From positions 248,001 through 312,000 of the forward strand of contig NW_027461520.1 of the NCBI RefSeq assembly GCF_024713945.1: DNA of 64,000 bases, written 5' to 3'. The stretch's first letter is position 1. The number at the start of each line of letters is the position of its first letter. The notes under the pieces were generated by a model. That model saw nothing but the letters and a program-made list of their open reading frames with translations. It made no database searches and was not told where the DNA came from. The translations under genes were made by a program, and so were the position numbers. This DNA is from Dermatophagoides farinae. Lineage: Eukaryota; Arthropoda; Arachnida; Sarcoptiformes; Pyroglyphidae. This document shows positions 1-64,000 of this stretch, piece by piece.

Positions 1-85
1 TGAATAAATTAGTAGATTCTAAACAGTCTTTATTTGGCCTTCCTCGTTGTTGTCGACAATGATCGTCAACTTTCGAGTTACACAT
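1..85 (-). CDS. Possible partial gene cut by left edge
   Basis: A minus-strand frame starts at an ATG at 85 and stays open for 28 codons to the window edge. The visible peptide is basic and cysteine-containing and includes a QQRGRP stretch resembling an AT-hook core. The same frame is open for several codons upstream of this ATG, after a plausible AG acceptor, so an earlier 5' exon is possible. Only a fragment is visible and chance openness cannot be excluded. No function is assigned. Confidence 0.25.
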   Translation of the reverse strand, partial: MCNSKVDDHCRQQRGRPNKDCLESTNLF

Positions 86-267
86 CAACTTTTTTTCACC
101 AATACTATTTCAAGTACAACTTCAACTTGTCTCAAAAAGGTTAAACGTACAAAAGTCGTAAGCCATGCTTAAAAATAAAGATTATACGATAAATAATATT
201 TTTTATTTTTTATAATTATAAATTATTATGTTTATTAAATATAAAATTTCAGATAAAAAAATTAATA

Positions 268-1269
268 ATGAGCAACGTAGACTTAGCAATAACACTTAAA
301 AATCAAGGTAACGAAGCTTACAAGGCTAGGAACTTTGAAGAGGCTGAAAAGCTTTACAAACAGGCTTATGAACAAGACGAAACTAATTTAATGATACTTT
401 TCAATCTAGCAGCAGTGTACATGGAACAAAAACGATACGATGAGGGTATTGAAGTTATTAACAAGGCTTTAGAAAAGCGTCTCGAAGTAAGATTACCATA
501 TACTCAAGTGGCAAAGCTACACGAGAGATTAGCCAAAATATACTTGGCAATAGAAAACTATGACGAAGCTATACAATGTTATAAGAACGCTTTGCTTGAA
601 GTTCAAGACAAGAAATATCGCTTAGCTTTAAAAGAAATAGAACGTCTTCGAGATGAGATAGCTCGGAAGGAATACATAAATCCTGAAATTGCTGAACAAC
701 ACAAGCTAAAAGGTAATGAATATTTCAAGGCTAAAGATTTTCCAGCAGCGAAAGCAGAATACGATGAAGCAATAAAGAGAAATCCACAAGACCCAAAACT
801 TTACAGTAACAGGGCTGCAGCTTTTTCAAGCTTACTTGAATTTCCATGTGCATTAAAAGATTGCGAAAAAGCTTTAGAATTAGACCCCAATTTTGTTAAA
901 GCTTATAGCCGCAAAGGGTACTGTTACTTACAAATGAAGAATTATAAAAAAGCTAAAGAGGCTTATTCAGCTGGTTTAAAGATTGATTCGAATAGTAATG
1001 AATGTAGGGCAGGACTTCAAAACGTACAAATGGCGATCATGCAACAGATGTACGAAAAACCTAATGAAGAACAAATGGCTAGAGCCATGGCTGACCCAGA
1101 AGTTTCAGCTATTATAAACGATCCACAAATGCAAATGATTTTGAAATCTATCAGCGAATCCCCGGCCAAGATTGCTCAATATATGGCTGACCCTAAAATA
1201 AGCGGTGCTATTGAAACGCTGATTTCAGCTGGAGTTCTTCGTTTCGGATCTCCAGAATCAACGAATTAG
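268..1269 (+). CDS. STI1: HOP/STI1 Hsp90 co-chaperone lacking TPR1
   Basis: This 333-residue protein matches the C-terminal half of Hop/Sti1, the cytosolic adaptor linking Hsp70 to Hsp90. Residues 5-130 form a TPR2A-like three-repeat domain. It keeps the five carboxylate-clamp positions that bind the Hsp90 MEEVD tail: K11, N15, N46, K83 and R87. Residues 140-255 form TPR2B and end in a typical YSNRAA...KALELDP repeat. The last 60 residues form a DP2 domain with two DPE/DPQ-type motifs. Family members usually add an N-terminal TPR1-DP1 of about 200 residues that binds Hsp70, and none is present. The ATG at 268 starts right at TPR2A. Family assignment is firm; the absence of TPR1 could only be questioned if an unseen upstream exon exists, and the short upstream stretch shows none. 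Confidence 0.93.
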   Translation: MSNVDLAITLKNQGNEAYKARNFEEAEKLYKQAYEQDETNLMILFNLAAVYMEQKRYDEGIEVINKALEKRLEVRLPYTQVAKLHERLAKIYLAIENYDEAIQCYKNALLEVQDKKYRLALKEIERLRDEIARKEYINPEIAEQHKLKGNEYFKAKDFPAAKAEYDEAIKRNPQDPKLYSNRAAAFSSLLEFPCALKDCEKALELDPNFVKAYSRKGYCYLQMKNYKKAKEAYSAGLKIDSNSNECRAGLQNVQMAIMQQMYEKPNEEQMARAMADPEVSAIINDPQMQMILKSISESPAKIAQYMADPKISGAIETLISAGVLRFGSPESTN

Positions 1270-1443
1270 TGATAATTTATAACCTATGCTTTTTTCATTA
1301 TCATTGATTTTTTTTTATTATTTGTTAGAAAATATTGAAATATCTTTGATGTAAAGGAATGTTATTTTAAAGCTAAATCTTTCTACAGTAGATTCACATT
1401 AAAAGATAAGATTGGGGGTAATTCAGTGTGAATTTTTAATTTT

Positions 1444-2556
1444 ATGGCCGAACAACTACAAGAAACTGATCCAATAAGTTATGTGGTGGTTGAAGCTATT
1501 TGTCAATTATTTAACAACATAGAAACAAACAATATACCCATCAGTGAATTAGAAATTGAAGCTAGGCTAGGTTTCATCAAGGACTATTTTTCCAATTCGC
1601 GATTAAAGCTTCCGACAAAAACCGAAGTGCTAATCAATGATGAAAAAAATCAAGAACACCGAACTATTTTTGAAGGTTCCATTCCGTATAATTCAGCAAA
1701 ATTACTAGCCAGTTATTTTGTGACAAATTTTGGTTTACCAAATAATGCGTTTGATTTTATGATAGAAGAAGAAACAAACGAAGCTTTGTCTAAAATCTTT
1801 CCTCATACTTATTCAAAAACGTTAGTTAATATTTATAAACTTAAGAATTGTACGGCAAGAGCGATTACTGATATTAAAACTAAAAAAATAGTTGAATCCA
1901 ATAACAAATATAATTATGATGTTTTCAACATTTACAGTGGTTATGTCGTATCTCAAAATGAAGATGATAACAACGAAAATATTATCGATACTAATGATGT
2001 ATTGGACAATCTTTGCCACTATCGAATCAAGTTTAATAGGGAGAAATTTGTACCTTTAGAAGACTTTGAATTTGATCATGATTTTAAATCAAAATACAAC
2101 ATTTTGTCAAGCAGAGAAAGGGAACGTTATTCAATCAAATTAAACGATTTTTACCAAATTGATTTCACCAAAGTTAACTCGAGAAATCAAATTGTTTATG
2201 AAGTTGAAGTTGAAATTAATTGTGTAACGATTTATGAAATTTATAAAAATAGTGGAGGTAATAAAAATGCAATTTCATTATATATCGTCACGTTTTTAAA
2301 CATTGTACGTCAGTTGATAGCATTACTAAACAATACTAACATTCAAAACAGAGAAAGTAATGAGATAACAAACGATTTGTTTTTTACCAACCTTGATAAT
2401 TGTGCTATGTCAAAAAGTCAATATGAACACTATCGAAACAATGTATCGTCAATCGTTCCTTTAATTGGAAGTTTCGCAAATTCTGCTAAACTACGTGATC
2501 TACCTATAACTAACACAAATGTTTTGAAAATAAATAAATACCATAACAATTTGTAA
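1444..2556 (+). CDS. mRNA-capping RNA 5'-triphosphatase, Cet1/TTM type
   Basis: This is a 370-residue single-exon protein of the metal-dependent triphosphate tunnel family. That family removes the gamma phosphate from nascent mRNA as the first step of capping. The hallmarks are an N-terminal ELEIEARLG strand (about residues 36-44) carrying the metal-binding glutamates, a basic strand SRERERYSIKL (about 223-233), and a distal YEVEVEI strand (about 256-262) supplying further glutamates. A long acidic, Asn-rich insert sits around residues 170-190. Apicomplexans and fungi use this fold rather than the animal cysteine phosphatase type. No guanylyltransferase domain is fused. It lies tail-to-tail with another 370-residue protein of unclear family. 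Confidence 0.8.
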   Translation: MAEQLQETDPISYVVVEAICQLFNNIETNNIPISELEIEARLGFIKDYFSNSRLKLPTKTEVLINDEKNQEHRTIFEGSIPYNSAKLLASYFVTNFGLPNNAFDFMIEEETNEALSKIFPHTYSKTLVNIYKLKNCTARAITDIKTKKIVESNNKYNYDVFNIYSGYVVSQNEDDNNENIIDTNDVLDNLCHYRIKFNREKFVPLEDFEFDHDFKSKYNILSSRERERYSIKLNDFYQIDFTKVNSRNQIVYEVEVEINCVTIYEIYKNSGGNKNAISLYIVTFLNIVRQLIALLNNTNIQNRESNEITNDLFFTNLDNCAMSKSQYEHYRNNVSSIVPLIGSFANSAKLRDLPITNTNVLKINKYHNNL

Positions 2557-2728
2557 ATATTACATTATTTTAATTGTCACATTGTCTTATGAATTTTAAG
2601 TTAAAACAATCTATTATCAATCTTAATAAAATTTTCAATATTATCTTACGTTTAAAATGTGAATCATACTTTTTTATTTAGGTTCACATTTGTTAATTAA
2701 CGATCGAGTTCAATACTGGTTAAAGACC

Positions 2729-3841
2729 TTAAAAATGTTTTTTTTGTTTTTTCGAAACATAATCGTACTCTTCATTATTTATAATGGGTAAATTAATATT
2801 TTTAATATAGCTATTTAAAGTACAGTTTGAATTAGGTACGTTGCAAAGATCCTGATTATTATATAAAAATCGGAAAAATCGACCGTTTGAGATATGTTGT
2901 AATATTTCGTGCAGCAGTATTGAATCATTCAAGATAAATTGAGAGTAGCAGTTTTCTCTGACTATGTTATTAGAAGTATTTTTGAAAATTATTTGAGACG
3001 AATCATTTTGACTTAATAATTTATAAACTAATCTTTCTGATACTAACATTTGAATAAAGGTTAATAAATTAACTATCAGATCATTAATGCGTACCTGCAC
3101 TTGTTCCGGGTCATTTTTCATTGTTTCGAGTAAGATTATTTTCGAGTCTACAAGAAATATGTTTTTAGAGATGTTGACGAAATCAAAAATATGCAAGAAA
3201 TTCTCAATCGAAACTTCTACTGTAAAATTTGATTTTTCATCAAATTCATTTATTTTGACTTCTAGTTTACAAGAATCTAGAGAATTTCCATTTGCATAGT
3301 TGAGCTGAAATTCATCAAATCCAAGTCCAGGAAAACAATCGATCTGGATGGTTGAAACCGTAGAAAATTTTTTTGGATAATTATTAGACAAATTAGCATT
3401 AAACAATGTTTGCGTTGAGTTACGGAAAAAACAGTTTTCCTGAACTGTGTCATGAGATATATTCATGCTGCGGAATTCGTTGATATTTTCGCTCAATGAG
3501 CATAACGTATTTGTAATTTTATCTAGAAAGAGTTGTGTTATCGCGTTATTACTGAAAGAATCGTAAACATTTATTGGTTTTAACTTGTTGTTTGTGTTTG
3601 TTAAACTATATTCATTGCTCTGATGACCTTCATAAAACTTTATTCCAGCTATGTTTGGTGTTGAATTTAAAGTATCATTATCATTATCTGTCGTTGTTAA
3701 ATAATCGATTACTAAATTTTGTATCTGATCTAACGACGTGGTGTTATGTTTATAAGTAAAATCAAATTTTTTTTTTTGTTTTCTATTTCTTGGGCGTACA
3801 AACTTATATAGTAATTTTGTAATGTACATCTTAAAATACAT
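2729..3841 (-). CDS. Unknown 370-residue protein, next to RNA triphosphatase
   Basis: A single-exon gene convergent with the RNA triphosphatase and of identical length (370 aa). I do not recognise its family. The N terminus is basic, followed by a polar Asn/Thr-rich stretch. The middle contains two beta-strand-like segments (CKLEVKIN and FTVEVSIEN) and then a hydrophobic helix-rich region (LIVNLLTFIQMLVSERL). The order of a glutamate-rich strand pair followed by a helix resembles the 3' half of its neighbour, so a degenerate tunnel-family paralogue is conceivable. The paired metal-binding glutamates at the N terminus are not evident. No signal peptide or transmembrane segment is obvious. Confidence 0.65.
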   Translation of the reverse strand: MYFKMYITKLLYKFVRPRNRKQKKKFDFTYKHNTTSLDQIQNLVIDYLTTTDNDNDTLNSTPNIAGIKFYEGHQSNEYSLTNTNNKLKPINVYDSFSNNAITQLFLDKITNTLCSLSENINEFRSMNISHDTVQENCFFRNSTQTLFNANLSNNYPKKFSTVSTIQIDCFPGLGFDEFQLNYANGNSLDSCKLEVKINEFDEKSNFTVEVSIENFLHIFDFVNISKNIFLVDSKIILLETMKNDPEQVQVRINDLIVNLLTFIQMLVSERLVYKLLSQNDSSQIIFKNTSNNIVRENCYSQFILNDSILLHEILQHISNGRFFRFLYNNQDLCNVPNSNCTLNSYIKNINLPIINNEEYDYVSKKQKKHF

Positions 3842-4082
3842 TTACGTTTTATTTCGGAAGAAAATCTGACATAAAAGTGTAACTTGATGATTTAATAATT
3901 CTAATAGAAAAATCTTTACAATATTAACAAACGGTTGTTATAGTTGTAAAATTTCTCACACAATTTTAGAATGTGTAAATATTCAATCTAAATCTGGATC
4001 TAAGCTTGTCTTTACAGTTTTAATATAACGTTATAATCATGTCTGAATTAATATAAAATTGATATGTGAATCTAATTAATCA
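3842..4082. other. AT-rich spacer
   Basis: About 240 bases between the promoter side of one minus-strand gene and the 3' end of the next. I see only AT-rich sequence here: no open frame, RNA gene or repeat. It probably holds the promoter and 5' UTR of the 370-residue protein. Confidence 0.5.
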
Positions 4083-4595
4083 TCAAATCTGATCAGTATT
4101 CCGAGAAAGCGGCCCCATCGAAGCTGGGTTAATTAATCCTAAAGGATCCATATAAGCTATTCCACTCATCGGGAATATTAAATCAGCATTTGGCTGAATA
4201 CACGACTTGTTTCTAAAATAGCTTTGATCTGGTATAGCATCGAATCTTTTAGTTAAATTAGTACTTGTACTTCCTTTTGGCCAGCCACTTGGAAGTTCGC
4301 CAATAACTTTTTTATTTTTAAAAATATCATTACTGTTGGCGTTATGTTCATTAAAATTATTTTTGACTGGTTCCGAATTCTGAGTAGTTGTCTGATTTAG
4401 TGAATCACTAGTTTTCAAACTTTCCATTTTGTCCTGATCACAGTTAGCAGTGTTTGTTTTTCCTTGTTTCTTGGACCACTGATCCTTGCTCTTAAACCTG
4501 TTAAAACTATTTTTTTTTTTTAGTTGTTGATTATTATTATTGGATGTCGAATTGGCATTGTTATTATCTGTGACGTCCGAGTTTGACATATTCAT
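4083..4595 (-). CDS. Hypothetical low-complexity protein, 170 aa
   Basis: A polar protein starting MNMSNSDV, with two nearby in-frame methionines. The first 100 residues are rich in Asn, Ser, Lys and Gln and probably disordered. The C-terminal third is less biased, with a GELPSGWPKGS segment and a PMSGIAYMDPLGLINPASMGP segment that look like a short conserved linear region. No catalytic motif, signal peptide or membrane segment is visible. It is divergently arranged with the PKA regulatory subunit gene, with about 110 bases between start codons, so they may share a promoter region. Function unknown. Confidence 0.6.
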   Translation of the reverse strand: MNMSNSDVTDNNNANSTSNNNNQQLKKKNSFNRFKSKDQWSKKQGKTNTANCDQDKMESLKTSDSLNQTTTQNSEPVKNNFNEHNANSNDIFKNKKVIGELPSGWPKGSTSTNLTKRFDAIPDQSYFRNKSCIQPNADLIFPMSGIAYMDPLGLINPASMGPLSRNTDQI

Positions 4596-4705
4596 TATAA
4601 TTATATTACACGTAAAAATATTCTAATAATCGCATGTTGACATGCCATGATAAAAATTAATGTAGAAATGAATTTCTTTGATTATTTGCTAAATTAATTT
4701 ATTTC

Positions 4706-5681
4706 ATGAATTTATCAGGTTCATTTGTTGACGAAAATCCTCAATATGTAAGTTAACTGAATCACAGTTGTGTTTCAAAATAAAAAATATTTTTAGAAAA
4801 AATTTGAAAGTGCAAGAAGAGTAGCAATAAGTGAAGAATGCGGCATCGAAGAAGAAGATTTTGTTTATCCGGTATATAAGAAAACTGAGCAAGAACGAAT
4901 AGAGCTTGAGAAACTAATTTTAAATACATTTCCATGCAATACTGTAACTGCTGATAAAAGAGATATATTAATTGATGCGTTTGAGTCAATTAATTTTAAA
5001 AAAGATGATGTGCTGATGAAAGAAGGTGATTATGGAGATGCATTATTTATTATAGCAGAGGGAGAAGTCAGTGTTTTTAAAAATATCGATGGTGAAAACA
5101 AACTTGTAAACAAGATGTTTAAAGATAGCATTGTAGGTGAACTCGCATTACTATATTCTTCCCCTAGATTAGCTACAGTTATTGCAAGTGAAAATACCAG
5201 ATGCTGGAAATTGGAGCGACCTGTATTCCGTAAGTTAGTTAGGGAGTCAGTGGTGGAAAAAAATAAAAAATACATGGAATATCTTAACAAAATTGAGTTA
5301 CTTCAGCATCTTGATATATCGAAAAAAATACAGTTGACAGATGTATTGCACGAAGTATTTTTTGAACCCAATGCAATTATTATAAAAGAAGGTGACGTTG
5401 GAGATAAAATATATATGCTTATTAAAGGCAAAGCTAAAGCCCTCCGTCACGAAAACGGAAAAGAAGTTTTGTTGAAAGTATATAATGATTACGCATATTT
5501 CGGAGAACTAGCGTTATTGAACAACGAAAAAAGAAAGGCAACAGTTATAGCTGTCACCAAATGTCATTGTTTGTATTTAAAAATAAATGCTTTTTATAGA
5601 TTAACAGGCCCAGTTAAAAAAATTTTGAGAGAACGAGCAAAAATAATTTATAGCTCTAATGCTGAAGAATCTAGCATTTAA
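4706..5681 (+). CDS. PKAR: cAMP-dependent protein kinase regulatory subunit
   Basis: Two exons, 4706-4747 and 4797-5681, are separated by a 49-nt GTAAGT...TTTTAG intron and give 308 residues. Residues 21-26 read RRVAIS, a type-I pseudosubstrate (Ala at the phospho-acceptor position) that blocks the catalytic subunit until cAMP binds. Two cyclic-nucleotide domains follow. Each has a phosphate-binding cassette of the GELAL...R-ATV type, with the key Glu and Arg (E129 and R138 in the first). The family usually has about 370 residues because of an N-terminal dimerisation/docking domain. Only 20 residues precede the pseudosubstrate here, and the divergent neighbour leaves no room for another exon. 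It should bind cAMP and inhibit PKA, but probably does not dimerise or dock to AKAPs in the usual way. Confidence 0.9.
4748..4796 (+). other. Intron of PKA-R gene
   Basis: A 49-nt intron with GTAAGT donor and TTTTAG acceptor. Removing it joins an ATG exon of 14 codons in phase 0 to the exon carrying the pseudosubstrate and both cAMP domains. Confidence 0.85.
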
Positions 5682-5803
5682 TTTACAACTTTAAGTTGTT
5701 TGTTGATTAAAACTTCTTTTATTAAGCACGATATCTGTGCTTGGATAAACAAATAATATGATATGATTTCATTATAATTTTAGATATTTTCTTATAATTT
5801 TGA

Positions 5804-7150
5804 ATGAGTTGTGAAATATCAGATTATAATCGATGCTACGAGCCAATTTTACTTAATGAGTGTGTAACTAGTTTAGTTTGTTTATTAAGTTACAACATCA
5901 ATGGACTAGCTAATTTTGAAACAAAAATTTCACTAAAAGAATTTTGGACCGAATTTCAAGTTAACGCTAGCCGTGAATTTAAAAAAATTGATAACGGTGG
6001 TAAAAGTTGTAGTGTGATTTTAGGACTTCAAGAAACGAAAGTCAAAAATGCGATTTCTTCGCTACTTAATTTGAATAATTCTACGACTATTACTGCAAGT
6101 TCTTTGAACGCGTACGCAGGAGTTGCCTCATTGTTTAATAAGCAAAATTATGAAAAACTCGACACTTTATTCGTGTTGAAATTAGTATTTTGGTATTATG
6201 ATAATAATTTAATGTCAAAGAGCATGAAAATCAATTTAGACCAAATGACAAATGAAAATAAAAATTTGTTAAAAACCTTACTAATTAATGAAGGAAGAAT
6301 TAATGTATTTAAATTAGATAATTCTGTAGTTTTTATCAATTGTTACGTGCCGGCACGAAGAAATTGCACTAGATTGCTTGAGCGCTCTTTAGTGATATTA
6401 TTCCTATTTTTGCTCGTGCAATTATTAGCTGAAGAATGCAAACTTGGAGTGGTTCTTTTTGGAGACTTCAACGCAATCTATAATGAAAACGATTCTAACA
6501 GTGATCATGAAGAACTAGAACTATTCAAAATATTAATAGCAGAAACTGGAGTTGTTGATGTTTTTGCAGATATTGACGCGTTTACATTTTGGTTGCTTAG
6601 TGAAAACAATAGAATTAAAAACATCGGTAGTCGCTTAGACTATATTTTTTATAAATCCACAGAAAAACAAAAAATTAAAGTTATAAGTAAAGAACAACGT
6701 CAATATAATGGGTATAGTGACCACGATGCATTGTTTACGTGTTTTATTACAACAAGTTATGAAAAATTGTCATTATATGAACAGATATCTAAATTGCCGG
6801 GTCTGCCTAAGAAATTATTAGATCAACTTGTTGCTACAAAAAAATTGACTCAACACGTTAATCAGTCAACTTTATTAAATTTTTGCAGCACACAAGCCAA
6901 AGAAAATTCTATACCAATAAAATCAAATGTCTCTGACATCAATAAAGTTAATAAAAACAATTATAACTACCAGAGGAATGATCAAAAAAAATCATTGAGA
7001 AAAACTAATCTCATGTTGAGCACTAACATAAAATGTAGTAAACATTCAGTTTTTTGCCTTGTTCGCAGAGTGAAAAAAAAAGGATTAAACAATGGCAGGT
7101 TTTTTGCTTCTTGTCCAAATAATGATTGTGACTTTTTTCGCTGGATATAA
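5804..7150 (+). CDS. APEX2: AP endonuclease 2 with C-terminal GRF zinc finger
   Basis: 448 residues of the exonuclease III/APE family, which incises abasic DNA and removes 3' blocks in base-excision repair. The ordered motifs are SYNINGL near residue 30, GLQETK near 80 (metal-binding Glu), NCYVPA near 180, GDFNA near 220, SRLDYIFY near 280 and SDHDAL near 310 (the catalytic Asp-His pair). The last 40 residues form a zf-GRF (C-x-H...C...GRFFASCP...CDFFRW). That ssDNA-binding finger distinguishes APE2 from APE1. The region between, 320-400, is polar and poorly conserved. No clear PCNA-interacting box was found. Confidence 0.9.
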   Translation: MSCEISDYNRCYEPILLNECVTSLVCLLSYNINGLANFETKISLKEFWTEFQVNASREFKKIDNGGKSCSVILGLQETKVKNAISSLLNLNNSTTITASSLNAYAGVASLFNKQNYEKLDTLFVLKLVFWYYDNNLMSKSMKINLDQMTNENKNLLKTLLINEGRINVFKLDNSVVFINCYVPARRNCTRLLERSLVILFLFLLVQLLAEECKLGVVLFGDFNAIYNENDSNSDHEELELFKILIAETGVVDVFADIDAFTFWLLSENNRIKNIGSRLDYIFYKSTEKQKIKVISKEQRQYNGYSDHDALFTCFITTSYEKLSLYEQISKLPGLPKKLLDQLVATKKLTQHVNQSTLLNFCSTQAKENSIPIKSNVSDINKVNKNNYNYQRNDQKKSLRKTNLMLSTNIKCSKHSVFCLVRRVKKKGLNNGRFFASCPNNDCDFFRWI

Positions 7151-7188
7151 TTTTTATGATTTTATTAAAGAGAAAGTTATTTGTGCAA

Positions 7189-10100
7189 TCAATGACAATT
7201 TCTGTACAGTAACAAGTTTATATTTTCATATAAAAAGCGTTCACAAATTTTATTAACGCTACGATCATTATCATCTGACAGATAATCGTGTATATTAATA
7301 AGTGTATTTGAATCAATAGAATAGGGTAAAGAAAAAGAGTTTTTGTTGAAAAATAAAAGTGCTTTGCTGTATCCTGGACACTTAGAAATTTCAACGTATA
7401 ATAAACTAGAGTCTAGATATTTTTGATTGTAGTTTAGTTGTTGGTAGTGGGTAAAAGTCAAGTTCATGCATTTATAGCATTCAACCAACAAATTTAGTAT
7501 GATGGAGATCAGAGATTCATTGTTGAAGTTTTTAGACTTTCCTCGAAGAATGTTGAAATAGGCAGGCCGTTGTGCTTCAATGCACTTATAAATTACCTTC
7601 TCATTATTATTTCGTGATATTAAACCGTATACATCTCGAGGTCCTGCAATAGTCAAATCCATTCTGTGCTGGTTATAAGCATTAACATCTAGCAGTAAAT
7701 TATGTTTGAAAAGACATATTTTCATGAAACTTTCAAATAGCTGATATAGCTCTTCAAGGAATTCATTGAAAAGCACTTCATTATAAGTATTGATTCCAGG
7801 CAATACTCTGCGAGTAATTACTCTGAAGTAATTCTTAAATAACGTTGAGAATTGGTTGAAGTAGCCTGTCAAAGGAATTCTAGATATGTTAAGTGCTAGA
7901 GTTAAAAGACCATATGGTAATTTAGAGCCTGGCGTAAATATTTTATGCTGTATTAAATTGTAATAAGCTAAATAGCAATTTTCAGTAGTTTGTAATCTGG
8001 CCATAGATAAATCGTTCTTGAGCTGAACAGCTTGTATCGGAGGGTTGATTATTTTTTGTATACATTGAAAGTAAGAAGAAATGTATGAATTTAGCATGTT
8101 TTCCAATGTGGCCGAAAGAAGATTAGAGGCGTCTTCAGAAGATACCTTGTACGAATAGCCTTGCAAATGCTCGACAGAGTTATAAAATATACTTTCAATA
8201 ATTGATGGGAGACAAAGTGAAGAAACGATTTGAACGACATTGTAGCCGTATTCCACATTGGAACTAGTCGGTATATATATTGTAGACCGAGAATTCTCCG
8301 AATAGTTCTTGCGTAGTGCGTCATAATCCTTGAAGTGGCGGTGTTTTTGAAATTCTAAATGATGAAGGAGCCCTTTTTCAATAATGTATTTAATAATGAG
8401 CTCTCTAGCATATAGTGGACAACCGGGTAAATTCAAAACAGACGCTAAAATCTGGCAAAGAGATTTAATGTGGTCTAAATTTAGTAACTGTAAACTGATA
8501 GATAGCGAAACAAACGAACTAACAGCTGAAAGAAGTTTTTGCAAATCAGTTCTAAACAATTTGTTTAATTTAATTAACGAGTTGTCTTTTAAAACATAAG
8601 AATACTGATCTGATTGATATATAACTTTCATAATATCTTCTACATCGATAAGTTTCATTTTGCTGGCACTATTACGAAGAACATCGTCTCCTATAAACAT
8701 TACCACATTGTAGAGTTTGCTGTCCTTGGGAGCTTGAAAGGCAGTTTCGAAAAATGTGAATAAAGTTTTCAGCAATAACGGAGTATACAAAGTAAGGAAA
8801 TCAGTAAGTGGATGTTGTACCTCAAAGTCGCACTTGCTAAAATGCATCTTCAGTTGCTTGACAAAGCCATACTCAGCTGCAACCATTAAGTTGGAAGGAA
8901 TGACAACATAATTACACATGTTTTCCAAACAGTTTATCAAATTGATAAAAGAAGGATTTGAGGATCCCATAGAACAACGATACGTAAGCAAGTAGTTAGT
9001 CATAGTCTGATGATTGTAAACTTGACTTTCCATTGAAGAAATGCTTTTTTTGATCATTTCAGACATATATTTATTGATTGTATTTCTGATGATATCGTAT
9101 GAGCCAAATGATATAATTATACTCACAATTATATCGATATATATTTCATATCGAGGACAGTTCGGTTGAATATTTACCATGAAAGCTTGAATTAACATAT
9201 TTGCTTCTTCTTGAGCTTTATTCGTCTGGATTTTAATATTCGCGTTCTTACTTTCTTCAAGTGTATAGTCGCGTTTGATGATATACATATCTTTAATCAG
9301 TTCAGAATATTTGCGGCACAAGATGTAATAACTGTCCATGTAGCTTTTCGTGGAAGACTCTAGTTTAACGAAAAGTCTAATTGAACATAATTTGGCTAAT
9401 GTTTTTCTCATTTGCTCAGAAAATTCATATTGAGAAGACAAATTAACAAAACGAACTATTAGTTTGAACGTTTCAATTCTTTTTAATTCAAGTGATATTG
9501 TGCGTTGATCAAGATCAAGTAATACTGTATTCCACTGGAATTGGAGATTTTGAGTAGCAACATCAAGTTTAGTAAAGTTTCGAGAAATCAAACTCGCTGT
9601 TATATCTAAAATAAGAGATACAAAAGCCGTTTCTATGTTTTTAGGAGCATTAGATTGTATATACATACCTCGAGTTAAAATTGACGTAAGGCTGTTGCAG
9701 TAACCGAAAAGAAGTGCCACTGGGCAATTTATCAAGGGAAAATTAGTTTCAATATATTTGTCGTTAAACGAGAAAAGACTCACAATCTTTTGAATAAAGA
9801 CGCCGATGTGTTCTTTGAGTTTTTGAACGTTTTCTGGAGTACCATATTTCATCATGTTTGATAAGAAAGTAGCTATTTCAATGTTAATTAAATTGTAGGT
9901 TTGCTTTAAAACGTAAAGAATAGGTTTATCTGTATTCATTAAATTTATTGCTTCTTCCACATTATCTGACCATGAACGAGATGTATTGATTAAGTTAGTT
10001 TGAACGCCTGCTCCGTTGAAAATTGTCTGGCTCAGTTGGAAAAAGTATTGATCTAAACTAGGAAATGAGTGCTCAGCAGGGTTAACCACCCTAGCTAAGA

Positions 10101-11352
10101 TACAGGTTAACAACCCAGACATATTGGGTTGTTGCATAAGAGTTTTAAAAGAAAGATACTTAGTGTTGTTAATTTGAGTGACAATTTTATTTAGTGTTTC
10201 TAAAGCTAGTCGAGTAAATTCTATGTATGGAATGCTCATTTCTATCATCAACACGTACAGAAGATCATTCAGAATGTTTACCCAATAGTCATGATTAGTA
10301 GAAGAAATAATCACGTAGAAAGCGGAAAATATTTTGTTTAGACATTCAAATCGGTCTACCAAGAGCAAGCTTGAATTTTGTAATAAATATTTAACAATGT
10401 TTGTTAGAATCACTAAAATTTCACTAAAAATTAGTTTTGACTTTGAAATATAATGGTATTCGTAACTAATGTTGTTTTGTTTGCGTGAGCGAATGGAACA
10501 TAAAGTTTCGATAACTAACAACAAGTTAGAACAGGTGGACAAACAATTATTCTCTGAGTAGAAACGTAAATCAGAGAAAATTTTAAACTGGAAACTATCT
10601 GGATTTGTTGCTAAAACGTTTGAGTTTCGCGTTAAGCACAAAATAGTTATGAATTTAGTAAATAGTTCAGGAATTTGTTCGAAAACTATTTGACTGTTAG
10701 TTTGCAGAAATGAGTCGAGATTTTGTAAAACTAATATGGTGAACGAAATGATTTCTTTAGTTAAATAACCTTTCTGTGTACCTGAAAGTTTGGGGTCTGA
10801 ATAAGTAGGCTTAATTAATGAATCTGGAGAAGAAGCTAGGCGGTCGCATAGTTCTAGCAAAACCCCTATAGAAAATTCAGCAACAGAAGGGTCTCGCGCA
10901 GTGTTGACTTGTTCTAAGAACGAAGTTATCATTTTTTTAATGCAAAAACTCAGATTGGTTTTAGATTGAGATATAATAATAGCGATAAGCTGCTGAAGCT
11001 TAGAGCGCACGAGCGGAGAGTGCAGGAAATAAGTCATAATAGCCATATTATTTAAAATACGGAATTCTAGGAGATCACTAAGAATCTTTGTGTTATCTTT
11101 ATTCTCTTGACGAGATATACCCTGAATGATATACCTAATTAGAGCAAAGATAAACATTTCCTGAAAATTATTCGTTTCGAAACAATGCACAAATAATTGG
11201 ACACAACTGTTGAGCATTTCCTTGGGGGGCATGCTTTCTAACAAGCTATTCGCCATAGCTTTATCCTCAGGTTTAGCTCTGACATCGGCAAGAATACGGA
11301 TACTATTGCTTATATTTTCCAAATGAGAAGTTTGGAAAATGTTAGTATTCAT
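7189..11352 (-). CDS. Large helical-repeat protein, exportin/karyopherin-like
   Basis: 1387 residues from the first in-frame ATG at 11352; the frame continues 24 codons upstream but only to a TTG. The sequence is all-alpha, with amphipathic helices throughout. The N-terminal 60 residues (IRILADVRAKPEDKAMANSL followed by hydrophobic helix pairs) resemble the start of importin-beta/exportin proteins, where a short helix is followed by HEAT-like repeats. The length exceeds most exportins (950-1200). No WD, TPR or catalytic motif is seen. A nuclear-transport role is an inference from architecture only. Alternatives are another HEAT scaffold or a large nucleoporin. Confidence 0.7.
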   Translation of the reverse strand: MNTNIFQTSHLENISNSIRILADVRAKPEDKAMANSLLESMPPKEMLNSCVQLFVHCFETNNFQEMFIFALIRYIIQGISRQENKDNTKILSDLLEFRILNNMAIMTYFLHSPLVRSKLQQLIAIIISQSKTNLSFCIKKMITSFLEQVNTARDPSVAEFSIGVLLELCDRLASSPDSLIKPTYSDPKLSGTQKGYLTKEIISFTILVLQNLDSFLQTNSQIVFEQIPELFTKFITILCLTRNSNVLATNPDSFQFKIFSDLRFYSENNCLSTCSNLLLVIETLCSIRSRKQNNISYEYHYISKSKLIFSEILVILTNIVKYLLQNSSLLLVDRFECLNKIFSAFYVIISSTNHDYWVNILNDLLYVLMIEMSIPYIEFTRLALETLNKIVTQINNTKYLSFKTLMQQPNMSGLLTCILARVVNPAEHSFPSLDQYFFQLSQTIFNGAGVQTNLINTSRSWSDNVEEAINLMNTDKPILYVLKQTYNLINIEIATFLSNMMKYGTPENVQKLKEHIGVFIQKIVSLFSFNDKYIETNFPLINCPVALLFGYCNSLTSILTRGMYIQSNAPKNIETAFVSLILDITASLISRNFTKLDVATQNLQFQWNTVLLDLDQRTISLELKRIETFKLIVRFVNLSSQYEFSEQMRKTLAKLCSIRLFVKLESSTKSYMDSYYILCRKYSELIKDMYIIKRDYTLEESKNANIKIQTNKAQEEANMLIQAFMVNIQPNCPRYEIYIDIIVSIIISFGSYDIIRNTINKYMSEMIKKSISSMESQVYNHQTMTNYLLTYRCSMGSSNPSFINLINCLENMCNYVVIPSNLMVAAEYGFVKQLKMHFSKCDFEVQHPLTDFLTLYTPLLLKTLFTFFETAFQAPKDSKLYNVVMFIGDDVLRNSASKMKLIDVEDIMKVIYQSDQYSYVLKDNSLIKLNKLFRTDLQKLLSAVSSFVSLSISLQLLNLDHIKSLCQILASVLNLPGCPLYARELIIKYIIEKGLLHHLEFQKHRHFKDYDALRKNYSENSRSTIYIPTSSNVEYGYNVVQIVSSLCLPSIIESIFYNSVEHLQGYSYKVSSEDASNLLSATLENMLNSYISSYFQCIQKIINPPIQAVQLKNDLSMARLQTTENCYLAYYNLIQHKIFTPGSKLPYGLLTLALNISRIPLTGYFNQFSTLFKNYFRVITRRVLPGINTYNEVLFNEFLEELYQLFESFMKICLFKHNLLLDVNAYNQHRMDLTIAGPRDVYGLISRNNNEKVIYKCIEAQRPAYFNILRGKSKNFNNESLISIILNLLVECYKCMNLTFTHYQQLNYNQKYLDSSLLYVEISKCPGYSKALLFFNKNSFSLPYSIDSNTLINIHDYLSDDNDRSVNKICERFLYENINLLLYRNCH

Positions 11353-11654
11353 TGTATTCTTTTTCGCATTAAAAATACTATTGATAAAATATTTTTTTTT
11401 TTGCCTTGCAAATTTCCAACGCAAAGAATAAAAACATTATTCTCATTTTCTCTTTAGTTTTAAAAATACTAAATAATTTAGCATCACTGAAAAGACTTTT
11501 GAGTAGTTTATATTTTTGGTTATTGCTCGAAATAGCAAGCGGGTGAAAACTTATTCTTTATAGAGATTGTTATAGACTTACTTGAACTATAATTATCATT
11601 TCTTACCCAGTAGAAATATTAACTATATCGATTTGATTACAATGTTTCTTTATT
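11353..11654. other. Divergent promoter region
   Basis: About 300 AT-rich bases between the start codons of the large helical-repeat protein and the SUMO ligase. No additional gene or RNA is recognised. It must contain the promoters and 5' UTRs of both divergent genes. Confidence 0.5.
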
Positions 11655-14442
11655 ATGAATAATGACTCGCAAAATACTTTTTATCAATAGTAAGTCATAA
11701 TTGGGATAAAGACGCAAACGACTTGGTATAATTATTTTCGAGCGTAAAAAAAACTGAAATTCAAAAGCAAAAGTTTTGAGTATTAGTTGGTTTTTTGCTT
11801 ATTATGATTATTGTTTAGTTTGTTGTCTTAACGGGTTTTGTTTGGGAAAACTTATTTTTTTTTAGTTTGAAAAATTTGACTATATTGGAGTTAAGGACTT
11901 TGTCGAGTTCACTTGGCATAAGAAAAAGCGGTAAAAAAAATGATCTAATAAAACGTATATTGCTTAAAGGTCATCTTTCGAGCAACCGCATTAAGTATTT
12001 GTTATCAAAAAACAAGCCATCATGGCAAGAATCGAAAGATGAAAACTCATCGTAAGTATAATTGTGATTTTTGGCTAAATAAATTTCTTTAGGTTAAATC
12101 CGAAAGAACTCTTGCATAAAGGAAAGTTGAAAACTTGCATTTGCTACGGCAGTTATCAGGCGATCGACGAATCACACATAATAAACTGTTCTTTGTGCAA
12201 CTGTGAGTATCACGCTTCGTGCGTCTGTTTTGACAGTAATTCGATCCAGTACAAATTTGTTTGCCCAATATGTCGGTTTCAAGATATCGACCCTTTTCAT
12301 CCCACTTCTAAGATATTGCAGATAGAAACTTTATGGCCTGCTTCGAAAACCAATAAATCTAGTAAAATTGCAAATGTAACAATAAAACAAAGTTTCCCGA
12401 ATCTTAAAGACCATAAACGCGTAGGTAATAAAGTTTTTCTTTACGGTTTACGTGTAGACAACTACGAAAAACCGTGGTCTTTATGTTGGCCGGAAACTAT
12501 CACAATTAATATAAATAATAATCTCGAGGTCGTTAAAAAACCTGAATACGATCATATAAGACGCGATTTGCCGATTGATTCAACGTTTTATCTATCTCAA
12601 GAGAAAATAAATTCAATCCAAATAAGTGCTACTACGACGGATTCAAGTACGTCGTGGATTTTGGCTTTAGTGCTGACTTCGTCATTTTCAGTTTCCGAGT
12701 TGTTTGATTTCGTTGTCAAAAATCGCAGTTTAGATTACGAAATTTGTGAAGAAATGGTTAAGAAATTTCTGGCAAAATTTTTCGGTTTGAGTGGCACTGC
12801 GAATCGCGCCGACGGCGTTAACATTGTAAGTACGTCTTTGTTGGTTTCGCTCAAGGATTCAATAAGTCTGGAAACAATACAAACACCGGTACGAGGTACC
12901 CAATGCGCGCATTTAGAATGCTTCGACCTACAAAATTACTTAGAAGCTAATTCTAAGGCAAGGTCTTTTGTAAACAGGTGGAAATGTATTATTTGCAATT
13001 GTTACACGCCCCCTAACAGCTTGATCGTTGATAATTATTTTAAGAAGCTACTTGAGGATAACGACTATCAATTAAAATCGATTGAGTTCTTCAACGACAA
13101 TTCATTTAAATTGATAAAATGCGAAGAGAATCTTATATTAGATGAATTTTCTAGCGAGGATGAGCGTGCTGAAAATTCTGATCAAGACCAGGAAAATAAC
13201 AGTGAGGGCGATTGTGCAGTCATTGATATTGCTGATGACGAAATCGCTACTGAACCAATAGCACCAAACTTGACTATTAATGAAAGTGCAAACGCACAAG
13301 GTCTTGAAAACGTCAGCAAAGAGGGCAACTTACCACTTGAAAATACATCGCAGCAGGCGGAAGATGAGAACTCAGATTCGGCGGAGTCGCTTGAAAAAAT
13401 GGTTTCTGCGGAACCAGGCGAAATAGAAGTATGTACAAACGTTCATAACAAAAACGAAGCTAAACAATCAGATCCAGTCGACGCTAAACGCAAGAAGACA
13501 AACAATGTGGTGTTTGCTTCTAACATGGCGACTAAACAAGTTCACCAGTTAAATCAAAACAGAGGAAATATGCCTAAGAACCGTCCACTAAATCGTCCCG
13601 TGAAAAACAATTTCATATCTAGACCTTATTACAACGAATTTGAAAATCCGCACCAAAACAATCAGGGTTTTCCTTACCCGCCGCCGCCTTCTATTCCAAT
13701 AAATCACATGGCGCCTACGATACAAATGGAAGCTCCTAATATGCAAAACTATACGCATTACTACATGACGAACCAAATGCCGCACGTGCCGCAGGTTTCT
13801 CAATTCAACAATTATCCTGTAAACAATTTCGCAAAAAAACAAGGCAATCAGCGCAAATGGAAAAACAAAAATAAAAATAGCAATAACTACCATAACCAGC
13901 GTTACTTATCTCCTGCAAACACTGGGAATTTACATCCTGGTCCAGTTAATAACTACTATTACGAAGAGAATTATCAGTATAAAGGGTATCCGGATCGCAA
14001 CGTCCTTGTTAATTATCAAAACGTCGTTCCGCCAATGTATTCAAGCGAAAATATGTACCACCAACCTATGCAGTATTCAAACGGAATGACCAATTACTGT
14101 AATGTTCCGTATTATTCAATGATGTACTACCCACCGTATATGCAGCATGGCTACCCAAACATGGCTAACTCGTCACAGTATGGCCAACTGCCGCCTGTTA
14201 CGAATTACGAAAAAATGAAAAATGAAAACCTGCAACTTAATGCAACAAATAAAGGCTGTGCTAGATACAAAAACAACTCTGAGCAAGAAGAAAAGTTTCA
14301 CGCTGGCCGAGGTTCTTTTAAAAATAATAACAAGGTCACGTATTTCAATTCAGACTTAGCTCTTTTGGCCAAAAAAAAGTATTCAACCAATCCTTTGCTT
14401 TCTCCTACAGAAAGCAACGATGATTTCATAGACAAAGTTTGA
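11655..14442 (+). CDS. SIZ/PIAS-type SUMO E3 ligase
   Basis: Three exons (11655-11689, 11866-12051, 12093-14442) are joined by 176-nt and 41-nt introns and encode 856 residues. The order is: a SAP DNA-binding helix-turn-helix (about 14-45, LRTLSSSLGIRKSGKK); a PHD finger (about 89-137, C-x-C, C-x2-C, H-x2-C, C-x2-C); a PINIT-like region; and an SP-RING (about 332-395, TPVRGTQCAHLECFD then WKCIICN). The SP-RING binds Ubc9. A Glu/Asp-rich stretch follows and may act as a SUMO-binding region. The last 350 residues are disordered and rich in Asn, Tyr, Pro and Met. SAP-PHD-PINIT-SP-RING is the order in plant SIZ1. The short first exon is inferred from phase and the ATG; without it the SAP exon has no start codon. 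Confidence 0.85.
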
Positions 14443-14613
14443 TAATCTTAGTTTTACTTGTTTTTTAGTTTACTCTGCAAATTCTTTATATTGATCTTTT
14501 TTCGTAAATTTATATTAAATTTAGATTCGTGGCTCTTGCCATGTTTTGAGAAAATAACTAATAGCCTTGCAAAATATAATTTTTTATTTAGATTCGCAAT
14601 CGCAAAAGTGAAA

Positions 14614-15096
14614 ATGGATACTTTGGAAAAGATAAAACGCGATATCAATGAAATACTTTTTAACTTAGAACAACAAAATATAGATGTGGCTGCAAAGTCG
14701 TATACAGACAAACATAACGTCGAAGCACAATTTAAGGCTGTTGATTTGCTAATTTTGGTTTTGTTTAAAGCGAATTTCTACAAAGTTCCACCGAGCAATC
14801 GAGATAACGTCTTAAACGACATTCTAGAGCGACGAAACCTGATTATTAATAAGTTTAACAAACTATTCTTAAATGTGCTGCCAAATTTGGATTTTCGCAT
14901 TCAACCGGAAAAAAATAGAGATGGTAGGTAATTAAAATAAAGTAAATATATCTTAGAAGCTGAAAATGACTTTTTGCTAGACGTCGCTAATAACCAAATA
15001 AAAACGATGTTTCAAGACGAAAACTTAATGTCAAACGACTTAAAAAAAATCAGCCAAAAATATCATAACATAGCTTCTACAATCACAAAAAGCTAA
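14614..15096 (+). CDS. Hypothetical helical protein, 149 aa
   Basis: Two exons, 14614-14923 and 14957-15096, are joined by a 33-nt intron (GTAGGT...CTTAG). A second nearby donor at 14928 would bring a stop codon into frame, so the first is preferred. The product is a soluble, mostly helical protein with an amphipathic N-terminal helix (MDTLEKIKRDINEILFNLEQ) and a hydrophobic core helix (AVDLLILVLFKANF). I do not recognise the family; the size and helical pattern recall small nuclear adaptor proteins, but there is no diagnostic motif. It ends 12 bases from the convergent beta-COP gene. Confidence 0.6.
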
Positions 15097-15108
15097 TTAG
15101 TTTAAACG

Positions 15109-18081
15109 TTAATCGTGATAAATGACGATTTGTTGTATACTTGTTATTAGCTTGTTTAGCTTAGTTATAAATCTTTCATTGTTAGAACGGAGCTTCAGAG
15201 TTATCTCTCTGTTATCTGGTTTCGTAGATCTGGTGAGATTTAAAATTGCTTCGTCTCCATAGATAGTTTTGAAATAAAAATTAAGAACTGAGTGTGCTGA
15301 GTCTAATATTGATCGAAATGCGTCTGAGTTTATTATTAAGCCGACGTACTGTTCGGTGAGGAATTCTAGTGAAGCATTCCGAACTTGTAATTCGATTGCA
15401 TCATTGAAAACTTTGTTGAATTGTGGAATCTCAATAATGGAGCATTTCGATTCTTTCATCAATAAATCTACGAACTTTTTAAAATTCATATTAAAAGCGT
15501 CTATCACCGTTAAAACCTGCTCCCAATCATAAGAATCCCACAAAAGCGGTAATTTATGCATCGGAACAAGTGAAGTTTTCATTGCGTATCTTGAATCAAT
15601 AGCCACATTTTCGAGCATTTTTATTATTTTTTCGCCTGTTTGCGGTGAATCGTAAAAGTACACACCTTGAAAAGCGTAAATAGAAGCATTAAGTTTAAAG
15701 TAATTCATATACGAATGTTTGCAACCGGGTTTTAGATCAAACATGGGAATGCTTGTTGTGTTCGTAGTTTCACCTTTCATTGAAATTGACATGAAAATGT
15801 TATTGATACTTTTGTTTGTTGTGTTGGTCCAGTGCAATTCAAGCTTTAACTTATCTTCAATGCAAACAAAAGCGTACTCAATGAAAATATCTTCACAGTA
15901 GCCATTCCACACAGTGTACATCATGAATTTTTTATCTATAAGAATTTGCTGCTTGTTTCCTTTTAATGCAAGCTTGTTTAAATATTTCTTATCGAAGTAG
16001 TTTATATTTGCTTCATCACTTAAAAACGTAATTCGCGATTCATTTTGCGATTCTGTAACAAAGTCGAGCATTTTATCTTTGATGATTTGTTTCTGGTTAT
16101 TTAGGTATTTATTTATATATCCTTTATTGTAGTTTGTAGTGTTTATGGAGCCAAAAAAAATGTCTTCTTTTTTCACAACTAAATCTAACAAAGTATATAT
16201 TTGTAACTTGACGCAATGATTGTTTGCATGACTTTCTTTCTTTTGAAGTAACTCTATCAAAGAGCCTAAAATAGCCATAACTTTCAATCTTAGTTTTGTA
16301 TACTCTGATTTATCGAAATCCTGCTTACACGCTAACAACGCATTGACTAGAGAGATTGATAAATTAAAATACAATTCATCGTCGACGTATTCTGATATGT
16401 AGCTTCGAAGATTCATCGAGAAGGCTTGTTCATCCATTTCTTCATCAATAGATCCGTATGAACCATCCGGTAAAACAATTGTTTTAATTTTTATACTTTT
16501 ACTTGATTCTTTTGATAAGTCTGCAGAAAATGGTAGAGGGTTCAACATTCCATAAATATTATTAATAATGTTTGCTCCACAAGTTTTACAGGTGGAAATC
16601 TTATCAAGTGATTTAAGAATATTGATGCTTATTAATGACGAACTGCTTGATTTTGTTTCAGACAACTCAGTTAGCAGATATTCACAAAGTTCGTTTTTTT
16701 TATCAAAATAATTTTCAGCGTCAGCTTTTTCGATGTATCGTTCGATGCAAAAGTTGAATAAATCAGTTACACTCTGACAAGGTAAAAATTTAAGTAAATA
16801 TACTAAACTTTGCAGTGTTTTCAACTTTTGAATATCGACAATGTTCAAAATACCCATTAAGACCGTAACCAGTTCTTGAACAATTTTATCTAAATTAACG
16901 CGTGCTCGACATAATATAAGTTTTTCAATAACTAATTGAACAATGTCGTCTATATTTGATTGATCGATTGTGCTTAATATTAATGATAATAATCGAATAA
17001 CTTGATTTTCTTGAAGTGTTTTTGCGGAATTTAGAAGTTTTATTATTAACTCAAGAGAAAAACATGTAACTGTGGAAAGAAGCGAACAAATCATTTCTAC
17101 TAAAGAATCCGTAATGACATTTTCAGAATAGATGTGTAATAAACCTTGTAACGCATTGACAACTTTGAGTTTAGAATTTTCTGATAAATCAAAAAGCATT
17201 AATAACTTAGTGCATTCGTAAATTACACTAGGAAACATGCTCGACATACACATCTCGATCGCTATGTCAACGGTATCAGCGACGTTGAATGTTCTCATGA
17301 AGTTGTCATTATTCTTAATTTTTGTCAGACTTTCGTCAGAACTATTAAGTTTACCGTTGTTAGTTTTGCTTCTAATGTTATCTCTCGCGGAGAAAATCAT
17401 AAACGATTCTTGTAAAAGTTTGATTTGGCACAAGGAAAAAAACTCATTTTTCGAATGTTCAAATGTTTCTCGGGTCAAAAATTGTATGTAAGCTTGAGCG
17501 TGATCGAGTTGAAAAAACACTTTCAATGCGGCGGCTCTGACTTCCCAAGACGAGTCACAATTAATACAAATAAGAAGCTTCGATAAAATTTCGTCTTCAA
17601 AGTCTAATAATTCTGGGGAACTGTGCATTGTACTAATTAGTTCACACAAATTTTTTCTCACGTAAGAATAAGAATCATCGAATAGTTCAATTACCAAGGG
17701 CCACAAATTTTTCAGCAACTTCTCATTATCCAAGTTAGATAAACACCGCAAGATAGAACCTCTACAGTATTCATTGGGACTTGTAAGTTCACTTCTGATC
17801 AGTTGTTCGAGCAACAGCAAGTATTCATCGCTGAATGAATTAATTACGTTAATTAAGTAAAGATTTAAAAGTTTTTTCAATCTGTTGTCATTCTGGCCGA
17901 CAATGTATTTGATCACATACATGAAATAACAATCATTTACTCCAGAACTACTCAGAGAGCACAAAACATTCTCTAAACCTTTTTTTTTATCTGAAATTTC
18001 ACTCGATTCGAGTAGTTTATTATTTTGATATTGCGAAGATTGATTTTCCGGGTATATTAGCTTGATAATAGGTTCAGACAT
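15109..18081 (-). CDS. COPB1: Coatomer subunit beta (beta-COP)
   Basis: 990 residues in one exon. Beta-COP is part of the COPI adaptor core that coats vesicles returning from Golgi to ER. The N-terminal adaptin-like HEAT solenoid shows family landmarks: KKGLENVL near residue 35, NEYCRGSILRCLSNL near 105 and SYVRKNLCELI near 140. The middle has the PDGSYGS segment that precedes the appendage linker. The C-terminal appendage carries the MHKLPLLWDSYDWEQ motif (near 850), which corresponds to the conserved W...W/F region of beta-COP appendages. Length fits the family (about 950). It is convergent with the 149-residue gene, leaving only 12 bases between stop codons. Confidence 0.88.
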   Translation of the reverse strand: MSEPIIKLIYPENQSSQYQNNKLLESSEISDKKKGLENVLCSLSSSGVNDCYFMYVIKYIVGQNDNRLKKLLNLYLINVINSFSDEYLLLLEQLIRSELTSPNEYCRGSILRCLSNLDNEKLLKNLWPLVIELFDDSYSYVRKNLCELISTMHSSPELLDFEDEILSKLLICINCDSSWEVRAAALKVFFQLDHAQAYIQFLTRETFEHSKNEFFSLCQIKLLQESFMIFSARDNIRSKTNNGKLNSSDESLTKIKNNDNFMRTFNVADTVDIAIEMCMSSMFPSVIYECTKLLMLFDLSENSKLKVVNALQGLLHIYSENVITDSLVEMICSLLSTVTCFSLELIIKLLNSAKTLQENQVIRLLSLILSTIDQSNIDDIVQLVIEKLILCRARVNLDKIVQELVTVLMGILNIVDIQKLKTLQSLVYLLKFLPCQSVTDLFNFCIERYIEKADAENYFDKKNELCEYLLTELSETKSSSSSLISINILKSLDKISTCKTCGANIINNIYGMLNPLPFSADLSKESSKSIKIKTIVLPDGSYGSIDEEMDEQAFSMNLRSYISEYVDDELYFNLSISLVNALLACKQDFDKSEYTKLRLKVMAILGSLIELLQKKESHANNHCVKLQIYTLLDLVVKKEDIFFGSINTTNYNKGYINKYLNNQKQIIKDKMLDFVTESQNESRITFLSDEANINYFDKKYLNKLALKGNKQQILIDKKFMMYTVWNGYCEDIFIEYAFVCIEDKLKLELHWTNTTNKSINNIFMSISMKGETTNTTSIPMFDLKPGCKHSYMNYFKLNASIYAFQGVYFYDSPQTGEKIIKMLENVAIDSRYAMKTSLVPMHKLPLLWDSYDWEQVLTVIDAFNMNFKKFVDLLMKESKCSIIEIPQFNKVFNDAIELQVRNASLEFLTEQYVGLIINSDAFRSILDSAHSVLNFYFKTIYGDEAILNLTRSTKPDNREITLKLRSNNERFITKLNKLITSIQQIVIYHD

Positions 18082-18337
18082 TTAAAAACAAAAATTAAGA
18101 CAAAACCGACTTATAAAGTCATCAAGGCAATAATAGTAAATTTTACGATCAATTTTTTGTATGTTTGTATTTATTATTTTAGATATTAGATGGTTTAAAA
18201 AAAAAAATATTCAAATTATTTTTACATAATTTCGTGTTTTTCAATCATGAACTATTAAATATGTGTTTGTCTAGCTGAATAATTATGTGTGTACATATTC
18301 TTAAATAACAGCAAAGCTTCTTGTCACATAAGTCTAA

Positions 18338-18574
18338 ATGAATTTATATCTAGAAGTAAATGAACGGTTAAAGCCTTTTCTTCTAGTCTGGCATAGTATT
18401 ACATACAAAGAAATTTCGTTATTATTGTTGATATTAATGATTACCATTTATGCTTTATTTATGCGTGGTTTATTAATCGATAGCGGAAACTATACCAAAT
18501 ACGATAACGTTGTTAATCATTATTTATCAGATGCAAACTATTTCGAAACACAATATAAATACAATAGCATATGA
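18338..18574 (+). CDS. Small single-pass membrane protein, 78 aa
   Basis: An ATG-initiated frame between beta-COP and SF3B4. Residues 26-48 form a strongly hydrophobic segment (ISLLLLILMITIYALFMRG) flanked by charged residues, and the C-terminal 30 residues are polar and Tyr/Asn-rich. This would be a single-pass membrane protein with no cleavable signal. It ends four bases from the convergent SF3B4 stop codon, as real neighbours do here. I do not recognise a family, and a chance frame in AT-rich DNA remains possible. Confidence 0.45.
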   Translation: MNLYLEVNERLKPFLLVWHSITYKEISLLLLILMITIYALFMRGLLIDSGNYTKYDNVVNHYLSDANYFETQYKYNSI

Positions 18575-18578
18575 ATGA

Positions 18579-19178
18579 TTAGTTCATGCTATATTGTTGC
18601 AAGGTTCGTTCAGAAGCTGAACCATACTTGTTTTTCTTATCACTTTTCATTGCATATGAGGCACTGATTTTTTGATTGCCAATAAAAGAATTGTTAAATT
18701 TTTCTATTGCATTGTCCGCTTCAGCCAACGATAAATATGAAACAAGAGCACTTATTGTGTTTTTATCTTTTTTGCTACTTGGCAACAATTTAACTGAAGT
18801 TACACAACCGACAGAACTGCACATACTATAAATTTGCTGTTCTGTTGTTGAAGAAATTAAATTGCCAATATGAATTACAGCGACGTCTTTTCTTCCTGAT
18901 ACAGAAGTTCCCATCATTTTTACCTTTATTGGATGGCCATAAAGTGTTACAGTTGATAATATTTTGACCGCGTAAGCAGCGATTACTTCAGTTTCAAACT
19001 CAACGAAAGCGTAACCACTGTGTTGCCCAGTTATTTTGTCTTTCTTGAGAATGACAGCTTTAACAGGTCCAGCTTGAACACAAAGCTCCCACAATAAAGA
19101 ATCCGTTACTTGTTGATGCAGTCCACTTATACAAAGAGTGGCATTAGGATTTCTGTTTAGTTGAAGAATTTGGTCCAT
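18579..19178 (-). CDS. SF3B4: Splicing factor SF3B4 (SAP49), two RRMs
   Basis: 199 residues forming two tandem RNA-recognition motifs. RRM1 begins ATLCISGLHQQVTDSLLWEL and includes the family-specific LLWEL...AGPV segment and GYAFVEFE RNP1. RRM2 includes VIHIGNLI. The stretch after RRM2 (SASYAMKSDKKNKYGSASER) is the diagnostic SF3B4 tail that interacts with SF3b. This U2 snRNP protein contacts pre-mRNA near the branch site. Human SF3B4 has about 424 residues because of a proline-rich C terminus, which is absent here. RNP1 in RRM2 is degenerate (ISALVSYLSL). Confidence 0.9.
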   Translation of the reverse strand: MDQILQLNRNPNATLCISGLHQQVTDSLLWELCVQAGPVKAVILKKDKITGQHSGYAFVEFETEVIAAYAVKILSTVTLYGHPIKVKMMGTSVSGRKDVAVIHIGNLISSTTEQQIYSMCSSVGCVTSVKLLPSSKKDKNTISALVSYLSLAEADNAIEKFNNSFIGNQKISASYAMKSDKKNKYGSASERTLQQYSMN

Positions 19179-19270
19179 TAATATTTTTTAATTATTTTAA
19201 AACTATCTATGGCAAAATTTAATTAACAACTGGCAAACTGATAATGATTAATACCTGAACACTGCCATTA

Positions 19271-20764
19271 ATGTTTGATATAAAGATTCTGGGATTTACT
19301 ATCGCAAATCATTGTTTTCAGCGCTTAAATCTTAAGTTGGTGAGCGATTACGTTAGAAATTTACAACATTATATCAATGAGATAAAAACTCTTCCTGCTT
19401 ATACTTTAGCTAATGAAGTTGAAGTTTTTGTTAATTCTTCAGATTATTTCAATGATTTACTTAACTCCATTTCAACCGCAAAAAAACGTGTTTGGATCGA
19501 ATCTTTTATTATGGATGCATCCAATGTTGCTCACATATTGGCTAAATACTTAATCGATGCTAAAAAGCGTGGAGTTGAAGTTAAAGTTTGCGTTGATGGA
19601 TTGGGGAAATATTATTCAAATAGAGCGTTCTTCAAATTGTTAGTCGATAATAACATTGCAGTCAGGTTTTGGAATCCTTGCTTTAAAAACAGGGTCGGTC
19701 CTTTATTCTATCGAAATCATCGAAAGCTTGTTTTATGTGATGACTCAGCTTATGTAAGTTCCGCTAATTTTGACAAACGATCGATCAGATTGCCTAAAGA
19801 GCTTGCAGTCGAGTTTGCTGATGAGTGGATTGGTCTTAATTCATCATCTAGTCTCAAAGCGAAATTTTTGAATTTTATCTTTAATTTTTTCCCAAGTCAA
19901 CAGGCAAACGATATAAATCATTCTGTCAAAGTAAATGGACGAAAATTTTGTACGGCAATTCGCAACGAAATGTTAATTACATTTAACCAATCAGTCGCGC
20001 ATAAAAATTCTAACAAAAATCGATTAAACGTGTCAAAAACAATTCCTGATCTTACAACGTCCTTGGTACGAATACCTAAAAATCGGGATAAATACTGTTT
20101 TAAAAACGTCGAAATAGCTTTACTACTTTCTAAAGGGTTGATTGAAAAACCATCAGTCTATTTCTCGACTATGAAATCAATAATGTTAAAAGCAAAATGT
20201 AATATCTTAATAGCTTCGAGTTATTTTCATCCACCAAAAAATTTGATTATTGCTTTAGAACGAAAGAGCAAAGAGAACACCAAAATTGAAATTTTTCTGT
20301 CGCGCAAGTCAGATGTTCCATTGGACACGTTTGCTACAAATTATTATTTAAGGCGGTTGAAGCCGCTTTCAAATATACAGTTGTATGGAATTTCAAGTCG
20401 GCATGTACATTGCAAAACAATTATTAGTGATAATGAAAAAGTTGTTTTAGGATCTCATAATATCGACTATTTAAGTTCTTATACCAATTGTGAAGCTGGT
20501 GTTTTAATTAACGATGCAAGAATAGCTAAAACACTTACTAGTTCAATTCGATCAAATAATCACTGTCCTATTAGTATTAACAATAGTTTGAAGGACAAGT
20601 TCCTCGAAAAATTAGCCCATAGTATTATTATTAATAATACTAGGAAAAAGTATTTGAATTTAAAAGATATTGGTCGAATTTGGTTTTCCAAAAAAGATAA
20701 ATTAGCTAGTTTTAAAAAGAGAAAAAATGATGTTTTTCAGACTTCTGGAATCTTTAGAATTTGA
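19271..20764 (+). CDS. Cardiolipin synthase-like phospholipase D protein
   Basis: 497 residues with two HKD active-site motifs of the phospholipase D superfamily: H-x-K-x4-D in RNHRKLVLCDDSAYVSSANF (about residue 155) and HVHCKTIISDNEKVVLGSHN (about 380). The N-terminal sequence AKKRVWIESFIMDAS...AKKRGVEVKVCVDGLG follows the bacterial cardiolipin synthase pattern, and GSHN supports transphosphatidylation rather than nuclease activity. The likely reaction makes cardiolipin in the mitochondrion. The first 20 residues could act in targeting, but no strong presequence is visible. A Lys-rich tail follows the second motif. Phosphatidylserine synthase or another PLD-family transferase cannot be excluded. 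Confidence 0.78.
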   Translation: MFDIKILGFTIANHCFQRLNLKLVSDYVRNLQHYINEIKTLPAYTLANEVEVFVNSSDYFNDLLNSISTAKKRVWIESFIMDASNVAHILAKYLIDAKKRGVEVKVCVDGLGKYYSNRAFFKLLVDNNIAVRFWNPCFKNRVGPLFYRNHRKLVLCDDSAYVSSANFDKRSIRLPKELAVEFADEWIGLNSSSSLKAKFLNFIFNFFPSQQANDINHSVKVNGRKFCTAIRNEMLITFNQSVAHKNSNKNRLNVSKTIPDLTTSLVRIPKNRDKYCFKNVEIALLLSKGLIEKPSVYFSTMKSIMLKAKCNILIASSYFHPPKNLIIALERKSKENTKIEIFLSRKSDVPLDTFATNYYLRRLKPLSNIQLYGISSRHVHCKTIISDNEKVVLGSHNIDYLSSYTNCEAGVLINDARIAKTLTSSIRSNNHCPISINNSLKDKFLEKLAHSIIINNTRKKYLNLKDIGRIWFSKKDKLASFKKRKNDVFQTSGIFRI

Positions 20765-20842
20765 ATATTTTCTTCTTCCATATAGCCAACGTTTAAGTCT
20801 GAAATTTCTATATCTTTGTTGAAGCATATTTCTCCATAATAG

Positions 20843-21193
20843 TTATTTAACTACGAAGTTGTGAGATGTGAAACTTACTATTTGGTGTTGATCTACAGTT
20901 AAGTTACAGTACCACATTGCAAATTTCTCTAATGTTTTGCTAGGCTTTGTTTGGTATAATGTACAAGTCAAATTTTTTTTTTTACATAAAAAACTGATAA
21001 ACGGTAATGCTTTTGCCACTGTGACATCATCTAGATATCTTAGATTTAACGTAGCCCTCTTGTTTTGAACAAATTGATTGCGTATTTCATATTCGAATCG
21101 ACCTCTTGCTCGTGCTCTTCTTTCATCTAGTGAGCAATAAGGCATACCAACAGCTAAAATACTGGCGTATTCATTTTTGCTTAGAACATTCAT
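20843..21193 (-). CDS. Hypothetical protein, 116 aa
   Basis: An ATG-initiated minus-strand frame convergent with the PLD gene, about 80 bases apart. It has a basic patch (DERRARARGRFEYEI) in the first third and then a mixed hydrophobic region with three cysteines. No signal peptide, membrane segment or known domain is evident. Codon use and spacing suggest a real gene, but I assign no function. Confidence 0.55.
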   Translation of the reverse strand: MNVLSKNEYASILAVGMPYCSLDERRARARGRFEYEIRNQFVQNKRATLNLRYLDDVTVAKALPFISFLCKKKNLTCTLYQTKPSKTLEKFAMWYCNLTVDQHQIVSFTSHNFVVK

Positions 21194-21464
21194 ATAAATA
21201 AGTTAGTTTGATAAATTCTATCTCTTTTATTCGATATTAATACGCTGCAATATTATTTTTCATTAAAATTTAAAAGTAGTTTATATTTGAACGCAGTTTT
21301 AAAAAAGAAAACCTATTTAAAGACATCGAAAAAATAGTGAAAGTAGTTCAATTTGACTTGTGTGCAGGTGAACGCAAAAAGTGTACAATTTTATCATTAT
21401 TAAGAAAAGTTAAAATTGAACAAGTCTGATAGCTAAGTTAATTAAGTTAATTATGTATTAAACT

Positions 21465-23606
21465 ATGTCTTCATTATGGAATGAAATAGTTGCTATCTTT
21501 TTAAAACGTAATGATGAAAGCCATCATGATGTTAAAGAATACGTAGATGGACCTTTATTAATTGATCCACAAGAGTTTATGATACTGTTAGCTAACGCTG
21601 ACGATAATCTAGATCTGGATGTTCATTTGGGAAAACCTGGTAGTGAATTGGAAACGGCTGAGCTGAACTTGTCTGACGTTCTAAAGGGTAAAAATAATTT
21701 TTTAAATAAGCTAGATTACGAAAATAATGTGTTGAGCGAGCATGAAACAGTTTTTAGTAATTCAAATCACACGAGGTTCAAATTTGTTTTTAAAAGTGAC
21801 CACAAAAAAAAGTATTTTACATTATTAAAGTATTCACGAAGTACTGATAAAAAAGTAAATGAAAGCACTATAATAAGAAGTAATACATGTGTCGATTCAT
21901 TCAATAATCACAACAACGTTAGAAGATACAATACAGAAAAAATAAATACAATCAAACTGATCCCCTATTCAAGTATTTTGGGCGTTCAATGCAAATCTAA
22001 TTATATAAATCAGTTAGATTACTGGGGTAGCAATGAAGAAATTAATACACGTCTTGTGACAACTAGATATTTATTGGAGCAAATTCATCAAAAAAAATTC
22101 AGTGCTGAGCTAGAGACAATTTTATTGCAAAATTACCATTCGAGATTAAAACGTTTTGGACAAGAAATAATTTTGTTGTGGAAGTCGTTTTACAAAAAAT
22201 TTAATAATCAAGTACGAGACGATCAAACTACTTTAATAACTCTTCCCATGCCTTTTATGGTACCTGGAGGAAGATTTATTGAAAACTACTATTGGGATAC
22301 GTATTGGATTTGCTTAGGATTATTAGCCACTGGAAAACCTGAAATAGTTAAAGATACATTAATTAACTTTTTTTATTTAGTAGAAAGATGTGGATTTATT
22401 CCAAACGGTACTCGTATGTATTATCAAGATAGAAGTCAGCCACCAATACTTTCTAGTTTACTACGGGCTTATTTTTACGAAACTCATGATTTAGATTTTA
22501 TTGCGGAACATGTAAAAGATCTGGAGAAAGAATACAATTTTTGGATGAATCAACAATTTAAGCATTGTATTACTGTAACGGACGATGAAGGAAAATCACA
22601 TACATTAAACAGGTATTATTCATCAGATACTGAACCTAGACCAGAAAGTTATAGAATGGACTATGAAGTAGGTAAGGTTTTCGTAGCAATAAACCGTAGC
22701 ACTGATGATGAGCTCCGTGAATTATTTAGAAACATTCACGCAGGGGCTGAAAGTGGCTGGGATTTCAGCGCACGGTGGCTCCGTCCTGCAGTCGAGGTCG
22801 GTAATACTTCTTATCTCACGTCTGCTCGATATACTGATCAACAAATTTCGAATTTATGTTTAATTGATATCGACACTATAAACATTATTCCATGCGACTT
22901 AAACGCTCTGCTTTATTTAGAAGAATGCGATTTAGCTTACTTTTATTCAGTCTTGGGTATGGAAAATTTGACAAAAGAGTATCTGAGTTTGGCTCAGAAA
23001 AGGAAACAAGCAATGTATAAATTCAATTGGGATGCGAAAAATAAAATCTGGGTGGACTACGATATGAAGAAAAATTGTTTTTCAAAAGTACTTAGCGCTG
23101 CTTCTTTTGTACCTCTATGGGCTGGGTTGAACGATGTTATGTGCGATGACGACAGAATAGAGCTTTATAAAAGTTTGGAGCCCTTAATAAGACCGTATGG
23201 GGTTGTTTGTACTACTATCCGAGCTGGATTACAATGGGATACTCCCAACGTCTGGGCTCCATGCACACACATAGCGGTCGATTATTTATGTGGAGGACGA
23301 TTTTGGAATTATGAAAAACCTTTAGATAAAACTCAAGAGTCTAAAAAAATAGGCATTAACATTGCTTCTCGATTTATAAATACAGCACTATTTAGATATG
23401 AAGTTACAGGATGCTTGAGCGAAAAGTATCACTGCTCAATACTCGGGAAGAGTGGGCAAGATGGAGAATATGTAACGCAAGAAGGATTCGGCTGGACAAA
23501 CGGTGCGATACTTGATTTTATGTACAAATTTGACAAAGATATATATCCTTACGGTTTGTTTATTATGGCCGAGGACCTTGTAGAAATTGAAAATTCAATA
23601 AGTTGA
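21465..23606 (+). CDS. Trehalase (GH37)
   Basis: 713 residues in one exon. It hydrolyses trehalose to two glucose. Both trehalase signatures are present: PGGRFIENYYWDTYW near residue 267 and QWDTPNVWAP near 590. The catalytic acid lies in ESGWDFSARW (near 430) and the catalytic base in QEGFGWTNG (near 670). Residues 60-190 are a low-conservation insert absent from bacterial enzymes. There is no signal peptide, so it probably acts in the cytosol on stored trehalose, possibly mobilising carbon from cysts or spores. No trehalose synthesis gene lies in the window. Confidence 0.95.
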   Translation: MSSLWNEIVAIFLKRNDESHHDVKEYVDGPLLIDPQEFMILLANADDNLDLDVHLGKPGSELETAELNLSDVLKGKNNFLNKLDYENNVLSEHETVFSNSNHTRFKFVFKSDHKKKYFTLLKYSRSTDKKVNESTIIRSNTCVDSFNNHNNVRRYNTEKINTIKLIPYSSILGVQCKSNYINQLDYWGSNEEINTRLVTTRYLLEQIHQKKFSAELETILLQNYHSRLKRFGQEIILLWKSFYKKFNNQVRDDQTTLITLPMPFMVPGGRFIENYYWDTYWICLGLLATGKPEIVKDTLINFFYLVERCGFIPNGTRMYYQDRSQPPILSSLLRAYFYETHDLDFIAEHVKDLEKEYNFWMNQQFKHCITVTDDEGKSHTLNRYYSSDTEPRPESYRMDYEVGKVFVAINRSTDDELRELFRNIHAGAESGWDFSARWLRPAVEVGNTSYLTSARYTDQQISNLCLIDIDTINIIPCDLNALLYLEECDLAYFYSVLGMENLTKEYLSLAQKRKQAMYKFNWDAKNKIWVDYDMKKNCFSKVLSAASFVPLWAGLNDVMCDDDRIELYKSLEPLIRPYGVVCTTIRAGLQWDTPNVWAPCTHIAVDYLCGGRFWNYEKPLDKTQESKKIGINIASRFINTALFRYEVTGCLSEKYHCSILGKSGQDGEYVTQEGFGWTNGAILDFMYKFDKDIYPYGLFIMAEDLVEIENSIS

Positions 23607-24078
23607 TTCTAAAAATATAAACTAATAAAGATGTATAAAATCTTATGCAACTACTCTTAATCTAAATAATAATTTTCCTTCAGTTTCGTTTAGCTTACTT
23701 AATACTTTCTGGCTAGACGTATCCTATTAAAAGATTCGAAGCGACATATTGACTTACAAATTTATTTTTTCGATTTATTAAAGGCTTATCATGAAATGGA
23801 TCGTTAGATTTAGATTGTATCTGTCTACACATGAAATTTCATCGTTATAAAAAATTGAACTATAACTAGAATAATTATACTTACTTCGGATAACTGATTA
23901 TCGATAGATCTGGGTCTTTTGATAAAATTAAATAAATCGTGTTCATTAATATTATATACATTGACCCTAAAGACATACTAAAGTAATAGATGTGTAACAC
24001 ACGTGTTCGAAATATTTCCTTCGTTAATCAATCTACAATTCAAACAAATTATTGTTAATTCTATAAAAAATTTAGCTT
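23607..24078. other. Intergenic region, no gene seen
   Basis: About 470 AT-rich bases between trehalase and the divergent kinase. Stops are frequent in all frames and no tRNA-like box, repeat or splice-linked exon was recognised. It presumably contains a trehalase 3' UTR and the kinase promoter. Confidence 0.5.
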
Positions 24079-25767
24079 ATGTCAAACTTAAAAGTTTGTA
24101 ATATTATATTAGGGAATTCAAGATTATTTGATTGTGGAGTTTTAGGTAGTGGTTATTCTGGTGAAGTAAAACGCGTTGAAGATGAGAATGGAGGCTCTTA
24201 TGCTCTAAAAGTATCAAACGATAAAGGAATTCATTTCTCTTTAACAGATGGATCGGGTTGTTCTAAAAACACCTTGATTTTACCAGAAGCAGCCGAATTC
24301 GAGCGACTCCGAAAGTTGTATCGAGCCGGAATCCCTGTTCCGCGTCCTTATGCGTTTCAAATATATTCAAACGCCGCTGGAATAGGTAATACCGTAATGC
24401 TCATGGATCTCGTAAAAGGACAAACGTTAAGAGACTGGTTAAGTTCTCAAGAAGGTGGAATACAAGATTTGGTATCTGGTCGAACAATACATCCTGTCCG
24501 AACAGTGAGTGAAGCGATAGCTCGTATCAACGTGGCATTGACACTTTTAGAAAGCCTACTAAAACTTCGGAAAATCGCATTTTTCGCTGATTTCAAACCT
24601 CGCAATATAATGATAAAGGAACAACACAGTTCTTTGGATCGCATATTTTCATCGCACTTGGTCGATGTCGGCGGAACTGTGTTGTATCAAGATATTAGTA
24701 CAAATGCGTACTTCAATAGAGTAGAATCTGATCAGGAATCACAATCAGTCGCATATTTTCATGCGCTAAAAGATCGTTATTTGATAGAAACAACATGTTC
24801 TTACATTTCTCCTGAATTAGCTCTTTTAATTTCAGAATACGATTTTTGGAGAGCAAAGTTGAAGAGTCACTATTACCGAACACTAAATGAGTCTAGAGTA
24901 TCCGCAGAACAAAGCAACGCTGCGGGCAAAGTGTTTTATTCTGCTAATGAGAAAAATGAAAAATCAACAAGAATTAATAATCTAGATACTTGTATATTTT
25001 ACAACTATTTGCAAATTAGAAGAAATTTCAAGATGAGAGGTATTCTTAAGGCGATTCATAGTTTAAAGGAATTAAATATGGTTGAAAACGAATCGGGCTA
25101 TAACAATTATTCCGTACAAAATCAAAATTTGTACGTACCCCCATCTCAAAATGATTATGTCAGAATTTCAGAAAAATCAAATGTTTTCACAATGGGTTTA
25201 ATATTGACTGAACTTTTCGGAGGCAAGAGAACAGGTTTAACCTCACTTTCAAGACTTAGAGTCGTCAACAACTTTTTCCTTAATGAAGTCCGTAATTCGG
25301 AATTTCGCATGGTTTTAGAATGGGAGAATTCTAACCAATATTTGATCGATAAAAACGTGTCAAATACCAGTTCAATTGTTCGAGTACATTCGGTCAACTT
25401 CTCCAAATTTACAAATACTTACGATGAGCAGCACTTGAGTAGTGCTACGACCGCAGATTCTTCGAGCTTTTCGTTTGACGATTCTAGCGACAATATGTAC
25501 GAAAACAATTCAGAAACTCCTGTAGCGTCTTACATTCACGCGAACAGTTTTTTCAACTTGTACAGAACCCACTCCTATCCAAAAGAGGGTATCCTTAGTG
25601 TTCCTGAGAATAAGAGTGATCTTTCGAATGCTACTAGTATTCAGCAATTTGTCTTGGAAATTCTAGACAGCACTCTTAGACAAGATGCTTCAGCACGTCC
25701 TAATTTAAACCAACTGTACGCGGCTCTTTATGACTTAAAAAAACTTGTTTATAAGTCACTTTATTAA
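24079..25767 (+). CDS. Divergent protein kinase-like protein
   Basis: 562 residues with a kinase fold. The glycine loop is GSGYSGEVKRV (about residue 22), followed by a VAIK-equivalent YALKVSND. The helix-C/hinge region LRKLYRAGIPVPRPYAF resembles RIO-type atypical kinases. The catalytic loop reads ADFKPRN (D171, K173, N176) in place of HRDxKxxN. The metal-binding motif reads LVDVGG instead of DFG, and SYISPEL fills the APE position. A roughly 120-residue insert separates SPEL from the GLILTELFGGKR helix. The C-terminal 130 residues are Ser-rich and then return to helix. The catalytic Asp, Lys and Asn are kept, so activity is plausible. It does not fit a standard group; a parasite-specific family is likely. 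Confidence 0.75.
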   Translation: MSNLKVCNIILGNSRLFDCGVLGSGYSGEVKRVEDENGGSYALKVSNDKGIHFSLTDGSGCSKNTLILPEAAEFERLRKLYRAGIPVPRPYAFQIYSNAAGIGNTVMLMDLVKGQTLRDWLSSQEGGIQDLVSGRTIHPVRTVSEAIARINVALTLLESLLKLRKIAFFADFKPRNIMIKEQHSSLDRIFSSHLVDVGGTVLYQDISTNAYFNRVESDQESQSVAYFHALKDRYLIETTCSYISPELALLISEYDFWRAKLKSHYYRTLNESRVSAEQSNAAGKVFYSANEKNEKSTRINNLDTCIFYNYLQIRRNFKMRGILKAIHSLKELNMVENESGYNNYSVQNQNLYVPPSQNDYVRISEKSNVFTMGLILTELFGGKRTGLTSLSRLRVVNNFFLNEVRNSEFRMVLEWENSNQYLIDKNVSNTSSIVRVHSVNFSKFTNTYDEQHLSSATTADSSSFSFDDSSDNMYENNSETPVASYIHANSFFNLYRTHSYPKEGILSVPENKSDLSNATSIQQFVLEILDSTLRQDASARPNLNQLYAALYDLKKLVYKSLY

Positions 25768-26242
25768 GTGTATTTTAAATTTCCAAGAAAAATTCATTGA
25801 AAGATTAACTATTTCAGCAATGAAGAATATTTAGTTTAGCATTAGATTAAAGAAAACGGCGTGTCACTTAAACAACTGCCTTTTTCTTTACCATTTCCAT
25901 GTCAAAATAGACGTATCTTAAATTCTCAGCGAGTCGGCAAATCGAACATACTCAAATAGTAGGAGCACTAGGGTCAACTTTGTTTGAGGAGAACCCAAAA
26001 ATAATTTATTCAATCATGAGATCGCTTATGAAACAATTCTTTGTTATAATCAATTTGGTTATGTATATTTATGAAAATAAATCATAATATGCCAATGTAC
26101 TAGAAATTTGCAGTCTAAACTTATGTAGAAACGTGGATACATTTTTTTAATTAATAATTATTGTATGATTTATTTTTATTATAGTTATAATTGAGCGATC
26201 GTACGAATTTTTCGTGTGTAATTATAAAATCAGTTGAAAAAA
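25768..26242. other. Intergenic region, no gene seen
   Basis: About 475 bases between the kinase and phosphoglucomutase. I see no coding frame or RNA gene. The last 100 bases are very AT-rich and end in an A-rich leader before the phosphoglucomutase ATG, consistent with a promoter and 5' UTR for a well-expressed gene. Confidence 0.5.
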
Positions 26243-28003
26243 ATGAATTTACAAGAGAAGATTGACGAGTATTTGAAATTTGAATGCGATGAAGATTTCA
26301 TCAAAGAACTACAAAATGCAGGTGGGCAGGAAATAGTTGATGCGTTTTCGAAGCGCATCAAATTCGGAACTGCGGGTCTTCGGGCTCGCATGAGTTTCGG
26401 AATAAAGTATATGTCATGTGGAAGCGTTTGGCGCGCGAGTCAGGGGCTCTGTGCATACTACTTGAAGTCGTTGCCAAAAGACGAAGTGGCAAAAACCTGT
26501 GTGATTATCGGATACGATGCTCGTTATAAAAGTAGGTATTTCGCAGCGATAACCGCGGCGGTTTTTTTGTCTAAGGGACTGAAGGTTCATATGCATGACA
26601 AAGAAACATTCACGCCGTTGAATCCTTTCTGTGTGGTTAAGTACAAAGCATTGTGTGGTGTTCAGATAACAGCTTCGCACAACCCTAAAATGGACAATGG
26701 ATATAAGGTATATGGCCCGTTAGGAGCACAGATTTTGAGCCCGGTTGACGTAGAAGTGGAACAAGAGATTGAAAGCCAGTCCGTCGCATGGGAAGGTGTG
26801 AACGAGATAATCGACCACGAAAATCGCTGGATCAACTTTAATCACCCACTCGCCGCCAACCTCATCGACAGTTATGAAGAAGACTGGAATGATTACTGCG
26901 ACGCAGTCACAGAAAAGATGAACTTAGGTTCATTCGCGGACGTGAAATTAAAGATTGGTTACAGCGCAATGCACGGAGTCGGTTACCGTCACGTGAAAGA
27001 GTTGTTAGATAAGCTCGATTATCCAAAATCGAGCTTTTTTTCAGTTCCAGAACAGCAAAATCCAGATCCTGAATTTCCGACTGTCAAGTTCCCTAACCCA
27101 GAAGAAGCAGGAGCTACCGATATGTCGTTAAAACACGCAGAGCAAAACAATTGTAATTTGGTGTTTTTGAATGACCCCGACGCCGACAGACTGCTGTGTA
27201 TAGAATACCAGTCAAAAACAAACAGCTATTACCAGTTTACCGGCGATGAATTGGGCGTGTTGCTGTGTCACTTCGCGTATGAAATACATAGCAAACATGG
27301 CAAAATGGCAATGGCACGTTCAGCTGTCTGTTGTGGTTTCATGGACACTTTCGTAAAGCATTCTGAAGGAAAAGTCGCCCAAGTTGAGTGTTTAACAGGT
27401 TTCAAGTGGTTAGCGACCAACTTACTCAGAGAGTATGAGACATATGGTCGTTACCCAGCTTACGGTTACGAAGAAGCGCTTGGATACGCTTTGTGTGTAG
27501 ACATCGTGCCTGATAAGGATGGTGTCAGCGCGATGATGGGTACGATTAAGCTTGCCTCTCGTCTACACGAACTGGGTTTAACTTTGAAAGACCACTTGGA
27601 ACAACTCATGGAGAACTACAAGTACTATTTCGTGACTAAGAATGGCTACTACATCATAGCGAACAACAATGTGTTGGGCCAGGCGATCAAAAAGTTTAGA
27701 AACAACAATTACGAGCTTGGAATTCCTGACTTCAAAGTTTCCCGAGTAGTTGACATGGCTATATTCTACGATTCAAGCAAGTCTAACAAAAAGCCAGACC
27801 TGCCAAACACAGGCGAAGACATGTTGATGTTGACATTCGAAAATGGCTTCCACGTTACTTACCGCAACAGTGGAACTGAGCCGAAACTAAAGTACTACAG
27901 TGAAATGGTGAGCGATATTTCTCAAGACGAAGCGAGAGCTAACATATCGAACTATTTGCAAATAGTGTCTGACGCTTTGTTTGCAGGCTTCGAGTTAAAT
28001 TAA
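26243..28003 (+). CDS. PGM2: Phosphoglucomutase/phosphopentomutase (PGM2-like)
   Basis: 586 residues; the start is the ATG at 26243, although the frame opens from a TTG three codons earlier. It belongs to the alpha-phosphohexomutase superfamily. The motifs in order are KFGTAGLRARM near residue 40, the active-site phosphoserine loop QITASHNPK near 145, the metal-binding loop NDPDADRLL near 312, the sugar-binding loop GYEEALGYAL near 415 and the phosphate-binding loop RNSGTEPKLKYY near 550. The length and GLRARMSFG variant match the PGM2/PGM2L1 branch, which interconverts glucose-1-P and glucose-6-P and can act on pentose phosphates. Base composition is visibly richer in G+C, with C-ending codons, than in flanking genes. 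Confidence 0.95.
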   Translation: MNLQEKIDEYLKFECDEDFIKELQNAGGQEIVDAFSKRIKFGTAGLRARMSFGIKYMSCGSVWRASQGLCAYYLKSLPKDEVAKTCVIIGYDARYKSRYFAAITAAVFLSKGLKVHMHDKETFTPLNPFCVVKYKALCGVQITASHNPKMDNGYKVYGPLGAQILSPVDVEVEQEIESQSVAWEGVNEIIDHENRWINFNHPLAANLIDSYEEDWNDYCDAVTEKMNLGSFADVKLKIGYSAMHGVGYRHVKELLDKLDYPKSSFFSVPEQQNPDPEFPTVKFPNPEEAGATDMSLKHAEQNNCNLVFLNDPDADRLLCIEYQSKTNSYYQFTGDELGVLLCHFAYEIHSKHGKMAMARSAVCCGFMDTFVKHSEGKVAQVECLTGFKWLATNLLREYETYGRYPAYGYEEALGYALCVDIVPDKDGVSAMMGTIKLASRLHELGLTLKDHLEQLMENYKYYFVTKNGYYIIANNNVLGQAIKKFRNNNYELGIPDFKVSRVVDMAIFYDSSKSNKKPDLPNTGEDMLMLTFENGFHVTYRNSGTEPKLKYYSEMVSDISQDEARANISNYLQIVSDALFAGFELN

Positions 28004-28061
28004 CGCGCTCACCGGGTTTAATTCAAAAAGAAAATTTGATCAGATGTGTTGGTGATTGTCA

Positions 28062-28621
28062 TTAATTACGTAAATGCATTTCAAATAGATGGCAAAAAGT
28101 GGGTCCGAAGTAGGCTCCGTCTAATTTTTTAAATATATAAACATCACTTGTGTATATTTCTCTGCAATTTATACAATATCCATATGTAGCCGACTTGTAC
28201 GGCAAATTAGACTCCCCGTACGGTAGAATGTTTATAGCACATTTAGGACAGTGACCGAAAATGCCTGTTTTGAAAAGAGCTTCCATTTTGGCAAGTCCAG
28301 CGGGGGTGAGAATATAGCGTGCGTGAATAAGTCCGTAGAGTTCTTTGGAAGCGACGTCGTGTTCTTTGAGGAGACGGCTGGAGCTGCCATAGTTCCCGGC
28401 GCTTTTGCCTAGGATAATATTGAGGGCCTGTCTGTAATGGGGAATGGTTTGTGAGAGCCCGTACAGGTTGAATTCATCGGCGATGTATTTGGGATCAACG
28501 CGAATGAAACACTTGTAAGTGTTGCAGAAGTCTTCTATCCACGAGGTGTTCTAAAAGAAAGTGGGAGCGTTGTTTGGCTTACTTCTGTTTTAGATTCTGA
28601 GTTTGAAAAAATACTAACCAT
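28062..28621 (-). CDS. CSNK2B: Casein kinase 2 regulatory subunit beta
   Basis: Two exons, 28583-28621 and 28062-28550, are joined by a 32-nt intron (GTAAGC...TTTTAG) and give 175 residues. The start MVSIFSNSESKTE leads into TSWIEDFC and DEFNLYGLSQTIPHYRQAL, then ELYGLIHARYILTPAGLAKM. The zinc-ribbon region is GHCPKC...YCINC, and the protein ends DGAYFGPTFCHLF. These are CK2-beta landmarks; the subunit dimerises through the zinc ribbon and assembles the CK2 tetramer. Human CK2-beta has 215 residues. Here the acidic N-terminal loop is shorter, and the first zinc pair is C-x2-C rather than C-x4-C. It shares the higher G+C composition of phosphoglucomutase. Confidence 0.93.
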
Positions 28622-28716
28622 AAGTAAACAAATAATGAGTAATGATTTAGCTTAGGCAGGTAATATTCTAGGTTCTGTAATTTCGCAAGTGTTCGCGCTA
28701 AAAATAAATTAAAATA

Positions 28717-28977
28717 TTATTCAAGTCGAATGGCGGGCACAATTAAGTGTCTGCGGTAAAATGGCCAAGACGGAACGAGAAATACCGTAGCGATGAGAAA
28801 AACGACGGTGTTGAAGTAAATCATGGCATAAAACTCGCGATACACGATGCCAACGAGGATGCCGCCGACAGTCGCAACGACAGTAAAGAAATTAAGGATT
28901 TTCGCGAACAATTTTTTGCCCTGATAGTCTATTTCATTTTGTTTAAGATCGTCGTAGATGGCTCGTATTTTATGCAT
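28717..28977 (-). CDS. SPCS1: Signal peptidase complex subunit SPC12 (SPCS1)
   Basis: 86 residues from the ATG at 28977; the frame extends three codons further only to a TTG. The sequence DYQGKKLFAKILNFF, two transmembrane segments (about residues 25-45 and 50-70) and the end VPSWPFYRRH follow the SPC12 family closely (family pattern: DYKGQKLAE...PPWPIYRRHPL). It is a non-catalytic subunit of ER signal peptidase, with both termini facing the cytosol. Small size is normal for the family. Confidence 0.92.
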   Translation of the reverse strand: MHKIRAIYDDLKQNEIDYQGKKLFAKILNFFTVVATVGGILVGIVYREFYAMIYFNTVVFLIATVFLVPSWPFYRRHLIVPAIRLE

Positions 28978-29116
28978 AGTGGACAACAGAGGCTATCGCG
29001 AGAAAAGACTGGAATTATATATGGGAACTATAAAAAAATTAAATAGTTATTTATTCGATTTTCCAGCAAGATCTGGGCACATATAGACTGAAAAATTAAA
29101 ATCATAAATGGATACG

Positions 29117-29137
29117 TATATATACATATATATATAT
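29117..29137. repeat. TA dinucleotide microsatellite
   Basis: A run of about 21 bases of alternating T and A with one C interruption, in the short spacer just beyond the alveolin stop codon. Likely length-variable. Confidence 0.8.
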
Positions 29138-29149
29138 CGGCAAATAAGC

Positions 29150-29839
29150 TTAGTTGATGACTACAGTTCCGGATGCGATAGCAGTTTCAATGCGGGTTTT
29201 AACTTCCGAGTCTTCTAGCAGATTGTTGACATTAAGGTTCTCCAAGTTGGACACAAGGTGAGTAATGCTTTCAGTTGTGGAGGTCTTGGTTCCGTCAGTA
29301 TAAGACATGAATTCCTTGCGGAGTTCGTTGATGTTGGCGAACTCTTCGCTGGAAAGAAGTTCAGCAGGGACAGGGACTTCAATGAAACGAGGAAGGTAGA
29401 TTTCGTATTCGTGGTTTTCGTCTTGGTTGGACCCGTCTTGGTGTTTCATTTCGACCTCGCAGCTGATTTCGGCTTCGACAGGGTCTGGGATGTAACGATC
29501 GATTTTAAACGGAACGTGTTTCGTGACGACTCTGGGGACGGGTCTGCTCTTATAAAGCGGCAGTCGGATGTCCTGAACGATTTCTTCAATGACGACGCGA
29601 GGGACTTCGTTGACAACCTCGATTGGCACGTCAACGTATTCGATTTCAGGTACCTCGATGAGTTTGTTTACGTATTGGGTTTCTGGAACTTCGACAATCG
29701 CCTGAAACTCGGTCTGGATTGGTTCTAATTGAACAGAATCGAGAATTAAAGCGTCGCATTCGGAGTCCATGCAAGTTGTCTCGCAAACAATACCCTCTTG
29801 ATTTTTCTTTTCGCATTCAGCGGAGTCTTCGAACTTCAT
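29150..29839 (-). CDS. Alveolin (inner membrane complex protein)
   Basis: 229 residues. Residues 45-120 contain the alveolin core of repeated Val/Pro/Glu segments (VEVPETQYVNKLIEVPEIEY, then YVDVPIEVVNEVPRVVIEE, then PRVVTKHVPFKIDRYIPDP). This core forms filaments under the cortical alveoli. The N terminus has a small cysteine cluster (CETTCMDSEC) that could be palmitoylated. The C-terminal 70 residues are acidic and helical. No signal peptide is present, as expected. Alveolins define the alveolates, so this gene is one of the strongest taxonomic markers in the window. Codons are comparatively GC-rich. Confidence 0.92.
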   Translation of the reverse strand: MKFEDSAECEKKNQEGIVCETTCMDSECDALILDSVQLEPIQTEFQAIVEVPETQYVNKLIEVPEIEYVDVPIEVVNEVPRVVIEEIVQDIRLPLYKSRPVPRVVTKHVPFKIDRYIPDPVEAEISCEVEMKHQDGSNQDENHEYEIYLPRFIEVPVPAELLSSEEFANINELRKEFMSYTDGTKTSTTESITHLVSNLENLNVNNLLEDSEVKTRIETAIASGTVVIN

Positions 29840-30011
29840 AGTGTCAGAATGTTAAATTTTATTTTACACAGTAATTTATTTCGTAAGAACCTTTTATTTA
29901 CTTAGTAAAAATTGACACACAATTATTACTCACTAAAATATTTTGAAACAAAATATGTAATCTTTTGGAAAAGATTTTTATAAAATAAAAAAAATTTTAG
30001 AAAGAAAAAAG

Positions 30012-31936
30012 TTACGCATCACCTGAATCGAACATTTGCTTAACAAGAGACTTCATGTTAAAAGATGTCTGGTTTTGCGCGGATACGGATTTTTTATTGT
30101 TTTGAGTCGATACGTTGTGTAACGCGTTCAAAGACAGTGCAGAGTGATTAACGTTTAAATGTTCATTTTCCGTGCATATGTTGTTGCGTGTGTTTAATAG
30201 TTCGCCAACTACCAAGGACCACAACGAGTTAAGACGTTGATCAACCTTGGGTTTGGCAAAGTACCGCCACCAGTGGCTGCGTTCTACAATTTTGTTGTAG
30301 ACAGAGACAATGGTAGAAAAAATCGAATTTATGTCTTTTTTATATGTTTGTTGCTTCGCCATTAAGTTTTTTTCTTTTTCTGCTATTGCGGATTTTAATT
30401 TTTCTTCTTGTTCTTTAAGTCGTTGTAGTTCCTTGGTACGCGACTCGGAGATTCTGTTGATGTTATTGTTGATATTCGTAATAGATAAATTCAACGTGGA
30501 CACTTCGTTGTTAATTTCGGATTTAGCGGCGTTGAAGTTGCTGAATGTCGATTGCACTTGTTCGTTCAGCTCCGCACATTGTTTTTCTTTTTGCGAGAAC
30601 TGAGCTTCCATGCTTGCGATTTTGCGATCTATCTCGTTGTGTAGCGAGTTGAGTCTTTGCGAGTCCATTGTGATGAAATTTTTAAAAGCTTTGATATCTG
30701 GGTAGAGCGTGGTCTGAATGGAAAGTTTGTCGCTGTTCGAAATCAGAAACTTGTTGTTGAAAAATTTTTCAACATGCGGGTTTTGCAACTCCATTGAAGT
30801 GGAAAACAATTGACGATAAGAAAGGTACACATCGTTGAGTCTCGTCTTCAAAGTTTCAATCTCCTTGGTTTTGTAAGAAAGCTGATTTTGAATACCCAAT
30901 GATGATTCAGACACTTGTTTAATGTTGGCTTCGAGCTCGCGTAGTTTGTTGGAAAGTGTTTCGAAGTGATTAAATAAGTTTTGTTTTCGCGTAGCTTCTA
31001 CCTGGATCTCTTTCCATTGGTTGTTGTAACTAGACAGTTCGTTGTCCAACTGTTTTTTATCAACTTCTAAACCTTCAATTTCAGTTTTTACTTGATTAAT
31101 GTTCTCACTAATGCTCGCGATGGCTGCTTCAGAGTTCATGATGTCTTCCCTAATTTTTAGGATTTTTTTTTCCAAGTCAGCATATTGCTGGTTCAACGCT
31201 TCGAGTTGCTGTTTTAACTCCGTGCAGTCGACAGTGCTAGCTTTTTCGAGCTCTTTTGCTTCTCGAGATACGTAGTCAAAAAAATTGGATTTGTAAAAGT
31301 TGAGAAAGTATTCACAAAACGTGAACACCGCTTTTTTTTCTTTGTCGTACAAATTAGGATTGTCCTTGGTGCGTAAAAAACGAAACAGAATTCCTAGAAT
31401 AAACAAATAATCGTGTTCAAATATAGTAGCATCTTGACTAATGTAACGTGAAGAGATCTCGGGATCGAATACACACTTGTCTTGGCCGTTAAGAAACTCA
31501 ACTATGCTATTTAAAATCAATTTTTCCGAAGTTTTTTCTATTTGCACAGTTTCTTTACAAATTCGGTTGAGTTCTTGCTGAGCTACACTAGAAAATACAA
31601 ATGTTAAAATTTCTCTAACAATTCGGAACAGTTCGCTAACCCAAATAACGGCTAGTTTCAAATTATTGCTGTTGGAAGATTGAATCGATTGTAGTGGTCC
31701 CGGGTAAGAAAGAAGTTGCAAAAAAGAGCTTATTTCACTGTCAGAGTTAAAGGAAAACCCGATGTACTCTATTATATAGAACATACATTGTTTACACTTG
31801 TTGTAATCGTTCAAACTTTCATTAGTTACTTCGTTGTAACCAAGTTTTTGAATTAAACTAAAAAATTTCGAGAATAAAACACATACCTGGTAGTTTTGGA
31901 CGCTAATCTATCATTACTTTCTGTATTGTTGTTCAT
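30012..31936 (-). CDS. NDC80: Kinetochore protein NDC80
   Basis: Two exons, 31887-31936 and 30012-31857, are joined by a 29-nt intron (GTATGT...TTTTTTAG) and give 631 residues, close to human Hec1 (642). The first exon restores SLIQKLGYNEVTNESLND, matching the start of the NDC80 calponin-homology domain. That domain continues with SYPGPLQSIQSSNSNNLKLA and LAVIWVSELFRIV to about residue 200. The rest is a long coiled coil with a break near residue 390, where NDC80 has its loop. The protein binds spindle microtubules as part of the outer kinetochore. The basic N-terminal tail phosphorylated by Aurora B in animals is almost absent. Confidence 0.88.
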
Positions 31937-32274
31937 TATTGCGTCTTGTCTTTATTTAGTAGGCCATCTCATATATGTGTGTTAAATATAAATTATTCTC
32001 AGCAGACAAATTAAGCGAATAACTTAATTAAATTTAAATTGTCTAAATTTTTTTTGCAATGAAATTAAATCTTGTTGGTATGCTCCTTGATTTATAACAA
32101 AAAAAATTTTTTATCAACGAATAAAATCTTTTCTTTAATTGACCAATAAATTTTAGTTTAGTTTTCTGGGAAAACGACCTAATGGTGTTAATATTATAAG
32201 ATCATATCATTAGAAAATCACAAAATATTATTTCCCAAAGCAGGATTTGTTGATCATATTGTAGTAGTTCATAA
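31937..32274. other. Divergent promoter region
   Basis: About 340 AT-rich bases between NDC80 and the acyl-CoA synthetase, which are transcribed away from each other. No gene or repeat is recognised. Confidence 0.5.
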
Positions 32275-33954
32275 ATGATCATTTTTGACTTAGAAAAAGA
32301 TGTAAAAAACATAAACGATGTTTTTTATCTTAGATCGAAATTGTCCCCAGATGACGTTGCATACAACTATTTAAATCAAAAAATAACTTTCAAAAAAGTT
32401 TACGAAAATGCAAAACTCTTAGCCGCGTATTTGCAAAGCGAAGGCTGCGTAAAAGGCGACAAGATCGCCATAATATTACCAAATGTAATAGCCTACCCAA
32501 TAGTAGTGATCGCTGTTTTTATGATAGGCGCGACTTGCGTCAATCTGAATCCGCTGTATTCAGAGAACGAATTAACTGAAATAATCAATGACTGTGCTCC
32601 GAAGATAATTTTTTGCTGGATCGATATGGTTTACAAACTTAAACTAGTTGATCATCTTGTAAAAAATGTGATTACAGTAATGCCAGGAGACTTTTTAGGC
32701 TTAAAAGGGAGCTTGATAAATTTTTTCTACCGAATTCACAGAATGAAACGAAAAAATGATGTCAAGTTTCAGCACGTTCGTCTCACCGATTGTATGAAAA
32801 AAGCGAACCGTTTGAGTCCGGTTCAACCTGTAGAAGTGGATTTGTCCGATTTAGCTTTACTTCTGTACACCAGTGGAACAACAGGTGAGTGTAAGGGTGT
32901 TCCGCTCACTCACTGCAACCTTATCGCTGCTACGAGAGGCGCTTACACAGCGATCCTCGAGTTTCTAAAACACATACTAACTAAACAAGAAATCAGAACT
33001 TTAATGGGGCTCCCTTTTTACCACATCTTGGGTTTCTCATTCATTTTAATTAATTGTTACGTAATAGGTGCTGTCGGAATACTAATACCCGATCCGAGAA
33101 ACATCAAATCGTTAATTAACACTGTAAATAAAACAAAGCCGGCCGTGTTTCCAGGTGTAAATACGTTGTTCCAGAAGCTCTTGGCAAACGAAAACTTTAG
33201 AAAATTAGACTTTTCGTTCTGCCTTTGCGCAATCAGTGGCGGTATGGCATTGAACGACAAAGTTCGAAAAGATTGGAAACTTGTCACAAATACTGAAATT
33301 TTTGAAGGTTACGGAATGTCAGAAACAACGGGATTGATATCTTGTCAGCGACCAATTCTCCACGAAGATAACGACAAATTCAGCTTGTCAATAGAAGAAC
33401 AACAAATATCAAGCGTGGGAAAAATAATCCCTAACTGTAGCGTGAAGATAATTCCTATTCAAGACAAAATTGAATATACGAACAACGAAAATGCGCCAAT
33501 CAGTTCGAAAGAGATTGGTGAAATCTGCGTTAAAGGACCCATCGTAACAAAGGAATACAGAACTAAATCTGACAAAAAAAATTATTACACCGAGGATGGC
33601 TACTTCAGAACAGGAGACATTGGGTATTTAAACGACGATATTTTGTATTTACAGGGAAGAATTAAAAATATCGTTATCATCAGTGGATTCAACGTTTATC
33701 CAGCAGAAATTGAAAAAGTTGTTCGAAATTGTCCAAAAGTAAACGACTGCGTAGTAATTGGAAAAACTGATAAAAATAACATTGAATATTTGTACATGTT
33801 AGTAGAAAAAGACATCGACGCAAATCTAACCGAGCAAGAAGTAAAGCAATATTGCGCTGATAACTTAGCACCCTATAAACGCCCTAAGGTCATTGAAATC
33901 ACTGTTTCTCTCCCGAGAACTCCTATTGGTAAAGTATCGTTGAGCGATTTATAA
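32275..33954 (+). CDS. Acyl-CoA synthetase (AMP-binding)
   Basis: 559 residues of the ANL adenylating superfamily, which activates fatty acids with ATP and CoA. The motifs are LLLYTSGTTGECKGVPLTH near residue 197 (ATP-binding P-loop), EGYGMSETTG near 345, GYFRTGDIGYL near 443 (Asp binds the ribose), GRIKNIVIISGFNVYPAEIE near 462, and the catalytic lysine in RTPIGKVSL at the C terminus. The size and GFNVYPAEIE hinge fit the bacterial FadD/4-coumarate-CoA ligase branch rather than the longer eukaryotic long-chain synthetases. A hydrophobic segment in residues 62-85 may associate with membranes. It ends 19 bases before the convergent zinc-finger gene. Confidence 0.93.
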   Translation: MIIFDLEKDVKNINDVFYLRSKLSPDDVAYNYLNQKITFKKVYENAKLLAAYLQSEGCVKGDKIAIILPNVIAYPIVVIAVFMIGATCVNLNPLYSENELTEIINDCAPKIIFCWIDMVYKLKLVDHLVKNVITVMPGDFLGLKGSLINFFYRIHRMKRKNDVKFQHVRLTDCMKKANRLSPVQPVEVDLSDLALLLYTSGTTGECKGVPLTHCNLIAATRGAYTAILEFLKHILTKQEIRTLMGLPFYHILGFSFILINCYVIGAVGILIPDPRNIKSLINTVNKTKPAVFPGVNTLFQKLLANENFRKLDFSFCLCAISGGMALNDKVRKDWKLVTNTEIFEGYGMSETTGLISCQRPILHEDNDKFSLSIEEQQISSVGKIIPNCSVKIIPIQDKIEYTNNENAPISSKEIGEICVKGPIVTKEYRTKSDKKNYYTEDGYFRTGDIGYLNDDILYLQGRIKNIVIISGFNVYPAEIEKVVRNCPKVNDCVVIGKTDKNNIEYLYMLVEKDIDANLTEQEVKQYCADNLAPYKRPKVIEITVSLPRTPIGKVSLSDL

Positions 33955-33973
33955 ATTTATAAATTTGATAACT

Positions 33974-35704
33974 TCATTTTTTTGCTGTTGTGGACGATTT
34001 ATTCATATTTTTATATTTGTGCCGATCTTTACGAGACATTGTAATTTGGTTTCTACAGCCTTTTCCGCCTTCCCAGTGTGTAGTGACCTTAGCAGTAAAA
34101 CTTGATCCGCAGTCGCATTCGGAAACGTGAGCTTTGTGAATTTTGCTGCAGAAGCCGCAAATTATTTTTGAGGCGGAGCCTTCAGCGTTGTGATCGTTCG
34201 CATTGTCGTGGCAAATCGGACATGCATAAGGAATTTTGCAACAGTTCCAAACAAAATATTTAAAACTTTTTTTGAAGTGCGAACATGCGCCGTTATTGGG
34301 CAGTGGTTCTCCTTTGTTAAGCTGTATTTTTTTGGACTTTATTTTTTTTGCCTGAGTTTTCACTAATAAGGGATTTTTCGGTCTGACAAACGTAGGGTTG
34401 TTCACTTGAAAAACCATTGCTGCGTTGCAGGTGTGACAATTGACCTCTGTCTTATTGTTGATCAATACGGTGATGTGAACGGGCTTCGAACAAGACTCGC
34501 ATAGTACGTGAAAAACGATTTGTGAGAAAATTACTGGGCAGGCGTTGCAATAGTAAAGATTCAAAATCTGTTTGTCTTGACTAGTGCAAAGTTTGTTGGC
34601 TGCGTAGCAGATACACTGTTGTTTACAAGATGAACATTCGAACTCTTTACTGATGGTCCCATAGTTCACGACATCGAAGGTTAAATGATGTTTGTTTGAA
34701 AGCTTGCATTTATTGCACACCAGAATCAAGTTGATTTCTTTAACTATGTACGAGTAACAGTTATACATTGAAACATCTGCTTCAAAAATAAATCCATATT
34801 CTGCAAAATTAAATTCAATTGCGGGTTTTACGGCTGTGGATTTCTCAGGTGCTTTAGCTGGATGAACTTTTTCGATTGCCACATCGGAAGAACTAAAATC
34901 CTTTGAATCTTTTTGTTTTTGGTGACTCTGCCATAACTCAACGTATTTAAGGTAGGACTGCTTAGGCGACTTTGTTTTTACATATTCAGAAACTTTTCTC
35001 CATTTTACAATTGGGTCCTTAACAGCTTTATACCACAAAAGCGCCTTCGACAGCTGCAGCTTTTCGTCTTCGGTCCATACATCTGATTTGATACTAGAGT
35101 TTTGCTGATGTAAATCGACTAAGTAGTCGTTCAACTCCCTTATAATGTAATAGAGAGGCATGTGGTAAAAGTGGCTCGAGCTTTGTTTGATACACTTTTT
35201 AAAAATTTCAAGCATAAGGCTGTATACGTTCAGGCTTGTGAAAAGCTTGTTGTCAGTGTTAAATTGCACATCGATAGATCGAATATGGTTTTCTAAATTG
35301 AAACCATGCGAAAATCCATCGTAATAGTAGATATCGGGAACTTTTATTTGTATTTCAAGAGATTCATCATCATCGTGTTCAAATTTTTTGACCCATTTAA
35401 CCACTAAATTATTATTGTCAAACTGAATCTTAGAGTCAAAATGCTCCTTTAATAAAGCAAATTCAATAACAGAATTGTAAACATCATTTTTCGTTAGCTC
35501 GCCGTTGTCAGAAAAATTTTTCGTGATATCAGAAGAGTTTTTTTCGCTGTTCAAGTCTGCACGTGGAGTGCCTAGATTAGCATCATCAGAGGCTTGATCA
35601 ATTGATTTAGAGCTTCCAAAAATCAAGTCTGATGTTTCTACATCCGAATGTCTGTCAGAACAATTATTATTACATAACGGTGGTTCTGACAATTCAGATA
35701 GCAT
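33974..35704 (-). CDS. SANT plus CHY zinc-finger protein
   Basis: 576 residues. The N-terminal 60 residues are acidic and Ser/Asp-rich. Around residues 210-260 lies a SANT/Myb-like domain (VWTEDEKLQLSKALLWY, WRKVSEYV) of the type in ZRF1/DNAJC2. A cysteine-rich middle follows (several C-x2-C pairs between 330 and 430). At 470-560 there is a CHY-type zinc-binding domain: GACSHFKKSFKYFVWNCC, YACPICHDNANDH, IICGFCSK and HWEGGKGCRNQITMSRKD. In fungi this form of CHY domain is paired with RWD. Its pairing with SANT is unusual. A regulatory or chromatin role can only be guessed. Confidence 0.8.
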   Translation of the reverse strand: MLSELSEPPLCNNNCSDRHSDVETSDLIFGSSKSIDQASDDANLGTPRADLNSEKNSSDITKNFSDNGELTKNDVYNSVIEFALLKEHFDSKIQFDNNNLVVKWVKKFEHDDDESLEIQIKVPDIYYYDGFSHGFNLENHIRSIDVQFNTDNKLFTSLNVYSLMLEIFKKCIKQSSSHFYHMPLYYIIRELNDYLVDLHQQNSSIKSDVWTEDEKLQLSKALLWYKAVKDPIVKWRKVSEYVKTKSPKQSYLKYVELWQSHQKQKDSKDFSSSDVAIEKVHPAKAPEKSTAVKPAIEFNFAEYGFIFEADVSMYNCYSYIVKEINLILVCNKCKLSNKHHLTFDVVNYGTISKEFECSSCKQQCICYAANKLCTSQDKQILNLYYCNACPVIFSQIVFHVLCESCSKPVHITVLINNKTEVNCHTCNAAMVFQVNNPTFVRPKNPLLVKTQAKKIKSKKIQLNKGEPLPNNGACSHFKKSFKYFVWNCCKIPYACPICHDNANDHNAEGSASKIICGFCSKIHKAHVSECDCGSSFTAKVTTHWEGGKGCRNQITMSRKDRHKYKNMNKSSTTAKK

Positions 35705-35805
35705 TAATAAATGATTAAAAAGTTTATTTAAAAATTTTTATACGCACTATCAGAAAATTATATTTTAGAATTCTAAAAAAATTACCGAAATTGAAATTTC
35801 TGTGA

Positions 35806-36354
35806 ATGTTAGATAATTGGAAGTATTGTTCATGCAAACCATATGCAGCGTTAGTTATTGGGGCCGGAAGTATTTTATCAGCTTATTCACTTCGCAAAAA
35901 ATATGAAAAACGAAAAAATATTCAAGAAGACCTTGATGTCAAAAAATGTGCAAGCCTATTGAATCCGTGCGTTTCAATTCGGAATTACTTTCAAAGTTTG
36001 AAAGGAATTAAGGAGAAATCATCCGAAATAGTTTTAAACAAGATATTTAACAACGAAAAATTACAAAAAAACCTGTCTCAGCTGCTTACGCAAGCCATAG
36101 AATCTGAAGACGTGTCGAACTCTGTGTCTGCAAAACTTGATGAATTGTTGACTTCAAATCAAACAAAGTCCATGCTGTTAAACCATCTAAAGTCGATTTG
36201 CACCGAATCAGAGTTGAAAACACAATTAATTAATTATCTAGACTCTATTGGCAATGACGAGTCTGTAAAGATCAGGTTTAAAAAATTGCTTTCTCAAACA
36301 ATTTATAGCTCGTTACCTATTGTAAACAAGTTCGTCAAAACTAACAATAATTAA
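35806..36354 (+). CDS. Membrane-anchored helical protein, 182 aa
   Basis: An ATG-initiated single exon. After a short Cys-containing leader (MLDNWKYCSCKPY), residues 14-30 form a hydrophobic segment (AALVIGAGSILSAYSL) followed by a basic stretch, which suggests an N-terminal anchor. The rest is polar and helical with repeated roughly 20-residue units resembling LNKIFNNEKLQKNLSQLLTQ. Short variants recur at LLTSNQTKSMLLNHLKSI and LKTQLINYLDSIGNDESVK. Repeats of this kind occur in outer mitochondrial membrane proteins of some algae and parasites, but I cannot assign a family. It lies 8 bases from the convergent APC1-like gene. Confidence 0.6.
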   Translation: MLDNWKYCSCKPYAALVIGAGSILSAYSLRKKYEKRKNIQEDLDVKKCASLLNPCVSIRNYFQSLKGIKEKSSEIVLNKIFNNEKLQKNLSQLLTQAIESEDVSNSVSAKLDELLTSNQTKSMLLNHLKSICTESELKTQLINYLDSIGNDESVKIRFKKLLSQTIYSSLPIVNKFVKTNNN

Positions 36355-36362
36355 ACCGCTCA

Positions 36363-39300
36363 TCAGTTTAAAATAAGATGGCCTTTAACAAGGAAATTCA
36401 CCTTGAGTTCCTTGTTTGTGGGTTTGTGTTTAACTATGATCTCTTTGTCGTTTTGTGCAAAGGTTTGGATCATTGTGATAGTCCGTTTTTTTTCGGTCAG
36501 TTCATCGGTCTGGAACATATCTCCTACTAGTACTTGTTTTGACTCAGCATCGACCAAATGAATGTCTTTGAGGTTGAGTTTTTTCAGCTGTATGGTTTTA
36601 TTGTTTGTCCAAGCATTTAAGCTAAAGCATCGTAAACTCTTTTCATGCTTAGTTAAATACTTTTCAAGCATGAGAAGTGGATTGATGCCCAATGAGGGAT
36701 TAATGCAAAAGAGACTGCTAATAACTGCCATAGCCGATATCAAATCGTTTGCTGATAAATCCTTGCAAAAAGTAATTTTTTTAGTCAACTCTGGTTGTTC
36801 AATTAAATACCTAGCATAATTAAGCGATTGTATGTACTTGTTCAGCAAAATATTTGAAATGCTTTTGGAAACGTTCGACATACTGATTTCTTGCACGTAT
36901 TGTTGCAGTATTTGATTCAAAATGTTCTCCAGCATTTTAATAATAACTGAGTTAAAAGACCCCGCACTCACGTAACTTAAGGCTAAAACAACACCTGGAA
37001 CTAATAAACTAACAACGTATGGATGAATAATATGGTCAAATATCGATTTTTTCGCTTTGGATGTCTGGGTGTAAGTAGAACTAAACTCGTTTAATATCGG
37101 TGAGCTTTCAAAACAACTGAACTCATTATACTTGAAGATTTGCTCGGGGGGTTCTGAGTTCGGCGAACTGTTTAGGCCGGGCGCATTTTCTTGGTTAATT
37201 AAAATTTCGTATAAAGTCATGTTGGCTAAATCAGAAGTGTTCAATATAAACAACTTATCAATTGAAATATTATTTAATAAGTAATTCATAAAGTATTGAA
37301 AAGTCTTTATCAGTTGCTCGTTGTGAAAACCGAAAGTCCAGATAGAAGCGCTAGTTAATACTACCATAGCAAAAATCACTGAGTATTGGAATTTATCCAT
37401 TGGTAAATCTTCTAAGATTTCATTTTCATCTGTTATTATGTTAACTTTGATTTGTAAATTTTCGTAAACATTATGCAACACAAACAAACTCCATGTAGGA
37501 AATATCTTTTTGATATTTACAAACCAATCGTCGAACTTGTCAAAGGACTCAAGTTTTTCACATGACATAACTATTATGAACGCGCGCTGATAAAATTTTT
37601 CGTATGATAAATTAAATAATGAATCCATATTGTTTTGATACGTGTTGTTATGTTTGAATAAGTTTAGTTTACGTAATAAAACGAAATAACTAACAATCAC
37701 GGGCTCTACTATATTCCAGCTGGTATTTTCTTTTCCAATTGCCAAACTAGACGAGGTCACAATGTTTTGCTCAACGTTTGACTGTTTTTTCACCAAGTAA
37801 GTTTCATATGTTTCGAATAACTTTGCAATAACTTTTTTGTCATATACTAGAAATAAAGAAGTACAATACAATAATGATTTTTGAATCAGACACTGCTCTG
37901 CATTTTTATACGCATGACGGAACCAAATAATGTCGTCAACAATAAATTCGTCTATATTGGAAGGAGTGTTAATAGCGGTATCTAAAAACCACGAATCTAG
38001 CGTACAATACTCTATATTGCTAATCATGTTCATAAATTCTTGAAATATATAATGCGACAGCATAATGGTCGTTTTGCTGTTTGATTCGCTTGATTGATCA
38101 TAAAATGAAGAACTAAAGCTCAGTCTGGCAAGCGAAAAAAATACGTTTGTATCGTTAACGTTAAAAGGCATCAACTCATTGAATTTTTTCACTAACTGAA
38201 GTAGGTATTCATCAGACGAAGTTAAAGGCTTTCTATTCTCGTTACCTGTAGAGCAAGAGTATATTGAATTTAATAAAAACGAGAAAATTGCTTCAGTTAA
38301 ACTTTGACTAAACGGTATATTTGAAATCGCCATAATACAAGATGCAGATATTAGATTCATAGTTGAAGATTTGCAATATTGAATGCCGTTGTAGTACCAC
38401 AATTTATTTTGTTTGTGTTCTAAAATTGGATCAATACAGCTATAAATAATTTGGTCTGTTGTTGCCAAAATGGCTAGCTTTTGCTCAGTTTGTTCGGAAA
38501 TTGCAGAGATTGGGCTGATAATACCTGAAATAATTTCTAATATTTTGATAAAATCTAATTGGCTCTTGACTGAACTTAGAGCACCTGAAAGAAAGTATAA
38601 ACATCTTTGTGCAAACCAAAGCGTATAAGCTATTTGCCTTCCACTTTGGTTTTGGTCATTGAGCGGCATAAACTGATATTCAGTCTCATTCATCGAACCA
38701 CACAAAAAGTTTCGATCAATAGCATGAGTAAAATGGCTACTAAAAACCTCAATTAAATTTGTGTCCTTTGATATTTCGTTTTCAACAAGGATTTTGTTAA
38801 ATATCTTGCCGTAGTAATAATCATACCATAATACAAGAGAGTTGTTAGCGCCTTTAAGTCCCCATGGAATTTCCTTTGAATATAAAAGATCGTATCTGGG
38901 GATTTTATTTAAGTAATTTGATTCGAGTAATATTAAACTCAGCATGTTAACAAAAAAATGATTTGATAACTTTAATTTAGTAAAATGTTTAGACAGAAGC
39001 CCTTCTGAGTTTTTTAGCAAATAGTTATTAACCAAAGCTATATTTTTTTTCGTTGGAGACAACTTCCAAAGGTTGCTAGACAACAATAAGTCTATTCTAT
39101 TATTGAAGAACAATAATTTTTTATTATTGCAAGTTTTTAAAGTATTTGCAAAACCGCGTTTAGATTTTATGATTTCGTCGCAGTATTTCTGCTCGTACCA
39201 CGTAGATAGCAGTTCTTCGTAAAATGCATTTCCAGTACAATTAATCAACTGTTGTACCATGCTGTTAATACCAAAATAAGTTCCATTGAGAAAAAACTCA

Positions 39301-40571
39301 TCATAATCAACTATTGTTTTTCGATCACCACGCTGAATAATAAGAATTTCGAGTGACCATTTTTCACACCAAATTTGGCATCTCTTATTTTGACAATAAT
39401 AGCAAAGTATAGAAAAATTTTGTTCTTTTCCAGGGTCGTCTTCGGTTTCAGATGTTTTGTTCATAGCTAGCTTATTGAGTTCATCAAAAAAATCGAACTT
39501 GTATCCAGCAATTAATAATTCAACCTGTTGATCTAGGACCATTATTCGCTGAAATAATGTATCAGTATACCGATTCGATATTTTTTCGTTCATGAAATAA
39601 ATATCTTCGCCCGATTGGAAAAGTATACCTATAGTATAACATGAATCAAAGTAATTGACATAGTCGAATTGGCATTCTGGAATTTCACAGTTTTTATCTA
39701 CTACTTGATTTAACTTGACTTGACTAATTATTTTAGACACTAATGAATACGTAAACTCTTTTGCCGATGCTGAATTAATTATCTTCAACAGTTGCTTTTC
39801 TTTATTGTACAACACGAAATTTATACTATCATTGGAATCTATGGTAATTGAGATTAACTCTGCTAAATTAAGCTCTTTCTCTAAACTAAGAATAAATTTT
39901 TTATCTAAATCTATTGTATATATTTCGTAATTGCAGGAATTTTCTATTTTAAAAACAAAAAACCCAAAATAAATTACAGCGTCCATGATTTCGTATATGT
40001 TTGACGATACATCAAAATTATTAACAGAGATTTTCAAGTTATGTTTTGATATTTGAGTACAAAGTGAGTTATTTGTTTGTTTAACTTGAACATCTAATAC
40101 TGGATCACAAAACAAGTGATTGACTTCGGTATCAACATCTTTAATGTGGTAAGTCTTATTTTCGTCAGGTTTAGTATTTTCTAAAGAAGTATTTTGTTGA
40201 AAATCGACTTTGTATGGAACTATCAGTTTTAAATCCAAATCAGACTTATAAAAATTAATAGTTTTGTTTGTTTTCAAAACTAATAAATTACTTCGTTTCG
40301 TGAAAACTATTCCAAGCTGTGCATTTGTTTCGTTGTTATGATCAAACTTTACGACTTTATTCGCTGTTTTTAAGATTGTTTGGTTTTGTAATTTTAGCTT
40401 TAATTTGTTGTTACTTTTTTTAGCATCGTTAAGAAACAGATTATCATATTCAAGACATTTATCTAATTTATTAATGTAATATATTAAAATTTTGTTTTTC
40501 TGCAAATAGTAATAACAACCAGGACGTTCTTTAAGTATTGTTAAAAATTTATTGTTCGTTATGGTTTTCAT
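36363..40571 (-). CDS. Probable anaphase-promoting complex subunit APC1
   Basis: 1402 residues from the ATG at 40571; the frame opens one codon earlier with GTG. The N-terminal 400 residues are beta-rich, with short strands of the LLVLKTNKTINFYK type consistent with a WD40-like propeller, followed by a helical middle. Near residue 1200 is PGVVLALSYVSAGSFN. It resembles the proteasome/cyclosome repeats of APC1, where Gly/Ala-rich helix hairpins recur. The C-terminal 90 residues look like a beta-sandwich. This order (propeller, helices, PC repeats, beta tail) is that of APC1, the largest APC/C scaffold. Similarity is faint, so the name is tentative. The start codon overlaps a divergent secreted-protein gene. 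Confidence 0.7.
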   Translation of the reverse strand: MKTITNNKFLTILKERPGCYYYLQKNKILIYYINKLDKCLEYDNLFLNDAKKSNNKLKLKLQNQTILKTANKVVKFDHNNETNAQLGIVFTKRSNLLVLKTNKTINFYKSDLDLKLIVPYKVDFQQNTSLENTKPDENKTYHIKDVDTEVNHLFCDPVLDVQVKQTNNSLCTQISKHNLKISVNNFDVSSNIYEIMDAVIYFGFFVFKIENSCNYEIYTIDLDKKFILSLEKELNLAELISITIDSNDSINFVLYNKEKQLLKIINSASAKEFTYSLVSKIISQVKLNQVVDKNCEIPECQFDYVNYFDSCYTIGILFQSGEDIYFMNEKISNRYTDTLFQRIMVLDQQVELLIAGYKFDFFDELNKLAMNKTSETEDDPGKEQNFSILCYYCQNKRCQIWCEKWSLEILIIQRGDRKTIVDYDEFFLNGTYFGINSMVQQLINCTGNAFYEELLSTWYEQKYCDEIIKSKRGFANTLKTCNNKKLLFFNNRIDLLLSSNLWKLSPTKKNIALVNNYLLKNSEGLLSKHFTKLKLSNHFFVNMLSLILLESNYLNKIPRYDLLYSKEIPWGLKGANNSLVLWYDYYYGKIFNKILVENEISKDTNLIEVFSSHFTHAIDRNFLCGSMNETEYQFMPLNDQNQSGRQIAYTLWFAQRCLYFLSGALSSVKSQLDFIKILEIISGIISPISAISEQTEQKLAILATTDQIIYSCIDPILEHKQNKLWYYNGIQYCKSSTMNLISASCIMAISNIPFSQSLTEAIFSFLLNSIYSCSTGNENRKPLTSSDEYLLQLVKKFNELMPFNVNDTNVFFSLARLSFSSSFYDQSSESNSKTTIMLSHYIFQEFMNMISNIEYCTLDSWFLDTAINTPSNIDEFIVDDIIWFRHAYKNAEQCLIQKSLLYCTSLFLVYDKKVIAKLFETYETYLVKKQSNVEQNIVTSSSLAIGKENTSWNIVEPVIVSYFVLLRKLNLFKHNNTYQNNMDSLFNLSYEKFYQRAFIIVMSCEKLESFDKFDDWFVNIKKIFPTWSLFVLHNVYENLQIKVNIITDENEILEDLPMDKFQYSVIFAMVVLTSASIWTFGFHNEQLIKTFQYFMNYLLNNISIDKLFILNTSDLANMTLYEILINQENAPGLNSSPNSEPPEQIFKYNEFSCFESSPILNEFSSTYTQTSKAKKSIFDHIIHPYVVSLLVPGVVLALSYVSAGSFNSVIIKMLENILNQILQQYVQEISMSNVSKSISNILLNKYIQSLNYARYLIEQPELTKKITFCKDLSANDLISAMAVISSLFCINPSLGINPLLMLEKYLTKHEKSLRCFSLNAWTNNKTIQLKKLNLKDIHLVDAESKQVLVGDMFQTDELTEKKRTITMIQTFAQNDKEIIVKHKPTNKELKVNFLVKGHLILN

Positions 40572-40934
40572 CACGTCTTTCAGGTTAGCAACAATTTTTG
40601 TTTTATTATCAAGTCCGATCAGTAAGTGTTAAATTCATTTAATCTTAATTCAGGCGGTTTTTTATCAAATACTACGTGCGAATTCTGTTGTAAGCCAACT
40701 TATCAAGGTTGTGAAAACAAAGCTTTTAGCGCAAATTCAAATCTAGGCGTTTGCAAATATGTAGACTGCGCTAATAAAACGAGAGGGTGTGGCTGGCTTA
40801 GAACTAGTCACGTGTCAGCAGTTTATTGTAGATCCTGTACAAATTTATATAAAAAAAATAATAATAATTTAATTGGGTGTGGCAATATTTTAACGACGGG
40901 ACAACTCTATTATGCAAACCTCGACAACACATGA
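40561..40934 (+). CDS. Small secreted cysteine-rich protein
   Basis: Two exons, 40561-40621 and 40654-40934, are joined by a 32-nt intron (GTAAGT...TTCAG) and give 113 residues. The first exon encodes a textbook signal peptide (MVFITSFRLATIFVLLSSPI), which ends just before GFLSNTTCEFCC. The mature part has 11 cysteines with C-x2-C-C, C-x4-C and C-x2-C spacings, plus a GCGWL segment. This suggests a disulphide-bonded extracellular or cyst-wall protein. I do not recognise the fold. The first exon overlaps the start of the APC1-like gene on the other strand by 11 bases. Confidence 0.7.
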
Positions 40935-41070
40935 ATATTAAGTTAAATTTGTAGATACAACACTGTAAAACTTATTTTTTAAATTACGTATATCTGTTGC
41001 TGCTGATATACAGCTCAAAATTCTGTGATCATAAAGTACTTTGTACAGAGTTAATTTGTAGATGAAAAAT

Positions 41071-41238
41071 TTAGGATTCCTCAGATTTGGATTTGTTTAT
41101 GTATCTTTCTTGAAAATCTTTTCTTAAGACAAACTGAACGGGGTTCTCAAAACTGTTTGTTTTGGTGATACAATATCCGTTTCCGTCTTTATCAGCTTTA
41201 ACGGGATCTAACGGTTTGGTTTTTTGTTCTAAAGACAT
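41071..41238 (-). CDS. Hypothetical small protein, 55 aa
   Basis: A short ATG-initiated frame starting MSLEQKTKPLDPVKADKDGN and continuing into a charged, hydrophilic C terminus (FVLRKDFQERYINKSKSEES). No signal peptide, membrane segment or cysteine pattern is seen. Its composition looks like real coding sequence and it fills a spacer that is otherwise empty. It is below the usual length cut-off and could be a chance frame. Confidence 0.4.
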   Translation of the reverse strand: MSLEQKTKPLDPVKADKDGNGYCITKTNSFENPVQFVLRKDFQERYINKSKSEES

Positions 41239-41279
41239 TTTATATATACAGTGAAAATCACATCTTTTTTACATGCAGC

Positions 41280-41887
41280 ATGCTAAGAAATATTTTTCTA
41301 TGTCGAATTCATTATAGCGAACACGTTGATAAAAAAATTTTGACTGTGTGTAATAAAATAATTATTAATTAATTTGCTATTTCATTATATTTATATTATA
41401 CTGATCGTTTAGCGTGATCGCTTATTTGCAAACACAAACATTCAGCCGTGAAGCTCATATATAGAATCTATGGCTTTACTCTACGCCTATTTCTCATAGC
41501 TGGTTTTTTGTTCATCATTCATTGCATTATAACAATCTTATTTAATGGGTAAGCTAAAAAATAAAAAATTTTTCCAGAAATGATTTGGCAAAAAAATCCG
41601 CAACCAGTCTCCGAGCTATAACAATTCCGCGAATAGGCGTGGCAACAAGTATTTATGGTGACTCGTGCATTAATCAGCCATTCCCAGCCTTGGTTAACAT
41701 TGTGATAAAGAATGCAAAACGATTAAATGTAGAAAGTATAGATGTGTCAGCAACTGAAGCCTTTATTAACAATATCTTGTTTTACCTAGCTACAATAGCA
41801 TATTGTATATTTGGAATATTAACAGAAATAAGTTTAATAATATTGAGATCTTTAGATATGGCGCCTCAGGCTTGTATCATAGATTAA
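41280..41887 (+). CDS. Hypothetical two-pass membrane protein
   Basis: The well-supported part is two exons, 41446-41548 and 41578-41887, joined by a 29-nt intron (GTAAGC...TTCCAG) in matching phase. No ATG exists in the first of these, so I propose an extra 5' exon 41280-41349 ending at a GTAATA donor, with a 96-nt intron. This gives 160 residues. There is one hydrophobic segment near residues 34-58 (LRLFLIAGFLFIIHCIITIL) and another near 128-150 (NILFYLATIAYCIFGILTEI). Between them lies a polar loop of about 70 residues. The family is unknown. The first exon is the weakest part of the model. Confidence 0.45.
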
Positions 41888-41982
41888 AACAATTTTTTTA
41901 TTTAAAATAAATTTAATAAACATACTGATCAATTATTGAAACAGAACTGGGTTTTATTGTGTAAATTACAGCTTCGCCTGCT

Positions 41983-42740
41983 ATGTATTTAATATGCATA
42001 GGTCCATTACTTTTATGGGTAAGTTAGTTCGAAAACGACGTGAATTTCAGTTTCATAAAAAATTGATAGTCAATTGCAAAGATGCGAATAGTATAAACGA
42101 ATTAACAAACGGTGGTTCGAGCTCGAATGACTATAATGACAGCGTACGTAAGCAAATCAAGGTTGAATTTTATTATGTAGCTCGTGCTTGATAATATGTC
42201 ATTTGACAACAGCATTATAGGAGAGAATGACGAGGTAAACTTTACTAAAGAAAAAACGTCAATTAATTGTATTAAAGATTTTAGGTAAGTTTTCCTAATT
42301 TTAAAATTGTGTTAGTGAAGACTGCCCGGAAGGGTTTATTTTTGTGAGCCCTGATATGTGTATGGAAAGTCTACCTATTGAAATAGTCAGTCGAAAAATA
42401 AAACGTACTATTAAGAAGCCTCTGACGTACGAAGAAAAATTAGCTGCTGAAAGTTTGCACAGCGTCAACTGGAAATGTAAGCCCGATTGCATTCCTGTAC
42501 CAAATACGTGTCCGATTTCATGGGCAATAAGCTATGCTGACGGCAAAGTGTATTGCGAAGCTCCTAAAGACGGTATTGTTAAGCACTGCAAAAATGTAAG
42601 TTTTTACGCCAACTAGTTATAGATTAAAGTCGAAATCACGAATTATAGTGATTTCGAGAAGTTTGAGCTAGCATACTAGTAAGTGTAGAAAATCAAGATG
42701 TTTTAGTTGCAAAAGCCACTTTATGTGTTTGGTTATTTGA
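41983..42740 (+). CDS. Secreted protein with two CPW-WPC domains
   Basis: Proposed exons are 41983-42018, 42051-42147, 42221-42284, 42316-42595, 42623-42678 and 42707-42740 (introns of 32, 73, 31, 27 and 28 nt), giving 188 residues. The hydrophobic start MYLICIGPLLLWF is a likely signal peptide. Domain 1 runs from NCIKDFSEDCPEGF to EEKLAAESLHSVNWKC. Domain 2 runs from CIPVPNTCPISW through CEAP and FEKFELAYYCKSHFMC. Each shows the CP-x2-W/F core and the terminal C-x5-C of CPW-WPC, known from apicomplexan surface proteins such as those of ookinetes. Reading the third and fourth introns restores the second domain's final cysteines. If the second intron is wrong, the gene starts at 42196 (152 residues, no signal). 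It ends 14 bases from the convergent RING gene. Confidence 0.75.
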
Positions 42741-42754
42741 TAAGTTCGAACGAA

Positions 42755-43542
42755 TTAGATTATCTTACGTTTTACAGTGATTCGTTTTGGTTTCGGAGCA
42801 CTAAAAGGAGTACTAGGCGAAGACTCGGAGACTTTAGGCTCGACTTGTTTGGTACGTCGTTCGTCACGAAGTTTAAGAATTATGCGTTTGTAGTCCAACA
42901 GTTCTTTTTTCAAAATTTTCACAACAGAATGTAGATATCTGAAGGCGAAAAAGGTCGCGTCGGGCGAAGAACTATCAAGTTTGGACCTCAGCAACGTTTC
43001 GTCGGTTCCTTGAATCAGGCTAAAACGTTGTCCAAATAGGAACTTACTCGTTGATATTAGATAATTTTTTCGATACGTTGGTCAGTTCAGCTTCAAGTTT
43101 TTTTTTTTTATGGACGAGTTTATCGAAATTTTCCGATAATTCTTTGTTCAGTCTTGACGTTTTATCACGCTCAATTTCGGTTAATTTGAGTTTTTCAGCA
43201 AATTCAACATTTTCAGTTTTCAGCTTGTAGGCTTGCTTGGTTAAATTGCTAATTATAACTTGTTTGTCATCTTCGGCTGAAGAGTCATCCAAGCTCGTAA
43301 CGTGCTCAAAACTAATATGGACTTGAATGACCTTAGTGCTGGCCTTTCTGCAAAGAGGGCACGTGAAGTTGGCTTTACCTTTGACCTGAACCCATTCAAG
43401 CAAACTAGCATAATATAAAATAAATTACATACCATTTCGAGTGAAACAAATGTCCACAATTTGACGGAACAGCTTGTGGTTTGAGAAAGTGTAATGGTTC
43501 GTGACAAATTAAACACGGCGCTAGCAGGTAACTGAAAGACAT
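42755..43542 (-). CDS. TRAIP-like RING-finger E3 ubiquitin ligase
   Basis: Three exons (43433-43542, 43048-43404, 42755-43019) with two 28-nt introns give 243 residues. The N terminus MSFSYLLAPCLICHEPLHF begins a RING-H2: C-x2-C, then CGHLFHSKC and CPLCRK. The exon junction falls inside the C of HSKC, so the finger is visible only after splicing. Residues 80-160 are a Lys/Glu-rich coiled coil, as in TRAIP, which ubiquitinates replisomes and DNA-protein crosslinks. The C-terminal 70 residues are basic (KPKRITVKRK). Other RING-coiled-coil ligases are possible. Confidence 0.82.
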
Positions 43543-43720
43543 CAGATTTGTTTGTCATCTTAAGAATAGCGGAAAACTTTCGTCTGTGCAAATCACATAA
43601 GCTGCAAGGATGCGTGTTTGTTTGAATTATAATTGATGACAAATATAATAATTATTAGCCGGATATTTATTCCCAGGCAAAAAATAAATCTTATTGTTTT
43701 TGATTATTTTTTCGTTTTGT

Positions 43721-44018
43721 TCAGCTTTTAAACAAAAGAATGGCGTACTTGCCAGAATAAAAATAAATAAACCTCCTAGTCTCGTGAGACACGTACGAAC
43801 CAAAGTGTGTGCCTACGACGCAGTGCCACGAGGGTTCGTACAGCCGGTCAAATTCTTTTTTTATGAAGCTGGCAATATCTCTTTCTGTCAACATGCGTTT
43901 TAACGCTTTCTACAACTAATGGTTTACTCAAACTACTTACCCCAGCAATTTCAATAGCGTCTGAGACCATGTCATCCGGCATATCAGCAATTTTTATAAC
44001 ATGTTGTACTTCAGTCAT
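43721..44018 (-). CDS. DYNLL: Dynein light chain LC8
   Basis: Two exons, 43941-44018 and 43721-43909, are joined by a 31-nt intron (GTAAGT...TTGTAG) and give 88 residues. The sequence [47 protein letters not shown] and [16 protein letters not shown] aligns along its whole length with LC8 (89 residues). The homodimer binds short linear motifs in dynein intermediate chain and many other partners. The [11 protein letters not shown] stretch replaces the usual ALEKYNIEKD. Very firm call. Confidence 0.96.
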
Positions 44019-44551
44019 AAAACTTTGTTCAAGATTCTAACAATAATTGCTGCAGAACCGATTAAAAACTCTTCAATCTTTTTTTTTCAATTTCAAATTA
44101 AAAAGCGCTAATTTATTTTATTTATATAAAATTAAAATAAAAACGACAGACCGTTCAAACTAAATTGGCCTGGTCAGCGCTGTAAATTTAAATAGATTCA
44201 TCTGACTGAGCCTAAGCGTTTTGTACGATAAAATCTAAAAAACCATTTTATATCTATCGTCAACTATACCGTAAATGTGTGTTTTCGCAGACTTGTTATT
44301 TGGAAAGTCTGGATCATGACTTTATATTAAAATGAATTTTCTTTAAAATGTAAAACTGCGTATTTCATCTTTGTCAATGCTGTTATGTTGTTCGGAAAAT
44401 CCACACAGCTTCTTATTTATACATTGACGGGAGGATCTGGGGATAAGCGATTTTTATTAAATTTTTCAATTTTAATCTTCAGTGAATAAAAATAAATAAT
44501 GATATAAGCAATAAGGTATAATTTAATAATACAAGCCAACATATAACACTC
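44019..44551. other. Intergenic region, no gene seen
   Basis: About 530 bases between the divergent dynein light chain and Rab genes. Several short frames are interrupted by stops. I looked for tRNA boxes and snRNA-like signatures and saw none convincing. It likely holds two promoters. Confidence 0.45.
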
Positions 44552-45224
44552 ATGAAATCGGGCGCAAATGAATTGTAAGTGTCTCTAATAAATTATTAGT
44601 AGTGATGTTTTATTCAAGATTTTATTAATAGGAGATTCAGGCGTAGGAAAAAGTAGTGTGATGATTAGATTCGTCGATGGTTGTTACAATTGTAACTTCA
44701 TGAGCACGATTGGCGTTGACTTCGTAAGTTCCCGTAGATAAAACGTTTAGAAAGTGAAATCAATGACGATTGACGACAAAGTGTTGAAACTTCATATTTG
44801 GGATACAGCGGGGCAGGAGAGATTCAAAACCGTGACCTCGTCTTATTATCGGGGAGCAAAAGGAGTGATAATAGTTTTCGATGTTTGTGACAAAGATTCG
44901 TTTGACCACGTCGTAACTTGGCTCGAAGACGTCAAAAAATACGCAGGCGAGAACATTATTTGTCTTTTAATTGGCAATAAATGTGATGAGCCAGAAGTAA
45001 GAATCATTTCGAAAACGGACGCAGAAGAGCTAGCTGCATTGTACAACATTCCGTACTTCGAAACAAGCGCTAAGACCGGCACGAACATCAATGAGGCTTT
45101 CGAACTGCTCGCACGAAACATGCTTGCAGACTCCAAATTGACTGATAACCGGAGTTCTAGATCTCCAATCGATGTTGACTTAGCTAAGAAAGAAACAAGT
45201 TATTCTTGTTGTAAATTTACGTAG
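44552..45224 (+). CDS. Rab-family small GTPase
   Basis: Three exons (44552-44574, 44603-44723, 44751-45224) with introns of 28 (or 25) and 27 nt give 205-206 residues. The G motifs are GDSGVGKS (P-loop), TIGVDF (switch I), WDTAGQERF (switch II), GNKCD and ETSAK. RabF motifs such as IGVDF and [10 protein letters not shown] confirm Rab. The C terminus SYSCCKFT is a CCxxx double-cysteine prenylation signal. [21 protein letters not shown] is closest to the Rab1/Rab8/Rab18 cluster of secretory Rabs, and I cannot choose among them. The first intron has two usable acceptors three bases apart, so isoforms may differ by one Ser. Confidence 0.93.
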
Positions 45225-45798
45225 CATCGTATCACATGCACCAAATGCGATTTCGTCTCTTGAGCTGTTTAATTTATGGAAATACTGCGCAGACTCTTCG
45301 TTCCGGCACATAATTCAACGTATACTTGCTGCTGTGAACGCGATGTTTAATTGATCCATTGATTTTCGCTGCAGACAGTGGACAACAATGTTATTTTAAC
45401 GGTATTAATACATTAATTGTTCTGGTTGAAAACGTGAAAATTCTAATTATATATGAATTTTCAAATATTTGCTTGGAAACAATTTTTATTCCAATAATAG
45501 CAACTTTCTCCTTCAGACTGATCGATGATTTAGTTAATTCAATGATATTATCAAACAAATAAGTTAACCAACCCTGCCGGTTAAGTACTTTGACAGTACC
45601 CTAAGCAGCTAAATTATTTTGACTAGAAGAATCTCAACAGCCCTTGTTTCAAATATTAGACTAGAGATAACTAACTGAAACTATAATTAGAATTTTTCTA
45701 TATTAATCTTAAGCAGCCAGTATATTCTTTTGAGACGAGAAGATAGATAAAACACGAACAATCTGTTTGTTGAACACACGATAAGGAATTTAACTACT
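45225..45798. other. Intergenic region, no firm gene
   Basis: About 570 bases between convergent Rab and ARP6 genes, unusually long for a tail-to-tail interval here. A hydrophobic 67-codon frame at 45359-45562 begins with TTG, not ATG, and I do not call it. Otherwise nothing is recognised. Confidence 0.45.
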
Positions 45799-47374
45799 CT
45801 ATAGTTCTCCAAAATAAATTTTATAATTCTCACTGCTAATAAATTCGCTTAATGTATTGTAATTGAACGACCATTCAAAAGCAGAACTAATATATTTTTT
45901 TTTCGTTAACTTACATAAGAGTTCCGTAGTTTGGCTTAGTTGGCACAATTATCTGAATTGGCCAGTAACTCGGCAGCAAAGACCTCAATTCAATTAATAA
46001 GCGTTCAATTAAACCCGGTGAATCCACCAAGCCGCCCTTTAAACAAATGTTTCTTGCCATTTCTTGTTGCAAAAGAGGCGGAAGCGCTTGAATACACTGA
46101 ATAATCATCTCAACAAGTCCTTGTGCAGGTTCAATGACGGAGTTATTTTTATTTAGAGACGAATCGAATGCAGTATTAGCTAAGCAAAGCCCGAGTTCTC
46201 TCAAGTTGTTGTTAGTGCGTAAATTGTTGTGAGATGTTTTAACTCTGGGGTTGAACAATTGTTCGCCTAATGTGATACACTCTGGGCCAAGCATTACTAC
46301 ATTTGTCATCGCAGTTTTATCATCATATTCCGTGTTCATCGTCTGTAGATTGTAAATGAACAAGTTTTTCATGTCTTTAGGAATGAATGAATGTTTTTTG
46401 TTGATCATTTCTCTGCGCTCGTCACAAAGCATATTATTTTCTATAACATAGTTTAAACTTACCCGGATACATTTTTTCATAATATCGTAAATTACAAAAT
46501 CGAAAGAATGGATATTAGCTGATCTATAGTTTACGACTTCTCTAAACTCACTAAAAAGAGCCAAACCTCCGTTCATGTTTTTAAAAATTGCAGGCTCGAT
46601 AATCACGCTGTCGTAAGTAGGAACAACTTTGGTCGACACATTACCTATATCGACGATAAGTTTGAAAGGGCTGTCCAAAATGAGTTTTGACTCTTGATTA
46701 TCAAGACAAAGATAGTGAGCAACATAATCAATAGAATGCTTACTCATGTGTTCAGATTTCACATTATATCTCGTATACTTAAGGTTTCCATTATCTTGGC
46801 AAAATTTTAGAAAACATTTATGCGCTTTTTCTGCATGATGATCGTGATAAACCTTAGAATCATTTACAGTTGACTCTTCGTATGTACTTTTGCAAATAGA
46901 AGAAGGAAATCCCCACGATGAAATCATAAACTCAGACACAACTCTGCAGGCAACAACATTTTTTTGAAATATGAGAGTTTTAACAATGGTTTTAGATATT
47001 TCCATCGGAGTACTATGAGTTTCAACAATTGTAACAATTAAATCTTTCCACAAATTTGTTGTTCTCTTAAGTAACTGTTGTAATCCATGTTCCCAAATCA
47101 ATATCTGAAGCTCCACATCAGTAATAACACCAGCAACCATCGGAGAGTCTAGAATATAACCCAACCTAGCTTATTTTTGTGGTTCAAACTTACTTTAATT
47201 GCAATATTTTTTTATCAGTTAATATAAAAGTCTTATTACTCGATCTCAAACGAACTCTAAAATGCGGTGCTGCATACAAACATACAGAAAATTAGGATAC
47301 TCTAACACTGACAAGGTATTTTCCTCTAGCATCATTTTTATTGAAAAAGAACCATTGTCAATTACAATCCTCAT
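45799..47374 (-). CDS. ARP6: Actin-related protein ARP6 (SWR1 complex)
   Basis: Four exons (47286-47374, 47194-47256, 45915-47165, 45799-45886) with introns of 29, 28 and 28 nt give 496 residues. Exon 1 supplies MRIVIDNGSFSIKMML, the phosphate-1 loop of an actin fold. Exon 2 gives the PNFLVRLRSSNKTFI segment matching ARP6 (family pattern: VIPNCQFRSK). The phosphate-2 loop is LIVDIGNVSTKVVPTY and the adenosine motif is LKGGLVDSPGL. The last exon gives the ARP6-type tail after NYGTLI (SAFEWSFNYNTL). ARP6 is a SWR1/SRCAP subunit needed to deposit H2A.Z. Nucleotide-loop glycines are degenerate, as in other nuclear ARPs. Human ARP6 is about 396 residues; the extra length is polar insertions. Confidence 0.8.
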
Positions 47375-47593
47375 TCCTCAAATTGAACCTTTTTAAAAAC
47401 GTGCAATAAACAAGTTTCATTTATCAATAATTCTATACTTTGTCTAGGTTTTCGTAAATTTCAACAGAATCAACTTCTTACAATTGTCCTTAAATATAAT
47501 AAATTTGGCTTATTTAACGTATTTTTTATAATTTAGGATATTCATAGTTAGATTTTTATAAATCTAAAAAATGTAGATTCGTTCTATAAAAGT

Positions 47594-50500
47594 ATGTCTA
47601 AACAAATTTCTCTTGAAACTTTTATCGAAACTTATGATTTTGCAACACAAAGTTTTAGTGATCAATACTTATCGTCAATTTTACAAACTGAGCAACAAAA
47701 GTTGATTCTTGATAAAAACACACTCGAACTACAATCTTTTCTTAAACATAAAGAAATAAAAACGTGGTGTACTTTGCGCCAGTTGTATAACACATCCATA
47801 TCAACAACTTCGAACAAGCATTATGTAGATGAAAGTAATTTAGATAAACTATTATATAAATTTACACATGATGAATTAAATATCCTTAATGTTGAAAAAC
47901 TAGAAGAAATATTTAACTATTGCGCTGACGCACTCAATGGCTCAAAAAATATAAGTCAGATCAAGTATGATAAGCTGCAATCATTACTTTTTGATATAAA
48001 ATACTTAATTGCACAAAAAACGTTTGACAAAGAAAATGAACAAATAATTTGTTGGGAAGAACAAATAGCAGAAAACGAAGAACTCGACGAAAATATAAAC
48101 ATAAATTCGATACCAAAAAAGAATCGAATAAACCCTGTTTCATTGTCTTCAATTATACATAATACAAAGAGTCACTACGAATCTAATGTTGCGCAAACTC
48201 AAAATTCTGGCACTACCGTAGATCAAAATCTTGTGCATATTAGCAATATTTCAGGAAATGAGCTAAAAAACTTAGGCTCGAAAGTTTATGGAGATGTAAA
48301 ATCAATAAACAAACTAATCAATTCTTTACGCAAAAAGTCTGATATTATCAGGCGCAATAAGGTAAATAGCAGCGTAGATTTTCAAAACATAGCATGTAAT
48401 GTAAATAAAAGTGAACACTATTTCATTTTCAGTCCGTACTACACTTCAAGTTCAATCAAGCAAGGAATAGCCGGCGATTGCAGTCTTATTTCTGCTTTAG
48501 CTGCAATTGTTAATTATGAAAATCAAACTGGTCAACGACTTTTACATAAAAATATTTACCCAAAAAATTCAAACAATAAACCAATTTTAAGTAGGAGTGG
48601 GATTTACGCAGTCAAATTAAATATTTCCAACAAATTGCTCATTGTGTTTGTAGACGATCTAGTTCCCGTAAATGGTGAACGTAAACCTTTATTGTCAGCA
48701 GGAACTGGAGAAAACGAATTCTGGGTTACTATCTACTCTAAAGCATTCATGAAATTAAATAAGAACTTGAGATTAGGCAATGCAATAAATCCTGCCAATG
48801 AAATTTATCACATTCTAGGTTTTCCTTTTGAAATCGAGAGTATTACTAGAGACATTGAAGTAAATTACAAAGCAAAATTGTGGACACAACTATATAATCA
48901 GTTCAATCAATCACGCATCTTGCTAACTATTGGAACGACAAACCTTAACGACCAAGAATACTGCAACGACAAAGGGGATACGTTTTGTTTAAAAACAGGT
49001 TTAATTCGTAACCACGCTTACCCGGTGCTAGATATGTTCGAGGTTGATGGTTTAAAATTATTTAAAGTGAGAAATACCTGGGGAAAATGTGGTTCAAAGA
49101 AAAATATTAAGAAATATTGTTATACAGTTAGCAAGTCTATTCTTATGTCATGCAAATATTTTTACGATATACATGATGAAGCGATCTTTCTGATAAACTT
49201 TGATCTAGTTGTAAAATATTTTTCATATATTTACATTAATTGGAACGTAGACTTTTTATCCCATCAGCTTGTAGCGCATTTACCATTTTTGTCCTATGAT
49301 TCGACAAAAGACGATAATATTCCAGTTGAACTCGATGTCCAATATCCCATACTAAATCGGCAATTTATAGTTAGTGTTGCTGGTCCATCTCCTAAAGCAG
49401 TTATTTTTATTGTTTTAGCAATGAATTATTTAGAATGCAGCGAAAAATCAGAAGTATCAGTTCCATACAAAGCTTTTCACGTATCACAATCTAGCAAAAT
49501 TAATTTTGCACTGAATAATTGTGAATTAGGAAATTATTCAGACGCTGAACTTATAATGCAAAAAGTAGTTCTAAGCGATCACAGCGAGAATAATCAAATA
49601 ATTTCCGAAAAAAATCCTAGGCTTTGTTATAACCAGAGTGAAGCATTAATAGCATTGAATTTCAAAAATACTTCACAATTAAGCTTTTTAATCTCTACAT
49701 TAAAACCTTCCAAACTCTACAGCTACGCTTCATCTTTGAGGATATATTCTAGTAAAAAAATTTCATTAACTGAGGTTACCCACGACGTATTAAAAACAAA
49801 CAAAGGAGTGAATATTTCAGGTCATGATGCATCTTTTGAAAAAGATATTAAAATTTTATCTATTGAGAATTCGACCTTTCCGTGGCGTGCACTTTCTTAC
49901 GTTTGCTCAAACGAGAAAAAAATATCAGACTTTTATATGCAAAGCAAAATTGGGGAAAACATATTTTTAGACATATACTCAGTTTCCTTCGACGGTAAAA
50001 AAATATCATACAATGCGTATCAACGAGACATTTACATGGCTTTGAACATTGCTCATTTTAGTCTAAATTACAACGATTTTAGCTTGTTTTTACTTTGTGC
50101 ATCGGCGAACGAGAAATGCCACTTGAAATATACGCATTTAAGTAAACAAAAAGAAGACGCTCCTGTGTTTATCAATCGAGCAGAACTTACTAACAAAGCA
50201 CAAATTCACGATCAACGAATTTTATCGTTGGGCAGTATAAACATTCAGTTTTACACGTTAGAGCTAGATTCTCTCAAGGTCGATATTGAATTTTATCAAC
50301 TGCAAATTTATTTTGAAATAAAACAGTCACATACAGTAGCTTTGAAAGCTAAAAAAAACAATTACTTGGTTCATTTATACAGCATTTCAATGAAAGAATT
50401 TGAAAAAAACAACAAACTTGGATTAACTTGCGAAAGTAAAAAACGGTTTAAAAAAACCAAATTAGAAAAATGCACATCAATCCATAAGATAGACACATTC

Positions 50501-50677
50501 CACCTGAAAAATGCAAGCAAGTCAGAAAACGTAAATACATCGTACATTAGTGATGAATTAACACTAATTATCAGCCCACGCTTATTTTACTTCATCGAAA
50601 TTGAAAATACTAACGTGATAAATTTAGATGTGGCAACAAGCATGATTATCAACACAAAGCTCGAAGCGATTTTCTAA
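47594..50677 (+). CDS. Calpain-family cysteine protease
   Basis: 1027 residues in one exon. The catalytic core spans about 270-560 with a complete triad: C296 in GIAGDCSLISALAAI, H474 in RNHAYPVLDMFEVDG and N494 in VRNTWG. The order matches the calpain C2 family, which performs regulated, often calcium-dependent cleavage. The N-terminal 260 residues are helical and unlike the EF-hand proteins. The C-terminal 450 residues contain repeated beta-rich C2-like modules, as in calpain-7/PalB. No calcium-binding EF-hands are seen. Apicomplexans usually carry a single calpain of the calpain-7 type, essential where studied; this one fits. It lies about 220 bases from the ARP6 start, divergently oriented. 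Confidence 0.9.
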   Translation: MSKQISLETFIETYDFATQSFSDQYLSSILQTEQQKLILDKNTLELQSFLKHKEIKTWCTLRQLYNTSISTTSNKHYVDESNLDKLLYKFTHDELNILNVEKLEEIFNYCADALNGSKNISQIKYDKLQSLLFDIKYLIAQKTFDKENEQIICWEEQIAENEELDENININSIPKKNRINPVSLSSIIHNTKSHYESNVAQTQNSGTTVDQNLVHISNISGNELKNLGSKVYGDVKSINKLINSLRKKSDIIRRNKVNSSVDFQNIACNVNKSEHYFIFSPYYTSSSIKQGIAGDCSLISALAAIVNYENQTGQRLLHKNIYPKNSNNKPILSRSGIYAVKLNISNKLLIVFVDDLVPVNGERKPLLSAGTGENEFWVTIYSKAFMKLNKNLRLGNAINPANEIYHILGFPFEIESITRDIEVNYKAKLWTQLYNQFNQSRILLTIGTTNLNDQEYCNDKGDTFCLKTGLIRNHAYPVLDMFEVDGLKLFKVRNTWGKCGSKKNIKKYCYTVSKSILMSCKYFYDIHDEAIFLINFDLVVKYFSYIYINWNVDFLSHQLVAHLPFLSYDSTKDDNIPVELDVQYPILNRQFIVSVAGPSPKAVIFIVLAMNYLECSEKSEVSVPYKAFHVSQSSKINFALNNCELGNYSDAELIMQKVVLSDHSENNQIISEKNPRLCYNQSEALIALNFKNTSQLSFLISTLKPSKLYSYASSLRIYSSKKISLTEVTHDVLKTNKGVNISGHDASFEKDIKILSIENSTFPWRALSYVCSNEKKISDFYMQSKIGENIFLDIYSVSFDGKKISYNAYQRDIYMALNIAHFSLNYNDFSLFLLCASANEKCHLKYTHLSKQKEDAPVFINRAELTNKAQIHDQRILSLGSINIQFYTLELDSLKVDIEFYQLQIYFEIKQSHTVALKAKKNNYLVHLYSISMKEFEKNNKLGLTCESKKRFKKTKLEKCTSIHKIDTFHLKNASKSENVNTSYISDELTLIISPRLFYFIEIENTNVINLDVATSMIINTKLEAIF

Positions 50678-50899
50678 ACATGTCAATTTTGCATGTTTAG
50701 TGAAAAAACGGAGTCAATACAAAATTAAAATTAACCGAAGTACGTAGAACGAAGTCGAGGCTTATTTATATTAATAGTATAAAACAATAAAAAGAAAGTA
50801 AATAAATTATTATTACAATAGTTTTGGTTTTCCAAAAAATCTTTAATTACTTCTGTCAAGAAAAAGCTTTATCTTATAAATTTCAACGTGCCCGCATCA

Positions 50900-51601
50900 A
50901 TGCAATGCGATAATGTAATTTGGGATTGTTGTGGAAAGCTGTTTTGCTCTTATAAGTCCAAGTAAGTTGTGTACAACGTAACGAAATTCAGGTTCAAAAC
51001 AACAGTACTATGTAAAAACAAGTACAATGTAACAGGGCTTTGCACTAAGTCCAACTGCCCTTTAGCTAATGGATACTATGCAACAATTATAGAAGATAAT
51101 GAAGAATGTTATCTTTACCTGAAAACACCAGAAAGAGCCAACACTCCAGCTAAAATGTGGGAAAAAATCAAACTTGACACAAACACAGTAGAGGCCTTCA
51201 AACAGATTGACCGATCGATGAAAAACGTGTATAAAGAATATTTAATCCAGCGATGTAAACGCAGATTGTGTCGTATTCGCGAATACTTACAAAAATCGCG
51301 GGTACTCGCAGAAAAAGAACGTCCAGTGCTTGTTACAGAGTCGAAAAAACTAGCGAAGAGAGAAAGTTCACGAGAAATTAAAGCGCTTCGGGCTGCGAAA
51401 ATCACCACTAATTTAGAGCAAGAACTGGTCAAACGACTTAAATCTGGTTACTATTCAGAAATTTATAACTTTAATAAAGCTCAATTTGACGAAGTTCTCG
51501 ACGAAGCGAACGATCAAAACGACATGTTGGAGGATCTTGAAGCTGAAGAATTTTCAGAAGATGAAATACTTGAAGAAAATATTGAAATTGAGGACTTGTG
51601 A
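50900..51601 (+). CDS. MAK16: Ribosome biogenesis protein MAK16
   Basis: Two exons, 50900-50961 and 50992-51601, are joined by a 30-nt intron (GTAAGT...TTCAG) and give 223 residues. The first exon restores the diagnostic start MQCDNVIWDCCGKLFCSYKS. FKTTVLCKNKYNVTGLC, SNCPLANGYYATI, CYLYLKTPERANTPAKMWE and ERLKSGYYSEIYNF equivalents follow. MAK16 is a nucleolar factor for 60S subunit maturation, working with RPF1 and binding 25S/28S rRNA. The C-terminal 40 residues are very acidic (EDLEAEEFSEDEILEENIE), as in the family. Four cysteines form the zinc-binding pattern. Confidence 0.95.
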
Positions 51602-51617
51602 AGATTCAGTACAGTCA

Positions 51618-51934
51618 TCACGTCAAAGAGTTGAAACTCTTTGCGAACTCTTCAACTAAAGAGTTTATTTCTAATAGCTGTTGAAACGTGGTTTTATATT
51701 CGGCAACTGTAGATCCTGACAGTTCCCTGACCATGTTGTATTTATCATCGTGGTCGCCGATAATATTGCTAACATTTACTGGATTAACAATAAAATTTGA
51801 ATTTTTTTGTATGCACATGTAAATTTCATCGAGTTCTTTATTTATGATATCGATGTTTGCTAAATAGAATTAAATGAAATCGACTTACATCCCATCGCTC
51901 TGATGGATTCATATGTTTCAATACTATCACTCAT
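51618..51934 (-). CDS. Hypothetical coiled-coil protein, 95 aa
   Basis: Two exons, 51889-51934 and 51618-51859, are joined by a 29-nt intron (GTAAGT...ATTTAG) and give 95 residues. The start MSDSIETYESIRAMG leads into a helix (NIDIINKELDEIYMCIQKN). After a short loop, a second helix ends FQQLLEINSLVEEFAKSFNS. A two-helix coiled-coil subunit of a small complex (BLOC- or dynactin-like) would fit, but there is no diagnostic motif. Its stop lies 16 bases from that of MAK16. Confidence 0.6.
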
Positions 51935-52031
51935 TTTTGAACTATAAATTCCCTTTTTTGAAAACTAATGAGTGACAATAATTTTGACAACACGAATAAA
52001 TTTTTAAATTCATAAAAAAAATAATAGTGTA

Positions 52032-53183
52032 ATGGATTTTGGAGGAGATTATTTTTTATGGAAAATCGACCAAACCTTGTTCTTACTGAATGGCGAAAAT
52101 AATAAAAAAATTTCCAAAAAGTTTGTGTGCCAGAATACGTCGGGTGAAACGCTGACATGGTGGGAAATAATATTGAAAATTCAAGAAATAGATGGCTTGA
52201 AATATGTGTCTTTATTTTTAATAACCAACATATATTATGAGAACTATCATATGTGCATTCAGAGATGTTTGCCACGCTATCAGTGTTACATGGTCAATTC
52301 AAACGATATAGAGGTTTCATCACTGTCAGACGTGTGGCTGCCATCTTTGAAGCAAAACGAGTGTAGAGGTAGCGATGTGTTTTTACTATACGATGTCTTG
52401 CTAGAACAGCTACAAAACCTGACTCAGAAATACATTGTTGTCAAACTTCAACTACAGTATCGAAGTTCATTGGGGAAATACTACGGGCTAGACTTAGGGC
52501 TTTTTGGCTGTGATCAGATTGTGAGTTACTCCATTTTGGGAAAAACATTTCAAGCAAGTAGTAACTACTTTGCCAGATCGAACTTGATAACTAAAAGCAC
52601 CTATAATGAATTTCACAAGTCACACTTTTCTTTTGACGAATGTGTTTCTGATCAGACAAGATTTTTGCTCCGAAACAGATTTAACAGCGAATTTACCATT
52701 GAAAAATTTAATAGTTACTTACTAGCTTTCTTGATCTCGCCGTGCGAGAGCAGACTTTTCTTACTGCCAACGAGTGGGCTACTCTATATATTGGAGTTGT
52801 TTGATTATCACCACATGAATATCTACACAGACATTGTGGCGTCTGCAATCAAAAACAGAGTTCCTAGGCTTAAAGATCTGATAAAAATCAAAATGATAGT
52901 TCGGCCTTCTATTGTGTTATTCAATCTAATGTTTTGGTCTGTTGTGCTTGTTGCATTCAGGAAACGACAAGTTGAGCCGCGCGAGTACATTTTGCTGCAA
53001 GAGTTTTTTGTTGAAGAACAGTTTGGACCTACTGTTTCACAAAAGTCAGAAAAAATAATATTGAGTTTTTTTAATCGCTCAATCAAAAACAAACTAGCAA
53101 TTAATCTCAACCATCACGAAACTCCTGGTTCAGTATTAGAGCAACATGTCAGTTACGAAAGCTTCAACGCAACCGCAGCCTAA
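52032..53183 (+). CDS. Unknown protein, 383 aa
   Basis: A single ATG-initiated exon starting MDFGGDYFLWKIDQTLFLLN. The N-terminal 200 residues are mixed alpha/beta with aromatic-rich strands (TLTWWEIILKIQEIDGLKYV). The C-terminal half is helical, with several cysteines and a hydrophobic stretch (VRPSIVLFNLMFWSVVLVAF) near residue 300 that might be a transmembrane helix. No known domain is recognised. It is divergently arranged with the 95-residue gene (97 bases apart) and followed after 73 bases by DHFR-TS. Confidence 0.65.
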   Translation: MDFGGDYFLWKIDQTLFLLNGENNKKISKKFVCQNTSGETLTWWEIILKIQEIDGLKYVSLFLITNIYYENYHMCIQRCLPRYQCYMVNSNDIEVSSLSDVWLPSLKQNECRGSDVFLLYDVLLEQLQNLTQKYIVVKLQLQYRSSLGKYYGLDLGLFGCDQIVSYSILGKTFQASSNYFARSNLITKSTYNEFHKSHFSFDECVSDQTRFLLRNRFNSEFTIEKFNSYLLAFLISPCESRLFLLPTSGLLYILELFDYHHMNIYTDIVASAIKNRVPRLKDLIKIKMIVRPSIVLFNLMFWSVVLVAFRKRQVEPREYILLQEFFVEEQFGPTVSQKSEKIILSFFNRSIKNKLAINLNHHETPGSVLEQHVSYESFNATAA

Positions 53184-53256
53184 TTAAATAGAATTATTTT
53201 TTAATTAATACAAGGTAAATGGTTAATTATACCACTTCTGTAATTCGCGCTGGCAT

Positions 53257-54822
53257 ATGTTACAACCAGTCTCTTCTCATATTAAAACACAGAATAATGT
53301 ATATTCGATTTTAGGTATGTAAAATCGTATAAATATTGTAGCTTCTAACTTAAGAGGCGGGATAGGTTTTAAAAACCAGCTGCCTTGGAAAATTAAAAAA
53401 GACCTGCAGTTTTTTCAATTCATAACGACGAACTACCAAAAAAAAAACTGGAAAAATACTTTGATTTTGGGAGCTAATACTTTAGCTTCGCTCCCAAGTC
53501 AAATAAACGACAGATCTATCAAAGTTCTATCTCAAAAAAAAAAAGGACAGAATTTCTACTCGTCAATTCCAAACTTGTTATTTGAGAACGATAATTCAAC
53601 TCATTTTGTTTGTGGTGGAGCTTCCATATATGACGCGTTTCACAAACTAAAAATACCAAGATTAGTTTTTTGGACTAGAGTGAATTCTAGTAACCCAACC
53701 GATACAAAGGTTGATTTAACTGAAATGTTGAGAAACTACAGAGTTGTTGCTCTTACTAAAACTGCAAAAGACAATAACATTCTTTATGACCATTGTGTGT
53801 TAGCTAACAAATCTTTATCTTCGTTTGAGTTGTCGAAAGAGTTATCAAATATTAGAAAGTTAAAGTATTTCAATCGAACTAAAACTAACGACTCATCATA
53901 CGAAAATTTAGGTGACTCTAAACCATTTCAAAATTATCCCGATCCGAGTTTATTACAACACGAGGAGTTCCAATATTTAAAACACGCTAACGATATTTTA
54001 AAAACAGGTTCGAGATCTAATAACCGTACTGGGATAGATACATTGATGAAGTTTGGACTAGTGATGCGTTACGACTTAACGACTTCTTTTCCATTACTAA
54101 CTACTAAAAAAGTTTTTTGGAACGGAATTGTTAAGGAATTGCTATGGTTCCTTAGGGGTCAAACTGATTCAAAAATTTTAGAGCGAGATAATGTCAATAT
54201 TTGGAAAGATAACGCTTCGAAGGAATTCTTGGAAAAAAGAGGACTCAAGAACTACCAGGAAGGAGACCTAGGTCCCATTTACGGCTTTCAATGGAGACAC
54301 TTTGGAGCTGATTATAAAAACTGTCACACGGATTATTCCAACAAAGGTATTGATCAGATCAAAAACTTAATCGAAATGATCAAAAAAGATCCCACATCCC
54401 GTCGGCTTATTGTTTCAGCTTGGAATCCCATGGCAATCGACAAAATGGCGCTTCCGCCGTGCCATGTATTGTCGCAATTTCATGTAGATGCGGCCAAAAA
54501 AGAAATCTCATGCGCATTGTATCAAAGAAGCGGGGATTGGGGTTTAGGTGTTCCATTTAACATCGCATCATACGCACTACTTTGTCATATTATTGGAAAA
54601 CTCACTGGTTACAAACCAAAAGAGCTTGTTCATTTTGTGGCGAACGCGCATATTTACGCGAACCACGAAGATTCGATTCGATCACAGTGCAATAAAGTAC
54701 CGAACCCATTTCCAGAAATCCAAATCAATCACATTGACGACATTGCCGATATTACTAGTAACGATATTAAATTGCGTAATTACGTGCCGAAGAAAGCGAT
54801 AAAAATGATTTTTGTTGTATAA
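53257..54822 (+). CDS. DHFR-TS: Bifunctional dihydrofolate reductase-thymidylate synthase
   Basis: Two exons, 53257-53314 and 53342-54822, are joined by a 27-nt intron (GTATGT...TTGTAG) and give 512 residues. Splicing joins NVYSIL to ASNLRGGIGFKNQLPWK and thereby completes the first DHFR strand; the unspliced frame hits a stop. The DHFR domain (to about 190) has LPWKIKKD (catalytic acid), LGANTLASLP and GGASIYDAF. A short junction leads to the TS domain (about 230-512) with RTGIDTLMKFG, FPLLTTKKVFW, the nucleophile C393 in PPCHVLSQF, the YQRSGDWGLGVPFN loop and HIYANH. The fused enzyme makes dTMP and recycles folate. It is typical of apicomplexans, kinetoplastids and plants and is the antifolate drug target. 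Confidence 0.96.
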
Positions 54823-54918
54823 AAACGAAAGCGCATTTTTGGCTTACATCACTCGTGTTTTTCTCTTTAGAGTAATTAATGGTGCATAAAATAATATAAA
54901 CGAATACATATCAAAGCA

Positions 54919-55252
54919 ATGAATGTCTTTGATTCAACCGGATATTACGGAAACAATAATTCATACAGACCTATTCCAGACCAGAACCGTAAGTCAGTTG
55001 AGGAAAGTTTGAAAATTTAAAACTTCACTCTGGATTTTTTTTTTATACATTTTAGATTATTCGCAACCAGTACTTGTCGACACAGTTTATTACAATGACG
55101 CTATAGCTCGAAAAAACGAAGAGGAATTTCGTTATAAAGTTAAACAGTTTGACTTCGCAGTGGCGCTTTTGCCACTGGTTTGCTTTTTAGCAAACCCTAT
55201 CTTTTGGATTTTACTTCTCTTTATAATTCTTTATTTTGTACTGATCCGATAA
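54919..55252 (+). CDS. Small C-terminally anchored membrane protein, 88 aa
   Basis: Two exons, 54919-54988 and 55056-55252, are joined by a 67-nt intron (GTAAGT...TTTTAG) and give 88 residues. The first half is polar and Tyr/Asn-rich (MNVFDSTGYYGNNNSYRPIP). The C-terminal 35 residues are two adjacent hydrophobic stretches (FAVALLPLVCFLANPIF and WILLLFIILYFVLIR), suggesting a hairpin or tail anchor. The layout of polar N terminus and double membrane segment recalls small ER or Golgi adaptor proteins. The family is not recognised. Confidence 0.6.
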
Positions 55253-55374
55253 CTTACATTTTTTGCAACCCAAAACAAAGGTGCTAAAATTTTGGTCCAA
55301 AAACATGTATTCGATTGTTAAGTTTGAAGGTCCTAGTAAGAAAATGATCAAATTTTCATACTTCCGTAACAACT

Positions 55375-56205
55375 ATGACGTGTGAAAAAAATGATGATAT
55401 ATACAATGCTGACTTGACTGCACTTAGAATGAGTTGCATACAACTTTGTTTGAGAAAACAAATAAAGCCATTTTTAGAACGACAATGCGAAAACGATGGT
55501 CAAAATTGTTTATTGATCGAATCGTATAAAAAATTAGTTTCTGATATATCCAGACATACATGTCAAAAAAAATCTAACTGTATTTCTCAGAAGTATCAAG
55601 TTACGATCAACAACTCAATGGTAGTTTGGTATTTGCCAGTTACCTTTTTAATGAAAAATTATCAAAAATACAAAGATGACGAATTGACAAAACTTTTTAA
55701 GGGTGCTTTTATAGGCTTATGCTCAAATCTACTACATGGATCGGATAAGCTCGATATACCCTCAGAATATGACATCAAAGGAATGGTGTTAATTGTTGTT
55801 TTTGATCAACAAACTCTAAACAACTTTAACTTCTATCACTGCAAAAGAATTTTGAAGGTCTTGACTCAATTTATTTGTAGTCTAAACAAAACACTTGTGC
55901 AGCATATGATCTTGGTCGGATTTGAAGCATTATTTGATTTCAGATGGGTGTTGTTAGAAGGCGTATATAACAATTCCGTTGAAAGTTTGACCGTTAAAAT
56001 TTTAGAATTTACTGCTGATTCTTTTTTTTCTCAATTCACAATGAATCCGTCTTTAAGCTTGGATATCTCTTTTAACTTCAATTTTTCATGGTTTTTTACC
56101 AAATATAAACACGACCTGGACCCATGTCTAACTGATTTACTGTTTGATTATTATGACAATGAAGTGAAAACTATTTTATCCGGACCATTAGCCGAACTCA
56201 GGTAG
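55375..56205 (+). CDS. Unknown protein, 276 aa
   Basis: An ATG-initiated frame (MTCEKNDDIYNADLTALRMS) with many cysteines scattered through the first 110 residues and an alpha/beta pattern later (MVLIVVFDQQTLNNFNF, LVQHMILVGFEALFD). No signal peptide or clear motif. The last codons read CTC AGG TAG, and a GT donor overlaps the stop at 56202. A 64-nt intron would join it in phase to the following coiled-coil frame, giving one 508-residue protein. I list the two separately because the donor (GTAGAA) is weak. Confidence 0.55.
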   Translation: MTCEKNDDIYNADLTALRMSCIQLCLRKQIKPFLERQCENDGQNCLLIESYKKLVSDISRHTCQKKSNCISQKYQVTINNSMVVWYLPVTFLMKNYQKYKDDELTKLFKGAFIGLCSNLLHGSDKLDIPSEYDIKGMVLIVVFDQQTLNNFNFYHCKRILKVLTQFICSLNKTLVQHMILVGFEALFDFRWVLLEGVYNNSVESLTVKILEFTADSFFSQFTMNPSLSLDISFNFNFSWFFTKYKHDLDPCLTDLLFDYYDNEVKTILSGPLAELR

Positions 56206-56359
56206 AAATTACGGTCTGGAATCTATATGTTGTATTAAATGAACTGATGTGTGTGTCATAAAAAGCAAAATAAGTATTTTTCAAAATGTCAATCTAATAT
56301 ACGATGAGTGTTGTTTTACGACAAGAAAGGACTTTATTTCAAATCAAATAAAAGTTTTT

Positions 56360-56965
56360 ATGGCTCATCAAATATATTCTTTAAAAAATAGCATGCACAA
56401 TGATTTAAATAATTTTAAGTCTGAACCCGATATAAACACCTCTAAAACAACAAGTACCCAAAGTTCGAAGTCACTAGATTTCAATACTGAATTTGGTTTT
56501 CTTCATGACTGTAATCGACTTGCAGAAATAATTGATTCAAACAAAAAAAACTCGCAAGTACAGATGCTGAATGAATATAATCTTGAACTTAAAAATCAAT
56601 TGCTAGATATGTCTAAATTTTTGAAAGACTTAAAAAAGCGATACAAACTTGTTATGGCTGAATATGAAAATGTTTGTCAAAATTATATCACTTTAGAAAA
56701 GCTACACGAAAAATTATACAGAAAGTACCATAATTTAGTAAAAAAATTCCAAATTTCTTCTGAAAAAACATCCAAATCTACGCAAACTAGCGAGAAAAAA
56801 CGGTTGACGTTCGACAGCACAGTAAATCTCGTTTCAATTACTCCTTCTAATGTGTTAGAAAGCACACTAACCACTGAACAAACTTCCATTCTTCGTTACA
56901 AGCAGAGATCAATATTTTTCGAAAAACAGTTTGGCATACATAAAGATTTGATGATATATTTATAG
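56360..56965 (+). CDS. Coiled-coil protein (or 3' exon of previous gene)
   Basis: From the first ATG this encodes 201 residues. The frame is open for a further 37 codons upstream with plausible residues (VNLIYDECCFTTRKDFIS), which favours it being the 3' part of the preceding gene. Residues 60-140 form a parallel coiled coil rich in Leu, Lys and Glu (LELKNQLLDMSKFLKDLKKR). A polar Ser/Thr linker and a short conserved-looking C terminus (KQRSIFFEKQFGIHKDL) follow. No specific family is recognised; cytoskeletal or scaffold roles are typical for such proteins. Confidence 0.5.
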   Translation: MAHQIYSLKNSMHNDLNNFKSEPDINTSKTTSTQSSKSLDFNTEFGFLHDCNRLAEIIDSNKKNSQVQMLNEYNLELKNQLLDMSKFLKDLKKRYKLVMAEYENVCQNYITLEKLHEKLYRKYHNLVKKFQISSEKTSKSTQTSEKKRLTFDSTVNLVSITPSNVLESTLTTEQTSILRYKQRSIFFEKQFGIHKDLMIYL

Positions 56966-57048
56966 TAATGTTGGCAATTGTATACCAAAACAGCTATTCT
57001 ATTTGTTCATTGTTTACTATTAAACTTTTTCAATGTTTCAACACCGTA

Positions 57049-57813
57049 TTACTTTGAATAGGCTGAATCGAGAGCGTCGGTGTAAAGTTTTTTTTTAAAG
57101 TAGCCGCTTCGAAGTAATATATCATTTTCGTTAATTTCCATTATGTCAAGAAGTGTAAACAAGTCACCCGATACTTCGTCAATTGATACCCCGCTACGAT
57201 ACTTATTATCAATGATGTGCAATCGAGCAAATAATTGAAACGTGAATCTAGAGACAATAGCTTTTATTGCATCAGCCAATTCTAAATAGAAGTCCTGATG
57301 ATACTGGATTATTTCTATTTTTTTAACATCTACCTGTTCTATGATTTCGCTTAGCCCGCCGATTTTTCCAACTTCTTCTTCTTCAGTCCCAGAGCGTTTA
57401 ATAGGTGGGTTTACTATGATTTGCGTTTGGTTGGGATGATTGAACAATTTTTCTCTTTTAATCTCGTTTTTAACCAATCGTTTAATTAACATATCGGCTT
57501 GAGTTTGAGTTGAGATTGCTCGCTCCAAAACTTTGTCTTGTTTCTTTAGGGTTTCGTTAATATGTTTGATGTCATACTCAGTATCAGAACCTGATTCATG
57601 AGACGTGTTACTCGAATCAGACGGTTCTCCTATTTTTTCTACGCTTTTATTGATATGGTTTCCGTCATATCCATGTGAATAATGAAACGAAACGAGTGGT
57701 ACTAAAGACGGAGGTTCTTTTAGTTCGATTCCAGTTTCCTTTTTAGGGACCGAGCTATTCTTGTCATCTGTACAAAATACCAGTCCTAGTCCGATGAACA
57801 CTAAACTATACAT
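57049..57813 (-). CDS. Putative secreted protein, 254 aa
   Basis: Starts MYSLVFIGLGLVFCTDDKNS, a short hydrophobic signal-like segment with a likely cleavage before TDD. Residues 20-90 are Ser/Gly/His-rich and acidic. Then comes a helical region with a poly-Glu patch (SGTEEEEVGKIGG) and a longer amphipathic helix near 175-210 (LELADAIKAIVSRFTFQLF). No cysteines occur after the signal, so it is not a disulphide-rich surface protein. The family is unknown; a secreted or dense-granule-like protein is possible but unproven. Confidence 0.55.
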   Translation of the reverse strand: MYSLVFIGLGLVFCTDDKNSSVPKKETGIELKEPPSLVPLVSFHYSHGYDGNHINKSVEKIGEPSDSSNTSHESGSDTEYDIKHINETLKKQDKVLERAISTQTQADMLIKRLVKNEIKREKLFNHPNQTQIIVNPPIKRSGTEEEEVGKIGGLSEIIEQVDVKKIEIIQYHQDFYLELADAIKAIVSRFTFQLFARLHIIDNKYRSGVSIDEVSGDLFTLLDIMEINENDILLRSGYFKKKLYTDALDSAYSK

Positions 57814-57895
57814 GTGTTATAAATCTGTTCTCCAAGTTCAATTATTGAAGAATATACACGAAAAAAGTTAATCTAAATAATAGACAATTATATAT

Positions 57896-60390
57896 TTATA
57901 AAATTCCATTAGTGAACCACTGGTAGTTGTCGTACTGTGATGAACGCCAGTTTAAAATAGAATTTTTGATCAATAGATCAATATTGGATAAACACTAAAA
58001 AGGATAGCGTTACAAAAACTTACGTCACCTGTAGTCTGATTGAGAAATAATCTTTTTTCCATAAGTTTGATCACAGTCGCAGGACTATGATTGAAACACG
58101 AAAGTTTTTCCACTAAAAAAATTACTATTATGCTAAAACGTACACCCAAGCATCATCTTCACCATAAGCAACAAGTGTTGAGCATTTTTCCTCATTTCGA
58201 CAAATCCTTTGAAAATTAATTCTTTAAACAAGTCAAACCCTGCTGAGTTGACCCCGCCCATAACGTCTAATATTTCGCTTGTCAGCTTGAACGGCGCAGT
58301 CTCAAAATTTACGAAACCGGGAGAACTGTAAAAGATATAACTATAGTCTATATGTATAACGCTTCCACTTTTGGTTAATAATATATTACCATTGTGACGA
58401 TCCTTGACTGCACATAAATACGACAGAAGAGAATAAGCAGCGTGAGACAGGATAAACGATGTTCTGGCTTCCTGTATTGTATCAGCAAAAGCCAGATTGA
58501 AAACTTCAGCAATGCTTGTTACTTTTAATTTTTGCTTTAGCGCGTCAAAAGACTGTGTATTTTCAAAATATTGAATTAAGCCACAGTTATTGTTAAAGAC
58601 GAGGATATCGCTATTTATTATTTTTAAAGGTAGATTGGCGGTTTGAAAAATCTCGTTGAGAATACTAATTAATTGAGATACAATTTTTTCTTGTCTAATA
58701 TCATCATTAGATTTAACAATGTACGCTACGAGTTTCCATGAATGATAATTTTTGTAAATACTTTGGTTTCTAATTTTTTCCGTAAGTTTGTTCCAGTCAG
58801 CCGGCCATAAAGCTTTACGAAGCTCTGGAGCATTTTGTTTTTTAAGATAGTTAGTACCTTTTAAATATTTGCTGAGGTCTGTGTCCAGATAAGCGTTATT
58901 TTTTACTAAGTTATAGACATCGGGTATTCGGTTCATGACAAAAGGAACTTCTAACGAAGTCAGTTTGGGTTCACCTGTTTCTTCGTTTTTCTTGTTTAAC
59001 CAAGCAACAAGCGTTTGTAGAATTTTGAATTTTTGTATTGTAGGGGCTAAGTCGGTCTTTTCCGATTTATTAAACGTATTTAATAAATTCTCAAGCTGTT
59101 GAATATCTTGATTAACTTTAAATTCTTTTTGTTTGAGTAACCTGTTTTCAAACACGTTGACACGTTTGGAAGTTTCGTTATCGTAAATAATTTCGTTTAA
59201 ATTTACCAGCTCAAAAATTATCAAAATTGGGTTGCGTTTCTTGGAGGAAAAAAAATTGGATTCGTCAAATTGAGCAGAAACAATAGAAAGCAGATCATCG
59301 TTATTACTTTTGAATATAGGTCTAATTTTGTTATTCAGCGTAAGTGATAACCGACCCGAGTTGTTGTATAACAAAAATCTATTTAAGGGCAAACTAATTC
59401 CATTAATTTTTTGAAGAACAGGGTTTGAAACACGAAAATAGTTATAAAAGAACAGCCAAGTGTCGAGCAGGTACAGACTAGTAGATAAGATATACTGCTT
59501 TTCGTATTTAGTTTGACAGTGAGAAAGCACTTCTGTAATTAGAATGAGGTACTTGACAAATTTATCGATTGTGTCAAACTGATTGCATCGTTCTAATTTT
59601 TGTAAATATAACATATCGTATTCGTTATTGTTTTGCAAATAATTGTGTACTTGTACAGAGAAGTAGAATTCGGTGTTCAGCAACCTGAAACATGTAGGAA
59701 CTTTTTGTTTTTTAGAGAGCAGATGAATGAACTGGGGAAAGAATTTATTCAAAAGAATCTTATACCCCCCTCTAATTGACTTGCTATTTGACTCATTAGT
59801 AGCAAAAAACTGCTTGCCTTGTGTACTATTATCAAGTGGGGTTAAATTTTCATGACTTCGTGATTTCTTGATGTTTGGATCTGGAGTAAGTTCGTGGCTT
59901 ACATTAGTTTCGCTGTCATTAAAAGAATCGGGAAGAGTTTTTCGATTAGTCGAAATTATATTGTTTACACATCTCATTAATACGGTTTCAGACAAAGCTT
60001 CTGCAAATTTATCATAGCTCGACCCTGCATCGTTGGAGCAAGCATCAAAGTACCAATAGAAAAGTAACGCGTTAAAAGTACTAGCCTCGCAAATTTCTAA
60101 AAGTTGAACTTTAAGCGTCGAGTTTTTTGTAGTTAAAAGCAAAACACACAATTGAGGGAAATAAAAACGGATTTCTTGTAAACTTCGTGTTTTTAATAGA
60201 CTATACAACGAATCTGATTTTTCGTCATTACTCAAATGCAAATAATATAAAAACCCTTCGATATCGTTATTAATAGAAGTCATATTTGAAACATCTAAAA
60301 ATAAGTTAACGCCATACAAAAACTGACGCTCAAAAATGTATACTTACTATTGTTTTGTATGCCGTTGGTTAGATCATCATATTCATGCAT
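57896..60390 (-). CDS. PI4KB: Phosphatidylinositol 4-kinase beta (PI4KB/Pik1)
   Basis: Four exons (60348-60390, 58144-60294, 58024-58112, 57896-57994) with introns of 53, 31 and 29 nt give 793 residues. The two last exons restore the family tail: FNHSPATVIKLMEKRLFLN and YDNYQWFTNGIL (YDGFQYLTNGIM in animals). A helical lipid-kinase-unique region lies near residues 20-110. The catalytic domain has VAYIVKSNDDIRQE (ATP lysine), the loop VKDRHNGNILL and FETAPFKLT. The metal motif reads HIDYSYIF instead of HIDFGF. It makes PI4P at the Golgi; this kinase is the target of imidazopyrazine-type antimalarials in Plasmodium. Confidence 0.92.
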
Positions 60391-60573
60391 CTAGAATATA
60401 AAAACGTTGAATCGAGATTTTTATTATTTTCAGCAATCAGTGGAATAGATTCAAAGAAATTACATCAGCGAGGACGCACAAAATAAAGGGCATAAAATGA
60501 ATTTATTTGAAAAAGATCGCAATTTTAAAAAAAAAACATTCATTTATTTATCGCAAACAAAGGGTTGGCTGGC

Positions 60574-60966
60574 TTAAAAAAAAAAGCCGAGCACTTTACC
60601 ACTTTGGCCTAACTTTTGAGCTTGAACGTGATCCATAATTCCTTTAGAAGTAGTCAAAACAACGTATCCAAATTGTCGCGATGGCAGAAGACGGTCACTA
60701 AGTTTTGGAAGTTCCTCAAGAGTAATATCGTATCTAGGACTGATGACACCGCATTTGTTCAATCTTCCGAGTAAGTTAACAACAATTTTACCGTTGCGAC
60801 CATCATCAATGATTTCAATCTGACCAAGGTAACCTTTCTTTTGCATTAAACGTAAAATGTGGACTAGCACTTTTGAGGTAGGTCTGAGAAGAACCTGTTT
60901 TTGACCTCTAGTTTCAGCATTTACTATGCTTTTTAAAGCATCTGCAATAACATTCATTCGAGTCAT
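60574..60966 (-). CDS. RPS15A: 40S ribosomal protein uS8 (RPS15A)
   Basis: 130 residues, exactly the family length, starting [18 protein letters not shown] and ending [38 protein letters not shown] and [15 protein letters not shown] match the eukaryotic RPS15A/RPS22 consensus nearly residue for residue. It binds helix 21 of 18S rRNA in the small-subunit platform. No intron. Firm call. Confidence 0.98.
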
Positions 60967-61180
60967 GGTAGCGAAAGTTCTTCCAAATTGAATTCTTATT
61001 ATTCAAAATTGTTGTTTTTGTCCCGAATAAATTTTTATTATTTTTATAAAAATAAATTTATCCGCGTATTATCCTAGTTTAATAAAATATTTTTAAATAA
61101 AATTACCATGAATTAAAAGAAATACACTAATCAGGTTACTATAATTTTTAACAAGAATTTGTTCAACTAATACGCTTACA

Positions 61181-64000
61181 ATGCTCGCTAAACATTACCA
61201 TTCTGCTGAGACTCGTAAACAAAAAACATCTAAAAAAAATGTTAAATTATTATTATCACAACTCTTTAAGTCGTTCTCATCAACTGAAAATGATGAAATT
61301 AAAAGCATGTTAGAAGATTATTTTAGTTTAGAATATAGTGTTCCTTGGGGCGTTGGTATAATTAAACATAAGGTTGACCGTTTGTCAACGGGACTGACGT
61401 CCAGAGAGCAGATTTCAATGGCAGTTCACGTTATAAATACAGCTTCAAGTAAATCCAACTTGACGATATTTAAAAACAAACTCTATAGTTTACCTGAAAT
61501 ATCTGCACTACTTATTTTTTGTTTAGAAAAATTGACTTCGTTTTACAAAGATTCAACCTATCTAACGCATGAATGTTTAAAAATTCTTAATGCACTACTC
61601 CTTCACATTGATAAGCCATTACTTTTTCCACATTATGTAGATAACATTATCTCTATTACTAAAGAGCTGTGTTTTTCACCGTGCACACCACTTAACAATA
61701 GAATACAATTGTTTCATATACTATGTTGTTTAGACCCTAACTTAATTAAATCCTATTTAGTCAAACCATGTTCAGCTTTATCGATTTCACAAATAGACGA
61801 TTTAAACGCTTTTTTGTATAAAATGGTTTTTAGTCACGCACTCCCTAAACCTTCACACGAATTCACTAGTAGTATAGAAAATTCTGTTGTGCCACAGCTG
61901 AAAAACACTACTGATGCGATTATTTTTTCATATGCTAATTTATACAAATTGGTAAAAAAAATGACAAACATAGATTTGCATATTTATGGATCTTGTGCTA
62001 ACGGATTTTCTCTTCAAACAAGTGATTTAGATACAGTGCTTAGTGTAGATGATACTCTTCGAGCATCAGTGTTTGAAAAAATTAAGCAAGATTTAAAAAA
62101 AAATTTCCCTGATTTTAACATATTTCCAGCAAAACATAATTCATCGCTTATTCCAAAATTATGTAATAATATCAACGATCGAATAAAAGACAGCCATGTA
62201 CACATTACTTCTGTTTGGATTAACAGAAAAATAGGTTGGTTAATTAAACGTTTTTTAGCTTGGGATTTGGTATTAGTTGAGTCTGCATCCATCCCTATAA
62301 TAAAAATAGAGTGTTACATCCTTAAACAAAACCCAGAAATTTTTATTAATTCTACTTTGAACAGTGAAGAAGATTGGACTTGGCTGGAAAAAATATTTCA
62401 TCAAATAAATAATCCTGCCAACCTATGTTTTAATTACAAAAACTTGTCTTACACGAGCACGTTCAATTGTCTTAAAACACTTTTGATTCTCAGAGATTCC
62501 TTGGGTGATGCGAATCTTACTCTTTCAGCATTGTTTGAATTAATTGTATCATCGAGTAAATTTTCGAAGTTGATCGATAAAAAAAATAATAAAACTATTA
62601 AGATGCTGAAAGAATACGTTTTCACTGTTTTTGCAATTCTAATGGCTAACGATATTGTTATAGAAACCATGTACAGCTACTGGACCCCAACGTTTACAAC
62701 TTCCGTAAGCCACGAAATATTATCAGATTGCAAGAAGATGTATCAAAATAAAATTTCTATCCGGTTGATTGAATTTACTAGTACGGTACTAGAATCATAT
62801 TGGACTAAAAACGTGCAGGGAAAATCCACTTCTCAAATTTTATTTTTTCTGTCAATAAACAACTCAATCATTCTTGACTTTATTAGTAACTGTCCAGTCC
62901 ACCTAGATATAAAAACATACGGGCTCGCTAAAACGTATAAAAAACTTTTATGGAGCTATTCGAAGTTTGAGAAAAATATTATTAATAAATTAAACGACTA
63001 TTACTCTATTAAAATTGATATTTCATCTTCTTATCTCATAGGTTATTATAATTCGCAGCTACTTAGATCTTATTGTGCATTCGATCCAAAACTTTCAACA
63101 CTTGGTATTCTGATAAAAATTTGGGTTAAACAAAACAAAATTAATTCAGCCATAGATGGATTTTTTTCTTCTTATCAATGGATTTTGGTAGTAATTAATT
63201 TTTTACAGCGCTATTGCTGCTTACCTTTTGATACAACGGAGCTACAAAATACACCTCCAATGAAATCCGCTTTTTCAATAAAAATGCATGAGCATGACTA
63301 TCCGTTTGCTTGCGATACAAAAATCGTTACGCAAAAGGATATGAAGCCAAAAGTTTATTTACCAATTGCACCCAATCTACAATTTGCTAATATAGACCAA
63401 ATATACAAAAACAACAACACAAAAAAATCTAAAAATAAAGTAAATGTCACTAGCCAAAAGCTGGATTCACAATTATTAATAAAAAGTTTTGAAGGAATGT
63501 CTAACTGCTATTTTTATAATAGTATAGAAAATGAAGTATTCAACACACCGCCAAAATTAAGTGAACATTCTATTTACCAACAAACTATCACCTTGCTTTC
63601 GCCAATTTTTCGATTTCAAGATTTGGACAATAGAGAAAAATATGATACTGAACTTGGAAATAATACCAATTGCGTTACTTCCAATAAAGATTCCACTTAT
63701 CGACCCAAAGAAGTTTTGAACTACTGCATATCTTCCATACCTCCGAAATTATTATTGAAGGAATGTGATGATAATCACTGTTCTTCTTGCATTTCATGTT
63801 GGATGCTTAAACTTCATTACACGAAAGAATCAACATTGTCAAGCAATGTATATCAAGAGAGTACAAGTATTACTGCTGACCACATATACTCAACAAAAGA
63901 TATAACTAAATTCTGGCTAGCTAAAGACAAATGTATATTAAACCTTTGTGGTACCAATGAGGTTTCATTATTAGAACTTTTTATCGCATTTATAGAATAT
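61181..64000 (+). CDS. Non-canonical poly(A) polymerase/TUTase (partial)
   Basis: The frame is open from ATG at 61181 to the window edge (940 codons) without a stop, so the 3' end is missing. About 250 helical residues precede the nucleotidyltransferase core: GSCANGF (G270-S271) and SDLD (D282, D284, metal ligands). A third carboxylate should lie in IPIIKIECYIL, where a glutamate rather than aspartate occurs. After a long insert, the PAP-associated domain appears: LSTLGILIKIWVKQNKIN and SSYQWILVVINFLQ near residues 645-680. This order fits TUTases and Cid1/GLD2-type enzymes that add U or A to RNA 3' ends. The roughly 300-residue separation is larger than usual. Residues beyond 700 are polar with a Cys cluster (HCSSCISC) near 860. 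Confidence 0.82.
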   Translation, partial: MLAKHYHSAETRKQKTSKKNVKLLLSQLFKSFSSTENDEIKSMLEDYFSLEYSVPWGVGIIKHKVDRLSTGLTSREQISMAVHVINTASSKSNLTIFKNKLYSLPEISALLIFCLEKLTSFYKDSTYLTHECLKILNALLLHIDKPLLFPHYVDNIISITKELCFSPCTPLNNRIQLFHILCCLDPNLIKSYLVKPCSALSISQIDDLNAFLYKMVFSHALPKPSHEFTSSIENSVVPQLKNTTDAIIFSYANLYKLVKKMTNIDLHIYGSCANGFSLQTSDLDTVLSVDDTLRASVFEKIKQDLKKNFPDFNIFPAKHNSSLIPKLCNNINDRIKDSHVHITSVWINRKIGWLIKRFLAWDLVLVESASIPIIKIECYILKQNPEIFINSTLNSEEDWTWLEKIFHQINNPANLCFNYKNLSYTSTFNCLKTLLILRDSLGDANLTLSALFELIVSSSKFSKLIDKKNNKTIKMLKEYVFTVFAILMANDIVIETMYSYWTPTFTTSVSHEILSDCKKMYQNKISIRLIEFTSTVLESYWTKNVQGKSTSQILFFLSINNSIILDFISNCPVHLDIKTYGLAKTYKKLLWSYSKFEKNIINKLNDYYSIKIDISSSYLIGYYNSQLLRSYCAFDPKLSTLGILIKIWVKQNKINSAIDGFFSSYQWILVVINFLQRYCCLPFDTTELQNTPPMKSAFSIKMHEHDYPFACDTKIVTQKDMKPKVYLPIAPNLQFANIDQIYKNNNTKKSKNKVNVTSQKLDSQLLIKSFEGMSNCYFYNSIENEVFNTPPKLSEHSIYQQTITLLSPIFRFQDLDNREKYDTELGNNTNCVTSNKDSTYRPKEVLNYCISSIPPKLLLKECDDNHCSSCISCWMLKLHYTKESTLSSNVYQESTSITADHIYSTKDITKFWLAKDKCILNLCGTNEVSLLELFIAFIEY

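Follow-up and report, generated by a model that had tools for sequence, protein, structure and literature searches.

Predicted introns of about 28 nucleotides in a probable apicomplexan co-assembled with the house dust mite Dermatophagoides farinae

Described short-intron systems and the size class in the window

An intron class of ~28 nt is already known from the lobster gregarine Porospora cf. gigantea. The text of PMC9250747 gives, for both A and B, a median of 28 (27-30) and a mode of 28, with 71-72% of introns in the class, and describes a strongly conserved A that precedes the acceptor by 6 bp and a GC content of 54.3%; for Babesia microti it cites introns of 20 bp. Among ciliates, an effect of lengths that are multiples of three (3n) and of in-frame stops is reported for Paramecium in the text of PMC5014332. 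A preliminary description of the DNA studied here called its short introns unusual among apicomplexans with published gene models and close to the physical minimum; the first statement does not hold against Porospora (median and mode 28 nt, text of PMC9250747), nor the second against the 15-16 nt introns given for Stentor in the text of PMC9505925.

Here, we analyzed a window of 64,000 nt (the whole stretch of DNA under study) on C17, one of the 11 non-chromosomal contigs C11-C21 of the D. farinae assembly GCA_024713945.1. We consider it very probable that its short introns are U2-type introns of ~28 nt belonging to a D. farinae-associated apicomplexan that was co-assembled as C11-C21.

We ran a gene finder whose length prior was flat over 15-400 nt, seeded with bare GT/AG only, on the 119,858 bp of C17:200001-319858; it converged on 38 introns, of which 22 measured 27-33 nt, the commonest length being 28 nt (n = 7). 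When ten decoy donor/acceptor pairs were applied to the same 119,858 bp, each yielded 24-31 'introns', and no 7-nt band held more than 3-5 of them; as decoy dinucleotide pairs yield no size class, that of C17 is above chance, and the tight 27-33 nt class of the preliminary description is borne out. Within the window the flat run placed 20 introns (12 of 27-33 nt), and a length-preferring run placed 28 (21 of 25-34 nt), the short introns making up 36/49 of the full length-preferring set. The latter run serves as annotation and not as independent evidence on length. Outside the short class it predicted introns of 49, 53 and 67 nt in the window, and probably also of 41 and 176 nt. All ten introns whose lengths had been named beforehand were recovered at those lengths in the length-preferring run and 7/10 in the flat run, which merged an ARP6 pair (120 nt) and made the CK2-beta intron 235 nt long, with an acceptor identical to that of the 32-nt call. 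The single 120-nt ARP6 intron was rejected, being two short introns and a 63-nt exon, as was a 305-nt intron of the flat run (60295-60599), which falsely fuses an intact, intronless RPS15A gene with PI4K.

The pattern GTAAGTTN{8,38}TTTTAG, scanned over the whole assembly, gave 188 matches, 64 on C1-C10 (1.09/Mb) versus 124 on C11-C21 (34.5/Mb, 32-fold denser). Match lengths were compared over the first 100 of the 188 matches, which cover 64/64 on C1-C10 and 36/124 on C11-C21: among the matches listed on C11-C14 (n = 36), 23 fell within 27-33 nt and 12 were exactly 28 nt (the mode), and the corresponding numbers on C1-C10 were 18 and 2, the largest bin being 33 nt (8 matches). The pattern read backwards, used as a control, gave 866 matches per strand in the whole assembly, a total that is not split by contig and therefore has no bearing on the contrast between contigs; raw motif counts by themselves would prove nothing. 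With the same model, applied to mite and other cobiont contigs with L045 left out, 138,464 bp of mite contigs gave 32 introns, 17 of them 51-70 nt and one 25-34 nt, whereas an out-of-sample test on 24 kb of other cobiont contigs speaks against the class, with only two introns (30 and 224 nt) at standard cost and three (30, 186 and 224 nt) at lower cost. Judged from the sequence, the predicted very short introns look real.

Junction homology, splice consensus and branch zone

The predicted introns are listed in Table 1. The doubtful gene-end introns remain within the counts of 28, 49 and 36 wherever their length fits.

Table 1. Introns predicted in the window, with strand, length and supporting run or alignment.
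Feature	Position	Strand	Details
cNMP-binding gene (PKA-R-like) intron	4748..4796	+	49 nt, not short class; both runs
Small gene intron	14924..14956	+	33 nt; both runs; Pfam match sub-threshold only
CK2-beta intron	28551..28582	-	32 nt; length-preferring run only
Coiled-coil gene (earlier label NDC80) intron	31858..31886	-	29 nt; both runs
CPW_WPC-domain gene	42015..42616	+	introns 42144-42180 (37 nt) and 42285-42315 (31 nt); flat-prior finder
RING-finger (TRAIP-like) gene intron 1	43405..43432	-	28 nt, interrupts RING; both runs
RING-finger (TRAIP-like) gene intron 2	43020..43047	-	28 nt, outside RING; both runs
Dynein light chain intron	43910..43940	-	31 nt; 87 residues ungapped to solved dynein light chain
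Rab1-like gene intron 1	44575..44602	+	28 nt; alternative acceptor 3 nt upstream gives 25 nt
Rab1-like gene intron 2	44724..44750	+	27 nt; junction alignment without gaps
ARP6 intron 1	47257..47285	-	29 nt; length-preferring run
ARP6 intron 2	47166..47193	-	28 nt; 63-nt exon separates introns 1 and 2
ARP6 intron 3, near 3' end	45887..45914	-	28 nt; both runs
MAK16 intron	50962..50991	+	30 nt; ungapped to solved Mak16 across junction
Small protein gene intron	51860..51888	-	29 nt; both runs; no Pfam match
DHFR-TS intron	53315..53341	+	27 nt; both runs
PI4K-beta-like gene 3' intron	58113..58143	-	31 nt; both runs
PI4K-beta-like gene last intron	57995..58023	-	29 nt; both runs
PI4K-beta-like gene 5' intron	60295..60347	-	53 nt, not short class; length-preferring run
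Gene-end introns (doubtful)	20650-20705, 20851-20878, 42596-42622, 42679-42706, 45199-45224		length-preferring run only

Junctions in three genes (MAK16, dynein light chain and Rab1-like) align without gaps to solved homologues. For the first Rab1-like intron either acceptor keeps the frame and the length-preferring run picked the 25-nt version; the 28-nt version, the sole one compared, is ungapped to Rab-1A over 3-170. The Pfam score was higher for the spliced protein than for the main exon in 7/8 genes compared, a set that leaves out the gene labeled NDC80. The Ras domain of the Rab1-like protein scored 198.7 bits spliced versus 142.4 for exon 3 alone, the L28e domain of MAK16 106.3 versus 101.1 for the exon-2 frame, the dynein light chain domain 118.4 versus 93.0 unspliced, the Actin domain of ARP6 (3-474) 87.1 versus 72.6 for the main exon, and DHFR_1 61.8 versus 57.4 with only exon 2, splicing making no difference to the TS domain; zf-RING_2 in the TRAIP-like gene reached 36.0 bits spliced, and the next exon alone had no RING match. 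The exception, CK2-beta (152.1 spliced versus 152.5 bits), shows no gain because its domain begins downstream of the junction. The cNMP domains of the PKA-R-like gene likewise lie downstream of its 49-nt intron. The best solved match of the ARP6 gene is Actin-related protein 6, with the intron-1 junction stretch alone reaching only 7.1 bits, and the alignment of the spliced PI4K-beta-like C-terminus to a solved PI4K beta chain reaches the final residue of that chain, with small gaps. Both genes had been said to carry introns near their 3' ends, and these were predicted in both runs. The name NDC80 found no support here. Predictors that ignore the short introns would probably truncate proteins, as had been anticipated.

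In the 36 short introns of the length-preferring set, GTA begins 35 donors (A+3 35, A+4 26, G+5 33, T+6 33), and the acceptors are TAG in 30 and CAG in 4, in agreement with the GTAAGT donors and TTTAG acceptors first described; the GT..AG ends were imposed on the finder, the remaining donor consensus being learnt from the data. This extended consensus and the regaining of the homologue's frame on intron removal are among the marks of U2-type introns. The first quarter of the CDS contains 17 of the 36. As first described, most lengths do not divide by three (26/36); an in-frame stop is present in 9/10 of the 3n introns, which we do not claim as selection because the finder reads stop-free 3n introns as coding.

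Adenine is enriched at -13 to -9 in the C17 short introns, with peaks at -12 (24/36) and -11 (25/36), and the branch adenosine most likely lies in this zone. The finder's acceptor profile spans -12 to +1, so the A/T pattern on C17 is in part self-reinforced. The matches from C11-C14 are independent of that profile but were selected for TTTTAG, and 22 of the 36 listed (lengths 28-31) were used for base profiles, the other 14 being left out. A motif search returned only a weak A-rich motif (log-likelihood 35.2 versus 10.3-15.1 for five shuffles in which positional composition is lost), so a branch zone is proposed rather than a branch motif. A strongly conserved A at -6 of the Porospora type was not found in the 36 cobiont introns (T 24/36, A 6/36), and -7 (A 10/36) and -8 (8/36) fit no better, which allows for an offset of a base or two in the counting of PMC9250747.

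These data bear on whether the introns, if real and apicomplexan, reached their length independently of Porospora, by compaction to the spliceosome floor as in Babesia microti and ciliates, a convergence to which we give nearly even chances. In its favor are the lack of the conserved A, the GC content (33% here versus 54.3%) and the median of 95 nt in Gregarina niphandrodes, also a gregarine (the latter values from the text of PMC9250747). Against it stand the mode shared with Porospora, since 28 nt is both the flat-prior mode and the exact length of a third (12/36) of the listed C11-C14 matches, and the class share (36/49 versus 71-72%).

Foreign origin of contigs C11-C21

The window is apicomplexan-like parasite DNA and not mite DNA. 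Contigs C11-C21 total 3.59 Mb (5.8% of the assembly), and in sequence composition 10/10 samples from C11-C16 and C18-C21 group with C17. All four AP2 matches in the assembly lie on C11, C14, C16 and C19 (the one on C11 below cut-off), the one alveolin match is on C14, Prp8 occurs twice, on C7 and C14, and a CPW_WPC domain (32.0 bits, cut-off 23) is present on C17 inside the window, in the spliced protein of the 42015..42616 gene. The best solved structures for DHFR-TS are 3dl6, 3dl5, 2oip and 3hj3, which we take to be Cryptosporidium hominis, with 4eil, presumably Toxoplasma, 6 bits below the best. AP2, alveolin (IMC), CPW_WPC and fused DHFR-TS as a set mark Apicomplexa, single members being more widespread. 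All four are present, which upholds the apicomplexan source first proposed, a placement that the protein domains and the DHFR-TS structure ranking suggest. The three U2 snRNA copies found in the whole assembly all lie on C6; that C11-C21 yielded none counts against this reading, although an incomplete genome could explain it. Rfam at gathering thresholds gave no match in the window.

Alveolins occur alveolate-wide and to that extent favor a ciliate or other alveolate with Paramecium-like ultra-short introns as the cobiont. Such a source is improbable: the window (GC 33%) has long frames under the standard code and uses each of the three stops as a terminator, AP2 domains are present, CPW_WPC is described as a Plasmodium falciparum domain, and the top DHFR-TS structures are, we presume, apicomplexan. 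The ciliate resemblance noted in the preliminary description stands for intron size, given the ~25 bp introns of Paramecium and Nyctotherus (text of PMC5014332), and for nothing beyond it.

It is very improbable that the segments are indels or frameshifts of long-read contigs that look intron-like once GT..AG is sought. That the assembly is PacBio-based and that 26/36 lengths are not multiples of three speaks for it, but decoy dinucleotides produce no size class, donors are GTAAGT-like and acceptors T-rich, removal of the segments restores ungapped homology in three genes, and mite contigs of the same assembly lack such a class. That the introns are genuine mite introns is the least credible reading, for although they come from the same assembly, whose authors state that contamination was removed and whose scaffold and contig counts imply that C11-C21 were retained, mite contigs analyzed with the same model have introns mainly of 51-70 nt, C11-C21 carry AP2, alveolin and a second Prp8 and the window CPW_WPC, composition sets these contigs together, and another mite assembly (58.78 Mb) about equals C1-C10 (58.83 Mb). 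The published assembly paper reports 21 scaffolds anchored on 10 pseudochromosomes, and neither this nor its decontamination statement fits with C11-C21 being foreign and unplaced; parasite scaffolds in this published mite assembly have seemingly gone unreported.

Proposed model and comparison with known systems

We propose that an apicomplexan with a compact, AT-rich genome lives in or on D. farinae, and that its DNA was co-assembled with that of the mite and remains as C11-C21. Each intron would be defined end to end, starting from a strong GTAAGT donor for U1/U6; the A-rich zone ~17 nt past the donor would most likely carry the branch adenosine, followed by a short T run and TAG, and the cobiont would use its own spliceosome, its Prp8 being that on C14. 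Gregarine identity is circumstantial and is suggested by analogy, from the arthropod host, the Porospora-like intron class and the report of gregarine 18S in a different mite, Caparinia. We hold it as a tentative possibility that the contigs represent an undescribed, probably gregarine, mite parasite (3.6 Mb) whose introns share their origin with those of Porospora, with the branch point ~5 bases further upstream. The class would then be ancient and independent of composition within a gregarine subclade, despite a 20-point GC gap, and branch geometry would be evolvable within it.

Approximately 3.6 Mb of a D. farinae assembly published at chromosome level thus appears to be parasite DNA. Mite gene sets drawn from it may include parasite genes under the mite's name, affecting allergen and comparative work, and C11-C21 would be a free genomic resource on parasites of a group that is undersampled. 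Small lariats of this kind bear on how the branch point gets placed.

Babesia microti is a piroplasm of vertebrates and ticks. It resembles the cobiont as an apicomplexan with a very short class and a candidate branch A near the acceptor, but its introns are ~20 nt rather than ~28 nt (text of PMC9250747). Paramecium and Nyctotherus resemble it in their introns, all of them ultra-short (~25 nt, text of PMC5014332), but are ciliates, whereas the cobiont has the standard code and apicomplexan-type domains. Stentor coeruleus is alike in its tight class and its fixed branch zone with no strong branch consensus, and differs in having introns of half the length, nucleotide 10 being the branch A in most of those of 15 nt (text of PMC9505925). 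Porospora, as described in the text of PMC9250747, is likewise a gene-dense apicomplexan of an arthropod host with a dominant ~28-nt class and a donor and acceptor consensus of its own; it is, however, a marine eugregarine of lobster with a GC content of 54.3%, whereas the cobiont is mite-associated with 33%, and its fixed A at -6 is replaced here by mostly T, with A at -13 to -9. What appears to be new is thus an AT-rich apicomplexan with a ~28-nt class in which a likely A-rich branch zone takes the place of that fixed A. With the class present in both a GC-rich marine gregarine and an AT-rich mite apicomplexan, it can be asked whether it was inherited or is a repeated end point of compaction.

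Short introns in contig C17 and across the assembly

A purpose-written two-strand gene finder, which took codon usage from long ORFs and allowed introns of 15-400 nt under a flat length prior, was started with GT and AG alone and iterated to convergence on C17:200001-319858 (C17 is the contig that holds the window). It predicted 38 introns, 22 of them 27-33 nt long, including 7 of 28 nt and 6 of 29 nt; ten decoy dinucleotide pairs put through the same procedure gave 24-31 'introns' each, with a maximum of 3-5 per 7-nt band. In terms of sequence, the population of 27-33 nt introns proposed in the preliminary description is confirmed. Keeping the parameters learnt there, the finder predicted 32 introns in 138,464 bp of mite contigs, one of them in the 25-34 nt range (41 at a lower intron cost, still one in that range), so the short class is not made by the method; the genomes of the mite and of its cobiont (the apicomplexan-like source of C11-C21) differ sharply in their introns. 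The mite has an intron class of its own, 51-70 nt in 17 of the 32 predictions (pieces L001-L008 and L015-L026 of mite contigs). The 24 kb taken from other cobiont contigs gave two introns (30 and 224 nt; one of 186 nt was added at lower intron cost), too few for any test.

Intron anatomy was compiled from 36 introns of 25-34 nt, doubtful ones kept in, from a run of the same finder with a length preference. Donors are GTAAGT-like and acceptors mostly TAG (30/36; CAG in 4/36), phases 2, 1 and 0 number 15, 12 and 9, the length is a multiple of three in 10, and 17 lie within the first 25% of the coding sequence. A peaks at −12 (24/36) and −11 (25/36), and T is commonest from −8 to −3; were the branch adenosine to lie near −11, the lariat loop would measure roughly 17 nt.

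The pattern GTAAGTTN{8,38}TTTTAG has 188 matches assembly-wide: 64 on C1-C10, the chromosome-scale mite contigs (1.09 per Mb), and hence 124 on the non-chromosomal C11-C21 (34.5 per Mb). Lengths are known for 100 (64 on C1-C10, 36 on C11-C14); 27-33 nt accounts for 23 of the 36 listed on C11-C14 (12 exactly 28 nt) versus 18 of the 64 on C1-C10 (2 at 28 nt, 8 at 33 nt), a difference with Fisher p = 0.0005 among the matches listed. Read backwards, the pattern matched 866 times on each strand assembly-wide; as this control is not split by contig, the contrast between contigs is unaffected. In the C11-C14 pattern set, which was not part of finder training, A occurs within −12 to −10 in 22/22, versus 7/18 mite matches of 27-33 nt, its fraction at −13 to −9 is 0.57 versus 0.26, and the base profile agrees with that of the C17 short introns.

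Homology across junctions and other genes in the window

Alignments of the spliced MAK16, dynein light chain and Rab1-like products with solved homologues show no gap at the junctions, and the PI4K-beta-like protein aligns with small gaps across two 3' introns to the last residue of a solved PI4K beta. ARP6 matches Actin-related protein 6, but the N-terminal part that spans junctions 1 and 2 reaches only 7.1 bits when taken alone. Spliced models outscored the main exon frame in seven of eight genes compared. For the gene labelled NDC80, no match supports that identity.

Domain scores of spliced models and main exon frames (bits)
Gene	Spliced	Main exon	Remark
Rab	198.7	142.4	
Dynein LC	118.4	93.0	
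MAK16 L28e	106.3	101.1	
ARP6	87.1	72.6	
DHFR	61.8	57.4	
RING	36.0	none	
PI4K	117.9	114.8	Pair also differs at N-terminal end
CK2-beta	152.1	152.5	No gain

The PIAS/Siz-like gene carries candidate introns of 176 and 41 nt, and longer introns therefore probably coexist with the short class. The paired acceptors of the Rab1-like gene suggest possible NAGNAG-like alternative splicing. The cysteine-rich ORF had no Pfam match.

Coordinates of individual features (window positions unless a contig is named)
Position	Strand	Feature	Description
11655-14442	+	PIAS/Siz-like gene	MIZ domain; SAP below its cut-off
40560-40934	+	ORF	Cysteine-rich, secreted-looking protein (read by eye)
40622-40653		32-nt GTAAGT..CAG segment	Directly after apparent signal peptide of the ORF (by eye)
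44575-44602	+	Rab1-like intron	Acceptors 3 bases apart (25 or 28 nt), frame kept by both
C14:94631-95839	−	Cobiont Prp8 match (L049)	Within one unbroken frame of 2341 codons

Origin of contigs C11-C21

The window corresponds to C17:248001-312000 in an assembly that comprises 22 contigs and 62,435,336 bases; for D. farinae GCA_024713945.1 the published values are 62.43 Mb, 10 pseudochromosomes of 3,348,946 to 9,172,953, a scaffold N50 of 7,117,990 and a contig N50 of 5,241,854 (PMC11074847). C1-C10 total 58,827,282 bp, versus 58,776,842 bp for another D. farinae assembly, and C11-C21 sum to 3,593,788 bp. P450 domains (79 matches reported) fall, among those listed, entirely on C1-C8. The domain search of the assembly placed AP2 on C19, C16 and C14 above the cut-off and on C11 below it, with none on C1-C10; the sole alveolin match is on C14, and the window contains a CPW_WPC domain. 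The PROCN domain of Prp8 is present twice (C7 and C14), and ribosomal protein S8 occurs on both C4 and C17.

A 4-mer model was trained on C17 versus C1; held-out pieces scored 17.0 to 45.7 nats/kb for C17 and −17.6 to −55.5 for C1. All ten 2-kb samples taken from C11-C16 and C18-C21 were assigned to the C17 class, at 16.6 to 42.8, and C9, C10 and eight P450 loci to the mite class, at −3.8 to −32.0. C22 scores positive (12.7), but as an AT-rich mitochondrion it lies outside what a two-class model can judge; its 14,266 bp equal a D. farinae mitochondrial length in print, and one frame was read by eye as arthropod mitochondrial nad5. For the fused DHFR-TS, the top structures (3dl6, 3dl5, 2oip and 3hj3; 372.4-377.9 bits) are from Cryptosporidium hominis, and the next, 4eil (372.0 bits, Toxoplasma) and 1qzf (371.5 bits, C. 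hominis), follow by a small margin.

Contig totals, domain placement, 4-mer composition and the DHFR-TS ranking together indicate that the window most likely belongs to an apicomplexan that is a cobiont of the mite. Against a foreign origin of C11-C21, the assembly authors state that they removed contamination and anchored 21 scaffolds on 10 pseudochromosomes (PMC11074847). These eleven non-chromosomal contigs of the published assembly appear apicomplexan, not mite. The apicomplexan cobiont is plausibly a gregarine. An 18S sequence of a gregarine has been reported from Caparinia, another psoroptidian mite (PMC6321676). The literature matches listed yielded no account of apicomplexans in assemblies of D. 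farinae; 'Dermatophagoides' and 'mite' are absent from the main text of a survey that addressed apicomplexan contaminants of animal assemblies (PMC5244568), as is 'Apicomplexa' from that of the D. farinae assembly paper (PMC11074847).

Comparison with published apicomplexan introns

The size class had been called unusual for apicomplexans, a view contradicted by Porospora cf. gigantea A and B, with an intron median of 28 [27-30], a mode of 28, a class of ~25-30 bp holding 71-72% of introns and a conserved A that precedes the acceptor by 6 bp; medians elsewhere are 95 in Gregarina niphandrodes, 65 in Cryptosporidium parvum, 467 in Toxoplasma and 140 in Plasmodium falciparum (PMC9250747). The gregarine Ophryocystis elektroscirrha, described as AT-rich (27% GC) with an 8.6 Mb genome (PMC10210345), is a possible comparison genome. 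On the published figures, the cobiont short introns belong to the same class as those of Porospora but differ in the position of the A, which in the cobiont is commonest at −12/−11. The class was therefore already known in one apicomplexan genus, and the cobiont adds a further case, in an organism not expected in this assembly.
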